From a virus: DNA of 64,000 nucleotides. Both the position numbers and the translations under genes were made by a program. Below the pieces are notes generated by a model. That model was not told the DNA's origin, made no database searches, and worked only from the letters and a program-made list of their open reading frames with translations. This document shows, piece by piece, positions 1-64,000 of this stretch. Numbering within the stretch: position 1 is the stretch's first letter; every line of letters starts with the position of its first letter. The DNA lies in IMG/VR virus record IMGVR_UViG_3300008266_009201, positions 34,441-98,440 of that record; one strand, given 5' to 3'.

Positions 1-1638
1 GAAGGACTAGCACAGGAAATTGTGGCTGGTCGTGTGCCAGAGTTTCTTAAGGATCACGAAGTGTGGAGCCTGGAAATTGGGTCATTGTTGGCAGGATCAA
101 AGTATCGCGGTGAGTTTGAAGAAAAATTCAAAGCAGTAATAGCTGCTCTTGAAACCAAGAAGAAATGTATCTTGTTCATTGACGAAGCACACACCATGCG
201 TGGCGCAGGTTCAGGCTCTAACAGTTCACTTGACTTTGCTAACATGCTGAAACCTGCTATTACCAAAGGCAACTTGAAAGTTGTGGCGTCGACCACCTGG
301 GAAGAATACTATGAATCATTTGAGAAAGATCGCGCACTCATGCGCAGATTCTACCGCTTGTCAATTGATGAACCAGATACTGCAACCACGGAGCAGATTC
401 TTATTGGTCTATCTCCCCGGCTCGAAACGTTTCATAATGTGCTGATTGAAACTGAAGCAATGACTGCGGCTGTGGAACTGGCCAATCGTTACATACACGA
501 TCGTAAGAATCCTGACAAATCAATTGACTTGATTGATGCAGCCTGTGCTAGAGAGCGTGTGAAAGATCTGGGCACAGTAGTAGTTACCAAGGCCATGATT
601 GAAGAACAGTTGACTCGTGTGACTGGTGTGCCCACAGACAAACTGCAAAACGAACGTTCAGCTAAGATTGTGGATCTTGAAGGCAACATCAAGCAGAAAT
701 TGTACGGACAAGATTCAGCAGTTGATTCAGTGCTGGAACGTGTGTACATCAACTTTGCTGGCATTGCCAATGACAAAAAGCCCATGGCGAGTTTCTTGTT
801 CTTGGGCCCAACAGGCACAGGTAAAACAGAACTAGCACGACTGTTGAGTGACAATTTGGATATGAAACTGCTGAAATATGACATGAGTGAATTCCAAGAG
901 CGTCATTCAGTCAGCAGCCTTATTGGTGCGCCTCCGGGTTATGTGGGATTTGAAGATGGCAATGTAGGTGGCGGCAAACTGATCTCTGACATCAGCAAGA
1001 ATCCCTTCGCAGTAATATTGTTTGATGAGATTGAAAAGGCGCACCCTGATGTTACCAACATCTTGTTGCAGATGCTGGATGAAGGTGTTATTACCAGTTC
1101 GAACGGCAAGAAAGCCAACTGCAAGAATACCATCATTATCATGACTTCAAACTTAGGAGCACGGGACAGTGAAGCAAACAACATTGGCTTTGGCAGCTTT
1201 GAAAAGACTGGTGAGGACGACCGAGCTCTCAAAGAGTTTTTCAAGCCTGAACTACGCAACAGAATCGACCAAATTGTTAAATTCTCCAAGCTGGATACTT
1301 TGGCAATCAAGAAAGTTGTGGTCAAGTTTGTGGATGAACTCAAAACGAGTTTGCTTGCAAAAGGTATACGTCTCAACTTATCCGAAGGCGCAGTTGACCT
1401 GCTTGCTGACAAGGGCTATGATTCGAAGCTGGGTGCGCGACCACTCTCGAGGAAGATTGATGAACTGATTCGTGTGCCGTTGAGCAAGAAGATCCTGTTT
1501 GATCGCTTGCGTGATTGTACTATCACTGCGGATGTTGTGGCGGACAAAATTGTGTTTGATGTTCAAGCGGACGCACCTGTGGAAGTGATTGCAAGTGTAA
1601 ATGTTGATGGAATTATAGTGGTGGACAATGAGAAGTGA
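1..1638 (+). CDS. clpA: ClpA-type AAA+ unfoldase, 5'-truncated by window edge
   Basis: The reading frame is open from base 1, so the N-terminus and the first Walker A motif lie upstream. The part seen begins with the ClpA-like stretch GLAQEIVAGRVPE and SLLAGSKYRGEFEEKFKAV. It contains the first Walker B motif (ILFIDEAH, near base 175), then a second AAA+ domain with Walker A GPTGTGKT (804-827), Walker B ILFDEIEKAHPD (near 1020), sensor 1 TSNLGAR and a small C-terminal D2 domain. No ClpB-type middle coiled coil lies between the two domains, so it is ClpA-like rather than a disaggregase. An IGF tripeptide (1183-1191) sits where ClpA carries its ClpP-docking loop, so it may dock host ClpP. No ClpP gene is seen in the window. 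The next gene starts within its last codons. Confidence 0.88.
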   Translation, partial: EGLAQEIVAGRVPEFLKDHEVWSLEIGSLLAGSKYRGEFEEKFKAVIAALETKKKCILFIDEAHTMRGAGSGSNSSLDFANMLKPAITKGNLKVVASTTWEEYYESFEKDRALMRRFYRLSIDEPDTATTEQILIGLSPRLETFHNVLIETEAMTAAVELANRYIHDRKNPDKSIDLIDAACARERVKDLGTVVVTKAMIEEQLTRVTGVPTDKLQNERSAKIVDLEGNIKQKLYGQDSAVDSVLERVYINFAGIANDKKPMASFLFLGPTGTGKTELARLLSDNLDMKLLKYDMSEFQERHSVSSLIGAPPGYVGFEDGNVGGGKLISDISKNPFAVILFDEIEKAHPDVTNILLQMLDEGVITSSNGKKANCKNTIIIMTSNLGARDSEANNIGFGSFEKTGEDDRALKEFFKPELRNRIDQIVKFSKLDTLAIKKVVVKFVDELKTSLLAKGIRLNLSEGAVDLLADKGYDSKLGARPLSRKIDELIRVPLSKKILFDRLRDCTITADVVADKIVFDVQADAPVEVIASVNVDGIIVVDNEK

Positions 1639-2323
1639 ATCGCGTAGTTCGTTGTACTACAACGCATATGAATATGCCATGACCTGGCAGCAGGACGAAA
1701 TTGGGTGTATTCGCAGTCTTGATCAAAAGAAAATGCAGTCACACATTCGCGTGAGAATGGAGTACGAAGCTAGTAGAAATTCTCATTACCAACGCTATGG
1801 CGAAAAATTTATAAGCAAATTTACCACACGCTGTTGTGACAATTTAGAAGGCATGCGAGCACTGTTGGCAGCAGAAACTCCCCCAAAGAAAATGGTGTTT
1901 TTCAACAATTATCTCACAGTGTACACAAACAATCTTGGCTTGCATGGTCGATTGATGGCATGCGATTGGATTGAGTCTGTAGATCTCAAACGAGCAGAAC
2001 TCAATTTGCCACCTGATACAATTTTATTAAAAAATCCACAGTATCAATACCGCACTTATTTCCGTGGGCGATCACTTGGCAAAACACAAAAGTCTCGACT
2101 GGCTGCATGGATAACCACCCAGGGCAATGACGTTGCAGCCAGCAAGAGTTTGCGAGAATTTTTAGATATTGAAATTAGGCCAACACGGGTGTATTGGTGG
2201 CGCAATGATGTTACTGAAAGCTATTACTACATCGAGCACAATAGCCTACAATATGAAACCATGCTGAGTATGGTATGCCCGGGCATGGTTAGGAAAACTC
2301 TGCCCATAGTGAAAAAACAATAA
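1628..2323 (+). CDS. Hypothetical phage protein, 231 aa
   Basis: I do not recognise this protein. It is basic and rich in Tyr, Arg and Trp (for example RVYWWRNDV near the C-terminus), with no signal peptide, membrane segment or clear motif. Its ATG lies 11 bases inside the end of the clpA-like gene, so the two are probably translationally coupled and cotranscribed. Its TAA stop (2321-2323) is the first half of a TAAATA late-promoter motif that serves the next gene. The long intact frame in a coding-dense region supports a real gene. Function unknown. Confidence 0.7.
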   Translation: MRSESRSSLYYNAYEYAMTWQQDEIGCIRSLDQKKMQSHIRVRMEYEASRNSHYQRYGEKFISKFTTRCCDNLEGMRALLAAETPPKKMVFFNNYLTVYTNNLGLHGRLMACDWIESVDLKRAELNLPPDTILLKNPQYQYRTYFRGRSLGKTQKSRLAAWITTQGNDVAASKSLREFLDIEIRPTRVYWWRNDVTESYYYIEHNSLQYETMLSMVCPGMVRKTLPIVKKQ

Positions 2324-2326
2324 ATA
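2321..2326 (+). promoter_or_regulatory. T4-like late promoter core, TAAATA
   Basis: TAAATA lies 7 nt before the ATG at 2334, with no Shine-Dalgarno between them. In T4 the late core TATAAATA spans about -13 to -6, so transcription would start within two bases of the start codon. The motif also contains the stop codon of the upstream gene. Confidence 0.6.
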
Positions 2327-2333
2327 ACACACT

Positions 2334-2498
2334 ATGGCAAAAATACATGAAGAAATAGTTGTGATCAAACTATCAAAATTGGTCAAAGACGATGCAACAG
2401 CAGAAGCAATTGCCACTGATGACATTGTGGCAGCCCTGCAATCAGTTGCAGAAGAACTAGCCGGCAGCGGTGTTGTTGTGGAAGCTGATCGCGCATAA
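2334..2498 (+). CDS. Small hypothetical phage protein, 54 aa
   Basis: A short acidic protein beginning MAKIHEEIVVIKLSKLVKD and ending VVVEADRA. It has an alternating beta/alpha look, and its start resembles small proteins of T4-like phages. Its TAA stop overlaps the ATG of the next gene (ATAATG, one base shared), which supports coupled translation. Start chosen because TAAATA sits 7 nt upstream and no other ATG fits. No function can be assigned. Confidence 0.6.
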   Translation: MAKIHEEIVVIKLSKLVKDDATAEAIATDDIVAALQSVAEELAGSGVVVEADRA

Positions 2499-2860
2499 TG
2501 ACCACTGAAATCATTCTTGGCACCACAGTTTACGGAGAACCTTCGGGCAACTACGACGGGTCAAGTCAAGACTGGGCATCAGACGCTGTGCCAGCAGCCA
2601 GTTATTATCGCGGCCGTGGCGGCTTGCAAACTGTGACTTTTAGTGTTGAAAATTTTGAAGGTACCATTTATCTTGACGCCACGCTGGATACACTACCAGA
2701 ATCAGCCACTTGGTTTAACACATTTATTTTTGATGATGGGTCTACTATACCAATAACTGATTACCATCCTGCAACAATAACTGGTAATTTTGTGTGGCTG
2801 CGTTGCAGAATTGAAAACTTTTCTGGTGGCACTATAAATTCTGTCACCGCCACTTACTAA
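2498..2860 (+). CDS. Hypothetical beta-rich protein, 120 aa
   Basis: The composition (Thr, Gly, aromatic and Asp rich, few Lys, alternating hydrophobics) suggests a beta-sandwich, as in phage structural or decoration proteins. It has no signal peptide or Cys-based site. It overlaps the preceding small gene by one base and is followed after 8 bases by a similar beta-rich gene, with GGAA as a possible ribosome site between them. A virion role is inferred from this late-promoter context only. Confidence 0.6.
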   Translation: MTTEIILGTTVYGEPSGNYDGSSQDWASDAVPAASYYRGRGGLQTVTFSVENFEGTIYLDATLDTLPESATWFNTFIFDDGSTIPITDYHPATITGNFVWLRCRIENFSGGTINSVTATY

Positions 2861-2868
2861 GGAAATCC

Positions 2869-3309
2869 ATGTCAGAAGTTGTTAAATTTCAGTGTACGTT
2901 AGGCACCACCTCGTCCGCTGCACCACTGAGTTTTGAAGCTTTACTAAATGGCCAAAGTGTTTTTAAGTTAGATCATGTGACTGATAACTGTCAGGTAACA
3001 TTTGACATTCCAGATACAGATGACACTGAACAAAAACTACAACTGGTGATGTCAGGCAAAACTACAGAACACACACAAGTTGATGATCAGGGCAATATCA
3101 CTGCTGATGCCATGTTGACCATTGATACTGTGTCAATTGACGGAGTTGATATCACTCAGTTGTTGAATGAAACAGCAGATTATGCACACGATTTCAATGG
3201 CACACAAGATCCCATAAAAGACAAGTTCTATGGAGCCATGGGCTGTAACGGCTCAATAACACTTGAATTTACCACACCATTTTATCTGTGGTTGCTGGAA
3301 CACATGTAA
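2869..3309 (+). CDS. Hypothetical beta-rich phage protein, 146 aa
   Basis: A Thr/Asp-rich, probably beta-sandwich protein with repeated short strand-like segments, ending in an aromatic tail (FYLWLLEHM). It forms a three-gene late unit with the two genes before it. The FYG-G-S-TLEF stretch near the C-terminus looks like a sheet edge, but I recognise no family. Structural or carbohydrate-binding roles are possible; neither is shown. Confidence 0.6.
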   Translation: MSEVVKFQCTLGTTSSAAPLSFEALLNGQSVFKLDHVTDNCQVTFDIPDTDDTEQKLQLVMSGKTTEHTQVDDQGNITADAMLTIDTVSIDGVDITQLLNETADYAHDFNGTQDPIKDKFYGAMGCNGSITLEFTTPFYLWLLEHM

Positions 3310-3313
3310 GCAC

Positions 3314-3319
3314 TAAATA
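3314..3319 (+). promoter_or_regulatory. T4-like late promoter core, TAAATA
   Basis: TAAATA followed by 6 nt (CAGTGT) and then ATG at 3326. There is no Shine-Dalgarno in this spacer, which predicts a leaderless transcript. Confidence 0.65.
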
Positions 3320-3325
3320 CAGTGT

Positions 3326-4042
3326 ATGAGCACTGTAGTAATCATGCCCGGGGGATTTCATCCTTTCCATGCAGGGCACCTAGCACTTTATCAATCCGCA
3401 CAACGGGCATTCCCTGATGCTGAAGTTTTTGTTGCGGCCACAAACGATACCTCAGCTAGACCATTTCCATTTGCAGTAAAAGAAAAGTTGGCCAAGCTGG
3501 CTGGAGTAGATGCTGGACATTTTGTGCAGGTCAAATCACCGTTTCGTGCTGAAGAAATTACTGCGCAATTTAACCCTGCTACAGACACATTAATTTTTGT
3601 GCGTTCTGATAAAGACGCCAACAAACCTCCACAAGCAGGCGGCATAAAGAAAGATGGCAATCCTGCATACTTGCAACCACTGATAGGTGCAAAGCGATTA
3701 GAGCCATTTGCAAAACATGCCTACATGGCCTACCTACCCACAGTGGAGTTTGGTCCAGGCATGACGTCGGCCACAGAGATTCGTGGCGCATGGCCCACAC
3801 TAAACGAAAAACGCAAAACAGCTCTTGTGATGAGCTTGTATCCAGCAACACAAAAGAATCCCAAATTGGCTGCTAATGTTGTCAAACTGTTGGACACTGC
3901 CATTGGTACTGTGGCTGAGAATCAAGGCTGGGCCGCGACATTTACCAGCGAGAATCAACTGAGTGTGGGTGGCATGAAGGCAGGCTATCAAGCTAGAGAA
4001 AATCAGCCCGTTATTGACTACATGGAAGAGTCTAGGTCGTAA
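3326..4042 (+). CDS. Cytidylyltransferase-like nucleotidyltransferase, 238 aa
   Basis: The N-terminus IMPGGFHPFHAGHLALYQ carries the HxGH signature of the nucleotidyltransferase alpha/beta phosphodiesterase superfamily (NMN adenylyltransferase, CTP:glycerol-3-phosphate cytidylyltransferase). Such enzymes transfer NMP from an NTP to a phosphorylated substrate. The second signature (ISSTxxR-like) may be TSATEIRGAW near residue 150. It is longer than minimal family members, with a C-terminal extension ending in an acidic YMEESRS tail. The late-promoter position beside virion-like proteins is unusual for a metabolic enzyme. Substrate unknown; NAD or nucleotide-sugar metabolism are options. Confidence 0.7.
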   Translation: MSTVVIMPGGFHPFHAGHLALYQSAQRAFPDAEVFVAATNDTSARPFPFAVKEKLAKLAGVDAGHFVQVKSPFRAEEITAQFNPATDTLIFVRSDKDANKPPQAGGIKKDGNPAYLQPLIGAKRLEPFAKHAYMAYLPTVEFGPGMTSATEIRGAWPTLNEKRKTALVMSLYPATQKNPKLAANVVKLLDTAIGTVAENQGWAATFTSENQLSVGGMKAGYQARENQPVIDYMEESRS

Positions 4043-4068
4043 AAATTTTGCCTTGGCTGTATAATCCG

Positions 4069-4074
4069 TAAATA
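4069..4074 (+). promoter_or_regulatory. Late promoter-like TAAATA with a normal leader
   Basis: TAAATA lies 24 nt before the ATG at 4099, and the leader contains a GGAG ribosome site. It thus contrasts with the leaderless-type promoters nearby. A TATAAT at 4060-4065 could be an overlapping sigma70 -10 box. Confidence 0.45.
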
Positions 4075-4098
4075 CTACACTTTTTTACGGAGATCTAA

Positions 4099-4959
4099 AT
4101 GGCAGAGCCACAACAAGTTCAAATTCAAGTCGACCTTGAATATCTAAAAACCACTCGTGTTCACATCTGTATGCCCTGTTATGGGGGCCAGCTGACAGAA
4201 GCAACATTCATGAGTTTTATCAAATGGGGCAATACCTGCCGACAACTAGGCATTGATTGGACTGTAGAAACCATGACTAATGAAAGTTTGATTAGTCGTG
4301 CTAGAAACACTCTGACTGCAAAGTTTTTGAATACAGAAGGTTCAACACACTTGATGTTTATTGACGCGGACATTGGCTGGGAACCCTGGCATTTGTTGGT
4401 GTTGCTAAATCGCCAAGTGGATGTGATTGGTGGATTGTATCCCATGAAATCACTGCCAGTTAAATGGTGTGTGAATGGCATTCCAGGTCAAGAAGAAGGC
4501 GTGGACAACTTGGTAGAAGTTACCAAGACTGGCACAGGATTCTTGTTGATCAAGAAAGATGTGTTTGACAAACTGAATGCACACCCTGCTGTGCGTCATT
4601 TCAACAATGACATTGGTCTAGATCCTGCGCTGGACAAGTACATGAAAACCTACTTTGACACTGCTGTGCGTGAAAACCGCTACTATTCAGAAGACTGGAC
4701 ATTCTGCGAAAACTGGCGTGATCTAGGCGGCAAAGTGTATATCGACAAACGTGTGTTGTTGAAACACGTGGGCACCTATGTGTTTGATGCGCAAACACAG
4801 GACAAGTTGTACCAAGACTTGCATGCTATTGCTGCTCCTAAGATTGCCAATGCACATGATGCAGCCAAGCAACCAGTTGATATAACTGAGCCTGAAATCA
4901 TGGCATCCAGCACCCCTGTGGATGTTGTGCCCGTGGAAGAACCAGCTACAGCCAAGTAA
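4099..4959 (+). CDS. GT-A fold glycosyltransferase, 286 aa
   Basis: A glycosyltransferase-like domain covers residues 15-240. It has an N-terminal strand (VHICMPCYGG), a DAD metal-binding motif in LMFIDADIGWEPW, then VIGGLYPMK and a downstream EDWTFCENWRD segment, as in T4-like phage glycosyltransferases. The C-terminal 40 residues are a low-complexity Ala/Pro/Val/Glu tail. It would transfer a sugar from a nucleotide-sugar donor; acceptor unknown (DNA base, virion protein or host glycan). A good GGAG site precedes the start. The giant multidomain gene follows behind its own late promoter. Confidence 0.75.
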   Translation: MAEPQQVQIQVDLEYLKTTRVHICMPCYGGQLTEATFMSFIKWGNTCRQLGIDWTVETMTNESLISRARNTLTAKFLNTEGSTHLMFIDADIGWEPWHLLVLLNRQVDVIGGLYPMKSLPVKWCVNGIPGQEEGVDNLVEVTKTGTGFLLIKKDVFDKLNAHPAVRHFNNDIGLDPALDKYMKTYFDTAVRENRYYSEDWTFCENWRDLGGKVYIDKRVLLKHVGTYVFDAQTQDKLYQDLHAIAAPKIANAHDAAKQPVDITEPEIMASSTPVDVVPVEEPATAK

Positions 4960-4962
4960 CGG

Positions 4963-4968
4963 TAAATA
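4963..4968 (+). promoter_or_regulatory. T4-like late promoter core, TAAATA
   Basis: TAAATA followed by 8 nt (CAGTTCGT) and ATG at 4977. No ribosome site lies between, another leaderless-type arrangement. Confidence 0.6.
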
Positions 4969-4976
4969 CAGTTCGT

Positions 4977-7900
4977 ATGAACATCAACGAACTGGATTCC
5001 TTCAAGCTGAGTGATGCTGTAAAGTTTCACAATCGTCTCAACCCTAAAATCTGGGGCAGGGACGAGCAATTGTTACCCGAAGTACGCGAAAAGCTGTTGG
5101 CCATTGCTGACAATTTTCGCGAATTTCTTGGCGTAGGTGACCTTGACGTCCGTGACATAACCATCTCAGGCAGTAATGCTGCCTACAGCTATACCCCATA
5201 TTCCGACATTGATCTACACCTTGTGGTGGAGTTTCCTGCTGACGACGAAGTTTATCAGGAACTGTTCAATGCCAAAAAATACCAATATAACGATGAACAC
5301 AAGTTGAGCATCGGCGGCGTGCCTGTGGAACTGTATGTGCAAAATGCAGCCGAGTCTCCTGTGAGTCAAGGTGAGTATTCTATCCCACGTGACGAATGGA
5401 TTCAAGTGCCACGCAGAAAACGTGCCAGAATTGACGACACCTGTGTGCGAGCCAAGGTCGAAGATTTGGATGCTAGAATACATTCAGCAATTGAATCTGG
5501 CAACGCTGAATCCATGAGCAGACTGTGGGACAAGATCAAGGCCATGCGCCAAAGTGGCTTGGATGCTCACGGCGAGTTTGGGTGTGAAAACATTGTGTTC
5601 AAAATCCTGCGTAACAAAGGTTGCATCAAGGATTTGCGCACAGCTAGAACAGCCGCACAAGATCACGAGCTGAGTCTACAAGAACGCCGAAAAAAGAAAT
5701 CCCGAGTGCGTTATGGATTTGGCAGCTATTGGTCTCCTGGATTTGGCTACGGAGGAGAATCAGGCGAAGGTGGTGACGGTGGTGGTGGCGAAAGCATGCG
5801 CGAAGGCCATCAAGGACAACCCTACAGTTCAGAAGATGGTGTTGCTGCCAGCACACAAATGTTCTTGAATGAAGATGACACTGAGAGCATGGTGCAACAG
5901 TTTATTCAAGACACTGCTGAACGCTTGGGCATTGAACGCATGCCTGAAATTGTACTACATGACAATGACGGATGGAGTGAACAAAATCGTTCATTTGGCA
6001 TGTACCAACCAGAGCTGCATGTTTTGCATGTGAATCTGCGCGATCGACATGTGATGGATATTCTTCGCACTGTGGCACACGAACTGGCACACTGCCGCCA
6101 ACAGGAATTAGAACAATTGGATCACACATCTGGCAACACAGGCTCTCCTGTGGAGAACGAAGCAAACGCTGTGGCTGGCATTATCATGCGAGACTTTGCT
6201 GATGCACACCCAGAACTGTTTGACCATGAAGACATTCGTGAGTCATCTGGATACATTCCCACCTGGGCCGAACGCAACGATCCTCGATTTGAAATGGCAC
6301 TGAGTGTGGATGTGCATCCAGGACAAACTGGCACAGAAGCCAACAAGATGCGACTGGCCACTGATTCGCAAGGCCATCCACAACTGTTGCGAGCAGATGG
6401 CAAGGTAAAGTTAGCAGAAAGTCTAGCACAAGAATTTGAACTGTTTGAAGAACAAGACCTGTTTGAAATAAACATGGGCAGCAAAAATTTGCGCAGGGAA
6501 GCTGCCAAAACAGGTGCCATTGCTGGCATGGAATTTGAAATGATTGTGCCTGGTATGGAATCCGAAGATCCTGAAATGGAACCAGACTATGATCAGGATG
6601 AACGCTGTGTTAGCATTGATGATGCTGTGCGATTCTTTCATGATGGCGACTACAACGGCCGTAGAGATGTTGAACGCCTGCGTGAAAGAATGCAGGACGA
6701 TTTCCAGGAATGGCTGGATGAAAAACTTCGCGATGACTGGGGCGGTGAAAGCCAAGATTACATTCGTGACTGGCTTCGGAATAATGTAAATGAAGATGAA
6801 TGGAATCCTAACGAGTTAACTGGTGATGAACGAAACGAAGCATTTGATGAATTTGCAGCCAATGTAGACGCTGATCCTTCGAGTACTTACTACAATGAAG
6901 CCTTTGATGAATGGCGGGAAGAATTCCAAGAAAATTATGACGAAAGCGACTGGTTAGACGCCACAGACCTTGACAGAATGAGTGAGGTTGAGCAAATGTA
7001 TGGAATGAATTGGCCCTACTGGACTAGCATGAACAGCGGCGAGATTGACGCAGATCAAGTGGCTGACGAATTCAGTCAGGCTGTGGGTCGTGAAGTGCGA
7101 GTGAACACAAGATATCATCAGTCCGGCGACAGACCTGGACCCAACAATCAATTCTATGTAGTAGAACCAGACGCCAGTTTGGAAGGCGACAATGACGGCG
7201 ACGAAGGCTTGGAGTTTGTGAGCCCGCCCATGCCCATAGATGAACTGCTGAAAGATTTAAATGCCGTGAAGGCCTGGGCTGGACGCATGGGCGTTTATAC
7301 CAACAGTTCGACTGGCCTGCACATCAACATATCAGTGCCTGACTACAGTTTAGATCGTTTGGACTATGTAAAACTGGCCTTGCTGTTGGGCGACGAGTAT
7401 GTGCTCAAACAATTTGGTCGCAGTTCCAATACCTACACCAAATCAGCACTAGGCAAGGTGCGTGATCGTGTGCGGTCCAACCCCGAAGACGCACAGCGTT
7501 TGCTGGACAAGATGAAAGGTCAAATGGGTGAACTGGCTTCCAAGGCCATCCATTCAGGCAGCACAGACAAGTACACATCAATCAACACCAAGAGCGGACA
7601 CATTGAATTCCGTTCGCCGGGTGGTGACTGGCTGGATGACAACTTTGACAAGATTGAAAACACTCTGTTGCGTTTCACAGTGGCCATGAGTGCAGCACTT
7701 AACCCTGAAGCCTATCGAGAAGAGTATCAAAAGAAACTATACAAACTGTTGACTCAGGATCAAAAAGGGTCAGACACAATCCGATACTTTGCTGACTATG
7801 TGGCTGGCAAGATTCCCAAGGCTGCCTTGCGTAGTTTTGTCAAGCAAGCACAACTACAACGCAAGACGGAGCGTAATAAAACAAGCGGTGAAAAGATGTG

Positions 7901-9146
7901 GTGGAACGTTTCCAATCCTGGCAATAGTTATGCCAGTGTAGAAGTTGTTGCCACCTCTCGAGAAGAAGCCATTGAAAAAGCCTTGGGGGATGATGGCTAT
8001 CCGTCTTGGGCCAACACACGACAATCTATTGTGGCTGAACCTGTGCGTCCGTATAATTTGGATGCACAATCTACACAAGACGACGACACAGCTAGTGCCT
8101 TTACTGCACCGCCAGGTTCTCAAGGTGGTGGCCGCCCCAATGACCCCAACGGTCGCTATGCCATTGTGCTACGCTCGGATCCAGGCCTGTATGGCAGTTT
8201 TACTGGCCCAGCACCTGACTATCAGTTTAGATTTAACATGGGCAATCCAGCGGAACAGGCACAAGGCAGATATGTTCTCCAAGCCTGGGCTGCTAGAAAC
8301 AATGTGGTTGCTGCTGACTACATGGTGGTGGATACTGAACAATGGGATCGGCCTGCAGATGCAGCATCGGGTGGTATCATTGACATTGAACCAGATATAG
8401 AGGTGGTCTACCCTGGAAGCACAGCAGCCTTGGCACAACAGCGAGCCACGCCAGGCACATTCTCTGGTGCATGGAAGGTGTTGGTCAATGGTGAAGAAGT
8501 TCATAGATTTTCAGGCGTGGGCAACAATCAAGGCGATGCTAACCGTGTAGCGGCTCAATGGTTGCGAAACAATGGTCGGGGAGTGTCAGGCGAAGGCTTT
8601 GAAGTTGTGCCAATCATGACAGAAGGTGTAGCCGAAGGCAAGGATCGCTACGGAAACTTTGATCCTCCTGGTCCTGAAAGCCGACCCACAATGCCAGCGG
8701 GCACTGTGCGAGTGGATGTGTCAGACATGTATGACTGGTACAAGTTGGGCAAGAACATTGCTAACTTAGACAGAGATAACACTGACGATTTTGGCAAAGG
8801 ACCACCCAGTACTATTGTGAGTTTTGGCGACGAAGATCTTGAACATGAATACATCAAGCAGTTGGAAAAACTAGGGTTAACCACCACTGACATTGATCCT
8901 GTAGATCCCAATCAACCTGCTGGCATCAAGCGTCAAAAAACTGATCCCACATACAACGTAGGTGAAAACTTTGCTGACGGTCGGAATCCCCAAGACAAAG
9001 GCGATTCAAAGCGACACGGCGTGCCCACCAAAGCATCAGTAAGCACCCTGCGTAAAGTGGCCAAACAAGGCGGTCGCAAAGGACAATTGGCACACTGGAT
9101 GGCCAACATGAAGGCTGGACGGGCTCGAGCCAAACGCAATAAATAA
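4977..9146 (+). CDS. Giant fusion: nucleotidyltransferase, HExxH metalloprotease and amidoligase-like domains, 1389 aa
   Basis: Three enzyme-like modules are visible. Residues 1-240: Pol-beta-type nucleotidyltransferase with GS (65-66) and the SDIDL metal motif (D77, D79). Then a Gly-rich linker. Residues 300-430: Zn-metalloprotease-like domain with HELAH (368-372) and a downstream ENEANAVAG helix that may give the third ligand. Residues 515-950: amidoligase-like (ATP-dependent COOH-NH2 ligase) domain opening with GMEFEM and carrying STGLHINIS near 780 and FRSPGGDW near 880. Residues 950-1389 are linker-rich, include EGVAEG, and end in a very basic tail (MKAGRARAKRNK). A late promoter with an 8-nt spacer decides the start. 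The size, fusion and tail suggest a packaged virion protein, perhaps processed by the prohead protease. The targets of the three activities are unknown. Confidence 0.75.
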   Translation: MNINELDSFKLSDAVKFHNRLNPKIWGRDEQLLPEVREKLLAIADNFREFLGVGDLDVRDITISGSNAAYSYTPYSDIDLHLVVEFPADDEVYQELFNAKKYQYNDEHKLSIGGVPVELYVQNAAESPVSQGEYSIPRDEWIQVPRRKRARIDDTCVRAKVEDLDARIHSAIESGNAESMSRLWDKIKAMRQSGLDAHGEFGCENIVFKILRNKGCIKDLRTARTAAQDHELSLQERRKKKSRVRYGFGSYWSPGFGYGGESGEGGDGGGGESMREGHQGQPYSSEDGVAASTQMFLNEDDTESMVQQFIQDTAERLGIERMPEIVLHDNDGWSEQNRSFGMYQPELHVLHVNLRDRHVMDILRTVAHELAHCRQQELEQLDHTSGNTGSPVENEANAVAGIIMRDFADAHPELFDHEDIRESSGYIPTWAERNDPRFEMALSVDVHPGQTGTEANKMRLATDSQGHPQLLRADGKVKLAESLAQEFELFEEQDLFEINMGSKNLRREAAKTGAIAGMEFEMIVPGMESEDPEMEPDYDQDERCVSIDDAVRFFHDGDYNGRRDVERLRERMQDDFQEWLDEKLRDDWGGESQDYIRDWLRNNVNEDEWNPNELTGDERNEAFDEFAANVDADPSSTYYNEAFDEWREEFQENYDESDWLDATDLDRMSEVEQMYGMNWPYWTSMNSGEIDADQVADEFSQAVGREVRVNTRYHQSGDRPGPNNQFYVVEPDASLEGDNDGDEGLEFVSPPMPIDELLKDLNAVKAWAGRMGVYTNSSTGLHINISVPDYSLDRLDYVKLALLLGDEYVLKQFGRSSNTYTKSALGKVRDRVRSNPEDAQRLLDKMKGQMGELASKAIHSGSTDKYTSINTKSGHIEFRSPGGDWLDDNFDKIENTLLRFTVAMSAALNPEAYREEYQKKLYKLLTQDQKGSDTIRYFADYVAGKIPKAALRSFVKQAQLQRKTERNKTSGEKMWWNVSNPGNSYASVEVVATSREEAIEKALGDDGYPSWANTRQSIVAEPVRPYNLDAQSTQDDDTASAFTAPPGSQGGGRPNDPNGRYAIVLRSDPGLYGSFTGPAPDYQFRFNMGNPAEQAQGRYVLQAWAARNNVVAADYMVVDTEQWDRPADAASGGIIDIEPDIEVVYPGSTAALAQQRATPGTFSGAWKVLVNGEEVHRFSGVGNNQGDANRVAAQWLRNNGRGVSGEGFEVVPIMTEGVAEGKDRYGNFDPPGPESRPTMPAGTVRVDVSDMYDWYKLGKNIANLDRDNTDDFGKGPPSTIVSFGDEDLEHEYIKQLEKLGLTTTDIDPVDPNQPAGIKRQKTDPTYNVGENFADGRNPQDKGDSKRHGVPTKASVSTLRKVAKQGGRKGQLAHWMANMKAGRARAKRNK
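9140..9145 (+). promoter_or_regulatory. T4-like late promoter core, TAAATA
   Basis: TAAATA overlaps the end of the giant gene (stop 9144-9146) and is followed by 7 nt (ACCCATC) and ATG at 9153. No Shine-Dalgarno is present. Confidence 0.6.
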
Positions 9147-9152
9147 CCCATC

Positions 9153-9506
9153 ATGAGATATAAAGAAATTCTTGAAGCCTGCTGGACTGGTTATCGCCAA
9201 GCAGGCATGAAAAACAAAGGTGGTCGTCAGGTGCCCAATTGTGTGCCTGTGAGCGAAACCGAGTTGGAAGAAAATCTCCGTGATTGGTTCAAAGACAAGT
9301 GGGTACGCTTTGGGCCCGACGGCAAGATCCGTGGTGATTGTGCTAGAGGCAGTTCAAAAGAAGGCAAGCCCAAGTGTTTGCCGCAAGCCAAAGCACATGC
9401 CCTGGGCAAAAAAGGTCGTGCGTCAGCAGCCGCAAGAAAACGCAGACAAGATCCCAACCCCAACCGCACAGGAAAGGCCATCAACGTGGCCACTAAAAAG
9501 AAATGA
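9153..9506 (+). CDS. Small basic phage protein with DUF5872-like motif, 117 aa
   Basis: It begins MRYKEILEACWTGYRQAGMK. The MRYKEILEA start resembles T4 capsid-targeting sequences that end at an (I/L)xE prohead protease site. The middle (LRDWFKDKWVRFGPDGKIRG) and the KPKCLPQAKA segment resemble a small phage family I know as DUF5872; that recall is not checked. The C-terminal third is very rich in Lys and Arg (AARKRRQDPNPNRTGKA), suggesting nucleic-acid binding in the head. It overlaps the next gene by ATGA. A packaged internal protein is the best guess. Confidence 0.65.
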   Translation: MRYKEILEACWTGYRQAGMKNKGGRQVPNCVPVSETELEENLRDWFKDKWVRFGPDGKIRGDCARGSSKEGKPKCLPQAKAHALGKKGRASAAARKRRQDPNPNRTGKAINVATKKK

Positions 9507-11338
9507 TTATAGACGACTTATTTGAAGCCTCACAGTCATGCCCACACTGTGGTGGTCCCATGTTCAGTGAAATGCTGATGATGGAAAAGAAAGACGCCTG
9601 CTACTACAAAGTAAAAGCGTCAGCAAAAGTATGGCCATCAGCCTATGCATCTGGACGCTTGGTTCAGTGTCGCAAAAAAGGCGCTGGCAATTATGGCAAC
9701 AAGTCTGAAGGTGTGATGGAAATGGACAAATCACAAACACCTCCAGGGCGTGATGGTAGTAACGATGAAGGCGGCAAAAAAGAATACACTGCTAAAGCAA
9801 CCACTGCTAAAAAAGTAGCCAAGGATGCTGAAAAGATTCTAAACAAAGAGTTAAACAAGAAGCAAGGTGTGGCGGAAGCAACTGGCGATCAAAAGTTTGA
9901 CTCAATGATGGGTCAGATCACAGGTGGTGCTACTGCTAGGCAAAGTGTAGATAGTTTGAATAAGTCTCTCACTGCAAGAACAGGCAGCGACCCAGAAACA
10001 GCATTGGCCAAATGGGGCCAGGAATTTATAAATTGGCTTGAAAAAATTTGCCGCAACTTTGAAAGGCAAGGTGTAGATAGGTTTAATAAATTAGAAAAAG
10101 TAGGTAATCTTGACGACGGTGGCGAAACTATGGCGCACTGGTTGATTGAGGTCGCCAAACAATCCAATACCTCAGGCATTACACAGGCTGACATACAGGA
10201 ATTTTCTAGCGAGTTTAATACCCACGGAATGTGGGCTTGGCATCAGTTTCCTATAGCTTGGGGTCTAAAAGAATGGCAAGACTATAAAGATCAATGGACT
10301 GGCCCTGATGGTTACATAGCCAATCTAGGACAAGGCATGGCGGAAGGCTCGGAGTCAGATGCTTACGGTAACACTGGTGAAAAGCATGAATGTGGTTCTT
10401 GCGATGGCACTGGAATAGATACACACGATGATGAGTGCCCAGAATGCGGTGGCAAAGGCTGGGTGAGAAATAAGGAAGCATTGAAGAAGAAAGGCATGGC
10501 GGAAGAGTATGAACTAGCAGGTGTTGGCGTAGCATACGAACTGGGTCGTCGAGCATACAAACAAGGTATGACCATCAGAGACAATCCATATAGTGCCACA
10601 AGAGAAGCCCGTAAAAATGACGAATGGGCCAAAGGATTAGAACGCGGCAAACACGATGCAAATGATGCCAGACATTTCCGCAGTAGTGTAAGAGAACAAG
10701 GTGTAGCGGAAGGTGATCTTGACGAAGGCTGGAAAGAAAAATTAGGTGGCGCGGCATTGGCAGGTGCAATGGCACTGGGCGCAGGTGGTGCCAATGCTAG
10801 AGTTACTCCTGATGGCCAAGGCGGTTTCACTGGCGGATTCAAGCCAAGTGCAACAATGACATCACCTGCTGATAATAAACCGGCTGCAGAAGCACCAAAA
10901 GGCTTTAGCAAAGAATATTTACAAAGTGTAATAGACGGCAAGCACCCAAGACCAATGGTTAGTGTTGAAAAAGCAAAAGAACTATTAAAGAACATGCAAG
11001 AAGGTGACTTGAATGAAAAGTCAACCAGCCAAGCACAATTCCGCACCATGGCAGCAGCCGCACACAATCCTGAATTTGCAAAAAAAGTTGGCATCAGCCA
11101 AGACGTTGCTCAAGAGTTCCACGGTGCTGATCGCAAGCAGGACTATGCAGACTTGCCTAAAAAGGCTGACGAAAGCAAATCAACTCCCAAAGAAAAAGAA
11201 GCCGACTACGGTGATGATTATCAAGACATGATTGCTAGAGTAAAGAAACTGGCTGGCTTGGGCCCACTTAAAACTGTGTATGATCCCCAAAAGCGTGTGT
11301 ATCGCAACATGCCCACAGCGGTGCAACCTAAAAAATGA
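9503..11338 (+). CDS. Multi-segment phage protein with zinc-ribbon and G(V/M)AE repeats, 611 aa
   Basis: It opens MIIDDLFEASQSCPHCGGP, a capsid-targeting-like start with an LFE|A site followed by a CPHC zinc knuckle. Next comes a Cys/Lys-rich block (CYYKVKASAKVWPSAYASG) common in T4-like phages. A DnaJ-like CxxCxGxG pair lies near residues 297-319 (CGSCDGTG, CPECGGKG). Four copies of QG(V/M)AE-type peptides (9863-9880, 10331-10348, 10490-10507, 10697-10714) separate unrelated segments, as if short proteins had been concatenated. A hydrophobic Ala/Gly stretch lies near residue 415. It is coupled to both neighbours by ATGA overlaps. I infer a head-internal polyprotein cut by the prohead protease. 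Confidence 0.65.
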   Translation: MIIDDLFEASQSCPHCGGPMFSEMLMMEKKDACYYKVKASAKVWPSAYASGRLVQCRKKGAGNYGNKSEGVMEMDKSQTPPGRDGSNDEGGKKEYTAKATTAKKVAKDAEKILNKELNKKQGVAEATGDQKFDSMMGQITGGATARQSVDSLNKSLTARTGSDPETALAKWGQEFINWLEKICRNFERQGVDRFNKLEKVGNLDDGGETMAHWLIEVAKQSNTSGITQADIQEFSSEFNTHGMWAWHQFPIAWGLKEWQDYKDQWTGPDGYIANLGQGMAEGSESDAYGNTGEKHECGSCDGTGIDTHDDECPECGGKGWVRNKEALKKKGMAEEYELAGVGVAYELGRRAYKQGMTIRDNPYSATREARKNDEWAKGLERGKHDANDARHFRSSVREQGVAEGDLDEGWKEKLGGAALAGAMALGAGGANARVTPDGQGGFTGGFKPSATMTSPADNKPAAEAPKGFSKEYLQSVIDGKHPRPMVSVEKAKELLKNMQEGDLNEKSTSQAQFRTMAAAAHNPEFAKKVGISQDVAQEFHGADRKQDYADLPKKADESKSTPKEKEADYGDDYQDMIARVKKLAGLGPLKTVYDPQKRVYRNMPTAVQPKK

Positions 11339-11691
11339 GAGCATACGAGTTTGCACAGTTGAAAGAAGGCGCTGTAGAAGATTTGGAAAAAGATCTAGAT
11401 GATCCCAAGAGCTACAGCGCAATTGATCACATGATGCAAACCATTGCTCGTGACTACGGCATTACTGGCAAACAACTGCACGACGAGTTTGTGAAAAAAC
11501 ACGGCACAATTCCAGACAAGTGGACCCGCGAGCAACTGCGTGAATTAAGTTTTCTAGGTTCACAATGCACCAAAGACTGTTCTGGTCACAGAGCAGGATA
11601 TGCCTGGAGTCAAAAGCGCGGTGGCCGACAACCTGCAAGTTGGAGCGACAGTTTCAATCGCGGTGCCGCACTGTTTGCAGCAGGAAAATAA
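11335..11691 (+). CDS. Hypothetical virion-associated protein, 118 aa
   Basis: It begins MRAYEFAQLKEGAVEDL, again a T4 capsid-targeting-like N-terminus with an (L)xE|G candidate site (LKE|G). The rest is helical and ends in a conserved-looking, Gly/Arg-rich segment (FLGSQCTKDCSGHRAGYAW). Its ATG overlaps the stop of the polyprotein-like gene (ATGA), so it belongs to the same late unit. The family is common in T4-like environmental phages as I recall, but its function is not known. Confidence 0.6.
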   Translation: MRAYEFAQLKEGAVEDLEKDLDDPKSYSAIDHMMQTIARDYGITGKQLHDEFVKKHGTIPDKWTREQLRELSFLGSQCTKDCSGHRAGYAWSQKRGGRQPASWSDSFNRGAALFAAGK

Positions 11692-11709
11692 TTAGGCCAC
11701 CCCAAAACC

Positions 11710-11715
11710 CAAATA
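11710..11715 (+). promoter_or_regulatory. Late promoter variant, CAAATA
   Basis: CAAATA lies 9 nt before ATG at 11725, without a Shine-Dalgarno. One mismatch to TAAATA, and the widest spacer of the set. Confidence 0.4.
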
Positions 11716-11724
11716 CATAACTGC

Positions 11725-12570
11725 ATGATTGATATCTGCACAGTAGTATTTGAACAGGAACTGCCGATCCTTAAAATTCAGGCACAAAGCATAAACAATT
11801 ATTGTCGCAACATAGGCATAAGAAATATCTATGTGGTGCTCAATGATTACGAAACCCTAGCGGAAAAAATTGATCCAGCATGGTGGGGTGATCTAGCAAG
11901 CTCTGTCTTGGTAGTGCCGCGCACAGCATTCAGCAGTGCTTGGATAGCAAACGGCTGGGTAAGCCAGCAGATTCTAAAACTTCTCACCGCGTCTATAAGT
12001 TACAATGTCTACACCATGGTATTAGACGCCAAGACTATATTTGTTAGACCCTTGGAAATATCCAAATTGGTTAACGAACAAGGTCAGCTTACTGTGGGAC
12101 AATTGGATATATTTGATGTTTTTAAACCCAGTAAGAACATTGTGGATCAGCTGTTTGACATCAACATGACCAAACAAGCTGGCCCTGGCGGTGTGCCATT
12201 TTTCTTCCACAATGACACTGTACGCTTTATGATTGCTGATACCACAATCAAAACACATGAAAGTTTTCCCACATGGTTTCAGCGCCAAGGCATGCTGACA
12301 GAATTCATGTTGTACTCAGGATTTTGTCAATACAAGTATGGACATTTGGATCATTTTTATACCAAACAAAACACACTTGGCGGTGTGGTAAATGTTTGTC
12401 ATAGCGAAGTTGACCAGTTTGATAAGAAACTTGAACTCATGCGTGATAAAAATGCTCTCACAGTGAGTATTCATCGAAATGCTTGGTCAAAAATGTTACC
12501 AGAACAAAAAACTGCATTTAAGATGTTGTTGATTGATCGCGGCCATTTTGCTGCTTGGGAACTTGAATGA
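11725..12570 (+). CDS. Glycosyltransferase-like protein (DUF6492 type), 281 aa
   Basis: It reads like a nucleotide-diphospho-sugar transferase. An N-terminal strand IDICTVVFEQELPILKIQA is followed by YTMVLDAKTIFVRPLE, where the DAK segment replaces the usual DxD, and by a C-terminal region with conserved aromatic and His residues (FCQYKYGHLDHFYTKQN). It starts a three-gene overlapping set with a PIG-L-like deacetylase and an SGNH-like protein, which suggests joint action on a glycan. The minus-strand gene at 14983-15852 is a more typical member of the same type. Confidence 0.6.
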   Translation: MIDICTVVFEQELPILKIQAQSINNYCRNIGIRNIYVVLNDYETLAEKIDPAWWGDLASSVLVVPRTAFSSAWIANGWVSQQILKLLTASISYNVYTMVLDAKTIFVRPLEISKLVNEQGQLTVGQLDIFDVFKPSKNIVDQLFDINMTKQAGPGGVPFFFHNDTVRFMIADTTIKTHESFPTWFQRQGMLTEFMLYSGFCQYKYGHLDHFYTKQNTLGGVVNVCHSEVDQFDKKLELMRDKNALTVSIHRNAWSKMLPEQKTAFKMLLIDRGHFAAWELE

Positions 12571-13079
12571 ACGCATTGTGTATGGTAGCGCATCCAGATG
12601 ACTGTGTGATATTTGGTTACAGTTATATTCATGCGCACCCTGAGCACAAATGGACCATTGGCTATTTAACGTACACTGAGCATGATCCCCGAGGCCAAGA
12701 ACTTTTGGCGTTTTGGAAACGTCGGGGAATCGACTGTGTGTTTTTGGGCTTTGAAGACCACTGGCATGACAACGAGCAAAAAGTATTCACACGCTGGGCT
12801 GAAGAATCTGCCGACCGTGCCTGCTGGCACCTTGCTCGTGATTATGATCTAGTGCTCACCCATGACGAACTAGGAGACTATGGACACATACATCATGTGC
12901 TGGTACATCGTGCAGTGCAGTGGCATCCTAGACTGGTAACTTTTGCACGGCCTGGTGAAGGAGTTACACATACAATTCCACCTGGCACATACAACTTAGA
13001 CGAATTGCCCATGCACAAAGAAATTATTGCTAGTTTTCACAGCGAAGAACACCGAAACAGTTACAAGGAAACACTATGA
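12567..13079 (+). CDS. PIG-L/LmbE-type deacetylase-like protein, 170 aa
   Basis: The motif MVAHPDD (residues 6-12) is the metal- and substrate-binding signature of PIG-L/LmbE zinc-dependent N-acetylglucosamine deacetylases. A second conserved block, THDELGDYGHIHHVLVHRA (near 97-115), supplies the HxxH-type ligands. It is shorter than typical members (about 220-280 aa). It overlaps both neighbours by ATGA (glycosyltransferase before, SGNH-like protein after). Deacetylation of an N-acetylated sugar is the family role; the substrate here is unknown. Confidence 0.75.
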   Translation: MNALCMVAHPDDCVIFGYSYIHAHPEHKWTIGYLTYTEHDPRGQELLAFWKRRGIDCVFLGFEDHWHDNEQKVFTRWAEESADRACWHLARDYDLVLTHDELGDYGHIHHVLVHRAVQWHPRLVTFARPGEGVTHTIPPGTYNLDELPMHKEIIASFHSEEHRNSYKETL

Positions 13080-13891
13080 AATTAATGGTAGCAGGCTGCT
13101 CGTTTTCGGCAGTGAGTCAAACTTTGCCAGGCACTGCTTGGAGTGAACGCTTGGCCGAAAAACTAGGTGGCTGGGAGTTGGTTAACCTAGCACGCCAAGG
13201 TTGTTCAAACGGCGGCATCCGTATACAAATAGACGAGATACGCAGACAGCGTCCAGACTTTGCTGTGATTGGTCCTACCTTCTGGGATCGTATGGAAATA
13301 CCTGCAAACTCTGTGCCATATGATTGGTCACAGGCACCCAGCGCCGGGGAAAATCCTCCACTAGAACGACACCTACAAAATAGAAAACTGGGCAATGGCT
13401 ACAACAGACAAGATGGCATACGCAATGTAAATTATGGTCGGGAGCCATCAAACATGATCTGCGAAACTATTTTTACTCTTGCAGAAAACTTTGATCATCC
13501 GTACAGACAGGGCCGCATTACCAAACAAGCGCAGAACGGCATACGTCACTGGATTGATTCAATCTATGACAATGCTTGGAAAAAGCAACAGGACGAGTGG
13601 ATGATCCGAGAAGGTGTGATTACCATGTTCTTGGATGACATCAAGTTTTTAGTGCTACCCAACTTGCTGTGGCCATTCGATCCTGACAATCATACCTTAT
13701 GGCGTGATGCGTTTCCTAAACTTATCCCTGATCACTACATACAATTGGACACAACTAAAAGTCCTCAAGCCATATGTGGCAGTTACCCATTTTCAGGAGA
13801 CGACCCTGGATATCATTCTGGTCCCGAAGGACAGGAAAAAATTGCTGAAAACTTCTATCAGCACATTTCAACCCACTTCGTCATCCCATAA
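13076..13891 (+). CDS. SGNH-hydrolase-like protein, 271 aa
   Basis: The N-terminus KLMVAGCSFSAV matches block I of SGNH/GDSL hydrolases, with Ser in a GCSFS variant of GDS. Block II-like NLARQGCSNGG and a C-terminal GYHSGPEGQEKIAENFY with the expected His complete the pattern. Family members are esterases or O-acetyl-modifying enzymes of sugars. It is one of five such proteins in the window and the last gene of the plus-strand glycan set. It converges with the minus-strand gene at 13868-14995, and the 3' ends overlap by 24 bp. Confidence 0.65.
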   Translation: MKLMVAGCSFSAVSQTLPGTAWSERLAEKLGGWELVNLARQGCSNGGIRIQIDEIRRQRPDFAVIGPTFWDRMEIPANSVPYDWSQAPSAGENPPLERHLQNRKLGNGYNRQDGIRNVNYGREPSNMICETIFTLAENFDHPYRQGRITKQAQNGIRHWIDSIYDNAWKKQQDEWMIREGVITMFLDDIKFLVLPNLLWPFDPDNHTLWRDAFPKLIPDHYIQLDTTKSPQAICGSYPFSGDDPGYHSGPEGQEKIAENFYQHISTHFVIP

Positions 13892-14995
13892 CCAATGGCC
13901 ACCTTCAATGTGTTGATGCAGTAGATCAGACATTGTGGCTTGAAACTGAATCTGGTAACTGCGCAATCTAGCTTGGTTGTGATCCAGTATGGCTTGTATG
14001 CGTTCATACAACACTTTGGGATTTTCAAAATATGCCAACTGCAATACCTGATGCATGGCCCGTTCAAATCGTATGCTGTCCACAGGATGTTCATCGTAGC
14101 TTTCGTCAAGGATACTGCTAAATGTTTCAAACCCTAGTTCGCGCATGCGAGCAAGAAATCCTTGTGCGCCAAAAAACACAAAAATTCTTCTGGCTAACAA
14201 ACACTTGGTAACTTTTTCACTCCAGAAAAATGTTGTGCCAGTGCCCAGTGTTTCACACACAATGCTGTAATGACTGCGTTGATAGATGTTCCAGGGCACA
14301 TATGGACTGATACTGCGAGTGATGTTGTCCGTGACTTCCCATGCAGGATTTAAGTTTGCACTCACGTAAGGCCACTTTAGCGGAGTGTCATAAAAAGTCT
14401 GCTGAAATTGATCACAGTTTCTGTCAATCAATTTGCCTTCAAAGCAATCTCTGTAGGTCACAATGCTACGATCCAACAGCCCAGTTTTGTCCATGGCCAT
14501 CATCACATAGTCACGGTGCGGTCTACGTGCTCCTAACAGTGCTTCAAACATGTAGGGTTTTTGATCTTGGTAGGTGTCTTGGTATTCGTTGTGTCGCAAG
14601 AGATTGTAAGCCCACCAAGGGCGATACACCATGCAGGATTGATCCAATTCTTCTCCTTGCACAAGACCGCCTACTGCCAACACATAACGTTGAATTTTGT
14701 TTTTTTCAATCCAGGCACGTATTTCTTTAACACTGTAGTATTCAATGTCACTCAGCAGTACCAAATCAAACTGACTGAGATCCATGTCAGCCAGTGCTGG
14801 ATCATAATCAAACACGCCGGGCTCGTTGCACAGCACACGAAATGCTGCTACAGACCACGGTTGACTCAGCGCCAGTGCAGGATCGTTGGTAGTTTCAAAT
14901 CTGCCCAGACCCCAATCAGCTGTGACATCAATACTTTGTGATGCAGGTTGATACACAGGATATCGGAACTTTGCTGGGTATGTTATTGTGTACAT
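13868..14995 (-). CDS. Putative glycosyltransferase of the SEK...LGF...SYD family, copy 1, 375 aa
   Basis: The C-terminal half has the block SEKVTKCLLARRIFVFF, then MRELGFETF and DESYDE. The same block recurs in three other proteins of this window (35048-36049, 50650-51609, 53797-54870). The arrangement resembles the donor-binding half of GT-B enzymes such as fucosyltransferase-like proteins, where a Glu/Lys pair contacts the nucleotide sugar; this is inference. The start overlaps the end of the upstream DUF6492-like gene by 13 bp, forming a minus-strand late operon that starts at 16942. Confidence 0.6.
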   Translation of the reverse strand: MYTITYPAKFRYPVYQPASQSIDVTADWGLGRFETTNDPALALSQPWSVAAFRVLCNEPGVFDYDPALADMDLSQFDLVLLSDIEYYSVKEIRAWIEKNKIQRYVLAVGGLVQGEELDQSCMVYRPWWAYNLLRHNEYQDTYQDQKPYMFEALLGARRPHRDYVMMAMDKTGLLDRSIVTYRDCFEGKLIDRNCDQFQQTFYDTPLKWPYVSANLNPAWEVTDNITRSISPYVPWNIYQRSHYSIVCETLGTGTTFFWSEKVTKCLLARRIFVFFGAQGFLARMRELGFETFSSILDESYDEHPVDSIRFERAMHQVLQLAYFENPKVLYERIQAILDHNQARLRSYQIQFQATMSDLLHQHIEGGHWLWDDEVG

Positions 14996-15852
14996 TGCTT
15001 CACCATGTGTTGATAATGTTCAAAATTAGGTATGTCCAATGTGTCCCAATCAAGTTGCATGCTTTGACTTAGGTCCGGCACAGCATCACATACTGCATTG
15101 AACTCTTTGGCATTCAATGTAGACAACAGCTCCAATTGATTGTATTCAAAACGTTTCTGAAAAGTGTAGTTGATGGGATCACAACATGCTGCCCAGTTTC
15201 CTATCAATTCATATTCTGAAAACCATTTGATTATTTCGCCTGTGCCCCAGGGAGGTATTGTGGGCATGCCAGGAACAGCGTCAATAATAGCGTCCAGCCA
15301 CAGTTTGTTGGGCCAACGTTGGGCCAGCAGTTTGCGCAATTCAAGCCAGTGTGTGCGCAGTACAGGCACAAGCTCTGACACAAAACAATGCGGGCTGGCC
15401 TCTGGCAATCCAGTAATGCTTTCAAATACCCCATGATAACTGCCGTGCTTGGTGTCAGGTATCACAAGATAATTCAGTTGTTCACCATCCCAGCATCTAT
15501 AAGGTTCAATCATAAAAGTGTCACAGTCATGCATGAGTATGACATCTTCTTCCAACAGGTCTCGGTAGGCCAGTTTGATTGCTTGTTGTCGCAACCACCA
15601 GCCCCGATAGTCATGGTCAAACACCCAGTTGTTGACTTCAGGATAGCGTTGGTATATCACACTGTCATTCATGTACTTTAGCTGTGAAGTATCAATACCA
15701 TAGCGTTCAAACACTGGCCATAGTTCATGCTGTGGCACTGGCGAAGCTATTATGGTGTAATCTATGCCCAGTAAATTATGGTCCCACTGCATGGCAAAAC
15801 ATGCATGTGGCACACGATATCTTGCTAGGAACAATACTCTTGCTACAGTCAT
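14983..15852 (-). CDS. DUF6492-like glycosyltransferase, 289 aa
   Basis: The sequence VILMHDCDTFMIEPYRCW (near residues 108-125) is a DxD-type motif in a GT-A-like context. WLRQQAIKLAYRDLL before it and YHGVFESITGLPEASPHCFVSE after it are typical of this group. It lies between a radical SAM gene and a putative glycosyltransferase in one minus-strand unit. A 16-codon ORF overlaps its start (TTATGA), so the start at 15852 is likely coupled rather than preceded by its own ribosome site. Confidence 0.65.
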   Translation of the reverse strand: MTVARVLFLARYRVPHACFAMQWDHNLLGIDYTIIASPVPQHELWPVFERYGIDTSQLKYMNDSVIYQRYPEVNNWVFDHDYRGWWLRQQAIKLAYRDLLEEDVILMHDCDTFMIEPYRCWDGEQLNYLVIPDTKHGSYHGVFESITGLPEASPHCFVSELVPVLRTHWLELRKLLAQRWPNKLWLDAIIDAVPGMPTIPPWGTGEIIKWFSEYELIGNWAACCDPINYTFQKRFEYNQLELLSTLNAKEFNAVCDAVPDLSQSMQLDWDTLDIPNFEHYQHMVKQCTQ

Positions 15853-15899
15853 AACAAGTTGACAATTTGATTCATGAATTGTTGTAGATCTTTATTCAT
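15849..15899 (-). CDS. Candidate 16-aa coupled leader peptide
   Basis: A short frame MNKDLQQFMNQIVNLL fits exactly between two genes. Its ATG overlaps the stop of the radical SAM gene (ATGA), and its TGA overlaps the ATG of the glycosyltransferase gene. It may only carry ribosomes from one gene to the next, or be a real microprotein. No independent ribosome site or homology is visible. Confidence 0.35.
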   Translation of the reverse strand: MNKDLQQFMNQIVNLL

Positions 15900-16942
15900 G
15901 TTCGATTACAAGTTACTACACATTGATAAGTTCTGCCAGCCGCAATGCTAGACTCATTCCAGGTTTGTTCCACACGTTCAAACCATTCAAGACAGTGTTC
16001 AAGAGGATATTCCAATGCATTGTTTTCTGTTACTAATGGAGCCAGTTCTTGATTGCCGGGATGATTCATGGTATGCGGATAAAACCCCAAAAAGCAGCAG
16101 GGATAAACAGAGCCGTCGGCAGCTATGTATATTTCTCGATTGCGTTTGTGATGACACTGCATGTCTAGCACAGGAGTATCTTTGTGATGTGTGATTGTTT
16201 TGGCATCGTACCAAGTGATATGACTTTCCAAAAAAGGATGCACTGTTTGATTGGTAAGACCGCCAGGGTCTGGACCAATCTTGTGACTGAATGTGCCGTC
16301 TCGATTGTATACCGACGTGCGATCTCTTCCATCATAGATATTTTCAAACTTTGCAAAGCCCATTTGGGCAGCCATATCTCTGCAGGCCTGTTCCTGATGA
16401 CGGTTATGATCAAACGGCACAAACCTCCATACAGCTTGTCCACCAGCGTTGATCAGTGCTTGAGCATGTGAAATTATTCTATGCCAGTCTGTGTCTTGGC
16501 GATACAAATGATGCGTGTCTGCTAGGCCATCAATGGCAAAACCCACTGTAACTTTGGGTAGAGCCAGTCTTGCCCACCATTCTGGACTGCGCACAGAACC
16601 ATTGGTATTGATAATAACAGGTACCTGATGCTCTACCAGGTATTCTACTATTTCAACAGCATCACGTGCAGAAGCAAAATCACCCAGATTTCCATTGAAT
16701 GCCACACCTCTAAATTCATATATGATTGGCACACGATCTCCAATGGGCGGATCGGGCTGAATTAGTTGTGCTAAAACGTTAGGAGTTAGAATTTTCTTGA
16801 AATCTCCAACACTGAGTTCACACAGCGGATATCCACTATTGTAATCATACCCTCGATAGTTTCTCATGCACATGGGGCATCTGGCATTGCATCTAGTGGT
16901 CAATTCCACATGCACTTTGCGTATATCATTCAATTTTAGCAT
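15896..16942 (-). CDS. Radical SAM protein with SPASM-like C-terminus, 348 aa
   Basis: The N-terminus VHVELTTRCNARCPMCMR gives the CX3CX2C motif (C18, C22, C25) that binds the radical-SAM 4Fe-4S cluster. A Cys-rich C-terminal region (MQCHHKRNREIYIAADGSVYPCC split as CHHK and YPCC, then CVVTCN) resembles a SPASM domain binding extra clusters, as in enzymes that modify peptides or sugars. The start at 16942 is preferred over the upstream in-frame ATG at 16999 because a perfect TATAAATA lies 4 nt before it. It is first in a minus-strand unit with two putative glycosyltransferases, so a sugar or glycopeptide modification is plausible. Confidence 0.8.
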   Translation of the reverse strand: MLKLNDIRKVHVELTTRCNARCPMCMRNYRGYDYNSGYPLCELSVGDFKKILTPNVLAQLIQPDPPIGDRVPIIYEFRGVAFNGNLGDFASARDAVEIVEYLVEHQVPVIINTNGSVRSPEWWARLALPKVTVGFAIDGLADTHHLYRQDTDWHRIISHAQALINAGGQAVWRFVPFDHNRHQEQACRDMAAQMGFAKFENIYDGRDRTSVYNRDGTFSHKIGPDPGGLTNQTVHPFLESHITWYDAKTITHHKDTPVLDMQCHHKRNREIYIAADGSVYPCCFLGFYPHTMNHPGNQELAPLVTENNALEYPLEHCLEWFERVEQTWNESSIAAGRTYQCVVTCNRT

Positions 16943-16946
16943 GCAA

Positions 16947-16954
16947 TATTTATA
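16947..16954 (-). promoter_or_regulatory. Perfect T4 late promoter TATAAATA, minus strand
   Basis: TATAAATA on the minus strand, 4 nt (TTGC) before the ATG at 16942. It exactly matches the T4 late consensus, has no ribosome site behind it, and faces away from the plus-strand motif at 16969. Confidence 0.75.
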
Positions 16955-16968
16955 GACCCACTTAATGA

Positions 16969-16974
16969 TAAATA
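16969..16974 (+). promoter_or_regulatory. T4-like late promoter core, TAAATA
   Basis: GATAAATA with TAAATA at 16969-16974, then 5 nt (TCTTT) and ATG at 16980. Together with 16947-16954 it forms a 37-bp divergent pair of leaderless-type promoters. Confidence 0.7.
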
Positions 16975-16979
16975 TCTTT

Positions 16980-17264
16980 ATGAACAAAAAGTTTGTCAAG
17001 GTAATTTGCGAAGTTTATTGCCAAGGTTGGACTGACCCTCCAACCTACCGAGCTTATGTCAATAATGAATTGTTTACCGAACGCACCTGGGTTTGGCGTG
17101 ATCAGCATTTGGAAGAGTCTTTTCAAATTGCCGCAGAACCAGGTAAGTACAAGTTGCGCTATGAATTATTGCCTGGAACATTAGCGTCAATACAGCAGCT
17201 GAATTGGCGTGTGGTTGATGGCCCGGGCATGATAGACAGCGGCGGCGAGTTGGAAATACTATAA
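16980..17264 (+). CDS. Hypothetical phage protein, 94 aa
   Basis: It begins MNKKFVKVICEVYCQGWTDPP and has an alternating beta pattern with a DGPGMIDSGGELEIL end. It looks like a small beta-sandwich; no family is recognised. The start at 16980 is chosen over an in-frame ATG at 16965 because the latter would lie upstream of the late promoter at 16969. It is the first gene of a late unit with a capsid-targeting-like peptide gene and Dps. Confidence 0.55.
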   Translation: MNKKFVKVICEVYCQGWTDPPTYRAYVNNELFTERTWVWRDQHLEESFQIAAEPGKYKLRYELLPGTLASIQQLNWRVVDGPGMIDSGGELEIL

Positions 17265-17476
17265 TGAAAATTCAAGAAATCATGGAAAATGCGTCAGTGG
17301 GCGGCACCAGTGCTGGTAGTATAGCACCTGTGAGCCAGGCCTTAGGCATGGTGTCAAGATCAGGCGGATCCTTGTTGAGTGGTAAATATACAACTGATCC
17401 TACGCCTAACACGCCCAAGGAATACAAAAGGAATAAGAATGTTAGCGGACGCTTTAAAAACACTCCTGGCAACTGA
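17264..17476 (+). CDS. Short protein with capsid-targeting-like start, 70 aa
   Basis: It begins MKIQEIMENASVGGTSAGSI, matching the pattern of short leader, (I/L)xE site and small residues seen in head-targeted proteins of T4-like phages. The remainder is Gly/Ser/Pro rich and ends in a basic NVSGRFKNTPGN tail. Its start overlaps the stop of the previous gene, and its 3' end overlaps the dps gene by 38 bp. Probably an internal head protein; function unknown. Confidence 0.55.
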   Translation: MKIQEIMENASVGGTSAGSIAPVSQALGMVSRSGGSLLSGKYTTDPTPNTPKEYKRNKNVSGRFKNTPGN

Positions 17477-17879
17477 GGAGGCTTTTGCTCTCAAAGCCAA
17501 ACAGTTCCACTGGAACGTTGAAGGCCCAGACTTTGGCCAGCTTCACGCTTTCTTTGACGCAATCCATGACGATGTTTATGGTGCTACAGATCCCACAGCA
17601 GAATACATACGTGCCCTGGGCGACTATGCTCCTGGTAGTTTTGAACGATTTGTAGAATTAACAAAAATACAGGGCCAAACAAAAATTCCACGTGCCCGAC
17701 TCATGCTAGAAGAACTCTTGGCCAACAACGGCCAAATGTTGGATCTTCTCAATCAAGTCTTCCAAGTAGCAACTGAAGAAAACCAACAAGGTATTGCTAA
17801 CTTCATTGCTGAACGCATCGATGCTCATCAAAAGCATGGCTGGATGCTGAGAAGTTACCTGAAAGAAGAAAGAGCATGA
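17439..17879 (+). CDS. dps: Dps/ferritin-like DNA-protection protein, 146 aa
   Basis: The segment LKAKQFHWNVEGPDFGQLH followed by FFDAIHDDVYGATD is the Dps signature, with the His and Asp residues of the ferroxidase site. A second helix pair ends IAERIDAHQKHGWMLRSYL. Dps dodecamers store iron and bind or shield DNA. The start at 17439 follows an AAAAGGA ribosome site; an upstream in-frame ATG would overlap the previous gene more. The late location suggests it is made during packaging, perhaps to protect phage DNA or deplete iron, but that is inference. Confidence 0.85.
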   Translation: MLADALKTLLATEEAFALKAKQFHWNVEGPDFGQLHAFFDAIHDDVYGATDPTAEYIRALGDYAPGSFERFVELTKIQGQTKIPRARLMLEELLANNGQMLDLLNQVFQVATEENQQGIANFIAERIDAHQKHGWMLRSYLKEERA

Positions 17880-18601
17880 GTTCGGACATTAGATCAATAC
17901 TGGAACGCCTTGCGGCGGTAGAAGGTAAACTTACGCCAGTAGGCGTCAAGCATGGGCTTAACACACAACAAAAAGGTGTGCCACAGTTGCCTGCGCTGTT
18001 CAAGCCTAAATCAGCCAGTCCTGCGTTGCGTGCCAAAAAAGATCCAGCACATCCAATGGATGGATACATGGTGGGTGATTCTGTAGAGCCCAGAAAATCC
18101 GCACTAGAAGAAGCCATGCAAGAAGTTGAAGAAGATATGTTGAGCAAGGTCAAGAAGGACCTTACACAATATCTTGATCAGTTGGAACAAAAAGTTCGAG
18201 TTGATCGTGAACTCAAAGACAAAGCAGTTGACGCTGTGGAAAAAGGTCAAGCCGAAGAAGAAATTGAAGAAGATGACTACGAGTTGACAGATCCCAGCAC
18301 AGTGCATGGCATCGAGGACAAAGTAGACACTCAGCTAGGCAACCCACAACAGCCTATCAATGACATGTCAGAAACATCATCTGCTCCGGTAAAAAGTTAC
18401 GCCATGGAATATGGTGTTACCTTTGAATGTTATGGCAACGAAAAGGATGGATTTGAACTGCGGCAAGGTAATAGATCCATGCCCAGCAAATTTAAAAACC
18501 TAGACCATGCTGACATGGCAGTAAAGTTGTTTCAAAAACGCAGAGCAATGAAACAACAGGCTCAACAAACAAGCCAACAAGATTATTTGGATGAACGCTA
18601 A
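17876..18601 (+). CDS. Hypothetical acidic helical phage protein, 241 aa
   Basis: The N-terminal SSDIRSILERLAAVEGKLTPV is followed by a Pro/Lys-rich linker (VPQLPALFKPKSASPALRAKKDP) split by short motifs. Then come a long acidic helical region (residues 80-140), probably coiled coil, and a compact C-terminal domain (YGVTFECYGNEKDGFELRQG). It overlaps dps by ATGA and sits among candidate head-internal proteins. I recall similar proteins in T4-like environmental phages; no function is known. Confidence 0.6.
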   Translation: MSSDIRSILERLAAVEGKLTPVGVKHGLNTQQKGVPQLPALFKPKSASPALRAKKDPAHPMDGYMVGDSVEPRKSALEEAMQEVEEDMLSKVKKDLTQYLDQLEQKVRVDRELKDKAVDAVEKGQAEEEIEEDDYELTDPSTVHGIEDKVDTQLGNPQQPINDMSETSSAPVKSYAMEYGVTFECYGNEKDGFELRQGNRSMPSKFKNLDHADMAVKLFQKRRAMKQQAQQTSQQDYLDER

Positions 18602-18602
18602 A

Positions 18603-20135
18603 ATGATATACACTGATCTAATCAAACCAACTACCACAATCAACGAGCAACAGCTTGACGAAATTAGCCTGGACCAGGTTGGTCGAGGCATTGGCGGCCT
18701 TGTCGGCGGCATTGGTAAAACAGCAGGCGCTGTGGCAGGTATTCCGCAAGGCCTGGGTCGAGCAATTAAAAAAGGTTATCGTGGATCAGTAAAAGGCATT
18801 GGTGGCGAAGATGATGCTGGCAGCACAGTGCCCGGCGCAGCCTATGGTGACACATCTGGCGCCAAGGCCGGCGGTAAAGCAGAAATGCCAATTGGATCTA
18901 ATACGATTAATCCTCGTACCGGCAAGCCCTATGTGCCTAGTGATTTTTCTGGGCCGTCAGGTGGTAGTGCAACAGCAACACCTGCACCTGCTGCTTCTGG
19001 CGGTGGCGGTGGCGCAGCAGCCACACGAGATGCTGACACAGTCAAAACAGAACTGCGCAATTTAGATGCAGCCTACAAAACAAGACGCAATGCGCTAAAC
19101 AAAGAACTTGAAGCACTGTCATCAACACCTGCTGGTGATGCTGGCACAGAACCTACTGCAGAACCCGCAACCGGTGCATTGGGATCAGCAATTGCAGGAA
19201 CCCCAACTGGTGGCAAGCCTGAAACAGTCAGCATTGGTGGACAAAAGATTTCTCCAAGCGATCCGTTGTATGCCAAAATTGCCGCATCACAAGTGATGCA
19301 AAACAAACCTCTAGTGCAATCCATTCAAGCTCTTGACGCCAAGCAGTTGGAAATAGTCAAACAGATATTGTCTAAAAAGGCCGCTGGTGCATTGGAAGAA
19401 CGTTTGCCTCCTACAGTCGCACCTGTGGTACCAAACAAAAGCAGAATGAGCCAAGCATACGACATGGGCAAACAAGCTCTAAAAACCACAGGTTCAGCAA
19501 TTGCTGCAACACCACGTGCGCTTTCAACTGCTGCTGGTGCCACAAGAGGTGCATTCACTGGAATGTCACAAGCATACGCTAAAGGCAAACAAGCTGGTAC
19601 CAAGTATGTAGGGCAAGGCGAATTGAGCTGGGACGATATACAAGTTGAATTGGCCAATCTGTCAGTAGAAGATGCCAAAGCATTGTTGAGTTTTGTAAAT
19701 CAACTGGGAGTCACAGCAGCAGAGCCTGCTCCAGCACCAGCGCCAGCACCAGGAGCGACAGCACATGAACCAAGTGATGTTCAAATAGCTAATTTAGTTA
19801 GAGATGTTCAGAAAGGACCTGATGAAGTATTATCCAGATTTGCCGCAAGAACAGATTTACATCCAAAAATGAAAGCAGTTCTTGATGCTGAGATAGCAAA
19901 AAGAGCTAGTAGACCACCCGCACCTGCTCCAGCAGACGCCTCTGGCTCAGGAGCAGCCGGCAAGGTTCCTGGATACACAGGTCGCAAGGTCAAACTGCCT
20001 ACAAAGCAAACAAAAACTCTGCCCACAAAGACTAAAAAGAAAAAACTAAGAGAGAAGATTGTTGCAGAAACTTTGACTTGGAGCAAAAACTTTGATCCAA
20101 GCCGCCACCTAATCAAACAAATCCGTCGTACATAA
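18603..20135 (+). CDS. Low-complexity Ala/Gly/Pro-rich virion-like protein, 510 aa
   Basis: It starts MIYTDLIKPTTTINEQQLDE, a head-targeting-like leader with an LDE|I candidate site, then a glycine-zipper-like stretch (GRGIGGLVGGIGKTAGAVAG). The middle consists of Ala/Pro/Gly/Thr-rich spacers (for example PAPAPAPAPG near residue 380) around two helical repeats containing SQAYDMGKQALK and SQAYAKGKQAG. The C-terminus is very basic (TKTKKKKLREK). The ATG at 18603 is one base after the previous stop; an in-frame ATG at 18591 is possible. Likely structural or DNA-associated. Confidence 0.6.
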   Translation: MIYTDLIKPTTTINEQQLDEISLDQVGRGIGGLVGGIGKTAGAVAGIPQGLGRAIKKGYRGSVKGIGGEDDAGSTVPGAAYGDTSGAKAGGKAEMPIGSNTINPRTGKPYVPSDFSGPSGGSATATPAPAASGGGGGAAATRDADTVKTELRNLDAAYKTRRNALNKELEALSSTPAGDAGTEPTAEPATGALGSAIAGTPTGGKPETVSIGGQKISPSDPLYAKIAASQVMQNKPLVQSIQALDAKQLEIVKQILSKKAAGALEERLPPTVAPVVPNKSRMSQAYDMGKQALKTTGSAIAATPRALSTAAGATRGAFTGMSQAYAKGKQAGTKYVGQGELSWDDIQVELANLSVEDAKALLSFVNQLGVTAAEPAPAPAPAPGATAHEPSDVQIANLVRDVQKGPDEVLSRFAARTDLHPKMKAVLDAEIAKRASRPPAPAPADASGSGAAGKVPGYTGRKVKLPTKQTKTLPTKTKKKKLREKIVAETLTWSKNFDPSRHLIKQIRRT

Positions 20136-20154
20136 GAACTCTGGCCTTAGGACC

Positions 20155-20202
20155 GAGTGGGCGGCTTCTGCCCGGGTCATTGGATTCGCTACCCAATGAT
20201 CC
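20155..20202 (+). other. Two hairpins downstream of the late unit
   Basis: GGGC...GCCC closes a loop around 20159-20173, and GGTCATTGG (20175-20183) pairs with CCAATGATCC (20193-20202). Neither is followed by a T-run, so they are not standard intrinsic terminators. They may be processing or attenuation structures between the late unit and the replication genes. Confidence 0.4.
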
Positions 20203-20220
20203 AAAACGAGCAACCATACA

Positions 20221-20249
20221 TTGACTTTCTTTAAATAAATCTATATACT
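20221..20249 (+). promoter_or_regulatory. Sigma70 promoter TTGACT-17-TATACT
   Basis: TTGACT (20221-20226), 17-bp spacer, TATACT (20244-20249), followed by an AGGAGG ribosome site before the ATG at 20268. The spacer also contains a TAAATA-type motif. Confidence 0.7.
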
Positions 20250-20267
20250 ATTGTTTTAGGAGGCTCT

Positions 20268-20528
20268 ATGAGCGGCAAAACATTTAACGGCGAGCAAAAA
20301 CTCAAACTCACTCAGATCATCAACGAAGGCATGCAAGTCATGCACGAAATTGAAACTCTCAACGGCGGACTTACTGACACCATCAAGGCTGTGGCTGAAG
20401 AACTGGAAATCAAGCCTGCTGTACTTAAAAAAGCAATCAAGCTGGCACACAAAGCTGAATTTGGCAAAGCCAAACAGGATCACGAAACCCTGGAAACTAT
20501 TTTAGAAACAGTTGGTAAAACTCTTTGA
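20268..20528 (+). CDS. DsbA-like dsDNA-binding regulator, 86 aa
   Basis: A small all-helical protein. Its pattern of a first helical pair (FNGEQKLKLTQIINEGMQVM), then TIKAVAEELEIKPAVLKKAI, resembles the T4-like DsbA family, which binds double-stranded DNA near late promoters. The ELEIKPAVLKKAIKLA segment reads as a helix-turn-helix. It has a strong promoter and an excellent AGGAGG site, so high expression is expected. The stop overlaps the TTG start of the next gene. A late-transcription role is inference from family resemblance. Confidence 0.6.
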   Translation: MSGKTFNGEQKLKLTQIINEGMQVMHEIETLNGGLTDTIKAVAEELEIKPAVLKKAIKLAHKAEFGKAKQDHETLETILETVGKTL

Positions 20529-21589
20529 GCTATCAAGTTTTTCAACACTGGGATCCATTACAGGTATGCGTGGTCGGTATGACGTACCCGCCGGATTATT
20601 ACTATTGGATCCAAGATCGCAACACACGCCAACGTTTCCAAACGTTGGCAGAAGAAACTGAACAAGATTATCAAGCCCTTATTGCACTATTGCAAAGCCG
20701 GTTCGGAATCCGTGTGTTGCGGCCTCAACTGCCTGAGGATCTCAGTGCTTTGAAAATTCATGATCATTGGGTGCCACCGCCTGTAACTCCAAGAGATTAT
20801 TTCATCATGATTCATGATGAACTGTGGGTTCCGCAACAGCCAAACAGCTCACATGCTCAAAGAGCATACGCCAATCAAACTGAACTGACTTGGACAGAAT
20901 TTCAACATAGAGATCTTGCACAACATCGTGCTAAATTGAGTTGTTATCAAAACGTCGTTGAGCATGTGTTGTCACAAGGCAACACAGTACGACATACAGA
21001 TCTTGATGTAGTGTCAGGATGCTTTGTGAGTCGCATTGGTCAAGACTTGTATTTTGCCACTCAAAGTTATGATGAAGATCAAACACAACTGTTGGCCAAA
21101 GTCAATCAACTGTTCCCGCGCACACGCAATCGCATTGTGAATGCTGGCGGTCACGGAGATGCTACCTATTGCCCAGTTACTCCTGGATTGATCATTAGCC
21201 TACGAGATGTGCCAACTTACGCAGACACTTTTCCTGGATGGGAAGTGGTGTACTTGCCACCAAGTGATTATGCAGACACTGCGGAATTTCGAGCCAGCAT
21301 GAAGCACAATCGAGGCCGCTGGAACATTCCGGGCTTTGAATCAGATCCTAATCTTGTACACATGGTTGAACATTACTTTGAGTCTTGGGTAGGCAATGCT
21401 AGTGAAACTGTGTTTGATGTCAACATACTTGTGATAGATCAAAAGAACATTGTGGTATCCAGCCACAATGATCAAGTTGAAAAAGCCTGTGCTAGACACG
21501 GTATTGAAGTTCATGTGTCGCCGTTTAGGCATCGTTATTTTTGGGACGCTGGTATACACTGTATCACAAACGACTTGAGTCGAGCATGA
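20525..21589 (+). CDS. Pentein-fold amidinotransferase-like enzyme, 354 aa
   Basis: Conserved blocks fit the guanidino-group-modifying (pentein) superfamily: a PRDYFIMIHDELW segment, INAGGHGDATYCP with the catalytic His, TVFDVNILVID, and a C-terminal WDAGIHCITNDLSR carrying the nucleophilic Cys. Members transfer an amidino group from arginine or hydrolyse guanidines. The start is TTG at 20525 (TTGA overlap with the previous stop). Amidinotransferase-like genes occur in other T4-like marine phages as I recall. The acceptor is unknown; DNA-base or polyamine-type modification is possible. Confidence 0.7.
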   Translation: MSYQVFQHWDPLQVCVVGMTYPPDYYYWIQDRNTRQRFQTLAEETEQDYQALIALLQSRFGIRVLRPQLPEDLSALKIHDHWVPPPVTPRDYFIMIHDELWVPQQPNSSHAQRAYANQTELTWTEFQHRDLAQHRAKLSCYQNVVEHVLSQGNTVRHTDLDVVSGCFVSRIGQDLYFATQSYDEDQTQLLAKVNQLFPRTRNRIVNAGGHGDATYCPVTPGLIISLRDVPTYADTFPGWEVVYLPPSDYADTAEFRASMKHNRGRWNIPGFESDPNLVHMVEHYFESWVGNASETVFDVNILVIDQKNIVVSSHNDQVEKACARHGIEVHVSPFRHRYFWDAGIHCITNDLSRA

Positions 21590-21617
21590 TAAGATTTCCT
21601 GTCAACACACTGTCTAA

Positions 21618-21625
21618 TATAAATA
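21618..21625 (+). promoter_or_regulatory. Perfect T4 late promoter TATAAATA upstream of DNA polymerase
   Basis: TATAAATA at 21618-21625 is followed by a roughly 55-nt leader with a GAGTCGCTCTCGTTACGAGC hairpin-like stretch and an ACGGAG ribosome site before ATG 21686. T4 DNA polymerase represses its own translation through a leader hairpin; a similar role here is only a suggestion. Confidence 0.6.
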
Positions 21626-21685
21626 TCTGCGAGTCGCTCTCGTTACGAGCATGAATCATGGCTTACCGGCCACAAACGGAGAACA

Positions 21686-24346
21686 ATGAGTTATATCGAC
21701 GCACTTTTTGATCGTGAACACGATCGCATACATGTAGTAGAACGCCGCGATGGCGAACGAGTCTACAAGGAATATCCTGCCAACTACATTTTCTATTATG
21801 ACGATCCTAGAGGCAAGTTTCAAAGCATCTACGGCACACCTGTAAATAGATTCTCATCGCGCAACAACAAAGAATTTCGCAAGGAAGTTCGCAGCCAGTC
21901 GGGCAAGCAGTTGTATGAATCAGACATCAATCCTATCTTTAGATGTTTGGAAGAGAACTACAAAGACCAAGATGCTCCAGAACTGCACACAGCATTTTTT
22001 GACATCGAAGTTGCGTTTGATGCAGAGCGTGGATTCTCGCCTGTGGCAGATCCCTTCAATCCTATCACTGCTATATCTGTATATTTAGATTGGCTGGATC
22101 AGATGATCACACTGGCGGTGCCGCCTAAACATCTAAGCTGGGATACTGCACAAGAGCTGGTGGCCGAGTTTGAAAATACCATCTTGTTTGAGCGTGAAGA
22201 AGACATGATCAAAATGTTCTTGGATGTGATTGAAGGTGCGGATGTACTTACAGGTTGGAACTCAGAAGGTTACGACATTCCTTACACAGTAAATCGTACC
22301 ACAAGAATACTCAGCAAGGATGACACACGACGCTTTTGTTTGTGGGGACAGTTTCCCAAGCAAAGAATGTTTGAACGCTTTGGCGCAGAGAATCAAACTT
22401 ACGACTTAGTCGGTCGTGTGCATATGGACTACATGCAGTTGTATCGCAAGTACACATACGAGGAACGCCACTCATATAGTTTGGATGCTATCGGCGAGTA
22501 CGAGCTGGGTGAACGCAAAACACAATTTGAAGGCACACTGGATCAGTTGTACAACCAGCACTTCAAAAAGTTTATTGAGTACAACCGCCAAGACACCATG
22601 ATCATTGCCAAGTTAGACAAGAAATTGCGTTTCTTGGACCTAGCCAATGAACTGGCACACGCCAATACTGTGTTGCTACAAACCACAATGGGTGCTGTGG
22701 CAGTGACTGAACAGGCCATTATCAATGAAGCACACGAGCGTGGAATGGTTGTGCCCAATCGTAAGCAACGCCTTACAGATGATGACACCCAGGCCGCAGG
22801 TGCTTATGTGGCATATCCTAAAAAGGGCCTGCACATGTGGATTGGGTCAGTGGACATCAACAGTCTATATCCATCTGCAATTCGTGCCATGAACATGGGT
22901 CCAGAAACTGTGGTGGGCCAATTGCGGCAAACCATGACTGATCAGTTGATCAAATCCAACATGGCCAAGGGACAAAGTTTTGCGGCTGCATGGGAAGGCT
23001 TGTTTGCCAGTTTAGAGTATACTGCTGTGATGGAACAGCAACGTGGTACAGAAATTACCATTGACTGGGAAGGTGGCGAAGAGTCAGTACACTCTGCTAT
23101 GGAAATCTGGCACATGATCTTTGACTCAAATCAACCTTGGATCCTTACTGCCAATGGTACCATTCTCACTTACGAGAAGAAAGGTATCATCCCTGGCCTG
23201 CTGGAACGCTGGTATCGTGAACGACAAGAACTGCAAGCCAAGAAGAAGCAGACCAAGGATCCCAAAGAGATTGCGTTCTGGGACAAACGTCAATTGGTCA
23301 AGAAGATTAACTTGAATAGCTTGTATGGTGCTATTTTGAATCCAGGCTGTAGATTCTTTGACAAGCGTATTGGGCAGTCAACCACACTGGCAGGTCGAAG
23401 TATTGCCAAGCACATGGATGCTCACATCAATGAGTGCATCACAGGCGAATATGATCACACAGGCAAGGCCATCATCTATGGTGATACAGACTCATGCTAT
23501 TTTTCTGCGTGGCCCATACTGGAAAAAGAAGTTGCAGAAGGACGGATGGAATGGTCAAAAGAAATCTGCATCCAACTGTACGACTCAATTGCTGATCAAG
23601 TGAATGAGAGCTTTCCAGCGTTTATGGAACAGGCGTTCCATTGTCCCCGAGACATGGGTGCGTTGATCAAAGCAGGTCGTGAACTGGTTGCTGACCGCAG
23701 TTTGTTCATTACCAAGAAGCGTTATGCTGTGAACATCATTGACTTGGAAGGCAAGCGACTGGATGTAGACGGCAAGATTGGCAAGACCAAGGCCATGGGC
23801 TTGGATCTCAAGCGTTCAGATACCCCCAAAGTAATTCAAGACTTCCTGTTAGAAATTCTAAATAAAGTACTGGCAGGTACACAACGAGATGAGATCATTG
23901 AACGCATTAGAGAATTCAAGTATGAGTTTAAAGAGCGTCCAGGCTGGGAAAAAGGATCGCCTAAGCGTGTGAACAACTTGACCAAATATGCGGCAGAGGA
24001 AGCACGCCTGGGCAAAGCAAACATGCCAGGACACGTTCGTGCCGCAATGAATTGGAATCAAATGCGTAGAATGAATTCAGACAACTACTCAATGCAGGTT
24101 GTGGATGGTATGAAAACCATTGTGTGCAAACTCAAATCAAATGCACTTGGATGGACATCAATTGGCTATCCTACAGATGAGCAAAGATTGCCTGCATGGT
24201 TTACTGAACTGCCGTTTGACGATGGGCTAATGGAAGCAACTGTTGTGGATCAAAAGGTCGACAACTTGCTGGGTGTGTTGGAATGGGACCTTGCGTCTGC
24301 TACCAACACAGAAAATACTTTTACATCACTATTTTCATTCGAATGA
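21686..24346 (+). CDS. 43: Family B DNA polymerase (T4 gp43 type), 886 aa
   Basis: The replicative polymerase. The 3'-5' exonuclease motif I is FFDIEVAF (about residue 105). Polymerase motif A is SVDINSLYPSAI (about 390), motif B KKINLNSLYGAIL (about 540), and motif C IIYGDTDSCYF (about 600) with the two catalytic Asp. The length matches T4 gp43 (898 aa). The C-terminus ends TFTSLFSFE, a hydrophobic tail like the clamp-binding peptide of gp43. The sliding clamp lies one gene downstream. The methyltransferase gene that follows starts within its stop codon (ATGA). Confidence 0.96.
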   Translation: MSYIDALFDREHDRIHVVERRDGERVYKEYPANYIFYYDDPRGKFQSIYGTPVNRFSSRNNKEFRKEVRSQSGKQLYESDINPIFRCLEENYKDQDAPELHTAFFDIEVAFDAERGFSPVADPFNPITAISVYLDWLDQMITLAVPPKHLSWDTAQELVAEFENTILFEREEDMIKMFLDVIEGADVLTGWNSEGYDIPYTVNRTTRILSKDDTRRFCLWGQFPKQRMFERFGAENQTYDLVGRVHMDYMQLYRKYTYEERHSYSLDAIGEYELGERKTQFEGTLDQLYNQHFKKFIEYNRQDTMIIAKLDKKLRFLDLANELAHANTVLLQTTMGAVAVTEQAIINEAHERGMVVPNRKQRLTDDDTQAAGAYVAYPKKGLHMWIGSVDINSLYPSAIRAMNMGPETVVGQLRQTMTDQLIKSNMAKGQSFAAAWEGLFASLEYTAVMEQQRGTEITIDWEGGEESVHSAMEIWHMIFDSNQPWILTANGTILTYEKKGIIPGLLERWYRERQELQAKKKQTKDPKEIAFWDKRQLVKKINLNSLYGAILNPGCRFFDKRIGQSTTLAGRSIAKHMDAHINECITGEYDHTGKAIIYGDTDSCYFSAWPILEKEVAEGRMEWSKEICIQLYDSIADQVNESFPAFMEQAFHCPRDMGALIKAGRELVADRSLFITKKRYAVNIIDLEGKRLDVDGKIGKTKAMGLDLKRSDTPKVIQDFLLEILNKVLAGTQRDEIIERIREFKYEFKERPGWEKGSPKRVNNLTKYAAEEARLGKANMPGHVRAAMNWNQMRRMNSDNYSMQVVDGMKTIVCKLKSNALGWTSIGYPTDEQRLPAWFTELPFDDGLMEATVVDQKVDNLLGVLEWDLASATNTENTFTSLFSFE

Positions 24347-25287
24347 AACTGAGCGAACTTGTTGATTACTTGAACCACATTGATGAATTTGAGTTAGGTC
24401 AAATTCATCAAGAAGCCCGTCACAGACTTGATGCTGTGATACACAAAATTGCCAACCACAATGTGCAATTTAACAAATTTACACAAGGCATCATTGCCAA
24501 TGGTAACAAAATTAATGAAAGTTTCCAGCAATTCAATCATACCATTGACGCTATACGCAGTCACGTGATTGACGCTATGACTGCACAGCATCCAGAATAC
24601 TTGCGTGAAAGTTTGAGATTGTTCCAGCATGAAATGTGTTATGACACTACCGAACACATTCTTAATCGTAGGCTACGTTGCGATCCCGAAAGTGCTGAAC
24701 TACTACAAGGTAGAATTTTACGCTACACAGATTGGCGTGTGCCTGGATTGATTTTCAGACCAGCACTGGAACAACACGTGGAGCAATTGGTACCATTGGA
24801 CCCGTTGTACATGATTGACAACAATCTTGAATTGCTAGAACCTGCCTGTCAAGGATTTACTGAAGAATATCGACGTAGACTGAGATTATACACAGCTGAA
24901 GAGATTCTAGGCAAACCAATACTTGCACTGTTGCCAGATGCTCAGTTTGGATATTGCTTTGCTTACAATTACTTCAATTACAAACCATTGGAATTGATAT
25001 GTCAGTACTTGGATGAGCTGTGGAAAAAACTTCGGCCTGGCGGAGTGGTGTTTTTTACCTACAACGACTGTGATCGTGCTCACGGAGTTGCATTGGCCGA
25101 GCGCAGTTACATGTGCTACACTCCAGGATCGTTGATTCAAGAACATGCTGAAACATTGGGATTTGAGCTCATGCATCGTCACAATGGCCCTGCTGACGTT
25201 GCATGGTTTGAGTTCCAAAAACCTGGAGAAATAGATTCGCTTAGAGGCGGACAAACATTAGCCAGAATAGTTGCAAATTCTAAATAA
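24343..25287 (+). CDS. SAM-dependent methyltransferase-like protein, 314 aa
   Basis: The N-terminal 110 residues are helical (possible coiled coil). The C-terminal half looks like a class I methyltransferase fold: LGKPILALLPDAQFGYCFAY, then LWKKLRPGGVVFFTYNDCD, which matches the post-motif III 'LRPGG' strand, and HAETLGFELMHRH. A clear GxGxG motif I is not visible, so activity is uncertain. The start at 24343 (ATGA overlap with the polymerase stop) is preferred over an upstream in-frame ATG. It lies between polymerase and clamp, a position where I recall similar proteins in marine T4-like phages. Confidence 0.6.
   Translation: MKLSELVDYLNHIDEFELGQIHQEARHRLDAVIHKIANHNVQFNKFTQGIIANGNKINESFQQFNHTIDAIRSHVIDAMTAQHPEYLRESLRLFQHEMCYDTTEHILNRRLRCDPESAELLQGRILRYTDWRVPGLIFRPALEQHVEQLVPLDPLYMIDNNLELLEPACQGFTEEYRRRLRLYTAEEILGKPILALLPDAQFGYCFAYNYFNYKPLELICQYLDELWKKLRPGGVVFFTYNDCDRAHGVALAERSYMCYTPGSLIQEHAETLGFELMHRHNGPADVAWFEFQKPGEIDSLRGGQTLARIVANSK
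25281..25286 (+). promoter_or_regulatory. Late promoter-like TAAATA before the sliding clamp
   Basis: TAAATA overlaps the upstream stop codon. A 34-nt leader with a TAGGAG ribosome site separates it from ATG 25321, so this transcript would carry a normal leader. Confidence 0.45.
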
Positions 25288-25320
25288 ACCTGTTAAACTT
25301 AAACATTAGGAGTATACAAA

Positions 25321-26043
25321 ATGAGAGATTATCTATTAGACTTAGTACAACACACACACGATCTTGGCTGCATTGATTTGATCAAGATTGTAGGCGATGA
25401 CAAAGCCACACAAATTGTAGGCCTTGCTGAAGACATGAGCGTGGTTGTGGAAGGTGAATTCAAAAATCCACATCCAGACTTTGTGGGCACATTTGGCATG
25501 CCAAACTTGGCCAAGATCAAAATTCTGTTGAACTTGCAGGAGTACAAAGAAAACGCCAAACTCAGCTTGAGTCGCCGAGCAGGCGGCGAGCCAGATGGCA
25601 TCAAGTTTGAAAATGCCGCAGGCGATTTTCAAAACAACTATCGTTTCATGGCCGAAGCCATTGTGACTGAAAAACTCAAGACGCCCAAGTTCAAAGGTGT
25701 AAACTGGCACATTGAATTTGAACCCACTGTGGCTGCCATCCAACGCCTGCGTATGCAAGCACAGGCCAATGCTGAAGAACCACATTTCCAGGCCAAGACT
25801 GAAAACGGAGACTTGAAGTTTTTCTTTGGTGATCATAGCACACATGCTGGTAACTTTGTGTTCCACCCAGGTGTAAATGGTCAATTGAAACGTGCTTGGT
25901 CGTGGCCTGCTCAACAAGTCATGAGTATCCTGTCATTGACTGGGGACAAGACCGTTCGTATCAGTGATGATGGTGCTGCCAAGATCACGGTGGATAGTGG
26001 CATTGCTGTTTACAATTATATCTTACCAGCACAAAGCAAGTGA
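25321..26043 (+). CDS. 45: Sliding clamp, DNA polymerase processivity factor (gp45 type), 240 aa
   Basis: The sequence follows the T4 gp45 pattern: NLAKIKILLNLQEYKE, a central basic stretch, then KFFFGDHSTHAGNFVFH and a C-terminal VRISDDGAAKITVDSGIAVYNYILPA. Length is close to gp45 (228 aa). The trimeric ring tethers the polymerase to DNA, and in T4 it also activates late transcription together with gp33 and gp55, which fits the many late promoters here. A TAGGAG site precedes the start. Confidence 0.9.
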   Translation: MRDYLLDLVQHTHDLGCIDLIKIVGDDKATQIVGLAEDMSVVVEGEFKNPHPDFVGTFGMPNLAKIKILLNLQEYKENAKLSLSRRAGGEPDGIKFENAAGDFQNNYRFMAEAIVTEKLKTPKFKGVNWHIEFEPTVAAIQRLRMQAQANAEEPHFQAKTENGDLKFFFGDHSTHAGNFVFHPGVNGQLKRAWSWPAQQVMSILSLTGDKTVRISDDGAAKITVDSGIAVYNYILPAQSK

Positions 26044-26044
26044 T

Positions 26045-26803
26045 ATGTTTAAAAAACCAACAGGACCTAAATTTGTTGATGATGGTGATCCGGCAGGACC
26101 TAACCAAGCTGGGAATGGACAAAGCTATTGCATTGTCAAAGATAATCCATCAAGATGTTTGATTTACGTTCACATTCCTAAAAATGCCAGCAGCTGGACC
26201 AAGCATCATACACCGGGATATTTGTTTAACTACCGTACACAAAAATTTTACGAAGATATTCCAACACAATACAATATCAACGTTTCAACATGGTCAGAAC
26301 ATTTACAGAATGCCCAGTATGCTGTGATACTTAGAGATCCTATCAATCGGTGGGTGACTGGACTAGCACAGTATCTGCAAGGATGGGATCCAGAACATCC
26401 ATTGCATATAAACAATGTTGATTGGGATATGATATTCGATACTGTAATGTTCGACAGTCACACTCAACCACAATGTGATTTTATTAAAGGTATCGATCAT
26501 TCTAAGATCACTTGGTTACGGTGTGATGATGAGCTGGCCAAAAACTTTGGCAAGATGATGGAACAGTTTACTGGTACACCGTTTAATCTCACAACAGAAG
26601 ATCAAGATCCTACCAATGTGTTTAATATTACTAAAAAGATCAACCCCACAGTGACAGAATTGTTCACTACAGAGTTACAACAAAATATAGTAGATCGTAT
26701 CAATGAAAAACTTTCAAGCAATCCAGACTATCTAAATAGACTTCGCAGTTTCTATAAAGAGGACTGTGAACTATTTGAAACAGTAAACTTTTACCAAGCA
26801 TGA
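26045..26803 (+). CDS. Sulfotransferase-family protein, 252 aa
   Basis: The motif LIYVHIPKNASSWTKHH is the 5'-PSB-like PAPS-binding loop of sulfotransferases, and VILRDPINRWVTGLAQYL is the 3'-PB motif (RDPxxRW). The C-terminal half is helical. The enzyme would move a sulfuryl group from PAPS to a sugar or peptide. The start at 26045 lies one base after the clamp stop, with 5' AAGTGAT and no strong ribosome site. The stop overlaps the dpdA start by ATGA. Confidence 0.75.
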   Translation: MFKKPTGPKFVDDGDPAGPNQAGNGQSYCIVKDNPSRCLIYVHIPKNASSWTKHHTPGYLFNYRTQKFYEDIPTQYNINVSTWSEHLQNAQYAVILRDPINRWVTGLAQYLQGWDPEHPLHINNVDWDMIFDTVMFDSHTQPQCDFIKGIDHSKITWLRCDDELAKNFGKMMEQFTGTPFNLTTEDQDPTNVFNITKKINPTVTELFTTELQQNIVDRINEKLSSNPDYLNRLRSFYKEDCELFETVNFYQA

Positions 26804-28338
26804 CCCAAGACGACTTAACTGCCAAGCAATCGGACTACGCTGTGTTCCTTCCGGCCATCAGCGGGTTCTATGCCACGTTCATAGGCAAGCAAAGGAATGA
26901 ACCATATGTGGATCCGGCGAGATTGCCTCAGGGCCTTAGTGACATGGAGCAACTTAATTGGCTTAACTCTACCAAAGCACTTTTCCCTTACCGTTGGTCC
27001 CTATACTCTGGAGGGCATGCAAATCTCGATCTTGCTAAACAAGACTGGTCAGAAGACATGGTACGGAACAGAGAGCCTGGCACAATCATGCTGGGCGACT
27101 CTGGTGGTTTCCAGATTGCTAAAGGTGTGTGGGAAGGTGATTGGCGAGCCAACTCAGGTTGTGCCAAGGCTCAGGCCAAACGAGAACAAGCACTAGCCTG
27201 GTTAGATGGTATAGCAGACTATGCTATGACACTTGATATTCCAAGTTTTGTTATCAATGAAAAGAATGGATGGAAGTCTGGCATTAGCACTTTGGATGAG
27301 GCAGTCAAGGCAACACATTACAACAACGAATACTTCATGAAACATCGCAAGGGTGTGGCAAACGGTGGTACCAAGTTCTTGAATGTGTTGCAAGGTGGTA
27401 ACCATACTCATGCAGAAGAATGGTATCAGATGATGAAGGATTATTGCGATCCACAAAAATATCCAGATACGCATTTCAATGGCTGGGCCATGGGCGGACA
27501 AAACATGTGTGATGTTCACTTGGTACTCAAACGTATTGTGGCATTGCGCTATGACAATTTACTTCAAGAAGGTGTCCATGATTGGATGCACTTCTTGGGA
27601 ACCTCCAAACTGGAGTGGGCTGTTTTATTAACTGTAATCCAAAGGGCCGTGAGAAAATATGTCAATCCAAACTTCACAATCTCGTTTGACTGCGCCAGTC
27701 CGTTCCTTGCAACAGCAAACGGACAGGTCTACTTTGAAAATGTCTTTGAAAACAACTCAAAATGGTCGTATCGCATGGCTCCTACAGCCGACGACAAAAA
27801 GTACGCCACTGACACACGTGCCTGGGGTACAAGTATAGTTGCCGATGGAGTAGTACCACGTTGGGAAGATAGCCCCATAAGCAAACTTCTCAAGATGAAA
27901 GACATCTGTATCTACAAGCCAGGCGACCTAAATAAAAATGGTAAAGAAGGCAAGACATCGTGGGACAGTTTCTCATATGCTTTACTCATGGGCCATAATG
28001 TCTGGATGCACTTGACCGCAGTACAAGAAGCCAATAGACGTTTTGATGCAGGAGAACATCCTGCCATGATGCGTCGTAGCACTGGTGACTATGCTTACTT
28101 TGAAGACATTGTGGAAGATATTTTCACTGCACCCACAAGAGAACAAGCCGAATCTATTGTTGAGAAATACAGTACATATTGGATGGAGATTGTGGGCACA
28201 CGAGGCTTTAAGGGCAAGAAGACTGTGAATGCTACTACTCAATTCAATGCATTGTTTGAATATGAGGACAGTGAGTCGGAGCCCGACGAAGTAGATTTGG
28301 ACAGTGACAAATTGGACAACCTGAGCACAGAAATATAA
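26800..28338 (+). CDS. dpdA: DpdA, tRNA-guanine-transglycosylase paralogue for DNA 7-deazaguanine insertion, 512 aa
   Basis: The TGT signature IMLGDSGGFQIA puts the first catalytic Asp at residue 100. NGWAMGGQN follows the GWAxGG pattern, and FDCASPF places the nucleophile-like Asp at residue 297. The zinc CxCxxC of tRNA TGTs is not visible, although HNVWMHLTAV keeps the final helix. These traits fit DpdA, which exchanges guanine for a 7-deazaguanine in DNA. FolE, QueD and QueE genes lie in the same 18-kb stretch, and an HNH-like gene follows. The last 25 residues are highly acidic. Modification of the phage genome against restriction is the known role of this family. Confidence 0.85.
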   Translation: MTQDDLTAKQSDYAVFLPAISGFYATFIGKQRNEPYVDPARLPQGLSDMEQLNWLNSTKALFPYRWSLYSGGHANLDLAKQDWSEDMVRNREPGTIMLGDSGGFQIAKGVWEGDWRANSGCAKAQAKREQALAWLDGIADYAMTLDIPSFVINEKNGWKSGISTLDEAVKATHYNNEYFMKHRKGVANGGTKFLNVLQGGNHTHAEEWYQMMKDYCDPQKYPDTHFNGWAMGGQNMCDVHLVLKRIVALRYDNLLQEGVHDWMHFLGTSKLEWAVLLTVIQRAVRKYVNPNFTISFDCASPFLATANGQVYFENVFENNSKWSYRMAPTADDKKYATDTRAWGTSIVADGVVPRWEDSPISKLLKMKDICIYKPGDLNKNGKEGKTSWDSFSYALLMGHNVWMHLTAVQEANRRFDAGEHPAMMRRSTGDYAYFEDIVEDIFTAPTREQAESIVEKYSTYWMEIVGTRGFKGKKTVNATTQFNALFEYEDSESEPDEVDLDSDKLDNLSTEI

Positions 28339-28360
28339 TACTTTTATTTTAACAATTTGA

Positions 28361-28389
28361 TTGACTCAAAATTGTTCTTGTGTTATAGT
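28361..28389 (+). promoter_or_regulatory. Sigma70 promoter TTGACT-17-TATAGT
   Basis: TTGACT at 28361-28366, 17-bp spacer, TATAGT at 28384-28389, then TAGGAG and a TTG start at 28420. It gives the nuclease-like gene its own promoter. Confidence 0.7.
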
Positions 28390-28419
28390 GTGTGCATTGT
28401 AACAACTTAGGAGTTGGTT

Positions 28420-29337
28420 TTGAATATTCAGAAACTACTTGCACAAGATCCCAACAAAGCCGTTCTAAAGGCTATAACGGCCGGTGTAAGATTAGCATTT
28501 ATGGCCGGCGACTTGCGAAAATTTGCTAATCATGTTAAAGCCCGCACAATCGAAGAACTCAAAGAATATTGCTATTACAAAAGATTTTTCAATGGTGGTT
28601 TTGCCGCAGGACCTGAATATAACCAGGCGAGCATTTCTGGTGACACTGTGCATTGGAGTAATGGCGGTATCAGAAAATTTCATTCAGATGTTATGGGATT
28701 ACAACATGCTACCGGCAATAGCGGTACAGATCTAATCACTGGCAAGGCCATTGGAAGAATGCATGAGCTAGGGTTGGCCGGTTTATCAGGTGATAACTTT
28801 GCCAATGAATGGCATTGCGAGCACACATATCCTATTAAACAAATTGAAAAAGATTTAATTCGAGAAGTGATCGAAAACAGCAGGAGAGTCAGCCCTAAAG
28901 ACATGGCTAGATATGCAATGAATCATGCTTTAGCAACGACCGTTCATACGTCAGAAAGAACACACGGTGGTCCCACTACTAACGAAAATTTACGTCCGTT
29001 TGAAAAATATAACGACGGAGTGTTACAGTATGTTGACGGAAGATTCATTGACGTAACCAATGCAACAATACAAGAAGTAACCTATAATAGATGGAATCGT
29101 AATTCTTACTACAAGGAATTTATTTGCTTGTTTGAAGATCTTCCTGATTCAAATTTTGAAGATGTTAGGGAAGAAACAAAGCAGAGTCTCTACAATATAA
29201 CTCCTGGTTCGACAGAACGCAAGTTAATCGATTTGACTCCTGAAGCATTAGATGTATTGGCTCAAAATGATCCAATGGAAATTGCAACCAGATGGTGCCC
29301 TGATGCCTTCAAAGATCGTTGGAAAAAGAAGAAGTAA
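28420..29337 (+). CDS. HNH-like endonuclease candidate, 305 aa
   Basis: The centre has NEWHCEHTYPIKQIEKDL (the EHxxP is typical of HNH/His-Me-finger nucleases). It is followed by ARYAMNHALATTVHTSERTH and NENLRPFEKYND, which can supply the N and second H positions. It lacks membrane segments or signals. The TTG start at 28420 is chosen because TAGGAG lies 6 nt upstream. It has its own sigma70 promoter and is visibly more AT-rich than dpdA, which suggests later acquisition. It may be a homing-like or restriction-type nuclease; a link to the DNA modification is inference from position. Confidence 0.5.
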   Translation: MNIQKLLAQDPNKAVLKAITAGVRLAFMAGDLRKFANHVKARTIEELKEYCYYKRFFNGGFAAGPEYNQASISGDTVHWSNGGIRKFHSDVMGLQHATGNSGTDLITGKAIGRMHELGLAGLSGDNFANEWHCEHTYPIKQIEKDLIREVIENSRRVSPKDMARYAMNHALATTVHTSERTHGGPTTNENLRPFEKYNDGVLQYVDGRFIDVTNATIQEVTYNRWNRNSYYKEFICLFEDLPDSNFEDVREETKQSLYNITPGSTERKLIDLTPEALDVLAQNDPMEIATRWCPDAFKDRWKKKK

Positions 29338-29340
29338 CTC

Positions 29341-29369
29341 TTGCTTTCTCTCTCGTGATCCTGTATACT
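29341..29369 (+). promoter_or_regulatory. Sigma70 promoter TTGCTT-17-TATACT
   Basis: TTGCTT (29341-29346), 17-bp spacer and TATACT (29364-29369) lie before the FkbM-type gene. A TAAATA follows at 29372-29377. The leader has AAGG 8 nt before the ATG at 29409. Confidence 0.55.
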
Positions 29370-29408
29370 GTTAAATATGTATGCAGGATTTCTTTATAAG
29401 GCAACAAC

Positions 29409-30386
29409 ATGGCACAACTATTTGATATCAACAACAAAAAACTAGTAACAAACCGCATAGGCAGGCAATATTGGATCTGGGACAATGACAAACTTTATGA
29501 ACAGCGTATGGCAAGAGAAAACGGTCCATACCAGGCTCGCAATTTGGTAATGAATCGTCGCTTGCTACCTAATGCAAGAACTGTAATTGACATTGGTGGC
29601 AACATTGGCATGAACGCAATTGAATATGCCACCTGGTGCCAACATGTAAAAACCTTTGAGCCCATGCAGTCTAGCATGGAACTAATGAAACTCAATGTAG
29701 ACATTGCAAAAAATGCAAAACTTCAAGGTCGTTATTGGGATAGCAAACTGCAACAAGTAAGACATCAGCCGGATCGTCCAGATGGCTGGTTCAAGTTCCC
29801 CAATGGCACATTTGCCAGTCTTGACTTGATAGGAGAGATTGAGTTTTTTGAATATGCATTAGGTAAAGTCGCTGGAATTATTACCATGGAACAAAAAACC
29901 AACGAGTGCAGTCGCGGTGATGCTGTGTTACTTGATGGCAAAACTACCAACAATCCCACACAGACTGCAGAGCAACGCACACTTGACAGTTTTGGGTTTG
30001 AAAATGTTGATCTTATTAAGATTGATATTGAAGGTTCTGAACTGTTTGCATTAGAAGGTGCAACACAAACCATTGCTAAGTATCAACCCGTGGTTCAGGT
30101 CGAACTGCGAGATACACATTGTAAACGATTTGGGTACACTTGCAATGATATTATCAATCTTATGATGGGGTTAGGTGATTATGTGATGTGTGATTTTAAC
30201 GGCAATGACCTTGGTAAAAGTTATACCAAAGTATCTGGAGTTATGGATCGTTTCTTTGTGCCAAGATCAATTTTTGATGCTACTGAATTTAAAAATAAAA
30301 AGGTACACCCTGGCATGAAAAAAACTAAGACAGACAAAAAAGCAAACAACAAACATTTATCTAACTTATTTGAGATTACATTATGA
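29409..30386 (+). CDS. FkbM-family methyltransferase, 325 aa
   Basis: Class I SAM methyltransferase: motif I VIDIGGNIGMNAIEY (about residue 60) with the acidic end of beta-2 in KTFEPMQSS, and the FkbM hallmark LIKIDIEGSELFALEGA (about 205), then VVQVELRD. FkbM enzymes O-methylate sugars or small molecules, and they are frequent in glycan clusters. The C-terminus is Lys-rich (KKTKTDKKANNK). It has its own promoter and starts a coupled run of small genes. Confidence 0.8.
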   Translation: MAQLFDINNKKLVTNRIGRQYWIWDNDKLYEQRMARENGPYQARNLVMNRRLLPNARTVIDIGGNIGMNAIEYATWCQHVKTFEPMQSSMELMKLNVDIAKNAKLQGRYWDSKLQQVRHQPDRPDGWFKFPNGTFASLDLIGEIEFFEYALGKVAGIITMEQKTNECSRGDAVLLDGKTTNNPTQTAEQRTLDSFGFENVDLIKIDIEGSELFALEGATQTIAKYQPVVQVELRDTHCKRFGYTCNDIINLMMGLGDYVMCDFNGNDLGKSYTKVSGVMDRFFVPRSIFDATEFKNKKVHPGMKKTKTDKKANNKHLSNLFEITL

Positions 30387-30916
30387 ATAGACCCGGACAC
30401 GAAGATACCAATTTCTTTGTAGGTACAGAAGTTGAGGCCAGTCCTGTAGCCGGTCACCGTACATTGTTTGTGGTCGGACTGCAAGATGCAGATCAAATCA
30501 TGTGGCAACTGGGTGAGTCAGACCACAAGAGTAAAAATCCAATCACACACATCTACTTTGGCGCCAATCAAAGTTTTCCAAACCCCACTATGAACGATGC
30601 TGGAGTCTGGACTGCCTGGGAACAGATGATTCAACCGTGGCTGGATCGAGGATACTGGTGTACCTTGGATCTTGATTCAAGTGCTGTGGAAGGATTGTGC
30701 GAAGGTAGCTTGTGCGAACAAGCACAATTTGTTCCTATGATTTCAGTGAAACTGCCTTATATTAAACTGCTAGGCTACAATGCCACTATCAAGCTAGACG
30801 ACAAAGATTTCAAAGCAACCAACCCAGGAGTATGGTGTCACAGCCTGCATGACTTGCTGGATAGAAAAACATTTACCTCTTGGGACCAATACACAAAGGA
30901 TGAAGTAATCAAATGA
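30383..30916 (+). CDS. Conserved phage protein of unknown function, 177 aa
   Basis: It begins MNRPGHEDTNFFVGTEVEA and has motifs LFVVGLQDA, THIYFGANQSF, WTAWEQMIQPWLDRG, CTLDLD and NPGVWCHSLHDLLDR. The FFVGTEVE and LDLD stretches might form an acidic site. I recall similar proteins in T4-like cyanophages near 7-deazaguanine genes, but no function is known to me. It overlaps both neighbours by ATGA. A link to the queuosine-type pathway is only a guess from position. Confidence 0.65.
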   Translation: MNRPGHEDTNFFVGTEVEASPVAGHRTLFVVGLQDADQIMWQLGESDHKSKNPITHIYFGANQSFPNPTMNDAGVWTAWEQMIQPWLDRGYWCTLDLDSSAVEGLCEGSLCEQAQFVPMISVKLPYIKLLGYNATIKLDDKDFKATNPGVWCHSLHDLLDRKTFTSWDQYTKDEVIK

Positions 30917-31356
30917 TACAAGATGAACGTGAACAAATTGAAAGAATCAAATATGCCGCACAAAGAAGAATCTGGGTTACCTTCCAAAAAGAAGGCATCC
31001 ACTTCTACCCCGCAGCCGCAACAGATCCAGCCCTTAAGACGGGCGATGAGTATGATGTTAGTTTCCTTGGTACTCCTCACCGTCATATCTTCCACTTCCG
31101 GGTGTGGATTGATGTTGTACACAATGATCGAGACATTGAATTCATCCAGTTCAAACGATGGCTACAAAAACTCTACGAGTCAGGAACCGTCCAACTCGAC
31201 TACAAGTCATGTGAAATGATGTCAGACGATTTGTATTTGCAAATTGCCGCACGGTATCCAGAACGCTCAGTCTGGATTGAGGTCTCCGAAGATGGTGAAA
31301 ACGGAGCTCTTATTAAGTATGAAACTCACCGCCCTAGTATTAACATTGCTATCTAA
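30913..31356 (+). CDS. Conserved phage protein of unknown function, 147 aa
   Basis: A compact alpha/beta protein: EREQIERIKYAAQRRIWVTF, then the stretch VSFLGTPHRHIFHFRVWID, which is rich in His and aromatics, and RDIEFIQFKRWLQ. The HRH...H cluster could bind metal. Similar sequences occur in T4-like phages as I recall, always short and uncharacterised. It is coupled to the gene before it and followed by a small gene 11 bases later with an AGGAAAC spacer. Confidence 0.6.
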   Translation: MIQDEREQIERIKYAAQRRIWVTFQKEGIHFYPAAATDPALKTGDEYDVSFLGTPHRHIFHFRVWIDVVHNDRDIEFIQFKRWLQKLYESGTVQLDYKSCEMMSDDLYLQIAARYPERSVWIEVSEDGENGALIKYETHRPSINIAI

Positions 31357-31367
31357 TAGGAAACAAA

Positions 31368-31595
31368 ATGGCAAAAATCGCTATTAAATCTAACCCACGT
31401 GTGGCCGAGCTCTTTGAGCATCTTGAGCACTTCCAGGAGTTCTGCCAAGACTACGGTTATCGTTACAACGAAGCCGATTTGTATAACTTTAAGAGTTATG
31501 CCTGGCAGCAGTTCAACAAGTTTTCACAAGGCAAGAATGCCAAGAACATGTGGGACGAAGACACTCGTCGCTTTGCCGGAGCATTTCGTAACTAA
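31368..31595 (+). CDS. Small hypothetical protein, 75 aa
   Basis: Begins MAKIAIKSNPRVAELFEHLEHF. Helical and aromatic-rich, ending in a DEDTRRFAGAFRN tail. It has a TAGGAAA ribosome site. No family recognised. It ends 7 bases before the next start. Confidence 0.55.
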   Translation: MAKIAIKSNPRVAELFEHLEHFQEFCQDYGYRYNEADLYNFKSYAWQQFNKFSQGKNAKNMWDEDTRRFAGAFRN

Positions 31596-31602
31596 GTGGC
31601 TG

Positions 31603-32310
31603 ATGAAAAAATTTACATACACTGGACCAAGTTGGGCGGCATCTAGTTGGCCGCTGGATGTACCAACAACTAATCTTGCCAAGGAATGGGGGTTTGAGTT
31701 CTATGACCATGCTCAATCTGGAACTAGTGTGTTGGGAAGTTATATTAGATTGGTACGATCGCCTAATGTACCTGTAATTTGGATCTATAATGAACCTATT
31801 TTGTGTTTACAAGATGCAACTAAGTTAACTTTCAAAGAATTTATTCAGCGTTCAGACTGGAAAGATATTTGGGAAGAATGCAATCAATTTTGTCTGAACA
31901 AAATCAACAGTTTAAATAAACCTGTGTTGTTAATTGGAGCACACAGTGACATTGTTAATTGCAATTATCCAAACATTACTATAGGACATCTTTCCTGGCA
32001 AAAATTTCTAGCAGACAAAGCCGGAATGACTATTAATAATGGGTCGGTTTGTGTTATACTAAACGATGGCACAGAATTTGATATGCATCATTGTTGGGGT
32101 GCTGAAGTTATACACAGGTTCATGCACGAAACCCCTAACATCGATCCAGAACCAAGTTTGGTAGACAGTGTGTGGGACACATTCTTTTTTTGGAAACAAC
32201 TTGAAACACAAGATTTGTTCAACAATGTTCATCCAAACTTCAAAGGCAATGTACTGTTTGCAGAACATTTAAAACCCACAGTGATAAAATTTTTACAGGA
32301 ACATCAATGA
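31603..32310 (+). CDS. SGNH-hydrolase-like protein, 235 aa
   Basis: It starts KKFTYTGPSWAASSW, where PSW occupies the GDS position. The C-terminal NNVHPNFKGNVLFAEHL has the DxxH-like block V of SGNH hydrolases with Asp replaced by Asn. LLIGAHSDIV and NNGSVCVIL are core strands. The Asn replacement and the altered block I suggest weak or changed activity. It belongs to a group of five such proteins here and overlaps the following glycosyltransferase gene by ATGA. Confidence 0.55.
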   Translation: MKKFTYTGPSWAASSWPLDVPTTNLAKEWGFEFYDHAQSGTSVLGSYIRLVRSPNVPVIWIYNEPILCLQDATKLTFKEFIQRSDWKDIWEECNQFCLNKINSLNKPVLLIGAHSDIVNCNYPNITIGHLSWQKFLADKAGMTINNGSVCVILNDGTEFDMHHCWGAEVIHRFMHETPNIDPEPSLVDSVWDTFFFWKQLETQDLFNNVHPNFKGNVLFAEHLKPTVIKFLQEHQ

Positions 32311-33521
32311 GAAAACTATTTTACATGGGCTTGGAAAGTTATGAAGCCCGCTACACACTACAACTCACAGAGTGGAATCGACGTGTGTTTGACCGCAGAG
32401 GTCTTGATGTTGTGTATGTGCCTGGCACTACAATTGACAACACACAAGCTATCTCAGTAGGTCAAGTGTTAGACGCACACGGACGCAGTTTCTTTGCCAT
32501 GAGCCAAATGATGAACTTGGTTCAGCTCATGAAGAACGGCGATGTTACCGGTGACGATGTGATCTACTTTGAAGACATGTTCCAGCCGGGCTTTGAAAGC
32601 CTTGGTTACATCATGAATCAGATTCCACAAGAACAATGTCCAAAGATTTATGTTCGTTGTTTGGCACAGGCCATTGATCCTGATGACTTTGTGCATGTGT
32701 GGGGTATGGCAAAGTGGATGAACTTGTATGAACAAATGGTCAATGAGATGGTGGCTTTCTCGGGGGGTGCAGTATTGGCTACCAATGAAGAAATGGTCGC
32801 GCACATGCGCATCGCTGGATGGACTGCTCCAATCTACAACATTTCCGGTCTGGCATTTGGAAAATCAGAGGTTCTGGAAAGAATTGGCGGTACAGAGAAT
32901 ATCACGCCGTTTGCTGAAAGACCGAGACGAGTGGGTTTTGCAGCCCGTTTCGATCAGGAAAAACAACCTGGATTCTTCATGGACCTTATTGAGATGTATG
33001 GTGAGCTTACCTCCGAACCGTGTGAGTTTGCAATATACAGTGGCGGACCTCTCCGATCCAACAATCCAGACTATATTGAACGTGCCCTCCGTATGGAGGC
33101 AGAAGGCAAGCTCAAGATCTACGACAATATAAGCAAGAATGAATACTATAGTCATCTCAACAATACTCGTGTGTTGTTTAATTGTGCTTTACAAGATTGG
33201 GTTTCAAACACCGTATCAGAGGCCGATACTGTTGGATGCAATGTGCTATATCCAGCGTATCGCAGTTTTCCTGAAACCTTCGCGAACGATCCCAATAGAC
33301 TGTATATTCCCTGGAGCATAGATGATGCTTATCACAAAATGCAAAACCTACTTCGCGAGCCGCACCACAACATGGGACTTATTTCAGATTGGAACAATGC
33401 CACTGTGGATCGCGTTATTGATATTATTAGTGGTAGCGGTGAGCAATGGAATAGAGCGGGCAACCGCTATCGTGACCACGCTTCTCACGAAAAATATCAA
33501 GTTGTAAAGATTGAAAAATGA
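32307..33521 (+). CDS. GT-B glycosyltransferase-like protein, 404 aa
   Basis: The C-terminal half has the GT4-like pattern VGFAARFDQEKQPGFFMDLI, then KIYDNISKNEYYSHLNNTRV and NTVSEADTVGCNVLYPAY, where the Glu of EADTVG matches the donor-binding Glu of GT-B enzymes. The N-terminal half starts KLFYMGLESYEARYT. A family of this type is widespread in T4-like phages as I recall. It overlaps galE by ATGA, so UDP-galactose or a related sugar may be its donor. Confidence 0.75.
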   Translation: MRKLFYMGLESYEARYTLQLTEWNRRVFDRRGLDVVYVPGTTIDNTQAISVGQVLDAHGRSFFAMSQMMNLVQLMKNGDVTGDDVIYFEDMFQPGFESLGYIMNQIPQEQCPKIYVRCLAQAIDPDDFVHVWGMAKWMNLYEQMVNEMVAFSGGAVLATNEEMVAHMRIAGWTAPIYNISGLAFGKSEVLERIGGTENITPFAERPRRVGFAARFDQEKQPGFFMDLIEMYGELTSEPCEFAIYSGGPLRSNNPDYIERALRMEAEGKLKIYDNISKNEYYSHLNNTRVLFNCALQDWVSNTVSEADTVGCNVLYPAYRSFPETFANDPNRLYIPWSIDDAYHKMQNLLREPHHNMGLISDWNNATVDRVIDIISGSGEQWNRAGNRYRDHASHEKYQVVKIEK

Positions 33522-34480
33522 TTGTAATTGTAACTGGATCAGCCGGGTACATTGGTGGTCAGACCATGCTGGCATTGAAAGATGCCGGGCATGAAGTATA
33601 CGGCATTGATCGCAGACAGCCTCCTGAACATCTTAGAGGTGTGCCCGATGGATTCTTGTATCAGGACTTTGCAAGTGATGTAGCACTGAGTTGGATCATA
33701 CAAAAGCAACCCAATGCTATCATTCATTGTGCTGGCACCAGCCTTGTGGGGCCTTCAGTACAGAACCCTTCAGAATACTACAACAACAATGTGGCCAAAA
33801 CATTGAAGTTGTTGGATATTGTTAAACAAAGCATGCCTCGTTGTAGATTGGTGTTTTCAAGTTCAGCAGCCACATACGGTGAGCCCGTCATGAATCCCAT
33901 ACATGAAGTGGATCCCAACGAACCTGTTAGTCCTTATGGCGAATCTAAACTGATGATTGACATGATGCTGGAAAGCTATCACCGGGCATACGGTCTTGAC
34001 TATGTTAGTTTTCGCTATTTCAATGCATGTGGTGCAGACCCCAAAGGCAGGCATGGTCAAGAGCCTGGTGCCACACATATTATTGCTAGAGTGCTTGAAA
34101 GCATAAGGGATCAAAAAGATTTTGTGTTAAACGGAAACGATTTCCCCACTGAGGATGGTACATGTGTGCGTGATTACGTGCATGTGGATGATATTGCCCG
34201 GGCCCACGTTCTGGCGTTATATCACAAAATCCCTGCGGGCGTTTACAATCTTGGCTCCAGCATGGGCACAAGCAATCACGGCATTATTGAAGCCGCACTT
34301 GATGAAACACAACAACCATTGAATGTTGTTGTTGGCAAGCGTAGAGCCGGTGACCCTCCTGTACTTACTGCCAGTTCAGAAAAGTTTAATTTGATAGCAG
34401 GAGCATGGCGTCATTATGAGCTAGATGACATGATTCAACACGCATGGAACTGGTATGTTCGACAAGATAAAAAAGTTTGA
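33518..34480 (+). CDS. galE: UDP-glucose 4-epimerase, 320 aa
   Basis: An extended short-chain dehydrogenase: NAD-binding GSAGYIG (residues 7-13), IHCAGTS, catalytic Ser in VFSSSAATYG, and the YxxxK of SPYGESK. The sequence then runs FRYFNACGADPKGRHG, EDGTCVRDYVHVDDIARAH and YNLGSS, all typical of GalE. Length is slightly below E. coli GalE (338 aa). It interconverts UDP-glucose and UDP-galactose. Genes on both sides overlap it (glycosyltransferase before, aminotransferase-like protein after). Confidence 0.93.
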   Translation: MIVIVTGSAGYIGGQTMLALKDAGHEVYGIDRRQPPEHLRGVPDGFLYQDFASDVALSWIIQKQPNAIIHCAGTSLVGPSVQNPSEYYNNNVAKTLKLLDIVKQSMPRCRLVFSSSAATYGEPVMNPIHEVDPNEPVSPYGESKLMIDMMLESYHRAYGLDYVSFRYFNACGADPKGRHGQEPGATHIIARVLESIRDQKDFVLNGNDFPTEDGTCVRDYVHVDDIARAHVLALYHKIPAGVYNLGSSMGTSNHGIIEAALDETQQPLNVVVGKRRAGDPPVLTASSEKFNLIAGAWRHYELDDMIQHAWNWYVRQDKKV

Positions 34481-35051
34481 AGAAGAACTAGCAGAGTTCA
34501 CAGGAGCACCGTATGCAATCATGACTGATTGCTGTACACATGCCATTGAACTTTGCTTGCGATATGATCGAGTACGAGCTTGTAAGTTTACACCTTACAC
34601 TTATTTGAGCATTCCTATGACCATGCACAAGTTAGGCATTCACTATGTCTATCACGATATTGACTGGCAGCATTGGGAAGGCGAGTATGAATTCACTTAC
34701 ACTAGAATTTGGGACTCAGCTCGCAGATTGGAACAGGATATGTATCGGCCAGGCACCATGCAGTGTTTGAGTTTTGGACATACAAAGCCATTGGCTATTG
34801 GGCATGGTGGTGCTATATTGTTGGATGATAAAAAAGCATATGAAACCATATTGCGCCAACGCTATGATGGCAGAGACTTGACTGTGGCACCTTGGCAGGA
34901 CCAAAAGACATTTCATGTGGGCTATCACTACAAGCCCAGTATTGAAGATGCCATTCAAGGTGTGGCATTGCTACAAGGTGTCAAGGAACACAATCCTAAA
35001 CCTGTGTATGTGCCATATCCTGATCTAAGAAATATCAAGATTGTTGAATGA
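34455..35051 (+). CDS. Short DegT/DnrJ-type sugar aminotransferase-like protein, 198 aa
   Basis: FEEELAEFTGAPYAIMTDCCTHAIELCL is the N-terminal block of DegT/DnrJ/EryC1 PLP enzymes (read in two parts). CLSFGHTKPLAIGHGGAILLDD places the PLP-Schiff-base Lys in HTK, followed by the GxGG pattern. Whole enzymes are about 370 aa; this one lacks the large C-terminal part and part of the cofactor domain, so it is a reduced form or partial homologue. It overlaps galE by 26 bp and the next gene by ATGA. Confidence 0.7.
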   Translation: MFDKIKKFEEELAEFTGAPYAIMTDCCTHAIELCLRYDRVRACKFTPYTYLSIPMTMHKLGIHYVYHDIDWQHWEGEYEFTYTRIWDSARRLEQDMYRPGTMQCLSFGHTKPLAIGHGGAILLDDKKAYETILRQRYDGRDLTVAPWQDQKTFHVGYHYKPSIEDAIQGVALLQGVKEHNPKPVYVPYPDLRNIKIVE

Positions 35052-36049
35052 AGTGGTTTAGTTTTTCAAGACGCAATCTTGTGCATTATGGTGCATTGCA
35101 CATGGCACAATGGTATCTTGATAACCCTGGTCCTAGAGTAGAACAAGATTTAGCAACCAGCGGAATGTCACGAGCCGACTTGCACGGCAAAAAACTCATA
35201 GTAGATTTTAGAGCCGAAGGCCAGTGTGACAAAGTGATCGGCAATCTAATTACGTATTTGCAAACACTACCAGTTGAAGATATCCTGGTGGTATTCAACG
35301 CTGTGGTTGACGTTGATGGCCTTTCGTACAAAGCACTGTCGCAACCTACTTTTCTAACAAATTTTGCCGGTTGGTTTGATCGTCTTGATGCGTCTGGTGC
35401 CGCTACTGGCATTGACACAAAGTTTTTGTGTTTGATTCGTAGGCCCAGTATAAGTCGTGCTAGACTTGCTGCTGGGTTGACGGACATCTCTAGTGTCAGA
35501 CTCAGCTTTGGTAGCATGGGTGCCAATAACATTACCAACGAATACCGAGAAATTATACCAAGAGAATTGCCGCTGTTGTTGGATGGGATTGTGGAACGAT
35601 CAACTGGGCTAGAACATGACCAAACCAACAGCATGTTCAAAACCTGCATGTTCAATATTGTTGCAGAGTCTGGCAGTCAGTCTGATGTTGGCGTGTGGCG
35701 CAGTCATTTTATCAGTGAAAAAACATTCAAGGCATTTGGCTTGAGACAAATTCCAATTTGGTTTGCAGTTCCTGGTCTGGTTGCTGAAGTGCGTAAACTG
35801 GGGTTTGATGTGTTTGATGACATTGTCACACACAGTTATGACAACATCACAGATGAAGATCAGAGATTACATGCTGTGCTGAAAGAAATACACAGGCTAG
35901 ATCAATTGACTGTGGGACAATGTTGTGAGTTAAAACAACAGTTGTCCACACGCATTGAAAACAACTATAATCTGTTGAGAGAATATGCACGAGACGTAGA
36001 TGCTTGGTACAGCCGCGTGGAAACAGAGTTTGATAAGAATGATTCATAG
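35048..36049 (+). CDS. Putative glycosyltransferase of the SEK...LGF...SYD family, copy 2, 333 aa
   Basis: The C-terminal third contains SEKTFKAFGLRQIPIWF, VAEVRKLGFDVFDDIV and THSYDNITDED, the same block as in copies 1, 3 and 4. Upstream there is a short variable half with FLTNFAGWFDRLD. Located between the aminotransferase-like and SGNH-like genes in a GalE-headed glycan cluster, which supports a sugar-transfer role. The family assignment is inference from the shared block and context. Confidence 0.6.
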   Translation: MKWFSFSRRNLVHYGALHMAQWYLDNPGPRVEQDLATSGMSRADLHGKKLIVDFRAEGQCDKVIGNLITYLQTLPVEDILVVFNAVVDVDGLSYKALSQPTFLTNFAGWFDRLDASGAATGIDTKFLCLIRRPSISRARLAAGLTDISSVRLSFGSMGANNITNEYREIIPRELPLLLDGIVERSTGLEHDQTNSMFKTCMFNIVAESGSQSDVGVWRSHFISEKTFKAFGLRQIPIWFAVPGLVAEVRKLGFDVFDDIVTHSYDNITDEDQRLHAVLKEIHRLDQLTVGQCCELKQQLSTRIENNYNLLREYARDVDAWYSRVETEFDKNDS

Positions 36050-36710
36050 ACTTGCTATTTTAGGAGACAGTTGGGCATATGGTGCAGAACTTGAGCCAGG
36101 CGAAAAATCATTTGGCCAGATCATTGGTGACCGTTTGAATGTGACCAGTGTGGATAATGTTGCAGTACCTGGATCCAGCATTCCTCACACAGTGTTGCAA
36201 CTCAAAGGCTTTTTAGACAAGTACCGCACTGAAAGAGAAAATCCAGACAATAGGTACACTGTATTGGTGTTTTTGACTTCTCAACAACGTCACATGACCT
36301 GGCATGATCGGCTGGTACATTTGCAACCCAACGGAGTGGCTGTGCCCAATGCCAATCCCACAGAACACAATCTAAACGAATTGTATTACAAGTATTTTTC
36401 TAGCGATGCCGCACACGATTATGCTGTGAACACTGCTATCTTGACTGTGCAAGGAATTTGCAGAGAAGCCAGGGTAAATGCACTATTTGTTGCTGGCTGG
36501 CAAAAGATAAAATTTTGGTCTGAAGTAGACACTAGATACATGTATGAGAATGGCAAGGTAACTTGTGCTGACATACTGGGAGTGAAATTTACCAGTATGG
36601 AACGAGGACATGAATTGTTTAGCAGTAGTGGTGGCCATCCCAATCAACTGGGCCATCAAGTTATAGCAGATAGGTTAATTAGATGGGTCACAAATCAATT
36701 AATCTATTGA
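36039..36710 (+). CDS. SGNH/GDSL hydrolase, 223 aa
   Basis: Block I is LAILGDSWAYGAEL with canonical GDS, block II is NVAVPGSSIPHT (Gly), and block V is SGGHPNQLGHQVIADRL, which carries the catalytic His. It is the best-preserved of the five SGNH-like proteins here and may be active as an esterase or acetyl hydrolase. The start at 36039 is inside the end of the preceding gene. Its stop TGA forms part of the -35 box of the folE promoter. Confidence 0.75.
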   Translation: MIHRLAILGDSWAYGAELEPGEKSFGQIIGDRLNVTSVDNVAVPGSSIPHTVLQLKGFLDKYRTERENPDNRYTVLVFLTSQQRHMTWHDRLVHLQPNGVAVPNANPTEHNLNELYYKYFSSDAAHDYAVNTAILTVQGICREARVNALFVAGWQKIKFWSEVDTRYMYENGKVTCADILGVKFTSMERGHELFSSSGGHPNQLGHQVIADRLIRWVTNQLIY

Positions 36711-36735
36711 CAAGTCAATCTAAATAGTTTACAAT
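36707..36735 (+). promoter_or_regulatory. Sigma70 promoter TTGACA-17-TACAAT for folE
   Basis: TTGACA at 36707-36712 overlaps the upstream stop codon (36708-36710); 17-bp spacer; TACAAT at 36730-36735. The leader ends with ACTCGGAGA before the TTG start at 36778. Confidence 0.75.
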
Positions 36736-36777
36736 TAACACATAGACATCCACGTCTTATAACTCGGAGAATAACAA

Positions 36778-37470
36778 TTGGAAAAAAATCTATCACAAGT
36801 CCTTCGCGAACGCATGAAGGCAGACGGCAAGAGATTCTGGGCTGGTGACAACATCAGTGATTATGTTGCTGAGTCAGATCGTGAACATTTGATTATGGAG
36901 GCCACTCAAGCATTTGAACAAGTTCTCGATACACTACTAATTGACAGGGAAAATGATCCTAACTCACAAGGCACGGCGCAACGCCTTGCAAAAATGTACT
37001 TCAATGAAATTATGGCTGGTCGCTATGAGACGAGCCCTAATGCTACGGCTTTCCCAAACGATACGGACGGAGCATACGAAGGTATGCTTGTGGTGCGTTC
37101 AGAGCTTAAGAGCATGTGTTCGCATCATCACCAGCCTGTTACGGGTGTGGCTTATATTGGAATCATTGCTGGCCCCAAACTTATTGGTCTATCCAAGTAT
37201 ACCAGGATTGCGCAATGGTGTGCCCGTCGAGGCACTCTCCAAGAAGAGCTATGTATGGATATTGCTCGCGAAATTGAATTCGCGACCGGGTCCAAGGATG
37301 TTGCAGTTTATATACAAGCTACCCATGGTTGTTGTGAGAATCGCGGTATCATGGCTCACTCTAGTCTCACCCAAACAACAGTTTTACACGGTGCGTTTAA
37401 ATCAGACCAAAGTGTAAAAAAAGAATTCTTTGACAACATCAAACTACAACAGGACTTTGCACCACGATGA
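36778..37470 (+). CDS. folE: GTP cyclohydrolase I, 230 aa
   Basis: Canonical FolE: QRLAKMYFNEIMAG, then SMCSHHHQPVTG with zinc Cys and His, GLSKYTRIAQWCARR, and THGCCENRGI with the second zinc Cys. It makes 7,8-dihydroneopterin triphosphate from GTP, the first step of folate and 7-deazaguanine synthesis. With QueD and QueE downstream and DpdA upstream, its role here is most likely base modification of phage DNA. It starts with TTG after GGAGA and has its own sigma70 promoter. Confidence 0.95.
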   Translation: MEKNLSQVLRERMKADGKRFWAGDNISDYVAESDREHLIMEATQAFEQVLDTLLIDRENDPNSQGTAQRLAKMYFNEIMAGRYETSPNATAFPNDTDGAYEGMLVVRSELKSMCSHHHQPVTGVAYIGIIAGPKLIGLSKYTRIAQWCARRGTLQEELCMDIAREIEFATGSKDVAVYIQATHGCCENRGIMAHSSLTQTTVLHGAFKSDQSVKKEFFDNIKLQQDFAPR

Positions 37471-37877
37471 TATTTTTTCATGCATTACGAGATGATCTGA
37501 TGGTTCAACAACAAATCTCTAACTCATGGGAACACATGGTTGGAGTGATCATGTTGAATCAAACAGGCCGCAAATCTGTAAAAACAACCTTGCCAGAATT
37601 TTTATACTGGTTCCCAACGCCGGAAGCATTGATCGCAGCCGATGAAGATTTTGTAAAAAGCATTATTGCACCATTAGGTATGGCTAATGTAAGATACACC
37701 AGATTGAAAAAAATGAGTCAAGACTACATGACTTGGAATGGTGATGATGCTACCGATTTGTACGGCATTGGCAAATACGGCAGTGATAGTTATGAAATTT
37801 TTTTCAAGAAGAACTATACTGTAGAACCCAATGACAAAGAACTCAAACGATATCTCAAAGAGGAAGTTTGCGTATGA
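37467..37877 (+). CDS. HhH-GPD DNA glycosylase-like protein (MBD4/EndoIII type), 136 aa
   Basis: VGVIMLNQTGRKSVKTTLPEF resembles the start of HhH-GPD glycosylases. DATDLYGIGKYGSDSYEIFF is the hairpin (LxGIGxY), and VEPNDKELKRYL holds the catalytic Asp position. At 136 residues it is a minimal domain, like the C-terminal catalytic part of MBD4. No iron-sulfur Cys loop is seen. It lies immediately after folE with ATGA overlap, so a role in excising modified or mismatched bases in the modification system is possible but unproven. Confidence 0.8.
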   Translation: MIFFHALRDDLMVQQQISNSWEHMVGVIMLNQTGRKSVKTTLPEFLYWFPTPEALIAADEDFVKSIIAPLGMANVRYTRLKKMSQDYMTWNGDDATDLYGIGKYGSDSYEIFFKKNYTVEPNDKELKRYLKEEVCV

Positions 37878-37987
37878 TAATTATTACTAATTATACTGGC
37901 AACATTCAATTTCCAGTTGAAGAAGGATTGTTGGAATGGTTGCAAGCGAACTATCCCTACTCACAATACCATTTGGAGGAGATCTAA
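37874..37987 (+). CDS. Small hypothetical protein, 37 aa
   Basis: MIIITNYTGNIQFPVEEGLL followed by an aromatic tail. It is bounded by ATGA overlap before and abuts the next gene, whose GGAGGAG ribosome site lies within its last codons. The gap would otherwise be uncoded, so a real gene is likely. Function unknown. Confidence 0.5.
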   Translation: MIIITNYTGNIQFPVEEGLLEWLQANYPYSQYHLEEI

Positions 37988-38326
37988 ATGGCCGGACGAA
38001 AACCAATGGTGTCCAAAGCAGAACTATTAGCTCTTGAAGAGTTAAAACTGGAATTTGAAGCACTAACTACATTTACTACAGAGGAAAATCAAATGGCAAA
38101 ATCAAAAGCAAAAACAAAGACTGAAGGGTCTGTAAAAAAACTCAGCGACAAGCTGGTCAAAGTTAACGAAAACTTTAGCATCAACATGTATGACAATGGC
38201 TACATGATTGAAGTAAGCGGTAGGGACGATGAAGACAACTGGAAAACTTCCAAGATCATCGTTGACACTGTAGACGAACTGTTGGTGTTGGTTCGTGAAG
38301 CAACTGAAATTGAAAGGGCAGAATAA
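37988..38326 (+). CDS. Hypothetical protein, 112 aa
   Basis: A Glu-rich N-terminal helix, then a Lys-rich stretch (MAKSKAKTKTE, itself a possible internal start at 38093 with an AGAGGAAA site), then a compact domain (NENFSINMYDNGYMIEVSGRDDED). The C-terminal domain looks like a small beta-alpha fold. A GGAGGAG site precedes ATG 37988. The internal start may give a second, shorter product. No family recognised. Confidence 0.55.
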   Translation: MAGRKPMVSKAELLALEELKLEFEALTTFTTEENQMAKSKAKTKTEGSVKKLSDKLVKVNENFSINMYDNGYMIEVSGRDDEDNWKTSKIIVDTVDELLVLVREATEIERAE

Positions 38327-38499
38327 TGGCTAAGAAAATCACTCCTTATGAACAAGCGCCTTATCAACAAGGCTATGAGCAGGCCAAGGCCGGCGAAAAA
38401 TGCCTCAACCCCTATTTGAAACTGGAAGATGCCGAAGCAGATGCTGACGACTTCCAACGTGGATATGACAATGCTATTGAGGCCTTGGATCAAGAGTGA
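38326..38499 (+). CDS. Small protein with RMF-like repeat pattern, 57 aa
   Basis: PYQQGYEQAKAGEKCLNPYL and DDFQRGYDNAIEAL follow the pattern of two GY/GxxxA helices flanking an NPY or CPY motif seen in ribosome modulation factor-like proteins. That is a weak resemblance. It starts on the stop of the gene before (TAATG) and overlaps the next gene (GTGA). Possible ribosome-associated role, low confidence. Confidence 0.5.
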   Translation: MAKKITPYEQAPYQQGYEQAKAGEKCLNPYLKLEDAEADADDFQRGYDNAIEALDQE

Positions 38500-38942
38500 T
38501 TAGATATCTGAATCTGCCTAAAATTCCAGTTGAGATTTTAGACAGCCTCAATTACAATTTTGATCAATACTCGTTTAAGGCCAACTATCTTAACGGTGCT
38601 TACAAGTGGTCAGACGATTTTACCCAACAGATAGATACATGGTGCAAGCAAAATATTTGTGACACTATGCATTGGGGATTTCAGTTTATGAACAACGATA
38701 TCATTGCACACAAAGATGTTGGTACTGAAGTAAAATTAACGTATTTGATTGACGCTGGTGGAAGCAATGTTAGGACCAATTTTTTTGAAGATGATAAAAC
38801 TACCATAACACACAGTTTTGTTATTCCAACACATCAATGGCACATATTGCATGCCAGCAGATATCATAGTGTAGAAGGCATAGAATCTGGACATACTAGA
38901 TTCAGCTTGACTGGAAGAGTTTTTCCGTTACCAATTGAATGA
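38496..38942 (+). CDS. 2-oxoglutarate/Fe(II) oxygenase-like protein, 148 aa
   Basis: A double-stranded beta-helix is suggested by HWGFQFMNNDIIAHKDVGTE (HxD as HKD), LTYLIDAGGSNVRTNFFED, then HSVEGIESGHTRFSLTGRV, supplying the distal His and the Arg that binds 2-oxoglutarate. GTG start at 38496 (overlap with previous stop). Such enzymes hydroxylate amino acids, sugars or DNA bases; the target is unknown. A second oxygenase-like gene lies 400 bases downstream. Confidence 0.6.
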   Translation: MIRYLNLPKIPVEILDSLNYNFDQYSFKANYLNGAYKWSDDFTQQIDTWCKQNICDTMHWGFQFMNNDIIAHKDVGTEVKLTYLIDAGGSNVRTNFFEDDKTTITHSFVIPTHQWHILHASRYHSVEGIESGHTRFSLTGRVFPLPIE

Positions 38943-39343
38943 AAACTATTATGACTGATTTAGAAATTGCATATCAACAAGATATTGCACCCTGGGACGA
39001 CCGTGTGACAGAACTGTCAGACTATCACGTGGCTGTGTTTCGTGATCGTTATCCTGTCACACCCGGTCATTTGTTGTTTGTGCCACAGTACAATAACGAT
39101 GCGGTAATCATGGACTGTTTTGAATCAGCCATGCTGCATGGTCGCAGAATGGTTGTCAATGGCGAATGTGATGCATTTAATATCGGCATCAACATGGGTC
39201 GTGAAGCAGGTCAAACTGTGATGTATCCACATGTGCATTTGATTCCACGCCGAGCAGGTGACTGTGCTGACCCAGTGGGCGGAGTACGTGGGGTTATTAT
39301 TGGACAAGCTAACTACAAAACAGGTAGTTACCAAAAACCATAA
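38939..39343 (+). CDS. HIT-family nucleotide hydrolase/transferase, 134 aa
   Basis: The histidine triad is YPHVHLIPRR (HxHxxP form), following MGREAGQTV. PVTPGHLLFVPQY is the conserved front strand of HIT proteins (GHxLxxP). These hydrolyse or transfer nucleotidyl groups from AppNp, ADP-ribose-like or nucleotide-sugar substrates. GalT-like transferases share the fold, which fits the GalE cluster. It is coupled to the upstream oxygenase by ATGA. Confidence 0.85.
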   Translation: MKTIMTDLEIAYQQDIAPWDDRVTELSDYHVAVFRDRYPVTPGHLLFVPQYNNDAVIMDCFESAMLHGRRMVVNGECDAFNIGINMGREAGQTVMYPHVHLIPRRAGDCADPVGGVRGVIIGQANYKTGSYQKP

Positions 39344-39348
39344 TTAAC

Positions 39349-40005
39349 ATGCAAAAAAAAATTATATACAAAAAAAAGTATATTTCATTGAGCGTTGTCA
39401 ATGATATAAAATCATACTATGAAAAAATAAATGATTCATTGTTAGACTCAGCTGGACCTTATCCTAATCCAAAATCTAAACTGGGATGGGCAAGTTGTTG
39501 GGATCGTCAGTTGCACTATGAACTGCCCCGAAGTCCTATTCATAAAATAGTCAACCAGTTAAAAACAGACTTTGGTGAGTTTATCATCCACGATTCCAGT
39601 ATCCGATATTTGTCAGCACCAATTTTGCCACATAGCGACATTAGAGGAGTCGATTGGCTCAAAGAAAATAAAAGCAAAGGTTTCAAAGAAGGTCTTACTT
39701 TTTTAATTCCTTTGTGGTGGAAAGACGGTCATACTCCTGGTACTGCATTTTATAGTTGTCCAGCCAATTTGAATGAACCATTATATACAGATATGCCAAA
39801 CATCTTGCCAGCGTATTCTGACCAATACACTGAAGAAGCAAGAAATTTCAGTGTAAGAAAAATCATAAAATGGGAGTCACCTGGTGATCTAATTGCGTTT
39901 GAAAGTTTCCAATGGCACGGATCGTGCCAATGGGGCGATGTCACATATGATCGAGAAACTTGGTCTAAAGAGTTTCTTTCAATAGAAACCTGGCGTGAAC
40001 CTTAA
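39349..40005 (+). CDS. 2-oxoglutarate/Fe(II) oxygenase-like protein, 218 aa
   Basis: LSAPILPHSDIRGVDWLKE holds the HxD motif, LTFLIPLWW the core strand, and ESPGDLIAFESFQWHGSCQ the distal His (PGD...WHG) of the double-stranded beta-helix. The N-terminus is Lys-rich and AT-rich (MQKKIIYKKKYISL), unlike its neighbours. Probably a hydroxylase; the substrate is unknown. It ends the run before the QueD promoter. Confidence 0.7.
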   Translation: MQKKIIYKKKYISLSVVNDIKSYYEKINDSLLDSAGPYPNPKSKLGWASCWDRQLHYELPRSPIHKIVNQLKTDFGEFIIHDSSIRYLSAPILPHSDIRGVDWLKENKSKGFKEGLTFLIPLWWKDGHTPGTAFYSCPANLNEPLYTDMPNILPAYSDQYTEEARNFSVRKIIKWESPGDLIAFESFQWHGSCQWGDVTYDRETWSKEFLSIETWREP

Positions 40006-40063
40006 CCTCTGTTGATATTTAATATAAGTATTTCTCTAAGCGGCCTGTCCGGCATCATCCCGC

Positions 40064-40092
40064 TATACAAACTCTGCTGCCTATGCTATAAT
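40064..40092 (+). promoter_or_regulatory. Extended -10 promoter before queD (TGCTATAAT)
   Basis: TGCTATAAT with TATAAT at 40087-40092 and a weak -35 (TATACA, 40064-40069), followed by AGGAGG and ATG 40108. It matches the GCTATAATAC box of the 55-kb promoters. Confidence 0.6.
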
Positions 40093-40107
40093 ACATAGGA
40101 GGACAAT

Positions 40108-41130
40108 ATGGCAACAAATCAACCAGTACAATACAAGTACACCAGCACCAAAGAGTATCATGATGCTTTTCCCTGCGCATACCGTCAATGGCGTGCCGAC
40201 AGCCACTGCAATCTAATTCACGGTTACTCATTCTCAATGAAGTTCTACTTTGGCACAGACAACCTGGATGTGCGTAACTGGGCCGCTGACTATGGCGGTC
40301 TCAAAGAACTTAAAAAGACATTAGAAGATCAATTTGATCATACCTTGCTGGTGTCTGCAGATGATCCAGAGCTGGCGACATACAAGCTCTTGCAAGAGAA
40401 AAAAATGGCCAAACTCACAATCCTGCCACGCTTAGGGTGTGAAGGCTTGGCAGACATGCTGTACAAGTATGTGAACGGTGTTTACATTCCGGACCTGTGG
40501 GGACCGGGTGAAGCAGAGCGTCTCTGGTGCTATCGTGTGGAAGTGCGCGAAACACAGAGCATGCTGGCACATATCATTATCATTGCTATCAGCAACTACA
40601 TTGTGCAATTCAAATTCTCAGTGTTTGGTGCACCATTGGCAGCAGCCGCATTCACATTCCCACTAGTGGTTGTGTTGACCGACTTGACTGTGCGAATGTT
40701 AGGCAAACAAACTGGTCGTGCGGTGATTGCATTGGCATTCATCCCTGCTATCATTGTGTCAATGGCAGTGGTCAAACTGGGCGGTGCTCCTGACTCAGTT
40801 GCTTTCCGCATTGGTCTTGGCTCGGGTGTTGCATACTTTGTGAGCAACTTGCTTGATGTGTACGTGTTCCAATACATTCGTGAAAAGTACGCCACTTGGT
40901 GGATTGCTCCTGCATTGAGTTCAATTGTGAGCACATTCTTTGATACCTATGTGTTCTTCTTTACTGCCTTTGCTGGTGGCGCAAATGAGTTCATGGCTGC
41001 TAACTGGCACATTGTTGCAACCAACAATTCAATCAGTAAGATCATTGTGAGTCTGTTGGTTATTCTGCCTGCGTATGGTTTCTTGTTGAATCACTTGCAG
41101 AAAAAGCTGGCTGCAGACAATCAAGCATAA
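40108..41130 (+). CDS. queD: QueD fused to YhhQ/VUT-type queuosine-precursor transporter, 340 aa
   Basis: Residues 1-150 are QueD-like (6-carboxytetrahydropterin synthase): FPCAYRQW, SHCNLIHGYSFSMKFYF with the catalytic Cys and zinc His pair, DYGGLKELKKTLEDQFDHTLL, and a closing CYRVEVRET. The first zinc His of E. coli QueD seems replaced in FPCAYRQ, as in phage forms I recall. Residues 152-340 are a membrane domain with about six helices (IIIIAISNYIVQF, FTFPLVVVLTDLTVRML, FVSNLLDVYVFQY), matching YhhQ, the preQ0/preQ1 importer. One uninterrupted frame joins them; an ATG at the junction (40561) could allow separate translation. Confidence 0.85.
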   Translation: MATNQPVQYKYTSTKEYHDAFPCAYRQWRADSHCNLIHGYSFSMKFYFGTDNLDVRNWAADYGGLKELKKTLEDQFDHTLLVSADDPELATYKLLQEKKMAKLTILPRLGCEGLADMLYKYVNGVYIPDLWGPGEAERLWCYRVEVRETQSMLAHIIIIAISNYIVQFKFSVFGAPLAAAAFTFPLVVVLTDLTVRMLGKQTGRAVIALAFIPAIIVSMAVVKLGGAPDSVAFRIGLGSGVAYFVSNLLDVYVFQYIREKYATWWIAPALSSIVSTFFDTYVFFFTAFAGGANEFMAANWHIVATNNSISKIIVSLLVILPAYGFLLNHLQKKLAADNQA

Positions 41131-41153
41131 TTACATCAAATTGGTAGGAATTT

Positions 41154-42023
41154 ATGGCACAAGAATTTGATATATCTTTACTGTTGGCCACTCGAGGTCG
41201 TACAGAAGCGTTGGGCAAAAGTGTTCGCAGTTTGTTTGAACTGGCTGACAATCCTCATCGTTTGCAAATCATGTTTGGATTTGACAAAGACGATGACAAA
41301 GGCAAAACGTACTTCCAAACTGAATTGCAGCCTTGGTTAGACTCACACGGTTATCACTATACCGCCATGTTGTTTGACCCATTGGGATATATCAGATTGC
41401 ATATCTACAACAACAAGATGGCTGAGAAAGCCCTGGCTCCTTGGTTTGTTATTTGGAATGATGATGCCATCATGCAAACCCAGGGGTGGGACAGTGAGAT
41501 TTTGAAATACAATGGCAAGTTTAGATTGCTGGCATTCCATACTCACAACGACCACCCCTACTCAATTTTTCCAATAGTTCCACGCAAATGGTATGAACTG
41601 TTGGGATACATCAGTCCCCATCCCACACAAGATGGGTGGTTGAGTCAACAGGCATACATGCTGGACATTTGGGAAAGAATTCCAGTATGGGTAGAACATG
41701 ATCGCCACGACTTGACTGGCAACAACGGCGATGAAACATTTAAAAATCGTGCCATGCTAGAAGGTCGCCCCGATGATCCGTTGGACTTTCACAGCGTTCA
41801 GCAAATGGACCTGCGACACCGAGACTGTGCAAAATTGGCCACATACATGCGCAGTGAATTAGGTATGGATCTTTCATTCTTTACCAACGTGTTCAACGGC
41901 AGTCAAGATCCCTGGGAAAAACTAGCACAGAATGATGTAAACAGTCAAATGGTTCAATTTGCCAACCCGCATACACATTTTGCAAAAAAAGATACTGATC
42001 AAAAACAAGTAAATAATGCATGA
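41154..42023 (+). CDS. GT-A (family 2-like) glycosyltransferase, 289 aa
   Basis: ISLLLATRGRTEALGKSVRSL is the opening of family 2 transferases. The DxD-like acidic motif is NDDAIM in FVIWNDDAIMQTQGW, and PHPTQDGWLSQ follows. Residues beyond 240 are mostly polar. Its start lies 24 bases after the queD fusion stop, with a TAGGAAT site. Its stop overlaps the B12-type radical SAM gene by ATGA. Donor and acceptor are unknown. Confidence 0.65.
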   Translation: MAQEFDISLLLATRGRTEALGKSVRSLFELADNPHRLQIMFGFDKDDDKGKTYFQTELQPWLDSHGYHYTAMLFDPLGYIRLHIYNNKMAEKALAPWFVIWNDDAIMQTQGWDSEILKYNGKFRLLAFHTHNDHPYSIFPIVPRKWYELLGYISPHPTQDGWLSQQAYMLDIWERIPVWVEHDRHDLTGNNGDETFKNRAMLEGRPDDPLDFHSVQQMDLRHRDCAKLATYMRSELGMDLSFFTNVFNGSQDPWEKLAQNDVNSQMVQFANPHTHFAKKDTDQKQVNNA

Positions 42024-44002
42024 AAAGAAAAATTGCCTGGGTACAACCAAACTTCCAACAAGGTCCTAAAGAACTCAATGCCTACTACCTGCCATACTCA
42101 GCAGGTGTGATTTGGAGTTATGCAGTTGCGGAACCCAGCATACGTGATGCATGGCAAGTGACTGAATGGGTGTGGCGCCGGGACAACATAGAGCCAATTG
42201 CACAACGACTGGCTGAAAATGATGTTGTGACTTTTAGCACTTATGTGTGGAATCACAATTTCAACTATGCATTGGCTCGCAGGCTCAAGGAGATCAATCC
42301 TGGCGTGTTGACCATATTTGGCGGTCCCGAACCTGCAATCACAGACAAAGATCTGTTTCGCAAAGAACCATTCATGGACATTGTGATTTGCTACGAAGGT
42401 GAAATCACATTTAGAAATCTCATGCTGGCATATGACAGCAAAGACTGGGAGTCAATACCTGGCTTGCTGATCAATCGAGACGGCGAAGCTATAAGCACAG
42501 GTGATGCCAAGCGCATTGAAACTCTTGAAGATATTCCTAGCCCGTATCTGGCAGGTGTATTTGATGACCTAATGGCTGCAAATCCTGACATCATGTGGCA
42601 AGGCACACTAGAAACTTCTCGTGGTTGCCCATTTGCTTGTACGTTTTGTGACTGGGGTAGCTTGACATACAACAAGGTCAAGAAGTTTGGTTTAGAACGT
42701 GTGTACCATGAGTTGGAATGGATGGCTAAGCACAACTTTGATTTCATATCAATTACTGACGCTAACTTTGGCATGTTTGCCGAACGTGACAGTTTGATTG
42801 CAGACAAGATTATTGAATGTCAAGAAAAGTATGGTTCTCCGAGAACTTTCTCTGTGGCCTGGGCCAAGAATCAAAAGAAAGAAGTTGTGGACATTGTTAA
42901 AAAATTGCTGGATGCCCGAGGCTTCAATCAAGGTCTAACGCTGAGTGTGCAAAGTCTTGACTTGGATGTATTGGAAAACATTCGTCGCAAAAACATGGAA
43001 ATGAACAAGCTCAACGAAGTATTTGAGCTGTGTGAGCAACGTAACATTCCAACCTACACTGAACTTATCTTGGGCCTACCTGGTGAAAGTCTTGAGTCTT
43101 GGAAGAAAAACTTTTGGACTTTGTTTGAAATGGGCAATCATACTGGTCTCACGGTGTTCCAGGCTCAGTTGTTGGAAAATGCCGAAATGAACCTGTTGCA
43201 GAAGAAGTTGTTTAAGATTACCAATCAAAGTGTAACAGACTATTTTTCTGGATCATACTCCAACGAACACATTGAAGAAGCCATTGACATTATCACTGGC
43301 ACCAAAGACATGCCGTTTGATGTCATGATGGAAGCACATATTTTTTCATGGTTTATCAATACCTTCCACATCAATGGCATCAGCACACTGTTGAGTCGAT
43401 TGGTGTTCAAGTATCAGGGTGTGCCCTACAGCGAGTTTTATGCAGACCTGTTTGAATACGTGCAAGGTCATGAATGGATCCACCGCGAACAAGAAGAAGT
43501 TCGCGAGTACTATCGCAGTTGGATGACCAATGGCCGAATCAATCATCCCAAGATTGGCATTGAAATTCACGGATGGAACCTCATACACAGAACTGTGTTG
43601 AACATGCATGTGGAAAAACAAAATCACAATATCTTTGACATGTTAGAAAAGTTCATGAGTCGTTATGATTTACCGCCTGTGTTGTTGGAGAACATCATGC
43701 GATTCCAACGCAGATACCATGTGGCTTACGATGCTATGAACACTTATCCTGAGGTTTTAGAATTAGACTACAACATCTGGGAATATCTCAGCTTTGATCA
43801 CAAACTTGTACATGCGCCAAGAGAATATCAACTGGAGTTTCCAGAAGATAAAACTATGAGCTTTCCACGTTTCTTAGAACTATTTTATTTTGCTAGACGT
43901 AGAAATTTTGGAAAAGCCACAGTTGAATGCTTGAACGCTGACACGCAGGTAGACGTTGCCAAACGCGGAGATGCTGGCGCCAGGGCAAAACTAGCAGCCT
44001 AA
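42020..44002 (+). CDS. B12-binding-type radical SAM protein, 660 aa
   Basis: The N-terminal region (AWVQPNF, FSTYVWNHN, ILTIFGGPEPAITD-like strands) resembles a cobalamin-binding domain. The radical SAM core starts LETSRGCPFACTFCDWG with CX3CX2C, then ITDANFGMFAERD and YTELILGLPGES. The C-terminal 250 residues are a helical domain common to B12-radical SAM enzymes such as methylthiotransferase-like and lipid- or sugar-modifying members. Similar proteins occur in T4-like cyanophages as I recall. Its reaction is not known. Confidence 0.82.
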   Translation: MKRKIAWVQPNFQQGPKELNAYYLPYSAGVIWSYAVAEPSIRDAWQVTEWVWRRDNIEPIAQRLAENDVVTFSTYVWNHNFNYALARRLKEINPGVLTIFGGPEPAITDKDLFRKEPFMDIVICYEGEITFRNLMLAYDSKDWESIPGLLINRDGEAISTGDAKRIETLEDIPSPYLAGVFDDLMAANPDIMWQGTLETSRGCPFACTFCDWGSLTYNKVKKFGLERVYHELEWMAKHNFDFISITDANFGMFAERDSLIADKIIECQEKYGSPRTFSVAWAKNQKKEVVDIVKKLLDARGFNQGLTLSVQSLDLDVLENIRRKNMEMNKLNEVFELCEQRNIPTYTELILGLPGESLESWKKNFWTLFEMGNHTGLTVFQAQLLENAEMNLLQKKLFKITNQSVTDYFSGSYSNEHIEEAIDIITGTKDMPFDVMMEAHIFSWFINTFHINGISTLLSRLVFKYQGVPYSEFYADLFEYVQGHEWIHREQEEVREYYRSWMTNGRINHPKIGIEIHGWNLIHRTVLNMHVEKQNHNIFDMLEKFMSRYDLPPVLLENIMRFQRRYHVAYDAMNTYPEVLELDYNIWEYLSFDHKLVHAPREYQLEFPEDKTMSFPRFLELFYFARRRNFGKATVECLNADTQVDVAKRGDAGARAKLAA

Positions 44003-44004
44003 CA

Positions 44005-44715
44005 ATGCGCCGACTGTTTACGTTTGGTTGTAGTTTTACAAACTATCGCTGGAGCACCTGGGCAGATTGTCTTGCTCCAGAATTTGATCACTTTGAAAAT
44101 TGGGGCCAGGCAGGAGGAGGAAATCAATATATTTTCAATTCAGTCATGGAGGCTGATCAAAGGCATTGTTTTGGTGACGGAGATACTGTTGTTGTATGCT
44201 GGACCAGTTTAGATCGAGAGGATCGATATGTTGACGGTCGATGGCACACACCCGGAAATGCACACTTCGCAACCAATGTGTTTAACAAAGAATACCTTAA
44301 AACACACATGGATGAAAGAGGATTCCTAATTAGAGATCTGGCATGCATCAAAGCAGTTAAAACTCTACTGGAATCTCGACACAATCTAAAATGGGAATTT
44401 TTGAGTATGGTAGAATTAATGGCCATGCCATTTCCGTCCGACAATGTTAGCAAACACAGAGATGTCATGCGATTGTACGAAAATGTGGTTTTAAGTATCA
44501 AACCAGGGTATGACAAAACTGTATTTAAAAACACTGGATATCCTAATAGAAACGGTGACCCACATCCCAGCCCCGAAGAACATTTGGCCTATTTAGATGC
44601 AGTATTACCGGGTTGGGTGACAAAACAATCTACTCGTGTTAAAATGCATGATGAAAGTATCAATCTAAATAAGAATCCCCGCAAGTCGGGAATGTCAAAG
44701 GTAACAAGGTTATAA
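44005..44715 (+). CDS. SGNH-hydrolase-like protein, 236 aa
   Basis: LFTFGCSFTNYRWSTW matches the block I variant (GCSFT), WGQAGGGNQYIF is block II, and DPHPSPEEHLAYLDAVL gives the DxH-type block V. Its C-terminal 25 residues are basic (NLNKNPRKSGMSKVTRL). It lies two bases after the radical SAM gene and three before queE, in the same transcript. Possibly glycan O-acyl chemistry; not assignable further. Confidence 0.6.
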   Translation: MRRLFTFGCSFTNYRWSTWADCLAPEFDHFENWGQAGGGNQYIFNSVMEADQRHCFGDGDTVVVCWTSLDREDRYVDGRWHTPGNAHFATNVFNKEYLKTHMDERGFLIRDLACIKAVKTLLESRHNLKWEFLSMVELMAMPFPSDNVSKHRDVMRLYENVVLSIKPGYDKTVFKNTGYPNRNGDPHPSPEEHLAYLDAVLPGWVTKQSTRVKMHDESINLNKNPRKSGMSKVTRL

Positions 44716-44718
44716 ACA

Positions 44719-45564
44719 ATGAAATTAAAAGTAAGTGAACTATTTTATTCTGCTCAGGGCGAAGGACGCTATATTGGAGTTCCTTCTATCTTCTTACGAA
44801 CCTTCGGTTGCAACTTTACGTGTTCGGGATTTGGATGCCAACCCGGTGATAAGAGCACTGAGGCAGATGACGTCGCAAAGAGCGTTCATCTCTACAAGAC
44901 TTTTGAAGAGCTCCCGTTGGTTAATACAGGATGCGATTCGTATGCAAGTTGGCATCCTGACTTTAAACATCTAAGTCCCACATACACAGCACAAGAGTTA
45001 GTTGACAAAATGGCTGCGCTGTTGCCCAATGGCCACTGGCAACAACCAAACGGCAATTCAGTGCATCTTGTGATCACAGGTGGCGAGCCATTGCTAGGTT
45101 GGCAACGTGCATATCCTGAACTGTTGAATCTGTTGCACGAACGTGGACTGCGACACATTACATTTGAAACCAATGGTACTCAAGAACTCACAAGAGAATT
45201 CAAACAGTATCTGTCTGAATGGTTTGGCGAGATCACATTCTCAGTAAGTCCTAAACTTAGTGTCAGTGGTGAAAAGTATGAAGATGCTATCAAACCTGAC
45301 ATTATTTGGGATTACGAAACTCACGGTGTTACCTATTTGAAGTTTGTTGTTGGTCACATTGATGATTTCAAAGAGCTTGATCTAGTAGTTGACGACTATC
45401 GAACCCGTGGATTTAGCGGACCAGTTTTTGTGATGCCTGTTGGCGGTGTTGTGAGTGTGTATGATGGCAATAGAATTCACGTTGCCGACGAAGCACTCAA
45501 ACGAGGTTATTGGTACAGCCCACGATTGCATGTGGACCTCTGGGGTAATGGATGGGGCAAATAA
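44719..45564 (+). CDS. queE: QueE, 7-carboxy-7-deazaguanine synthase, 281 aa
   Basis: LFYSAQGEGRYIGVPSIFLR is the QueE start. The cluster segment GCNFTCSGFGC has Cys at 31, 35 and 40, an atypical spacing (usual QueE is CX3CX2C), so the third ligand may differ. VHLVITGGEPLLGWQ is the SAM-binding GGEP motif, and FETNGTQEL follows. It converts 6-carboxytetrahydropterin (QueD product) to CDG. QueC, needed for preQ0, is not seen. Same-strand neighbours are an SGNH-like gene and a small DUF2061-like gene. Confidence 0.9.
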   Translation: MKLKVSELFYSAQGEGRYIGVPSIFLRTFGCNFTCSGFGCQPGDKSTEADDVAKSVHLYKTFEELPLVNTGCDSYASWHPDFKHLSPTYTAQELVDKMAALLPNGHWQQPNGNSVHLVITGGEPLLGWQRAYPELLNLLHERGLRHITFETNGTQELTREFKQYLSEWFGEITFSVSPKLSVSGEKYEDAIKPDIIWDYETHGVTYLKFVVGHIDDFKELDLVVDDYRTRGFSGPVFVMPVGGVVSVYDGNRIHVADEALKRGYWYSPRLHVDLWGNGWGK

Positions 45565-45565
45565 C

Positions 45566-45748
45566 ATGTCAGAAACTCATACAAGAACATGGATCCGAAC
45601 TCTAACTTATCGAATTGCTGCATTGCTGATTACTGCATTGTGGACCGGACTGGGTGATGCAGTTGCAATCCATATTGTGTTAGCATTCTTGCAATACAGT
45701 ATGGAACGTATTTGGTTAAAAATTAAATGGGGTAGGATTGATGTTTGA
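45566..45748 (+). CDS. DUF2061-like small membrane protein, 60 aa
   Basis: RTWIRTLTYRIAALLITALWT then ALAFLQYSMERIWLKI-like second segment: two hydrophobic stretches with the TYR and ERIW motifs typical of DUF2061 predicted membrane proteins. The start at 45566 overlaps the queE stop region (TAACATG). It probably sits in the inner membrane; role unknown. It overlaps the next gene by 8 bp. Confidence 0.65.
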   Translation: MSETHTRTWIRTLTYRIAALLITALWTGLGDAVAIHIVLAFLQYSMERIWLKIKWGRIDV

Positions 45749-46139
45749 TTGGTTTAAAAAATCTCAAAAGAAACCACCACCTGTGGTAGAAAAAGTCACT
45801 AAGCCTAGAGTTGCCGAACCACCAGCTAAAACTGAAAAACAACTTGCTACTGAAAAGGGAGAACCTTACGTGGCTGTGCTCAGTATGGATGTGGATCCTG
45901 ACAATCTGCATCAAGGTGCATTTGAGTTGGATTGGAATGAAATCTTTGTGGCTCGACTGGTAAAGGCTGGCTATATGATGAAACCTACAGACACTGATGG
46001 GGACATTGTTGACCGTTGGTTTCAAAATGTATGCCGCCATGTTGTGATGGAAACATGGGAACAAGAACAAGCCATCAAGAACTCCGGCATGTATGTTCAA
46101 AAGCGAGATCTTGGCGATGGCAGGAGCGAGGTATCATGA
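45741..46139 (+). CDS. Hypothetical protein, 132 aa
   Basis: A short basic start (MFDWFKKSQKKPPP), a Pro/Lys/Glu linker, then a domain with YVAVLSMDVDPDNLHQG and MYVQKRDLGDGRSEVS. The stop overlaps the next start by ATGA. No family identified; it looks like a soluble domain tethered by a flexible tail. Confidence 0.55.
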   Translation: MFDWFKKSQKKPPPVVEKVTKPRVAEPPAKTEKQLATEKGEPYVAVLSMDVDPDNLHQGAFELDWNEIFVARLVKAGYMMKPTDTDGDIVDRWFQNVCRHVVMETWEQEQAIKNSGMYVQKRDLGDGRSEVS

Positions 46140-46612
46140 TATTCAATCACATCAAACAACTCAAAGCAGAAGGCAAAAAAATTGGCATCACTTTCTCAAC
46201 CTTTGACATGCTCCACGCAGGCCACATTGCCATGCTTTCTGAAGCAAAAAATCACTGTGACTACCTCATCTGTGGGCTCCAAACGGACCCAACTATCGAT
46301 AGGCCTGAGACTAAGAATCGTCCGATACAAAGTATTGTGGAGAGACAGATACAGCTGGCTGCATGCCGTTACGTTGATGAAGTTGTTGTGTACCAAACCG
46401 AACAAGATCTACGTGACCTTCTACTAATTCTGCCATTAGATGTTCGAGTACTGGGAGTAGAATACGAACACAAAGACTTTACCGGTCGCGACGAATGCTA
46501 TGACCGCGGGATTGAACTAGTATTCAACGGCCGAGATCACTCATTCTCATCCAGTAGCCTGCGCAAGCGTGTGGTTGCCGCAGAGACCGAAAAAGTACTG
46601 CTACAAAAATGA
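46136..46612 (+). CDS. Cytidylyltransferase (TagD/HldE-C type), 158 aa
   Basis: KIGITFSTFDMLHAGHIAML holds the HxGH motif, and DYLICGLQTDPTIDRP is the next conserved block. RPIQSIVERQIQLAACRYVDEV matches the RTEWAR-like region, and FSSSSLRKRVV is the second signature (SSSxxR). Closest in pattern to glycerol-3-phosphate cytidylyltransferase or the nucleotidyltransferase of HldE. It would activate a sugar or polyol phosphate for transfer. Overlaps on both sides by ATGA. Confidence 0.85.
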   Translation: MIFNHIKQLKAEGKKIGITFSTFDMLHAGHIAMLSEAKNHCDYLICGLQTDPTIDRPETKNRPIQSIVERQIQLAACRYVDEVVVYQTEQDLRDLLLILPLDVRVLGVEYEHKDFTGRDECYDRGIELVFNGRDHSFSSSSLRKRVVAAETEKVLLQK

Positions 46613-47337
46613 TCTTGTATGTAAATGGATGCAGCCATACAGCGGCTGCCGAAGCAGTGGTGCCTGATTGCTTTGCTGTGGATGATGGTAGATATGGCAT
46701 TGACCGTAGACCTCATCCAATCAACTTGGAAGCCAGCTGGGGCAAGCAATTGAGCCGAATGCTCAACACTGAATTTTACTGTGATGCTGAGTCAGCAGCC
46801 AGCAATGACCGCATACTGCGTACCACTAACAAGTGGATTCATGAGAACTATAGCCGTTTGTATGACACTGTGATGGTAATCCAATGGACCACTTGGGAAC
46901 GAGAAGAATGGGAGTATGAAGGCCGATGCTATCAAGTAAACGCCAGTGGTGTGGACATGGTACCACCAGAGCTTGAAGATAGGTATCGTCAGTACATTTT
47001 GGATGTCAACTGGACTCAAAAAACAGATGAATGGCATAACAAAATATGGCACCTGCATTGTCGGTTGAAAGATCTAAATGTACGACATTTATTCTACAGT
47101 GGCAACAGTACATTTAGTGATTTATTTAATCTAAGAGATTGGCAAGGGCATTACATTGAGCCATATTCAAGAGACCACAGTTGGAATGCCATACTAAAAA
47201 ACAACGGATTTGAGCATGTGAATCCCAAAAGTTATCACTTTGGAGCCGATGGTCATAGATTTTGGTCGGAATATGTGTTACAATACTTGAAGGAACACAA
47301 ACTTCTGGACCGCCCTAATGAAATATCTACTGATTGA
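46609..47337 (+). CDS. SGNH-hydrolase-like protein, 242 aa
   Basis: LYVNGCSHTAAAEAVVPD has GCSHT in place of GDS; the C-terminal FGADGHRFWSEYVLQYL gives the DxxH motif (here DGH). MVIQWTTWEREEW and a Tyr-rich middle are as in a family I recall from T4-like phages. It overlaps the cytidylyltransferase by ATGA and the exonuclease by 20 bp. Confidence 0.6.
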   Translation: MILYVNGCSHTAAAEAVVPDCFAVDDGRYGIDRRPHPINLEASWGKQLSRMLNTEFYCDAESAASNDRILRTTNKWIHENYSRLYDTVMVIQWTTWEREEWEYEGRCYQVNASGVDMVPPELEDRYRQYILDVNWTQKTDEWHNKIWHLHCRLKDLNVRHLFYSGNSTFSDLFNLRDWQGHYIEPYSRDHSWNAILKNNGFEHVNPKSYHFGADGHRFWSEYVLQYLKEHKLLDRPNEISTD

Positions 47338-48352
47338 TACTGCTAACATGTTTTTCCGTGCCCGCCATTCAGCACACAGGGCCAGCGACACATGGACTAA
47401 ATTAGGCTTTGCACTGCACTTGACCATGATGAGTGCAAATAAAGTAGCTAGGCGTTTTGGTGTAGACCATGTGGTTTTTGCACTAGAAGGGCGTAGCTGG
47501 CGTAAAGATCACTACAAGCCCTACAAAGCTAATCGTGCTGTGGCCCGTGGTGCCATGAGTGAAACTGAAGCAGAAGAGGACAAGTTGTTTTGGGAAACCT
47601 ATGATGAGCTGACTAAATACTTGTCTGAGAAAACAAATTGTAGCGTGATTCGTTGCGCAACAGCAGAAGCGGACGATATCATAGGCCGCTGGATTGCACT
47701 ACACCCCCAAGATGAACATATTATTGTCAGCAGTGATTCAGACTTCGTTCAGTTGGTTGCACCAAATGTGCAATTGTACAATGGCATAAACGACCACCTG
47801 TTCAGTATTGATGGCGTAACTGATGCCAAAGGCAACAAATTGAGTTTCACAATCGAAAGCAATTCAAAGATCAAAGTAGGCAAAGCCGACCGGAGCTTTG
47901 TGGCCCCAACTGACTATCAGAAATGGGTGCTGTTCTTGAAATGTGTGCGCGGTGATCCCGGCGACAATGTGTTCTCAGCATACCCTGGTGCACCAGTAAA
48001 AGGCACAAAGAATCGTGTAGGCATTACAGAAGCATTTGAAGATCGCAACAAAAAAGGCTACAATTGGAACAATCTCATGTTGCAACGTTGGACCGACCAC
48101 GAAGAAAAAGAACACAAGGTGCTCGAAGACTACGAACGCAATGTCACACTAATTGACCTTACTGCACAACCACAAGAAGTAAAAGATACTGTGGATGCTG
48201 TGATTGGTGAACAAGTCAGTAACAAAGACATAGGGATGGTGGGCGCACACTTTCTCAAGTTCTGTGGCAAGTATGAGCTTACCAAGCTGAGTGACCAAGC
48301 CGAACCAATTGGTCGCTGGCTGAATCAAACATATCAAGGAGTGTTAAAATGA
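47318..48352 (+). CDS. rnh: 5'-3' exonuclease/RNase H (T4 Rnh type), 344 aa
   Basis: FEN-family nuclease: YLLIDTANMFFRARH (first Asp), VFALEGRSWRKDHYKPYKANR, then ATAEADDIIGRW and IVSSDSDFVQL with the metal-binding acidic residues, and VRGDPGDNVFS after. It is slightly longer than T4 RNase H (305 aa). It removes RNA primers during lagging-strand synthesis. It starts inside the end of the SGNH-like gene. Confidence 0.92.
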   Translation: MKYLLIDTANMFFRARHSAHRASDTWTKLGFALHLTMMSANKVARRFGVDHVVFALEGRSWRKDHYKPYKANRAVARGAMSETEAEEDKLFWETYDELTKYLSEKTNCSVIRCATAEADDIIGRWIALHPQDEHIIVSSDSDFVQLVAPNVQLYNGINDHLFSIDGVTDAKGNKLSFTIESNSKIKVGKADRSFVAPTDYQKWVLFLKCVRGDPGDNVFSAYPGAPVKGTKNRVGITEAFEDRNKKGYNWNNLMLQRWTDHEEKEHKVLEDYERNVTLIDLTAQPQEVKDTVDAVIGEQVSNKDIGMVGAHFLKFCGKYELTKLSDQAEPIGRWLNQTYQGVLK

Positions 48353-48792
48353 TAGTAGCAAAACCGGTAATTGACAATCAATACTGGATACTCAAACAAG
48401 ACGATGAAAAAATTGGCAACGTTCAAGCTGTAGATGGTGGGTTTGCTCTTACCATCCGCAACAAGGTTGCTAAATTTAAAACCATTCGAATGTTGCGCCG
48501 ACAGGCCAACATTGAATTTGCTGAACCAGAACATGTCACGCCTATTCCAAAAGATTGTGTGCATGGTTATCCTACAGGTTGCCGAACACACAATGGCATG
48601 TGGAATGTGCAGTTAAAATTGCCGTTGTTTACCAAAACAACCAAAAGCAAATCATGGTTTGCTGCCGGATGGTATTCGATCAAACAACATCGCAGTTGGA
48701 AAGTGCTACAGAATCCCAAACTAATTGTGCTAGAACGTTATACCTATCAAGGACCATTTTACACCGAGGAGCAAGCAAATGCATCCTTATGA
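48349..48792 (+). CDS. Hypothetical protein, 147 aa
   Basis: A beta-rich N-terminal half (YWILKQDDEKIGNVQAVDGG) and HGYPTGCRTHNGMWNVQLKL. Possible zinc-like Cys/His pattern in DCVHGYPTGCRTH. Conserved-looking, but the family is not recognised. It overlaps the exonuclease by ATGA and the methyltransferase by 14 bp. Confidence 0.6.
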   Translation: MIVAKPVIDNQYWILKQDDEKIGNVQAVDGGFALTIRNKVAKFKTIRMLRRQANIEFAEPEHVTPIPKDCVHGYPTGCRTHNGMWNVQLKLPLFTKTTKSKSWFAAGWYSIKQHRSWKVLQNPKLIVLERYTYQGPFYTEEQANASL

Positions 48793-49405
48793 CTTTAAAG
48801 AAGATGTAAAAACTGTTACTGGTAATGAGACTGAATATTATAATTTTATAGATGAAAACTATTTGAAGGTATGTGCTAATGCTCGAGTACTTGAAGTAGG
48901 GCCGCATGTTGGAAAACACACTAAATTAATTGCAAAACATGCACCATGTTACTTAGAATGCATTGAAGGGAATATAGTTCACCAATCTACATTAGAAGAT
49001 ATTCCTGGAGTAGACAAAGTTGTGGTTGATGATGTTTGGCTTATGAGAGATGCTAAACCATTTGATGTTGTAATTTGTTTTGGTGTGTTGTATCATCATC
49101 ATAGTTCATTGCATCTGTTGGAACTATTTGTAAATTATAATACACCAAAATACATAATGCTTGATTGTGTAACTGCCGAGCATCCGTTAGCTTATCTACC
49201 AGAAGATATTAATATCAGCGGGTCGAGACAACTTCGAAAATCTTGGAAGCATTGTGGGGTCAATTTTAAAACTCCCTTCTTTATTATTAATCAATCACTG
49301 TCAAATATGGGATATGATTTAAAAATATCACATAAATTACAAACCAGTTATTTTCCAAAATCTAATGGCTGGGTAGCACTTTGGGAACTTCGGGAGAACT
49401 TATGA
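48779..49405 (+). CDS. Class I SAM-dependent methyltransferase, 208 aa
   Basis: Motif I is RVLEVGPHVGKHTKLI, motif II-like LECIEGN, motif IV-like DVVICFGVLYHHHSSLHLLE (methyltransferase type 11/12 pattern). The substrate is unknown. It is more AT-rich than its neighbours. Its stop region overlaps the MazG-like gene by ATGA. Confidence 0.75.
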   Translation: MHPYDFKEDVKTVTGNETEYYNFIDENYLKVCANARVLEVGPHVGKHTKLIAKHAPCYLECIEGNIVHQSTLEDIPGVDKVVVDDVWLMRDAKPFDVVICFGVLYHHHSSLHLLELFVNYNTPKYIMLDCVTAEHPLAYLPEDINISGSRQLRKSWKHCGVNFKTPFFIINQSLSNMGYDLKISHKLQTSYFPKSNGWVALWELRENL

Positions 49406-49770
49406 CCAATCCGTTTAGAGATCAAGAAAAATTTATGAAGGCTTGCGACCAAAGTGTCAACGAGTTTAACAAAGATCAATTTAACTTGTATGTTACATTG
49501 ATTGAAGAAGAAGCCAACGAATTGGCTGATGCAATCACAGCACACGACCAAGTCGAAACTGTTGATGCACTTATTGACATTTTGGTTGTTACTATTGGTG
49601 CATTACACAGTATGGGCGCAGATGCCGAAGGTGCTTGGAAAGAAGTCATGAAAACTAACTTTGCCAAGATTGATCGAGACACCGGCAAGGTTCGCAAGCG
49701 CGAAGATGGTAAGGTACTCAAACCTGTAGGCTGGACGCCACCTGATCTCAACCCATATCTTAAAAAATGA
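49402..49770 (+). CDS. MazG-like NTP pyrophosphohydrolase, 122 aa
   Basis: LIEEEANELADAITAHD is the EExxE metal motif of all-alpha NTP pyrophosphatases, and ETVDALIDILVVTIGAL carries the ExxD. The C-terminus WTPPDLNPYL is typical of phage members. It could hydrolyse dNTP or ppGpp-like nucleotides. The start at 49402 shares ATGA with the previous stop. Confidence 0.85.
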   Translation: MTNPFRDQEKFMKACDQSVNEFNKDQFNLYVTLIEEEANELADAITAHDQVETVDALIDILVVTIGALHSMGADAEGAWKEVMKTNFAKIDRDTGKVRKREDGKVLKPVGWTPPDLNPYLKK

Positions 49771-49982
49771 GTTTACACATACACCGATTTGTTGATTCTA
49801 TCAAGGCGCATGAGTCACGCAACCAACGTGATTTTATCATGACACTTCGTGACGCTAAGGATCTGCATGCAGACATTACCAAGCTATTGGTAACTTTGGA
49901 AGAACTACGGTCAAACACTGCTACAAATTCCAATGAAGTGATTACGGTAGAACTCGCAGGCGGAAGCTTCAAAAACACCTAG
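49767..49982 (+). CDS. Small hypothetical protein, 71 aa
   Basis: MSLHIHRFVDSIKAHESRNQ, helical with an Asp/His-rich stretch, coupled to mazG by ATGA. A beta-like tail (EVITVELAGGSFKN) ends it. No function inferred. Confidence 0.55.
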   Translation: MSLHIHRFVDSIKAHESRNQRDFIMTLRDAKDLHADITKLLVTLEELRSNTATNSNEVITVELAGGSFKNT

Positions 49983-49991
49983 TTTATTAGA

Positions 49992-49997
49992 TAAATA
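49992..49997 (+). promoter_or_regulatory. Late promoter-like GATAAATA
   Basis: TAAATA at 49992-49997, followed by a short leader with GGGAGA before ATG 50013. Confidence 0.5.
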
Positions 49998-50012
49998 AAC
50001 TTGGGAGAAAAT

Positions 50013-50309
50013 ATGAGTAGACCCAAACCGCTAGTTCTAATTGAGCACACTGAGAAACAAACCTATAAGACCGAACAAGTATTGGCCTCTGAAGGTGTGT
50101 GGGCGGTCTTTTACGATCAAAAGCCAATCAATCTCAAGACTGGTAACATGCTTACGCAATACCCCGGACCCAAGTACAAAAAAGTCAGTTTCTCAAATCC
50201 AGGGCATGCTAAAAATTTGGCAAAAAAATTAAATGCACAGTTCAAGACTGACAAATTCACAGTCATGCTGTTAACACAAGGGGAACAAGTGTACCCCAAT
50301 GTTAACTAA
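50013..50309 (+). CDS. Hypothetical protein, 98 aa
   Basis: Begins MSRPKPLVLIEHTEKQTYKTE. A small alpha/beta protein with conserved-looking VWAVFYDQKPINLK and SFSNPGHAKNLAKKLN. The ATG at 50013 follows GGGAGA; an upstream in-frame TTG is a weaker start. It overlaps the next gene by 11 bp. Confidence 0.6.
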   Translation: MSRPKPLVLIEHTEKQTYKTEQVLASEGVWAVFYDQKPINLKTGNMLTQYPGPKYKKVSFSNPGHAKNLAKKLNAQFKTDKFTVMLLTQGEQVYPNVN

Positions 50310-50664
50310 ACAACAGATTACCGAACGCATACTGACAGGTCTTCCGTCGGAAGACCAACTGACCTACGACGAAGCCTGCAAGTCATGGTGGATGAACTTT
50401 AGAGATGGCGGCGGATTCAGACTGACCAATGCTGGATATACAGCAATTGGTACTTGTGACTTAGAAACATACGCATTTGATGCTCCTTCTGACTTGGTTG
50501 CTAAACCCAAACATTTACTGACCTTGGATAAAAAGTTAGATTGCCCTTACTACATTAAAATTGGCAAGCATCCGCAAATTGTTTTGTTTGGCAGTCAGCA
50601 GGCAGTGATGTTGGCCATGTACGGCGATCTAGAAAAGTGGTTGAAGTTTTTAAATCGCACTTAG
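50299..50664 (+). CDS. Conserved phage protein, 121 aa
   Basis: It contains WWMNFRDGGGFRLTNAGYTA, a stretch I recall from other T4-like phages, and PYYIKIGKHPQIVLFGSQQA. Basic, soluble, no catalytic motif visible. Its end converges with the minus-strand gene at 50650-51609 (overlap 15 bp). Confidence 0.6.
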   Translation: MLTKQQITERILTGLPSEDQLTYDEACKSWWMNFRDGGGFRLTNAGYTAIGTCDLETYAFDAPSDLVAKPKHLLTLDKKLDCPYYIKIGKHPQIVLFGSQQAVMLAMYGDLEKWLKFLNRT

Positions 50665-51609
50665 TTTTTTAGCCAACTGTTCAACGTCTTGAATGTACCG
50701 TTGTTGTGTGCCAGTTATAAATTCATCAAGCAAAAAACTTCTTTGTTTTTGCAGTCGCTCTTGGTATGGCGCAAGGTTAATTTTTCCCAGTATGAGATCT
50801 TGATTTTTCATTATGGCTTGTTCGACTCGAACGTCATTGGACATGCTATCATAGCTGGTGTCCACCAGGTCGTCAAACATGTCAAACCCAAGCTCTCTAC
50901 AGTCTTGCACAATACCTTGGTGACCAATCACAATGGGTACCTGCTGTGCAATCATCGCCATCAATGTTTTTTCGCTCACAATGCCTGGCGGCTCATCATA
51001 CTGTGTTTCAGTCACAATGTTCACTTGACATTTTGCATATACCGGCAACAGTCGCATGAAGTTATCTTCGTTTTCTGTGCCGCGATAGGTGTCATAAGCC
51101 CAAGCATCAAGTGGAATGTCGTTGCCGTAACTTAACACACCATTAGGCCAATGTTGCAAGATGTCCACAGCACGTCGACGATGCAAGCACATGCGACCAT
51201 TGAGGCATTGCCATGCTGAAGTTTTTGCATTTATTGAATTGGTCCATTGTGACTCACGAGCTTGGATAGCAGTCACAGTGGCCATGTTGTGATTGCTGAA
51301 TTCGATAAGGTTCACTGGTCCTTGATAGTATTTTTGTAAATTATGACTCCAATAAGTTACCAGCACACGATGTGCATTGGCGCCATAGTGGCGTTCTACT
51401 TGTTCCAGTTCAAGTATGCGACCCTGACATGGTGTTATGAAATCTTGAAAATGCAACAACAGCAGTGTGTTGTGTTTGAATTCAATGTTGGGCAACTTTA
51501 ACGGCCAACCAGTTTCTGGACGATATGGCGGATCAAAGCAGTTGTAAACTGCATGCAGATCAAACCCCAAGCCAGAGAGTGTGTTGGCAAACAAAGATGT
51601 ATAGTCCAT
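50650..51609 (-). CDS. Putative glycosyltransferase of the SEK...LGF...SYD family, copy 3, 319 aa
   Basis: VSEKTLMAMIAQQVPIVIG, DCRELGFDMFDDLV and DTSYDSM make up the shared C-terminal block. The N-terminal half has FQDFITPCQGRILELEQVE and a Trp-rich middle. The start at 51609 sits 4 nt after TAAATA on the minus strand, with no ribosome site, so late leaderless expression is expected. The divergent gene at 51632 is controlled the same way. Confidence 0.65.
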   Translation of the reverse strand: MDYTSLFANTLSGLGFDLHAVYNCFDPPYRPETGWPLKLPNIEFKHNTLLLLHFQDFITPCQGRILELEQVERHYGANAHRVLVTYWSHNLQKYYQGPVNLIEFSNHNMATVTAIQARESQWTNSINAKTSAWQCLNGRMCLHRRRAVDILQHWPNGVLSYGNDIPLDAWAYDTYRGTENEDNFMRLLPVYAKCQVNIVTETQYDEPPGIVSEKTLMAMIAQQVPIVIGHQGIVQDCRELGFDMFDDLVDTSYDSMSNDVRVEQAIMKNQDLILGKINLAPYQERLQKQRSFLLDEFITGTQQRYIQDVEQLAKKLSAI

Positions 51610-51613
51610 GACC

Positions 51614-51619
51614 TATTTA
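51614..51619 (-). promoter_or_regulatory. T4-like late promoter core, TAAATA, minus strand
   Basis: TAAATA on the minus strand, 4 nt (GGTC) before ATG at 51609. It lies within 12 bp of the plus-strand element at 51621, forming a second divergent pair. Confidence 0.65.
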
Positions 51620-51620
51620 C

Positions 51621-51626
51621 TAAGTA
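51621..51626 (+). promoter_or_regulatory. Late promoter variant, TAAGTA
   Basis: TAAGTA followed by 5 nt (GATCT) and ATG at 51632. The same variant occurs at 54876-54883 (minus) and 59919, each with a 5-nt spacer. Confidence 0.55.
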
Positions 51627-51631
51627 GATCT

Positions 51632-52324
51632 ATGTATTGGAATAATCCTCTTGTGGAATTTCACTGGCCCAGCAAACAAGATCCCATTCAGATCAGTTCA
51701 AATCAAGGCATGCATTGCTTGTTCTGGAATCCCAGTTGCGAATTTCGACACTTTTCAACCAACCAACGACTGAATGATCTTTGCGAATGGGCCAATCAGT
51801 GGCTAGATCATGATGGGCCAGCAGGGTTTCTAGCTGAGCCGCGCAATCACTATGACATTGCCAATCTTGTCAAGCTCAACATGTGGATACGAGACATACG
51901 AGCACAGGGCATTATAAAACCATTTTTGGTGTTAGATCAGGGTGATGGCACATATCTTGCTGGCAATGGAGATTCACGATTGCGATGTCTAGAACGATTG
52001 CCCGAAATACAAACTGTGCCAGGATTTATTACCACACATCACAGTCGAGCACACTTGTATTCAGACTTTGAACCAATCACAACTTTTGATAGATTTGCCA
52101 AACTGTGCGGAGCAGATCCCGGACAGTTGTTTACTTTTAGATTTACAGATTCTCAGGCACCATACGGGTTGTACTGGTATGAATTCAACAGTTCTCGCAC
52201 TAGGTCAGTGACTCCTAGCGAATCACAATGCTTGGATTGGGTTGAAAAATATTTCAAGCAACATCCGCATGTGCGGATAAGTCCTGAGTGGTTTGATCAA
52301 GATATTGATTGGCATAATATCTAA
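51632..52324 (+). CDS. ParB-like nuclease-domain protein, 230 aa
   Basis: The centre reads IRAQGIIKPFLVLDQGDGTY and GNGDSRLRCLERLPEI, which matches the ParB/Srx-like pattern (GI.KP....G.y...G..RL). The rest is aromatic-rich. The start at 51632 is chosen over 51608 because the promoter element lies between them. Alone on the plus strand between two minus-strand genes; the last 71 bp overlap the AsnB-like gene end-to-end. Function uncertain; ParB-like domains can act in DNA binding, CTP hydrolysis or nucleases. Confidence 0.55.
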   Translation: MYWNNPLVEFHWPSKQDPIQISSNQGMHCLFWNPSCEFRHFSTNQRLNDLCEWANQWLDHDGPAGFLAEPRNHYDIANLVKLNMWIRDIRAQGIIKPFLVLDQGDGTYLAGNGDSRLRCLERLPEIQTVPGFITTHHSRAHLYSDFEPITTFDRFAKLCGADPGQLFTFRFTDSQAPYGLYWYEFNSSRTRSVTPSESQCLDWVEKYFKQHPHVRISPEWFDQDIDWHNI

Positions 52325-53795
52325 ATCCAGTTTTGACAATTTGCTTCCACTGTGGTGCCCGAGCCTGATCTGGCACAGTGAATTTCATCCAAGGCAATGA
52401 ATCATTGCAATGTCCAGTGAATCCTTTTTTGGGAAGTATCATTTCTTCAGGCCAGGAGGCCAAAAACTGTCGACGAATCAAAGGTTTGCCGCGCCTCAGG
52501 TGCATGGGAAGGCCAAGTGCAAACCGAATGATCTTAGGATGCACAAATGGCGAGCGTGGTTCAATGCCATGTGCCATGGTACAAACGTCAATGCCACGCA
52601 TGTCTATTGCACAAATTTGAGTGATATAATCCATCAACAGAGTGGCTGGCTCTGCTTGACCTTGATGTGCATGCAAACATTGTTGCCACAGTTGTTGAGC
52701 GTGAGTGTCATTGCCAAATGAACTGTAAGGACTTGCACTTGTTTGTGTGGTGTATTCAAGCTGTGAGTAAACGCCATAGCCACCAAACAGTTCATCAGCG
52801 CCTACACCAGTAAACAACACACGTTCTTTGCAGTGTTGAGCAATTATCCACTGGCCAACAAAACTGTAGCTTTGAACTGGCATCAGTGTGCGACGACACA
52901 CTTGCTCAAATGCATCGGCCCATTGCTGTTCTGTAACACCAATGTTGATGATTTTGTCTCGTTGACTGCCTTCCAACATACGTTGAGATTGTTCACTCAC
53001 TGGGTCTTTGCCCAGCATGTTGGTGGTATAATAGTGCTGACTTTGTGGAAGACTTTTTGCAACCACGCCAGAATCAAGCCCACCACTGAATGTGCAGGCA
53101 TAAGATGTTTCTGGCCGCATGTCAGTGATTACCCGTTCCCACAAGGGTTGATATTCTTCCCAGGCCTGGTCCAATGTTTGAATACTACTGGGTTTGGCCC
53201 ATGAAAAGATACTGTCAATCACTGTGGTGTTGCCCGACTGATCATACATCACACCTGGCACACATCGTTCAATTCCTTGCCAAGGCGTGTTTTGCCAAAT
53301 TGGATAGTGTTTGGTTGTGTAATCAATGTCTTGTAATTTTGGTCGGATGTATACCAAAATAGCTGCCACCTCAGAACTCACAATCAGTATGTTGTTGTCT
53401 TGATATCTGTACAGGCATCTTTCGCCTTGTGGATCAGTGGCATATATCACTTGGTCGCCTTGAGCATACACCCACGCCCACGGTCCTTCAAAGTATTTGA
53501 GTTTTTTTACTGGTGCGTCTTTTACAGCACGATACATCAGCTCAGTGTCGTTGCTGTAGGAACCAAACCAGCGATAGTTGTAGATTTCGCCATTGAATGC
53601 AAAAAAATCATCTGACTGTCGATTGTAAAATTGTGTGTTGCCAGTGATGTGCAGAACTGTTTGCGCACAGAACACACGACCATGATGTTGGTAACAGGTA
53701 AAATCTGGACCGCGATCTTTTAAAATTTCTAGAGCTTGGTTGTGCTTTTCTAGCGGTATATCAGTGGTGCTTTTTACGTATAGAACACCACACAT
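52254..53795 (-). CDS. asnB: Asparagine-synthase-type glutamine amidotransferase, 513 aa
   Basis: The N-terminal MCGVLYV gives the nucleophilic Cys2 of class II glutaminases, with FAFNGEIYNY and RGPD as expected. CTFSGGLDSGVVAK is the PP-loop, TGVGADELFGGYG the synthetase motif, and GIEPRSPFVHPKIIRFALGLP plus LPKKGFTGH close the fold. Thus ammonia from glutamine is used to amidate an adenylated carboxylate. In phage and glycan loci such enzymes often amidate sugar acids. Length is near AsnB (about 554 aa). It lies between two putative glycosyltransferases, which supports sugar amidation over asparagine supply. Confidence 0.88.
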   Translation of the reverse strand: MCGVLYVKSTTDIPLEKHNQALEILKDRGPDFTCYQHHGRVFCAQTVLHITGNTQFYNRQSDDFFAFNGEIYNYRWFGSYSNDTELMYRAVKDAPVKKLKYFEGPWAWVYAQGDQVIYATDPQGERCLYRYQDNNILIVSSEVAAILVYIRPKLQDIDYTTKHYPIWQNTPWQGIERCVPGVMYDQSGNTTVIDSIFSWAKPSSIQTLDQAWEEYQPLWERVITDMRPETSYACTFSGGLDSGVVAKSLPQSQHYYTTNMLGKDPVSEQSQRMLEGSQRDKIINIGVTEQQWADAFEQVCRRTLMPVQSYSFVGQWIIAQHCKERVLFTGVGADELFGGYGVYSQLEYTTQTSASPYSSFGNDTHAQQLWQQCLHAHQGQAEPATLLMDYITQICAIDMRGIDVCTMAHGIEPRSPFVHPKIIRFALGLPMHLRRGKPLIRRQFLASWPEEMILPKKGFTGHCNDSLPWMKFTVPDQARAPQWKQIVKTGFRYYANQYLDQTTQDLSAHADVA

Positions 53796-53796
53796 G

Positions 53797-54870
53797 TTAT
53801 TTGATATGGTCTATAACAGCCGGCAACCAAGCGGCAAACTCTGCAGGCCAACGAGCACTCATGTCTTTGAGCACCTTTTGATTTTGTCTGCTGGCAGTAA
53901 GGCAACGATGTCGCAGTTCTGTGCGATCCATAGCACTGAGTTTGGTAAATGTATCTGCGCCAGCAAAGATGTATTCAACCAGTTTGTCACCATAGGCAGC
54001 AGTTTTGTTTTCCATCATGACATCGTAACTGTGATTGACAATGTCTTTGAGTGTGTCAAATCCTAGACTTTCCAGATAGGCCACTGCATGGCGGCCAGCA
54101 TACACTTGCCAGGGTGCCGGAGTGACCAATGCACGGAATATCTTCTCGCTGAGAGCAATTGAACTGTCACTGGAGTAGGTTTCAATTACCATGTTCACAT
54201 AAGCACTGAGGTGTGCCTGCTCAACTGACATGTCATGATTTTTAAATGGCATGGTTTGAGCAATGCGTTCAAAAGTGTCACCATACACTGCTTTGTATTG
54301 TGGCTCTAGTTTTTCGTAGGCATCTCTGAAATTTTGATTGCATCCTTCAGCTGTGGAATTGTCACCTTCCCAACTCCAGCAGTTGAAATTGATAAAGTCC
54401 AACGTTTCAGCATCTGGATACTTTTCACAACGCAACGCAATTTCCAGCATGGTCAACATGCGTTTGGAATCAATGCGATTGACTGAAAAATTAAATCTGC
54501 GTGTGGGATTGAAATTGGTCAGCTTGGGTTCATAATGATAGATGCCAAAGAAACTGGATGGCAGTTGAAACACCTTGTACAAGGTTGGACTGGTAACATA
54601 GTTGTCTGTGATCACTGTGGTATTGCGATCAAATCGATATGCCACTGGTGTGTCATAGTCGTATGTGGTAGAGATGTAGTCGTCTACCAGACACAGCACC
54701 ACAGTACGGTCTCCACGGCGCCATGTTTTGTGTCCATCTTGCACAGGCTCATATCCCAGTTTGATCAACAAACTGTGAAAGAAATTCATGGTATTATTTT
54801 CGTGCCATATGCATTGGCTGGTGTCAAAAATTTCGCTAGTGTAAATGTCGTGGTAAAGATCAGTGTCCAT
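53797..54870 (-). CDS. Putative glycosyltransferase of the SEK...LGF...SYD family, copy 4, 357 aa
   Basis: ALSEKIFRALVTPAPWQVY, YLESLGFDTLKDIV and NHSYDVMMENK are the shared block; CEKYPDAETLDFINFNCWSW and a repeated Asn/Trp-rich middle are unique. The ATG at 54870 is chosen over a TTG at 54912 because TATAAGTA lies 5 nt upstream of it. It starts the minus-strand unit that includes the AsnB-type gene one base downstream. Confidence 0.65.
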   Translation of the reverse strand: MDTDLYHDIYTSEIFDTSQCIWHENNTMNFFHSLLIKLGYEPVQDGHKTWRRGDRTVVLCLVDDYISTTYDYDTPVAYRFDRNTTVITDNYVTSPTLYKVFQLPSSFFGIYHYEPKLTNFNPTRRFNFSVNRIDSKRMLTMLEIALRCEKYPDAETLDFINFNCWSWEGDNSTAEGCNQNFRDAYEKLEPQYKAVYGDTFERIAQTMPFKNHDMSVEQAHLSAYVNMVIETYSSDSSIALSEKIFRALVTPAPWQVYAGRHAVAYLESLGFDTLKDIVNHSYDVMMENKTAAYGDKLVEYIFAGADTFTKLSAMDRTELRHRCLTASRQNQKVLKDMSARWPAEFAAWLPAVIDHIK

Positions 54871-54875
54871 GCTGT

Positions 54876-54883
54876 TACTTATA
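54876..54883 (-). promoter_or_regulatory. Late promoter variant TATAAGTA, minus strand
   Basis: TATAAGTA on the minus strand, then 5 nt (ACAGC) and ATG at 54870; no Shine-Dalgarno. One base differs from TATAAATA. Confidence 0.6.
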
Positions 54884-54923
54884 GCCCACACTTTGGTTGA
54901 CCAAATATTCAATTTTTGCTGAA

Positions 54924-54962
54924 AAAAGTACTACTTTTAGGGCTAAAAAAAGTAGTACTTTT
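54924..54962. terminator. Perfect 15-bp inverted repeat, bidirectional terminator candidate
   Basis: AAAAGTACTACTTTT (54924-54938) and AAAAGTAGTACTTTT (54948-54962) are exact reverse complements around a 9-nt loop, ending in T-runs on both strands. It separates the minus-strand glycan unit from the plus-strand early genes. The stem is AT-rich, so it may instead bind a regulator. Confidence 0.5.
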
Positions 54963-54989
54963 GTTGTATTTTTGCAACAGGCATTTCGG

Positions 54990-55018
54990 TTGACCAAAAA
55001 TGCCCAAAATGCTATAAT
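54990..55018 (+). promoter_or_regulatory. Early promoter TTGACC-17-TATAAT, copy 1
   Basis: TTGACC at 54990-54995, 17-bp spacer ending GC, TATAAT at 55013-55018, then ACACAC and the start codon of the GIY-YIG gene at 55025. Transcription should begin at or next to the ATG. Confidence 0.8.
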
Positions 55019-55024
55019 ACACAC

Positions 55025-55354
55025 ATGATGAGAAAGAAACGTACTGATCGCAGCCACATAGTGTACATGATCCAAATTGGATTTGAGTACTACATTGGTA
55101 TTACCGCAAAAACCCAGCGCACAATCAACATGTCGCTCCGTAGCCGTGTGAACAAGCACATCTACCGTAGCCGCACAGAAGACAAAGGCTGGAACTTGTA
55201 CGAAGCAATTCGCGCAAACGGTACTGAAGCAATGAACGTGGCTATCGTGGACATTGTGCGTGGCAAAGATGCCGCACATAAGTTGGAGCGCGAGTTAATA
55301 CAAAAGTATGCACCTGCGCTGAACACGGACGTTCGCGTGAAGCAAAACGGTTGA
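55025..55354 (+). CDS. GIY-YIG endonuclease-like protein, 109 aa
   Basis: [20 protein letters not shown] contains the GIY-YIG-like signature (here VYM..YYIGIT). [19 protein letters not shown] holds the Arg, and [19 protein letters not shown] the catalytic Glu and the Asn. It is close to the T4 DenA (endonuclease II)-type group in size. It may degrade host DNA early. The leaderless-type promoter places the ATG near position +1. Confidence 0.75.
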
Positions 55355-55379
55355 CACCAAATCACCGTTTTGCTATAAT
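55351..55379 (+). promoter_or_regulatory. Early promoter TTGACA-17-TATAAT, copy 2
   Basis: TTGACA (55351-55356) overlaps the stop codon of the GIY-YIG gene; 17-bp spacer ending GC; TATAAT at 55374-55379, then ACACACATAGACA as in copy 3. A GAGGAG ribosome site follows. Confidence 0.82.
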
Positions 55380-55406
55380 ACACACATAGACAACAGAGGA
55401 GCCACC

Positions 55407-55607
55407 ATGCACAAGATGATTCGCGGCAAATATGACTCGCTGTGGAAATGGAAGCTCAATCCGGTAGGATTAGCTCGCAAAACACATCGTCAGCGTGGCA
55501 AATTTGCCACAGCCATGCAGTATGCCTGCAGGGTTAAAGGTGGTGTTAAGGCAATACAATACATTCGCGATCAGCCCTGGGAAACCTGGACTGCTCTGCA
55601 CGGTTGA
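55407..55607 (+). CDS. Small basic early protein, 66 aa
   Basis: MHKMIRGKYDSLWKWKLNPV. Strongly basic with many Trp and Arg residues, as in small host-takeover proteins that bind nucleic acid or host enzymes. It has its own near-consensus promoter and an AGAGGAG site. No known family. Its stop codon forms part of the next -35 box. Confidence 0.6.
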   Translation: MHKMIRGKYDSLWKWKLNPVGLARKTHRQRGKFATAMQYACRVKGGVKAIQYIRDQPWETWTALHG

Positions 55608-55632
55608 CCAAAAATTCCCAATTTGCTATAAT
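55604..55632 (+). promoter_or_regulatory. Early promoter TTGACC-17-TATAAT, copy 3
   Basis: TTGACC (55604-55609) overlaps the upstream TGA; 17-bp spacer; TATAAT at 55627-55632, then ACACACATAGACA. Nearly identical to copies 1 and 2. Confidence 0.82.
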
Positions 55633-55659
55633 ACACACATAGACACTAAGGAGCTTGAG

Positions 55660-55860
55660 ATGACCACTATAACTGTAGCACAAATGATTGAGGCACTCCG
55701 TGCCCTGCCCGCTGATGCTCGCTTGGTAGTGACCGAGTCTGGTTATTACTCCTACGGTGAGTTTGCGGATATCATGTTGCCGGAAGTGTATACTCCGGAA
55801 AATGATTTGACGCCAGGCGCACCCGTGTATCGTATCGGACATTCACATCAATCTTATTAA
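55660..55860 (+). CDS. Small early protein, 66 aa
   Basis: MTTITVAQMIEALRALPADA, an N-terminal helix followed by beta-like VVTESGYYSYGEFADIMLP. Acidic, no family recognised. It follows AAGGAG. The next gene is 10 bases downstream with its own AAGGAG site. Confidence 0.55.
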   Translation: MTTITVAQMIEALRALPADARLVVTESGYYSYGEFADIMLPEVYTPENDLTPGAPVYRIGHSHQSY

Positions 55861-55870
55861 GGAGCCCAAC

Positions 55871-56263
55871 ATGACCAACTGGACTGACCCTATCATACAC
55901 TGGAATCAACTGCCCGGCACTGAAGTTCGCCGACTACTGGCCACATGGGGCATGGATGAAAAAGCCATTGCCAAGTATGATAAGAAACATGGCTTTGAGC
56001 ATCGTCCGCTTGCAGTGCCTGCACCTGCAAAGGCAGTGACAGCAAAGCCTGTGGTGGCCGCAGTGCCTAAAGCACCTGCAAAAAAGGCAGTGCCTGCAAA
56101 GCCAGCGGCTCGTCAAAAGCATACTGGTGCTGACGGTGAAGTGAAGTTTGTGGAGCACCGCAGTCTGTATGTGGGCTTCTGGGGTGGCCGGGTGGTAGTG
56201 ACCAAGCGCACCGAGGCCGCATGTGTGGAGTTTTTGAAAGCCCTGCAGACACAAGGAGAGTAA
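55871..56263 (+). CDS. Early protein with Ala/Pro/Lys-rich linker, 130 aa
   Basis: An N-terminal domain (WTDPIIHWNQLPGTEVRRLL, resembling small H-NS-like or MTNWTDP phage starts), a flexible APAKAVTAKPVV-type linker (residues 50-80), and a C-terminal domain with HRSLYVGFWGGRVVVTKRTE. The two-domain architecture with a tether suggests a binding protein. It overlaps nothing; AAGGAGCCC before the start. Confidence 0.55.
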   Translation: MTNWTDPIIHWNQLPGTEVRRLLATWGMDEKAIAKYDKKHGFEHRPLAVPAPAKAVTAKPVVAAVPKAPAKKAVPAKPAARQKHTGADGEVKFVEHRSLYVGFWGGRVVVTKRTEAACVEFLKALQTQGE

Positions 56264-56264
56264 C

Positions 56265-56678
56265 ATGCCCTGTAGAGATTATGCATCAGACAGTTATTCC
56301 AGCCCCACTGACAGTTGGCAGTATCGCGATCTCAAAGACCGTGCTGACATGCTGGCTCGCATTGCCTGCAAGGCCATGACTGAACTGGAAAACAACAAGA
56401 TTGAAGATCTGTTGTTGCTCCGTGATGACGAGGTGCGTGAATGGTGGGCTAAACACAAAGAAGCAGACCGCAAGGCCCGCGAAAAGGAAGAACGCAAACA
56501 AGAGCGTCTGCGCCTGCGGCGTGCGGCCCTGCGTAAACTCACAGCAGAAGAAAAGGTTGCACTAGGACTCAAAAAGAGCACTGACCCAGACACTGCGGAA
56601 GATGTCACGCAAGCCCTGTCGGCAGTGATTGACCCAACAACTTTCAAACGCAAAACAAAAAAGGAATGGCAAATATGA
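56265..56678 (+). CDS. Conserved phage protein with charged coiled coil, 137 aa
   Basis: MPCRDYASDSYSSPTDSWQY resembles a family of small proteins in phages starting MPCRD. Residues 60-100 are a Lys/Glu/Arg-rich helix (EADRKAREKEERKQERLR). Function unknown. GGAGAGTAAC precedes the start. Confidence 0.6.
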   Translation: MPCRDYASDSYSSPTDSWQYRDLKDRADMLARIACKAMTELENNKIEDLLLLRDDEVREWWAKHKEADRKAREKEERKQERLRLRRAALRKLTAEEKVALGLKKSTDPDTAEDVTQALSAVIDPTTFKRKTKKEWQI

Positions 56679-56944
56679 GTAAAGAAATTGAACTGGTGCC
56701 TGGTGGTGGCCGTTACTACCGTGCCATGACATTTCATTGGGTGGTTGTGGCTGTGCTGATTGTGCCTGTGGCGGCAGCACTGATTGTGGCCATTGTGAAT
56801 CCCTTGTGGTTCCGCAGTGCCATGTTTGACTGGGTCGAGCGTGGTGTGAACCGACTGAGCCAGTGGCGCAATTATCAAAAGTATCGCATCTACTTGGGCA
56901 CCGATCCCAAAATGTGGCACACCCTGCGTGGCGATTTGAAATGA
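56675..56944 (+). CDS. Small single-pass membrane protein, 89 aa
   Basis: A central hydrophobic stretch FHWVVVAVLIVPVAAALIVA, N-terminus likely inside with a basic C-terminal tail (RLSQWRNYQKYRIY). The ATG at 56675 has AAGGA at a good distance; an in-frame ATG at 56666 is too close to it. Overlaps on both sides. Possibly an early membrane factor. Confidence 0.55.
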   Translation: MSKEIELVPGGGRYYRAMTFHWVVVAVLIVPVAAALIVAIVNPLWFRSAMFDWVERGVNRLSQWRNYQKYRIYLGTDPKMWHTLRGDLK

Positions 56945-57051
56945 AGAAATACCCATCATACTGTTGCCAAAATTGCGGTGAACTGATTGGATGGCTTGGT
57001 CGTATTATGCCATTTCACAAATGTAAAAAACATTTTGGAGTTAAAGAATGA
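56941..57051 (+). CDS. Small zinc-finger-like protein, 36 aa
   Basis: YCCQNCGELIGW and MPFHKCKKHFGVKE give a CxxC...CxxH pattern that can bind one zinc. Overlap ATGA with the gene before and the gene after. Its last codons contain the TTTGGAG ribosome site of the next gene, a junction used repeatedly here. Confidence 0.5.
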   Translation: MKKYPSYCCQNCGELIGWLGRIMPFHKCKKHFGVKE

Positions 57052-57155
57052 TTGAAATTGTTATTGTTATTGCAGTCGTTGTTATTATTGGCATAAATGT
57101 GCTAACAACAGTATCAACAAGATTCCGCCGATGGTTATATAAGGATGTAAAATGA
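57048..57155 (+). CDS. Membrane microprotein, 35 aa
   Basis: MIEIVIVIAVVVIIGINVLT is one transmembrane helix, then a basic tail STRFRRWLYKDVK. It is coupled to both neighbours and has GGAG upstream. Type II or III single-span protein; role unknown. Confidence 0.5.
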   Translation: MIEIVIVIAVVVIIGINVLTTVSTRFRRWLYKDVK

Positions 57156-57445
57156 ACGAACAAATTAAACTACTTGCGGTTGAGGCTGGCGCAGTATACA
57201 GCAATGACCATGCTGTTTCATTGTTAGATGACGAAATTGAAAAGTTCGCCGAGTTGATTGTGCGGGAATGTTGCATAGCATTGAATCCCATGTTGCGTGA
57301 CATGATCAGTCGCGGTCAGGGAGTAGATTTGATTAAATTGCATTTTGGAATGAATCCCAAAGAAATCACAACTGCTATGCTTGACGCCTCCATTGCTCAA
57401 TGCGAACAAGAATTAGCGAAAAAGAAATTTGGAGTTGAAGAATGA
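57152..57445 (+). CDS. Small phage protein with KFAELIVREC motif, 97 aa
   Basis: MNEQIKLLAVEAGAVYSN, then IEKFAELIVRECC, a helix shared with the paralogue at 57812-58039. The C-terminus ends in KKKFGVEE, again carrying the next gene's GGAG. A family of short proteins with this motif is common in phages of Gram-negative hosts; function unknown. Confidence 0.6.
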   Translation: MNEQIKLLAVEAGAVYSNDHAVSLLDDEIEKFAELIVRECCIALNPMLRDMISRGQGVDLIKLHFGMNPKEITTAMLDASIAQCEQELAKKKFGVEE

Positions 57446-57609
57446 AAGTCTACGGCTATGCTGTTCAAACATTTGACAAAGACAGTGAAGTGCCCGATGT
57501 GAGTGTCCGTGTGTTTGCATCCAGGAACAATTTAGAATACGCACTAGAAAGTCTGGATCTGACAGAAGATCAAGAAATTTCTACTTTTGAAACAGAGGTT
57601 GAAGAATGA
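57442..57609 (+). CDS. Small acidic protein, 55 aa
   Basis: MKVYGYAVQTFDKDSEVPDV, acidic, beta-alpha pattern. Start follows TTTGGAGTTGAAGA; stop overlaps the next ATG. No family recognised. Confidence 0.5.
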   Translation: MKVYGYAVQTFDKDSEVPDVSVRVFASRNNLEYALESLDLTEDQEISTFETEVEE

Positions 57610-57815
57610 ACAAGCGTAAAATCACTACACGGGTTATCTTTGATGGTGCTGTGGATAAAACCTATACACAGATGCGACAAGTGTATACTGATGACAAGGG
57701 TGAGTATGTAAATTGCAACCGCAATCGGTATCACATTGAGAATGATAGTTTTGATATTGTTTATACTACAGGTCAGGCGATATCGGTTAAAAAATTGTTT
57801 GAGGGTATGATATGA
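57606..57815 (+). CDS. Small hypothetical protein, 69 aa
   Basis: MNKRKITTRVIFDGAVDKTY, basic and beta-rich, followed by VKKLFEGMI. Coupled to both neighbours by ATGA. Function unknown. Confidence 0.5.
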   Translation: MNKRKITTRVIFDGAVDKTYTQMRQVYTDDKGEYVNCNRNRYHIENDSFDIVYTTGQAISVKKLFEGMI

Positions 57816-58039
57816 ACGAACGAATTCGACAACTTGCTGAACAGGCTGGCTACGAAAAAGATATGTTTGGCATTGGACACTGGGATATGCCAGAGTGTAA
57901 AAAATTCGCCGAGTTGATTGTGAGAGAATGTATTGAACAAGCAAGCATTGGTAACGGGCACGGTAATAATCAATGGGATAGAGCGTTGACCTTTTCTGCA
58001 AAGAATATCAAAGAACATTTTGGAGTTGAAAGTGCCTAA
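57812..58039 (+). CDS. Paralogue with KFAELIVREC motif, 75 aa
   Basis: MNERIRQLAEQAGYEKDMFG then CKKFAELIVRECIEQA. It shares its N-terminal pattern and this helix with the protein at 57152-57445. The end (IKEHFGVE) repeats the FGVE tail and supplies GGAG to the kinase gene, with an 8-bp overlap. Confidence 0.6.
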   Translation: MNERIRQLAEQAGYEKDMFGIGHWDMPECKKFAELIVRECIEQASIGNGHGNNQWDRALTFSAKNIKEHFGVESA

Positions 58040-58493
58040 ATTGTACATGTTGGTAGGAGTGCCAGGATCAGGCAAAAGCACCTGGATCAAAGACCAGGTC
58101 TGGGCCTTGGGCTTGAGTGTGGTCAGCACAGACCCCTGGGTGGAAGATTATGCCCGGAGCCAAGGCAAGACCTATTCAGAAGTGTTTGAAGAATACATGC
58201 CTATTGCTGTTCGCCTGATGACCAACCATGCGTTGACTGCACAGGCTAACAACAACGACATCATCTGGGATCAGACCAGCACCACACGGGCAAGCCGGGC
58301 CAAAAAGTTTCGCATGTTGCCGGAATACTCGGCCATTGCTGTGGTATTTCGAACGCCCGAGCCTGAAGAATTGGCTAGACGATTGGCCGGCCGTCCGGGC
58401 AAAACAATCCCATCTGAGGTGATTGCTCGCATGATTCGGGACTGGGAAGAGCCAGACTTGTCGGAAGGTTTTGAAGAAATTTGGAGAGTGTGA
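58032..58493 (+). CDS. P-loop kinase, polynucleotide-kinase-like, 153 aa
   Basis: YMLVGVPGSGKSTWIKDQ is a Walker A motif (GxPGSGKST). DNDIIWDQTSTTRASRAKKF is the WDxTxxxxxxR segment of T4 Pnk-type kinases, and VFRTPEPEELARRLAGRPGK is the lid. Length matches the kinase half of T4 polynucleotide kinase only, without its phosphatase. GTG start at 58032, 6 nt after GGAG. It could phosphorylate 5'-OH ends of cleaved RNA or DNA. Confidence 0.8.
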   Translation: MPKLYMLVGVPGSGKSTWIKDQVWALGLSVVSTDPWVEDYARSQGKTYSEVFEEYMPIAVRLMTNHALTAQANNNDIIWDQTSTTRASRAKKFRMLPEYSAIAVVFRTPEPEELARRLAGRPGKTIPSEVIARMIRDWEEPDLSEGFEEIWRV

Positions 58494-58669
58494 TGATTAG
58501 AATCCTATTGGCTTTTGTTGTTGTGTTTGGCATGTTCTTTTTCGGCATTCAGTACCTACGGAACATGTCCGGAAAAGAATCGTGGAGTTTGGTAAAACTC
58601 TTGACTTACAGTGCATTTTGTGCTATACTTACTTTTGGTAGTCTACTTGCCCTTGTGGTACTTTTTTAA
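58493..58669 (+). CDS. Small two-span membrane protein, 58 aa
   Basis: RILLAFVVVFGMFFFGIQYL and a second hydrophobic segment LTYSAFCAILTFGSLLALVV with a short loop. Starts on the kinase stop (TGATG). Nine bases before the SPFH lipoprotein gene, whose AAGGAAAT site follows. Possibly works with it in the membrane. Confidence 0.55.
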   Translation: MIRILLAFVVVFGMFFFGIQYLRNMSGKESWSLVKLLTYSAFCAILTFGSLLALVVLF

Positions 58670-58678
58670 GGAAATAAA

Positions 58679-59473
58679 ATGAAACGTATTTTGACTCTCT
58701 CCGTTCTTGCCGCGGCTGTGCTGGCAACAGGTTGTACTCGTATCGAAACAGGTGAAGTTGGTGTACGTGTTGGCTTTGATAAACAAGTCCAGCAAGGTGA
58801 ATTAATGCCTGGCTCGTTTAATCAAACCTTTTGGGGTGATGTTCTTACATTCCCAATCAAGGACGTTAATGTCAAACTGGAGGACATGACACCTGTTGCT
58901 AAAGATAACTCAACAATGAAAGACTTTGATGCAGTGGTTATCTATAACATCAATCAAGCACAGGTAGCCGAGTTGTATAGCCAAAAGAGTCAAGCATTCC
59001 ATGCTCGGCACAACGGCGACATCTACTTGATGTACAACTATATGGTTCAAACCACTCGTAATGCCATCTACAAAGAAGCCCGAAAGTACGAGGCACTAGA
59101 CATGGCTGATAATCGCCAAGTGATGGAACAAGCAATTAAAGAACAAATTCAAAAGAGTTTGGCTGATGAAAAACTTGATGGTAGTTTGGTTGTTGGTCAA
59201 GTGTTGATTCGGAATATTGTACCTGCAGATTCTGTGGTTGCGAGTGCAAATGAGTTGGTTCGTGCCAAGAATGAATTGAAACAAAAAGAAGTTGAAGTTA
59301 AGACTGCTAAGATGGAAGCAGAACGTATGCAAGCATTGAGTAATCAAGGTGCTCAGTCAATTGCTTACATGCAAGCGCAGGCTATGATGAATATCTCAGA
59401 AGGTATCAAGAACGGTCGTGTGCAAACAATTGTTGTTCCTGCAAACTTCAATGCGCTGATGATGCAAAAATGA
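58679..59473 (+). CDS. SPFH/prohibitin-like lipoprotein, 264 aa
   Basis: Signal peptide MKRILTLSVLAAAVLATGC with lipobox (LATG|C) followed by RIETGEVGVRVGFDK. The SPFH/band 7 fold is seen in LMPGSFNQTF, AVVIYNINQAQVAELY, TRNAIYKEARKYEALD and DGSLVVGQVLIRNIVP, with a C-terminal helical coil (ELVRAKNELKQKEVEV). Cellular relatives scaffold membrane proteases such as FtsH or form microdomains. In a phage it could alter the inner membrane, protect against lysis or exclude superinfecting phages; none is shown. Confidence 0.85.
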   Translation: MKRILTLSVLAAAVLATGCTRIETGEVGVRVGFDKQVQQGELMPGSFNQTFWGDVLTFPIKDVNVKLEDMTPVAKDNSTMKDFDAVVIYNINQAQVAELYSQKSQAFHARHNGDIYLMYNYMVQTTRNAIYKEARKYEALDMADNRQVMEQAIKEQIQKSLADEKLDGSLVVGQVLIRNIVPADSVVASANELVRAKNELKQKEVEVKTAKMEAERMQALSNQGAQSIAYMQAQAMMNISEGIKNGRVQTIVVPANFNALMMQK

Positions 59474-59766
59474 ACCGATTTAGACCACAAGATATATCTA
59501 AAAAGTATATCATGCAAGAACGCCGAATGGGTGTCTGGGTAAACTACAATTGGCAAACTCGCGACAAATGGTATCCTGCAGGCTGGAAGCCCAATCACAT
59601 CAGCATTGGGCGCAGATTTGGCCACTTGCATTATCTTGCTTGCCATGCGCCAGCACCTGTCCAAAAGCGTTGGCGTGCGGCATACCAACGGTTCTGTAAT
59701 CAGCACATTCCCAGCCGTGCCAGCATGCGATATCTTGCTGCCTTCACTTATGATTCCAGGCTATGA
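59470..59766 (+). CDS. Small basic protein, 98 aa
   Basis: MNRFRPQDISKKYIMQERRM, Arg/Trp/His-rich with PAGWKPNHISIGRRF and RWRAAYQRFCNQH. Likely binds nucleic acid or a host protein. Coupled to both neighbours. No known family. Confidence 0.55.
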   Translation: MNRFRPQDISKKYIMQERRMGVWVNYNWQTRDKWYPAGWKPNHISIGRRFGHLHYLACHAPAPVQKRWRAAYQRFCNQHIPSRASMRYLAAFTYDSRL

Positions 59767-59921
59767 ATACTGAACTTGAACGCCTGGTGCGGGCCGCTGG
59801 CGCACCCGAAGAAGCGATGGACCAACTTTGGTTTGCTATCTTCTGTCAGCAATTTGCTGACCTGCTGATTACCGAAATGGAAATGGATCAAGAGGCTGAC
59901 CTACTGCAAGTAGATGCATAA
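59763..59921 (+). CDS. Small acidic helical protein, 52 aa
   Basis: MNTELERLVRAAGAPEEAMD and FAIFCQQFADLLITEMEM, an amphipathic helical hairpin. Start overlaps the previous stop; its stop TAA begins the TAAGTA promoter of the desaturase gene. Confidence 0.5.
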   Translation: MNTELERLVRAAGAPEEAMDQLWFAIFCQQFADLLITEMEMDQEADLLQVDA

Positions 59922-59924
59922 GTA
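59919..59924 (+). promoter_or_regulatory. Late promoter variant, TAAGTA
   Basis: TAAGTA followed by 5 nt (TCTGC) and ATG at 59930; no ribosome site. It overlaps the upstream stop codon. Confidence 0.5.
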
Positions 59925-59929
59925 TCTGC

Positions 59930-60694
59930 ATGAAAAAGAAAAACTGGTTTGTGCCTTCGCACAACGAAATGATTGCATACAGTGCCTGTCTACATGTGAT
60001 CCTGGTCTACTTTATCTTCAACAGTGAAGCATGGCAGTGGGCAATATGTCTGTTGGTCTACTATATCAAGATGGTAGTCGGAACTGTAACAGTTCATCGG
60101 CTGATCACCCATCGTTCTTTTCAAGCACCAAAATGGTTTGAATATCTAGGAACATTGATTGCTATTCCTGGCACAACTTTACCAATGTTGTATTGGGTAG
60201 CAATACATCGAGCGCATCATAGACACTCTGACACAAAAGATGATCCGCACTCACCTGCGGTATACGGTTATCTAGCCGTGCAATTTAGACTCACACCTGC
60301 TACTCCAAAATTAAGTTATGCTCCAGAGATTGTGAAATCCAAATTTCACATGCACATGTACTACAATCATTGGTTGTACACTATCTTGGTCGGGGTGGCA
60401 GTTTACATGATAGATCCTTATGCAGTAGTGTATGCTTATTTGGTTCCGTCACTATTGTTGCAACATGCCAGTTCACTGACCAACTCTCTCACTCACAGTC
60501 CATCAGGATATAGAAATTTTGACACACGTGATCAAAGTTCAAATAACCTGCTGGTAGGATATTTGACTGGTGGAGAGGGCTGGCACAACAATCATCACGC
60601 CGCTGCCGCAGATCCACAGTTTGGCAAAAAATGGTGGGAATTTGATCCTGGATACCGCTTAATTCAATTGGTAAGAACTGACAAAGACCGTTGA
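59930..60694 (+). CDS. Acyl-lipid/acyl-CoA delta-9-type fatty acid desaturase, 254 aa
   Basis: Three histidine boxes: VHRLITHRSF, HRAHHRHSDT and EGWHNNHHAA, which bind the di-iron centre of membrane desaturases. Hydrophobic segments include LHVILVYFIFNSEAW, YLGTLIAIPGTTL and LYTILVGVAVYM. It would introduce a double bond into membrane fatty acids with O2 and ferredoxin. Such genes occur in some marine phages and may tune membrane fluidity or viral yield; the role here is inference. Its stop TGA is part of the next -35 box. Confidence 0.9.
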   Translation: MKKKNWFVPSHNEMIAYSACLHVILVYFIFNSEAWQWAICLLVYYIKMVVGTVTVHRLITHRSFQAPKWFEYLGTLIAIPGTTLPMLYWVAIHRAHHRHSDTKDDPHSPAVYGYLAVQFRLTPATPKLSYAPEIVKSKFHMHMYYNHWLYTILVGVAVYMIDPYAVVYAYLVPSLLLQHASSLTNSLTHSPSGYRNFDTRDQSSNNLLVGYLTGGEGWHNNHHAAAADPQFGKKWWEFDPGYRLIQLVRTDKDR

Positions 60695-60719
60695 CAAACA
60701 CTTAGCATTTTTGTATAAT
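60691..60719 (+). promoter_or_regulatory. Consensus sigma70 promoter TTGACA-17-TATAAT
   Basis: TTGACA at 60691-60696 overlaps the desaturase stop codon; 17-bp spacer; TATAAT at 60714-60719; GAAAGG ribosome site before ATG 60749. Both hexamers are perfect. Confidence 0.88.
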
Positions 60720-60748
60720 AATTCTATACAAAATAGAAAGGGTATGCT

Positions 60749-61129
60749 ATGGAATTTCTTCCAGTATTAGAACTAATTGATCGACTCTGCATTGCCAGAG
60801 TAAAACATGCACGAACCAAAGGCGCCAACCAAGTTGAACTTGATTGGTACGAGGACAAGTTTCGACAACTACCACAAAGCGCAGAACTAGATGAGGACAT
60901 TCAAGCAATGACCGACATCCATCATGCTATCTGGGATCTAGAATGGCAGCTCAAATCAGGCGTGGAGCAAATGTTGAGCCTTCAGGAGATTGGTCGCCGA
61001 GCCATTGCCATTAGAGATCATAACAACAAACGTATTGCTTACAAAAATTCTGTTGCCAGCATTTTAGGGCATCCTGTAAAAGAAATCAAACATGACCACC
61101 TGGCCGACGGAACAGTTGACACTAAATAG
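60749..61129 (+). CDS. Conserved helical phage protein, 126 aa
   Basis: MEFLPVLELIDRLCIARVKH and a long helical stretch with IQAMTDIHHAIWDLEWQLKS. The sequence pattern (DRL.IAR.K) is one I recall in T4-like phages. It follows a perfect promoter, so high early expression is likely. The -35 box for the tRNA operon lies within its last codons. Confidence 0.65.
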   Translation: MEFLPVLELIDRLCIARVKHARTKGANQVELDWYEDKFRQLPQSAELDEDIQAMTDIHHAIWDLEWQLKSGVEQMLSLQEIGRRAIAIRDHNNKRIAYKNSVASILGHPVKEIKHDHLADGTVDTK

Positions 61130-61144
61130 TTTTCCTGCTACAAT
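61116..61144 (+). promoter_or_regulatory. Sigma70 promoter TTGACA-17-TACAAT for the tRNA cluster
   Basis: TTGACA at 61116-61121 (inside the end of the upstream gene), 17-bp spacer, TACAAT at 61139-61144. The first tRNA base is at 61153, so transcription starts almost at the tRNA. Confidence 0.8.
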
Positions 61145-61152
61145 GTAGCACA

Positions 61153-61227
61153 GGGCCAATAGCTTAATGGTAAAGCAACCGACTCATAATCGGTCGAGTC
61201 TTGGTTCAATTCCAAGTTGGCCCACCA
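61153..61227 (+). tRNA. tRNA with CAT anticodon (Met, or Ile2 after lysidine)
   Basis: The acceptor pairs GGGCCAA with TTGGCCC, followed by A and an encoded CCA. The anticodon stem-loop is CCGA-CTCATAA-TCGG, and the T-arm is TTGG-TTCAATT-CCAA. CAT can be Met or Ile2; the C/G-flanked anticodon stem resembles Ile2, but identity cannot be settled here. Confidence 0.9.
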
Positions 61228-61232
61228 AACAT

Positions 61233-61307
61233 CTGGCGTTCGTTCAACGGATAGGACATGATTCTTCTAAAGTCATTATAGAGGTTCGATTCCTCTACGC
61301 CGGACCA
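61233..61307 (+). tRNA. tRNA-Arg(TCT)
   Basis: CTGGCGT pairs with ACGCCGG, with discriminator A and CCA. The anticodon arm is TGATT-CTTCTAA-AGTCA, and the T-arm is AGAGG-TTCGATT-CCTCT. It reads AGA, a codon used more by this phage than by many high-GC betaproteobacteria (inference). Confidence 0.88.
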
Positions 61308-61325
61308 TGTATTAAATAACGCAAA

Positions 61326-61411
61326 GCCAGAGTGGTGGAATGGTATACACAGCAGACTTAAAATCTGCCGCTTGCAAGGGCATACGGGTTCGAGTCCCGT
61401 CTCTGGTACCA
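61326..61411 (+). tRNA. tRNA-Leu(TAA)
   Basis: A type II tRNA: GCCAGAG pairs with CTCTGGT, then A and CCA. The anticodon loop is CTTAAAA in the stem GCAGA/TCTGC. A long variable arm (CGCTTGCAAGGGCATA) confirms the Leu class. Its anticodon reads TTA. Confidence 0.92.
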
Positions 61412-61417
61412 AACATT

Positions 61418-61951
61418 ATGAACAAAAGTCCTACTCGCGGAACCTTTCACAGTCAATGCAGAATTGAAGATGTCATTGCGGAAGGAGGAGATCCTGCCAC
61501 TGACGAAGATGTTCAACGAGCTTTAGATCTTGAACGCATGATCAACGAACATCAGGCTCAACGCGAAGCCGACGAACGGTGGCGAGAAAACAATCTTGAA
61601 TATGATTTGCGTAGCACCAAGTGGGTTTGCGACAAAGCCAAGGCCAGCGATACCTACGCTCAAAACATCTACGCAGCCTTGTGCAATCAAGACTGGCAAC
61701 GCAACGAAGTATGGCCTTTGCTAAAGGGAGAGACCTACAGTTGTTCGTGGCGCTATGCCGGGGGTATTGTTGCCGACATGCGTGAACAAGGTGACTATAT
61801 TGATTGGTACTGTTCGGGCATAGGCGATGGACTGGGCAATGGTGATGCTGACGGTGTTAAAAGATATGTACCCGAAGGACATGTCACAGAAGAAATCCAG
61901 GAAGACTTTTTTAAGTTGGGCTGGATCCCAGTAGATAGCGGGGATGAATAA
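61418..61951 (+). CDS. Hypothetical acidic protein, 177 aa
   Basis: MNKSPTRGTFHSQCRIEDVI then a helical region with RERWRENNLEY-like pattern and a Tyr/Trp/Cys-rich domain (LCNQDWQRNEVWPLLKGETY, WRYAGGIVADMREQGDYIDW). The ATG at 61418 directly follows the tRNA-Leu CCA; longer frames start inside the tRNA and are rejected. Its TAA stop starts the TAAATA of the next gene. Function unknown. Confidence 0.6.
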   Translation: MNKSPTRGTFHSQCRIEDVIAEGGDPATDEDVQRALDLERMINEHQAQREADERWRENNLEYDLRSTKWVCDKAKASDTYAQNIYAALCNQDWQRNEVWPLLKGETYSCSWRYAGGIVADMREQGDYIDWYCSGIGDGLGNGDADGVKRYVPEGHVTEEIQEDFFKLGWIPVDSGDE

Positions 61952-61954
61952 ATA
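61949..61954 (+). promoter_or_regulatory. T4-like late promoter core, TAAATA
   Basis: TAAATA, 5 nt (GGTAT) and GTG at 61960; overlaps the upstream stop codon. No Shine-Dalgarno. Confidence 0.6.
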
Positions 61955-61959
61955 GGTAT

Positions 61960-62121
61960 GTGCTCAATCCCATAAAAAAACTACAAGAAAATCTAGCCCG
62001 AGACTTGGTCAGTCTGGAGGACACAGACTTGGTGTCGGAACAACAACTAGACAAAATTACTGATGCATACGCACAAGTGTATGACATCATCTCCAAAGCA
62101 GTTGACAAGCCCAAAGAATAA
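61960..62121 (+). CDS. Small helical protein with GTG start, 53 aa
   Basis: It reads M(GTG)LNPIKKLQENLARDLVS, then EDTDLVSEQQLDKITDAYAQ and KAVDKPKE. An amphipathic helical protein. The GTG start is supported by the 5-nt spacing to TAAATA; the nearby ATG is out of frame. Its stop is again part of a TAAATA, in front of the tmRNA acceptor piece. Confidence 0.5.
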   Translation: MLNPIKKLQENLARDLVSLEDTDLVSEQQLDKITDAYAQVYDIISKAVDKPKE

Positions 62122-62124
62122 ATA
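62119..62124 (+). promoter_or_regulatory. Late promoter-like TAAATA before the tmRNA acceptor piece
   Basis: TAAATA ends 6 nt before GCGAG at 62131, the 5' side of the tmRNA acceptor piece; the spacing fits a late start site. Late expression of the tmRNA is therefore possible. Confidence 0.45.
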
Positions 62125-62130
62125 TATACT

Positions 62131-62201
62131 GCGAGTTATTGCTGTATGAAGCCGAGAGAAAAGTGTTCTGGACGGGGGTGCGAATCCCCCCAGGTCCACC
62201 A
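62131..62201 (+). ncRNA. ssrA: tmRNA acceptor piece (3' half of permuted two-piece tmRNA)
   Basis: The 3' end reads GGGGG-TGCGAAT-CCCCC (T-arm), then CAGGTCC, discriminator A and CCA (ends 62201). CAGGTCC pairs with GGGCCTG, which begins 216 bases downstream, giving a 7-bp acceptor stem with one G-U. TGCTGT near 62139-62144 can pair with ACAGCA near 62460 of the coding piece to form P2. This order (acceptor before coding) is the circularly permuted gene known from alpha- and betaproteobacteria. The T-loop is TGCGAAT rather than TTCGAAT. Confidence 0.82.
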
Positions 62202-62213
62202 TAAGGAAGTTTA

Positions 62214-62324
62214 ATGATAGGTTATGTTTTATTTTTGTTATTTTGGTTAGTGTTTGGTGTATTTTATTTTACACGTGATACCACATTGGACGAAGAGAAA
62301 ATAAAAAACTGTGAGTTATGGTAA
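62214..62324 (+). CDS. Membrane microprotein inside the tmRNA gene, 36 aa
   Basis: MIGYVLFLLFWLVFGVFYFT is a membrane helix; the rest (DTTLDEEKIKNCELW) is acidic. AAGGAAG lies 6 nt before the ATG. It is located between the two tmRNA pieces, in the segment that would normally be excised. Translation is plausible but unproven. Confidence 0.5.
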   Translation: MIGYVLFLLFWLVFGVFYFTRDTTLDEEKIKNCELW

Positions 62325-62325
62325 T

Positions 62326-62403
62326 ATGGAAAATTTAGCAAAATTTTTATTAATTGTTTTTCCAATATTATGCTTGTTGTTAACAACATTAAGCGTAGAT
62401 TAA
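62326..62403 (+). CDS. Membrane microprotein inside the tmRNA gene, 25 aa
   Basis: MENLAKFLLIVFPILCLLLT plus a short tail. One transmembrane helix; starts one base after the previous stop (TAATATG), without a strong ribosome site. It ends 13 bases before the tmRNA coding piece. Confidence 0.4.
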   Translation: MENLAKFLLIVFPILCLLLTTLSVD

Positions 62404-62416
62404 GTTTCTTTATGAT

Positions 62417-62575
62417 GGGCCTGACCTAGATTCGACAGGGCAAAGAGTAACAGAGTGGACAGCACGGTAGGCGATGACCGTAAATCAAGCAAAACTTTTA
62501 TCTGCAAATGATGAAAAATTCTTGATGGCCGCTTAAGGTCGTCTAGGGTAGGAAATACCTCGTAACAGAAACCAC
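62417..62575 (+). ncRNA. ssrA: tmRNA coding piece (5' half of permuted two-piece tmRNA), tag ANDEKFLMAA
   Basis: It begins GGGCCTGACCTAGATTCGACA, aligning with the 5' end of bacterial tmRNA (GGGGCTG...GGATTCGACGGG). ACGGT...ACCGT forms a pseudoknot stem near 62464-62480. The resume codon GCA is at 62504; the tag frame 62504-62536 reads ANDEKFLMAA and stop. Bacterial tags end in (A)LAA and begin ANDE. GGTA..TACC near 62546-62559 gives another hairpin. The tag's MAA end is unusual. A terminator follows at 62577. Confidence 0.85.
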
Positions 62576-62576
62576 C

Positions 62577-62602
62577 AAAATGGCTGCGAAAGTAGCCATT
62601 TT
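62577..62602 (+). terminator. Intrinsic terminator after tmRNA
   Basis: AAAATGGCT (62577-62585) pairs with AGCCATTTT (62594-62602) around an 8-nt loop, ending in a T-run. It closes the tmRNA transcription unit and lies 3 bp before the porin promoter. Confidence 0.75.
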
Positions 62603-62604
62603 CT

Positions 62605-62634
62605 TTGACATTCTCAGTGTTTGTGCTATATAAT
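62605..62634 (+). promoter_or_regulatory. Sigma70 promoter TTGACA-18-TATAAT for the porin
   Basis: TTGACA at 62605-62610, 18-bp spacer, TATAAT at 62629-62634, followed by a 48-nt leader with AAGGAAA before ATG 62683. Both hexamers match consensus. Confidence 0.82.
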
Positions 62635-62682
62635 ACTCTATGATCGACATTTGATCATTTCATTAACAAGGAAAAATTACTT

Positions 62683-63573
62683 ATGAAGAAAGTTCTAATT
62701 GCGTTGACCCTGGCAGTTGCTGGTGTTGCAAGCGCACAAGTTGGTATCTATGGTCGTGTTGGCACTTACCTTGACAACACCAAAACTGGTGCTTCCACCG
62801 TGCAAGGCATGGCCAATGACTTGAGTCACTTTGGCATTCGTGCTACTGAAAACTTAGGTGGCGGATTAACAGCTCGTGCCACATACGAGACCGGCATCCA
62901 AGCCAACAGCCCAGACACTGGTACTGACACTAGACTTGGCGATCGCCAAAGCACCGTGGGTATTGCTCACAAAATGGGTAGCGTTGATCTTGGTCGCAAT
63001 GTTCACACTCACTTCTTGGCCATCAGCGACAATGATCCATTTGGCACATTGATTGGTAGCTCAGCTGCCGACGTGCATAACCTGCGTGGTTTGCGTTTGA
63101 GCAATGCCGCTTTCACTTCTGTGAACTTTGGCAATGTCTCTGCTAACTTTGATCGTAGCACTGGTGCTGTTGGCACTGCCGCTGATCCTTATGCCGCATC
63201 CGTGATTGCCGCAGTTGGACCTGCTGTGTTGACTTATGCTCGTTACGAAGCTGGCGCAGAAACCAGTGACGTGTTGGCTGCTCGTGCTAAATTTGGTGCA
63301 ACCACTGTGTTTGCCAGCGCAAGCGACAACAAAGGCGTTGCTGCCAACACCAACCGTGCTCAGTTGGTCGGCGTGGCACACAAACTTGGTGGACCAGTCA
63401 CAGTGAAGGCCAGCTATGGTCGCATTGAAAATGGCATCAAGAGTTACAACGTAGGTGCTGAGTATGCTTTCAGCAAAAAGACCTATGCACAAGTTTTGTA
63501 TCGTACAGTTGAGGGAACCTCAGCAGCCACTGATGTCAAACAAGTAGCAGGCGGGTTGGTCGTACAGTTCTAA
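62683..63573 (+). CDS. Gram-negative outer-membrane porin, 296 aa
   Basis: A Sec signal peptide MKKVLIALTLAVAGVASA|Q, followed by VGIYGRVGTYLDNTKTG, the start typical of betaproteobacterial general porins. Alternating strand segments such as LTARATYETGIQ, STVGIAHKMGSVDLG and YNVGAEYAFSKKTYAQVLY follow, and a C-terminal GGLVVQF with terminal Phe, the BAM-assembly signal. It is shorter than bacterial homologues (about 350-400 aa), perhaps by loop loss (loop 3 region). A phage copy could replace or mask host receptors. It has a consensus promoter and a strong terminator. Confidence 0.9.
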   Translation: MKKVLIALTLAVAGVASAQVGIYGRVGTYLDNTKTGASTVQGMANDLSHFGIRATENLGGGLTARATYETGIQANSPDTGTDTRLGDRQSTVGIAHKMGSVDLGRNVHTHFLAISDNDPFGTLIGSSAADVHNLRGLRLSNAAFTSVNFGNVSANFDRSTGAVGTAADPYAASVIAAVGPAVLTYARYEAGAETSDVLAARAKFGATTVFASASDNKGVAANTNRAQLVGVAHKLGGPVTVKASYGRIENGIKSYNVGAEYAFSKKTYAQVLYRTVEGTSAATDVKQVAGGLVVQF

Positions 63574-63592
63574 AACAGAAGTAGTACAAACC

Positions 63593-63622
63593 AAAAAACC
63601 CGCCAAGTAGGCGGGTTTTTTT
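63593..63622 (+). terminator. Strong intrinsic terminator after the porin gene
   Basis: AAAAAACCCGCC (63593-63604), 5-nt loop, GGCGGGTTTTTTT. GC-rich stem and T-run; the A-run makes it bidirectional. Confidence 0.93.
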
Positions 63623-63629
63623 ATGGCAG

Positions 63630-63756
63630 TAGACCAATAATTGGATTGGTGCTATACTAGACACAAGTTAGAAAAACAGCGAAGTTTGTAAAGACCCTGC
63701 AACAAGGCGGGGCATTTACAAAACAAGTTGACCAGTAAAGCAGGAGATGCTATACT
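63630..63756 (+). promoter_or_regulatory. Tandem sigma70 promoters with repeated downstream boxes
   Basis: P1: TAGACC-17-TATACT (-10 at 63653-63658). P2: TTGACC-17-TATACT (63728-63756). Each -10 is followed by a similar box, TAGACACAAGTTAGAAAA or TAGAGACTAGTTAGAAAA, about 98 bp apart. They appear to drive noncoding RNA, since no protein-coding frame of note follows. Confidence 0.65.
63685..63722 (+). other. Long hairpin between the tandem promoters
   Basis: TTTGTAAA (63685-63692) pairs with TTTACAAA (63715-63722). Inside, CCCTGC pairs with GCGGGG (with U-G wobble). It lies in the first transcribed segment from P1, as a small stable RNA or attenuator might. Confidence 0.5.
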
Positions 63757-63824
63757 AGAGACTAGTTAGAAAACAAAGGCAGTTGATCGAAACTACTTTG
63801 AAGTTCGTTAAAAATTTAATTTTG

Positions 63825-64000
63825 TATAGTGCCCCAGATTAAGTTCTGGGCACTATATGTAAACACATTAGGGTTACCTAGTCCGTTAGGGGTGAACAAA
63901 GGCTGATTCGAGCCGGATACCCATGAAGCAGGAGGGCCTAAGAGTAGCGCGAGACACCATCGAGCGTGAGGGATAAGGCTACACCAAACTCCAGGAAGGC
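63825..64000 (+). ncRNA. Structured noncoding RNA candidate, HEARO/omega-RNA-like, cut by window end
   Basis: No coding frame is seen. The segment starts with a hairpin (TATAGTGCCCCAGA pairing with TCTGGGCACTATA, 63825-63857). It continues with GGGTTACC, GGCTGATTCGAGCC (stem-loop), GGATACCC (pairing GGGT/ACCC), and GTAGC...GCTAC around CGCGAGACACCATCGAGCG. Blocks such as GGGGTGAACAAAGGC and GGGCCTAAGAGTAGC recall the HEARO/omega RNA associated with IscB nucleases, from memory and unverified. Omega RNA sits just 5' of iscB, which would lie beyond base 64000. Other structured phage RNAs cannot be excluded. Confidence 0.45.

Follow-up and report, generated by a model that had tools for sequence, protein, structure and literature searches.

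Late transcription of the T4 type and leaderless translation have each been well studied separately. In phage T4, late promoters carry the sequence TATAAATA and involve gp55, gp33 and gp45. Among phage messages, lambda cI is a single message that starts at the AUG, and one paper reportedly deals with phage sk1 and the leaderless subject. In bacteria, 375 leaderless mRNAs have been described for Caulobacter crescentus (PMC4117421) and 171 for Sinorhizobium meliloti (PMC3616915), and an incidental remark in a paper on AR9 describes the transcripts of phages as 'often leaderless' (PMC5312081). Fifteen late promoters with TATAAAT were found in phage Melnitz (PMC9004378), and ATAAATA occurs at 35 places in CBB (PMC5259590); the portions of these two papers that were available do not mention leaderless messages, save in the title of one gene-finder reference (Melnitz). 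No earlier report linking T4 late transcription with leaderless translation was found in the open-access literature.

The DNA analysed here, referred to as the window, comprises 64,000 nt of virus record IMGVR_UViG_3300008266_009201 (positions 34,441-98,440), and coordinates count from its start. It belongs to a giant T4-related phage of a freshwater jumbo clade, very likely with a T4-type late system in which the promoter core takes two placements, one of them giving leaderless late mRNAs, with RNA ends predicted from the sequence. Such messages would resemble the bacterial ones in having a promoter at the start codon, no Shine-Dalgarno (SD) sequence and an AUG start, as described for Caulobacter and Sinorhizobium. 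The messages of these bacteria are products of host promoters and are known from RNA-sequencing maps; here a phage late promoter, recognised from its sequence, is proposed. Unlike single messages of the lambda cI type, about 30 genes in one genome are involved, all with the same kind of promoter at a tightly limited distance from the start.

Two placements of the TAAATA core

Class statistics were obtained from G001, a 364 kb contig near-identical to the window, with 381 called genes. Starts were called without any bonus for the motif or an SD, and starts less than 45 nt from a contig end were left out. A gene caller with a bonus for both trimmed some starts (16942 to 16732, 59930 to 60407) and was kept out of these statistics. 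Motif positions are those of the last A of the hexamer, the A of ATG being 0.

In G001, TAAATA was located at -9 to -4 in 28 genes (mode -6) and at -27 to -16 in a further 28, with only one gene at -15 to -10, the spacing at which a transcript would have a leader, but one too short for an SD. An SD was present in 1/32 genes of the leaderless class, compared with 27/34 of the leadered class (Fisher 5e-11) and 136/315 of the remaining genes. Within the leadered class, 25 of the 27 SDs begin no further upstream than the predicted RNA start. The existence of two classes, as claimed in the earlier note, was confirmed both by the bimodal spacing with its nearly empty gap and by the contrast in SD frequency between the classes. 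SDs were likewise scarce in the leaderless class of two other viruses, G011 (3/38) and G013 (0/30).

The earlier note had named equal frequency of TAAATA at random positions as evidence against its reading. Across the window the total is indeed near chance (34 observed against 29.5 expected, sd 5.6; 2 against 1.6 for TATAAATA), but these totals are not informative: it is the position relative to the start that matters, and there the hexamer stands out. It occurs at -9 to -4 in 7 of 71 window genes, against a mean of 0.43 (maximum 3) for the 14 other hexamers with the same letter composition, and the 28 of 381 genes in G001 compare with 0.51 expected from genome frequency. No other non-SD hexamer ranks among the top eight at these positions in G001, and over the 14,049 ATGs not called as starts the counts stayed low, at 0-8 for each position. 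The full octamer is rare in G001 (9, versus 21 for the reversed string). In IMG/VR scans, which give proportions and not totals, TATAAATAGTA-N-T-ATG opened a frame of at least 50 codons, or one running off the contig, in 106/120 of the matches listed, compared with 34/120 of those listed when the ATG was 5 nt further away.

Other properties of the start region gave a mixed picture. Start codons of the leaderless class were ATG in 32/32 cases in G001, 38/38 in G011, 15/15 in Pelagibacter phage HTVC008M and 27/30 in G013 (the other three GTG), a weak test because most other starts are ATG as well (333/349 in G001). A pyrimidine directly preceded the AUG in 30/32 (G001) and 33/38 (G011), both strong signals; the preference was marginal in HTVC008M (12/15, p 0.055), and G013 (22/30) showed no difference from its remaining genes. 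An A occupied this place in 4/12 cases in G004 and 2/7 in G006. No significant drop in 5' structure over the first 40 coding nt was detected in four genomes (p 0.053, 0.25, 0.68 and 0.92).

Individual sites and their conservation

The earlier note had listed 12 sites with TAAATA or a one-base variant 4-9 nt before a start codon, and inspection of the upstream sequences located all 12 motifs. The start at 42020, missing from that list, is a further TAAATA site (Table 1); two of its four relatives have one common upstream sequence, with a GTG start. Relatives were compared site by site after exclusion of sequences with at least 97% identity to G001 and of six loci contained in larger records. 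Nine sites were compared in 71 sequences from relatives, of which 60 retained both motif and spacing; conservation was seen at six sites. Two apparent class changes among relatives were explained once starts had been re-anchored on the proteins. In 46 ATG-anchored pairs, identity was 0.63 within the motif and lower both upstream of it (0.38) and in the spacer (0.37).

Table 1 Candidate late-promoter cores and predicted late-transcription and replication genes in the window. Last A, position of the last A of the hexamer relative to the start codon.
Feature	Position	Strand	Last A	Relatives and other evidence
Core TAAATA, leaderless-class start 2334	2321..2326	+	-8	-8 in 5/5 relatives
Core, leaderless-class start 3326	3314..3319	+	-7	-7 or -6 in 5/5 relatives
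Core, start 4977 (1389 aa)	4963..4968	+	-9	-9 in 4/5 relatives, -11 in the fifth
Core, start 9153	9140..9145	+	-8	motif absent in sole relative, a partial match
TATAAATA, leaderless-class start 16942	16947..16954	-	-5	TAAATA at -5 or -6 in 19/20 relatives
Core, leaderless-class start 16980	16969..16974	+	-6	-7 to -5 in 26/26 relatives
Core, leaderless-class start 42020 (660 aa)	42010..42015	+	-5	-5 in 4/4 relatives
Core, leaderless-class start 51609	51614..51619	-	-5	-6 in 1/1 relative
TAAGTA core, start 51632	51621..51626	+	-6	no relative found
TAAGTA core, start 54870	54876..54881	-	-6	motif in 0/2 weak partial matches
TAAGTA core, start 59930	59919..59924	+	-6	no relative found
TAAATA before GTG 61960 (53 aa)	61949..61954	+	-6	no relative found; tmRNA gene next at 62109
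Core, leadered class, gene 4099	4069..4074	+	-25	SD; leadered in two relatives too
Core, leadered class, gene 50013	49992..49997	+		SD upstream of 50013
TAAATA upstream of clamp gene 25321	25281..25286	+		leader with SD
DsbA-like late-transcription accessory protein	20268..20528	+		phrog_639 E 7.6e-10, family matched by T4 DsbA
T4-type DNA polymerase	21686..24346	+		phrog_262 E 3.9e-193
Sliding clamp	25321..26043	+		model pLDDT 73; matches PCNA structures, best Foldseek E 6.2e-11

The choice of start 16942 over 16999, which had been based on the motif, was upheld by the 19 of 20 relatives that carry it before ATG 16942; for the two other starts chosen in this way, 51632 had no matching relative and 54870 had two weak ones. 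The clamp gene and gene 50013, cited as having the motif with a normal leader, each proved to have an SD. Site 11725 had been misassigned as a late promoter: its CAAATA (last A at -10) is absent in 6/6 relatives, and the element that it shares with them is ATAYATAA, immediately before the start. It is also doubtful that 61960, with its GTG codon just before the tmRNA gene, is a leaderless gene; the tmRNA itself had no blastn match against phages. Most of the sequence-level consequences tested agree with the overall claim that late promoters of the T4 type are positioned to give leaderless mRNAs; the pyrimidine and 5'-structure results were mixed or null.

The placement recurs in other T4-like viruses. 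TAAATA was found at -9 to -4 in 34/320 genes of G011, a marine jumbo virus profiled over 300 of its 322.6 kb, and in 24/98 of G013, a low-GC T4-like virus; because both were chosen for holding the motif with an ATG, these rates show that such viruses exist and not how frequent they are. HTVC008M had 14/174, and the spacing peaked at -6 both there (9/14) and in G011 (26/34). The class was weak in Methylophilales phage Melnitz (2/170 genes) and comprised at most one gene in T4, phiM12, phiM9, S-PM2 and, over the initial 200 kb profiled for each, Atu_ph07 and Phosso. Unlike the virus studied here, T4 has its own TAAATA mostly at -30 to -28 (11 genes), with 1/237 at -9 to -4. Simply counting TAAATAN{4,7}ATG and its reversed form (HTVC008M 24 vs 12, T4 16 vs 20, CBB 9 vs 44) gives noisy results in AT-rich genomes, and start-anchored profiles were therefore used instead.

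Late transcription machinery and alternative readings

The candidate promoter signal in G001 shares with that of T4 the core hexamer, structural genes downstream and the lack of a -35 element (mean information 0.05 in the -35 zone, 0.07 in the flank). It differs in that TAAATA rather than the full octamer forms the signal, the outer TA of the octamer carrying little information. The earlier note had suggested a search for gp55 and gp33 homologues. A gp55 homologue, another likeness to T4, was identified at G001:280975-281871 (phrog_12791 E 1.5e-75, phrog_234 E 5.5e-24; T4 gp55 by phmmer E 1.5e-10; PDB gp55 E 1e-6). In a further difference from T4, gp33 (phrog_254) was not found in G001, nor in G004, G011, G013 or Atu_ph07; it is present in HTVC008M (E 2.2e-21) and weak in Phosso (0.026). 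One paper (PMC2988020) describes the role of gp33 homologues as less obvious. T4 gp45 had no sequence match in the jumbo clade, the clamp included, and the clamp fold was consequently modelled. On this model a clamp of PCNA fold is present, as in T4, and the protein is homologous to a Phosso protein annotated as a sliding clamp. A search for the host by way of the polymerase found no relative among genome contigs.

In the proposed mechanism, the TAAATA core, lacking a -35 element, would be read by host RNA polymerase carrying the phage gp55-like sigma factor. One placement would put about 10-21 nt of leader, in most cases including an SD, ahead of the gene. The other leaves 3-8 nt between the core and the start codon, and T4 late-promoter geometry (PMC2988020) predicts that RNA synthesis would begin no more than about 3 nt from the A of the AUG. 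Such a message would have to be translated as a leaderless mRNA with a 5'-terminal AUG, probably through 70S or initiator-tRNA-first initiation, in a host that would tolerate it.

An alternative is that the sites are real late promoters whose short 5' ends are incidental, most translation of these genes relying on longer read-through transcripts. Read-through is itself likely, since for 15 of the 32 genes of the leaderless class in G001 the preceding gene runs in the same direction and ends no more than 20 nt away. However, 7 of the 32 have a divergent upstream neighbour, and the loss of the SD from this class would be expected to hurt translation of read-through messages, so that this explanation is improbable. 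Considerably less probable is that the motif is a translation signal and not a promoter, an AT-rich element replacing the SD on longer mRNAs, for example via ribosomal protein S1. The motif does occupy the place of the SD, which is rare in this class. Against this, genes of the leadered class have this hexamer too, 10-20 nt farther from the start and along with an SD, the intergenic block between 16942 and 16980 holds two copies pointing apart, spacing is concentrated at -6 in G011 and HTVC008M, and the phage encodes a gp55 homologue. That TAAATA is a by-product of gene packing, TAA being the stop codon of the upstream gene and the hexamer arising by chance, can be virtually dismissed: the motif overlaps an upstream stop in 7/32 genes but not in 25/32, TAANNN at -9 to -4 in G001 is TAAATA 28 times with the next non-SD form, TAAGTA of the same motif class, at 4, and controls have packed genes without the motif.

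If promoters at the start codon are confirmed, phage late genes including that for the portal protein would be made from leader-free messages, and start sites in these phages could be better annotated. Within a single cell, one polymerase would produce messages of both kinds, with and without a leader, a natural system for a direct test of bacterial leaderless translation. HTVC008M, which carries the trait, has a cultured host, Pelagibacter ubique HTCC1062, so the prediction is testable in a cultured marine phage. More tentatively, gp55-dependent promoters may have shifted to the start codon in several T4-like lineages, perhaps in separate events, forming a leaderless late regulon and a translational switch set by promoter spacing, whose presence would depend on how each host translates. 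Were this true, late-gene translation would be independent of the anti-Shine-Dalgarno sequence and could gain when 70S initiation dominates late in infection.

Promoter placement and the predicted RNA start

The virus record is 98,440 bases long; the window, its bases 34,441-98,440, encodes a T4-type DNA polymerase. Among annotated phages, this polymerase is matched best by those of two jumbo phages, Sinorhizobium phage Phosso (51%) and Agrobacterium phage Atu_ph07 (47%). Whole-genome statistics were computed on G001, an IMG/VR contig of 364,404 bases that is near-identical to the window record and holds the window sequence in reverse orientation. G001 is probably complete, since a 127-base direct repeat is present at both ends. 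Genes were called by a codon-usage method that gave no bonus to the motif or to a Shine-Dalgarno sequence (SD).

T4-type late promoters had been proposed 4-9 nt before 12 start codons, and all 12 motifs were found at those distances. Positions below are those of the last A of TAAATA, with the A of ATG as 0. TAAATA was not enriched over the window as a whole; it was strongly concentrated at -9 to -4 of G001 starts, in 28 of 381 genes (1, 6, 5, 8, 7 and 1 by position), against an expectation of 0.51 from genome frequency. The 14 other permutations of its letters averaged 2.6 genes there, the highest being ATAAAT (11 genes), which overlaps the motif, and the 14,049 G001 ATGs not called as starts showed 0-8 TAAATA per position. 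The full T4 octamer was not a conserved unit across G001, but it was at 16942(-).

TAAATA was also found at -27 to -16 in 28 G001 genes, and at -15 to -10 in one. The two classes distinguished in the earlier note were recovered with TAARTA as 32 leaderless-class (-9 to -4) and 34 leadered-class (-27 to -16) genes. An SD preceded 1/32 and 27/34 of these, respectively, and 136/315 remaining genes. In T4 late promoters the first TA of the octamer lies at -13/-12 (PMC2988020); on that basis its last A would lie at -6, with the RNA start 6 nt beyond it. The predicted RNA start of the leaderless class would then fall no more than about 3 nt from the A of AUG. In the leadered class of G001, 25 of the 27 SDs have their first base at the predicted RNA start or downstream of it. 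Transcripts starting from a motif in the gap between the two classes would have too much leader to be leaderless and too little to hold an SD; this gap is regarded as the strongest internal evidence for the geometry.

No significant difference in 5' folding was observed for the leaderless class. A pyrimidine at -1 was strongly favoured in G001 and in G011, a marine jumbo virus, and marginally in HTVC008M, with no signal in G013, a distant T4-like virus in which 3/30 leaderless-class starts are GTG. At the 16980 site, 9/16 distinct relatives have A at -1.

Conservation of the sites

Motif and spacing were scored at -10 to -4 in 70 relatives with <97% identity to G001, and recurred in 60/71 rows, which are not independent (at 16980, 25 rows hold 16 distinct upstream sequences). 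Starts 51632, 59930 and 61960 had no match among the 70 relatives.

Conservation of predicted leaderless starts, and other located features
Feature	Position	Observation
Start	2334	motif and spacing in 5/5 relatives
Start	3326	5/5
Start	4977	4/5
Start	9153	0/1, partial match
Start	11725	0/6
Start	16942(-)	19/20
Start	16980	26/26
Start	51609(-)	1/1
Start	54870(-)	0/2, weak partial matches
169-aa frame	L157:2768-3274 (G004 142768-143274)	directly behind the promoter and start codon used by the portal gene in G001
Permuted tmRNA gene, alphaproteobacterial type	62109-62627	Rfam tmRNA_permuted 115 bits, alpha_tmRNA 57 bits

Across 46 orthologue pairs, ATG-anchored agreement was 0.63 in the motif; the sequence upstream of it gave 0.38 and the spacer 0.37. 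The relatives G004 and G006 share 74.5% and 75.7% nucleotide identity with G001 around the polymerase. When 152 orthologue pairs between G001 and these two were compared, class was kept in 10 leaderless and 8 leadered pairs, and 123 pairs were none-none. Two pairs switched from leaderless to leadered, both being trimmed starts with the motif actually at -7 and -6, and one from leadered to leaderless; the one-sided pairs were leaderless-none (3), none-leaderless (3), none-leadered (1) and leadered-none (1).

The reading of the 12 sites as promoters placed for leaderless mRNAs was supported overall, except that 11725 had been misassigned and 61960 is doubtful. A few nt upstream of the ATG (11713-11724), gene 11725 and six relatives have ATAYATAA in common and lack TAAATA; this element may be a further promoter type that is placed likewise. 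The two predicted leaderless starts at 51609-51632 are divergent and separated by 23 nt. Their promoter cores overlap, which would make simultaneous binding of both transcription complexes unlikely.

Breadth among T4-like viruses

Breadth was measured per genome as genes with TAAATA at -9 to -4. Counts were 11/141 (G004), 6/82 (G006), 3/50 (G007), 4/57 (G008), 4/50 (G009) and 5/44 (G010). HTVC008M had 14/174, nine of them at -6; Mosig had 4/173, Melnitz 2/170, P-SSM2 4/249, S-PM2 1/148, T4 1/237, phiM12 0/304 and phiM9 0/228, and the first 200 kb of Atu_ph07 and Phosso had 1/222 and 1/198. In G011 (polymerase 61% identical) the count was 34/320, with 26 at -6, and in G013 (23% identical, GC 30%) 24/98. 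These two were picked by searching for the motif with ATG. For such a search the fair comparison is the off-spacing control: among the matches listed, a frame was opened in 106/120 at the -6 spacing and 34/120 at -11. An SD was found in 4/62 remaining G013 genes; with almost none outside the class, G013 is perhaps from an SD-poor host.

Other hexamers were enriched at -27 to -16 in Atu_ph07 (CGAAAC, 27/222 genes; L170-L179) and phiM9 (AAACAA, 18/228; L162-L169), perhaps early-promoter or leader elements.

Machinery, genes served and possible host

A gp55 homologue is encoded in G001, together with a clamp whose structure model has a PCNA fold; a search of G001 for gp33 found none. Ten genes of each class, inside or outside the window, were scanned. 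The leaderless class included the portal and further virion proteins, and the leadered class the tail sheath, a baseplate wedge protein, the head-tail adaptor and gp55 itself; the major capsid gene falls in neither. For ten leaderless sites scanned in the window, a named family was mostly not found. The window also encodes a DsbA-like protein.

The promoter belonging to the portal gene in G001 leads in G004 into a 169-aa frame, which begins at it. The G004 portal starts 502 bases downstream, where an SD takes the place of that promoter. The frame's match to NUMOD3, a motif known from homing endonucleases, is weak and falls under the Pfam cut-off; the arrangement would fit an inserted gene that has taken over the portal promoter and start codon.

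Genes at 33518-46612 resemble nucleotide-sugar epimerase, GTP cyclohydrolase, QueD, QueE, glycosyltransferase and heptose kinase/adenylyltransferase, and likely serve sugar metabolism and 7-deazaguanine synthesis. The tmRNA gene, preceded by three tRNA genes, encodes the tag ANDEKFLMAA and had no blastn match to phages; its type is a hint that the host, or the source of the gene, is alphaproteobacterial.

Caulobacter and Sinorhizobium have many leaderless mRNAs (PMC4117421, PMC3616915). No account of leaderless mRNAs from T4-type late promoters was found among the titles and abstract openings listed in searches of the open-access literature. For Melnitz, 15 late promoters were found with TATAAAT, and in the available text 'leaderless' occurs in one place, a reference title (PMC9004378). 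The sequence evidence supports gp55-type late promoters placed for predicted leaderless messages: the system is a known one, and the placement would be a new variation on it.
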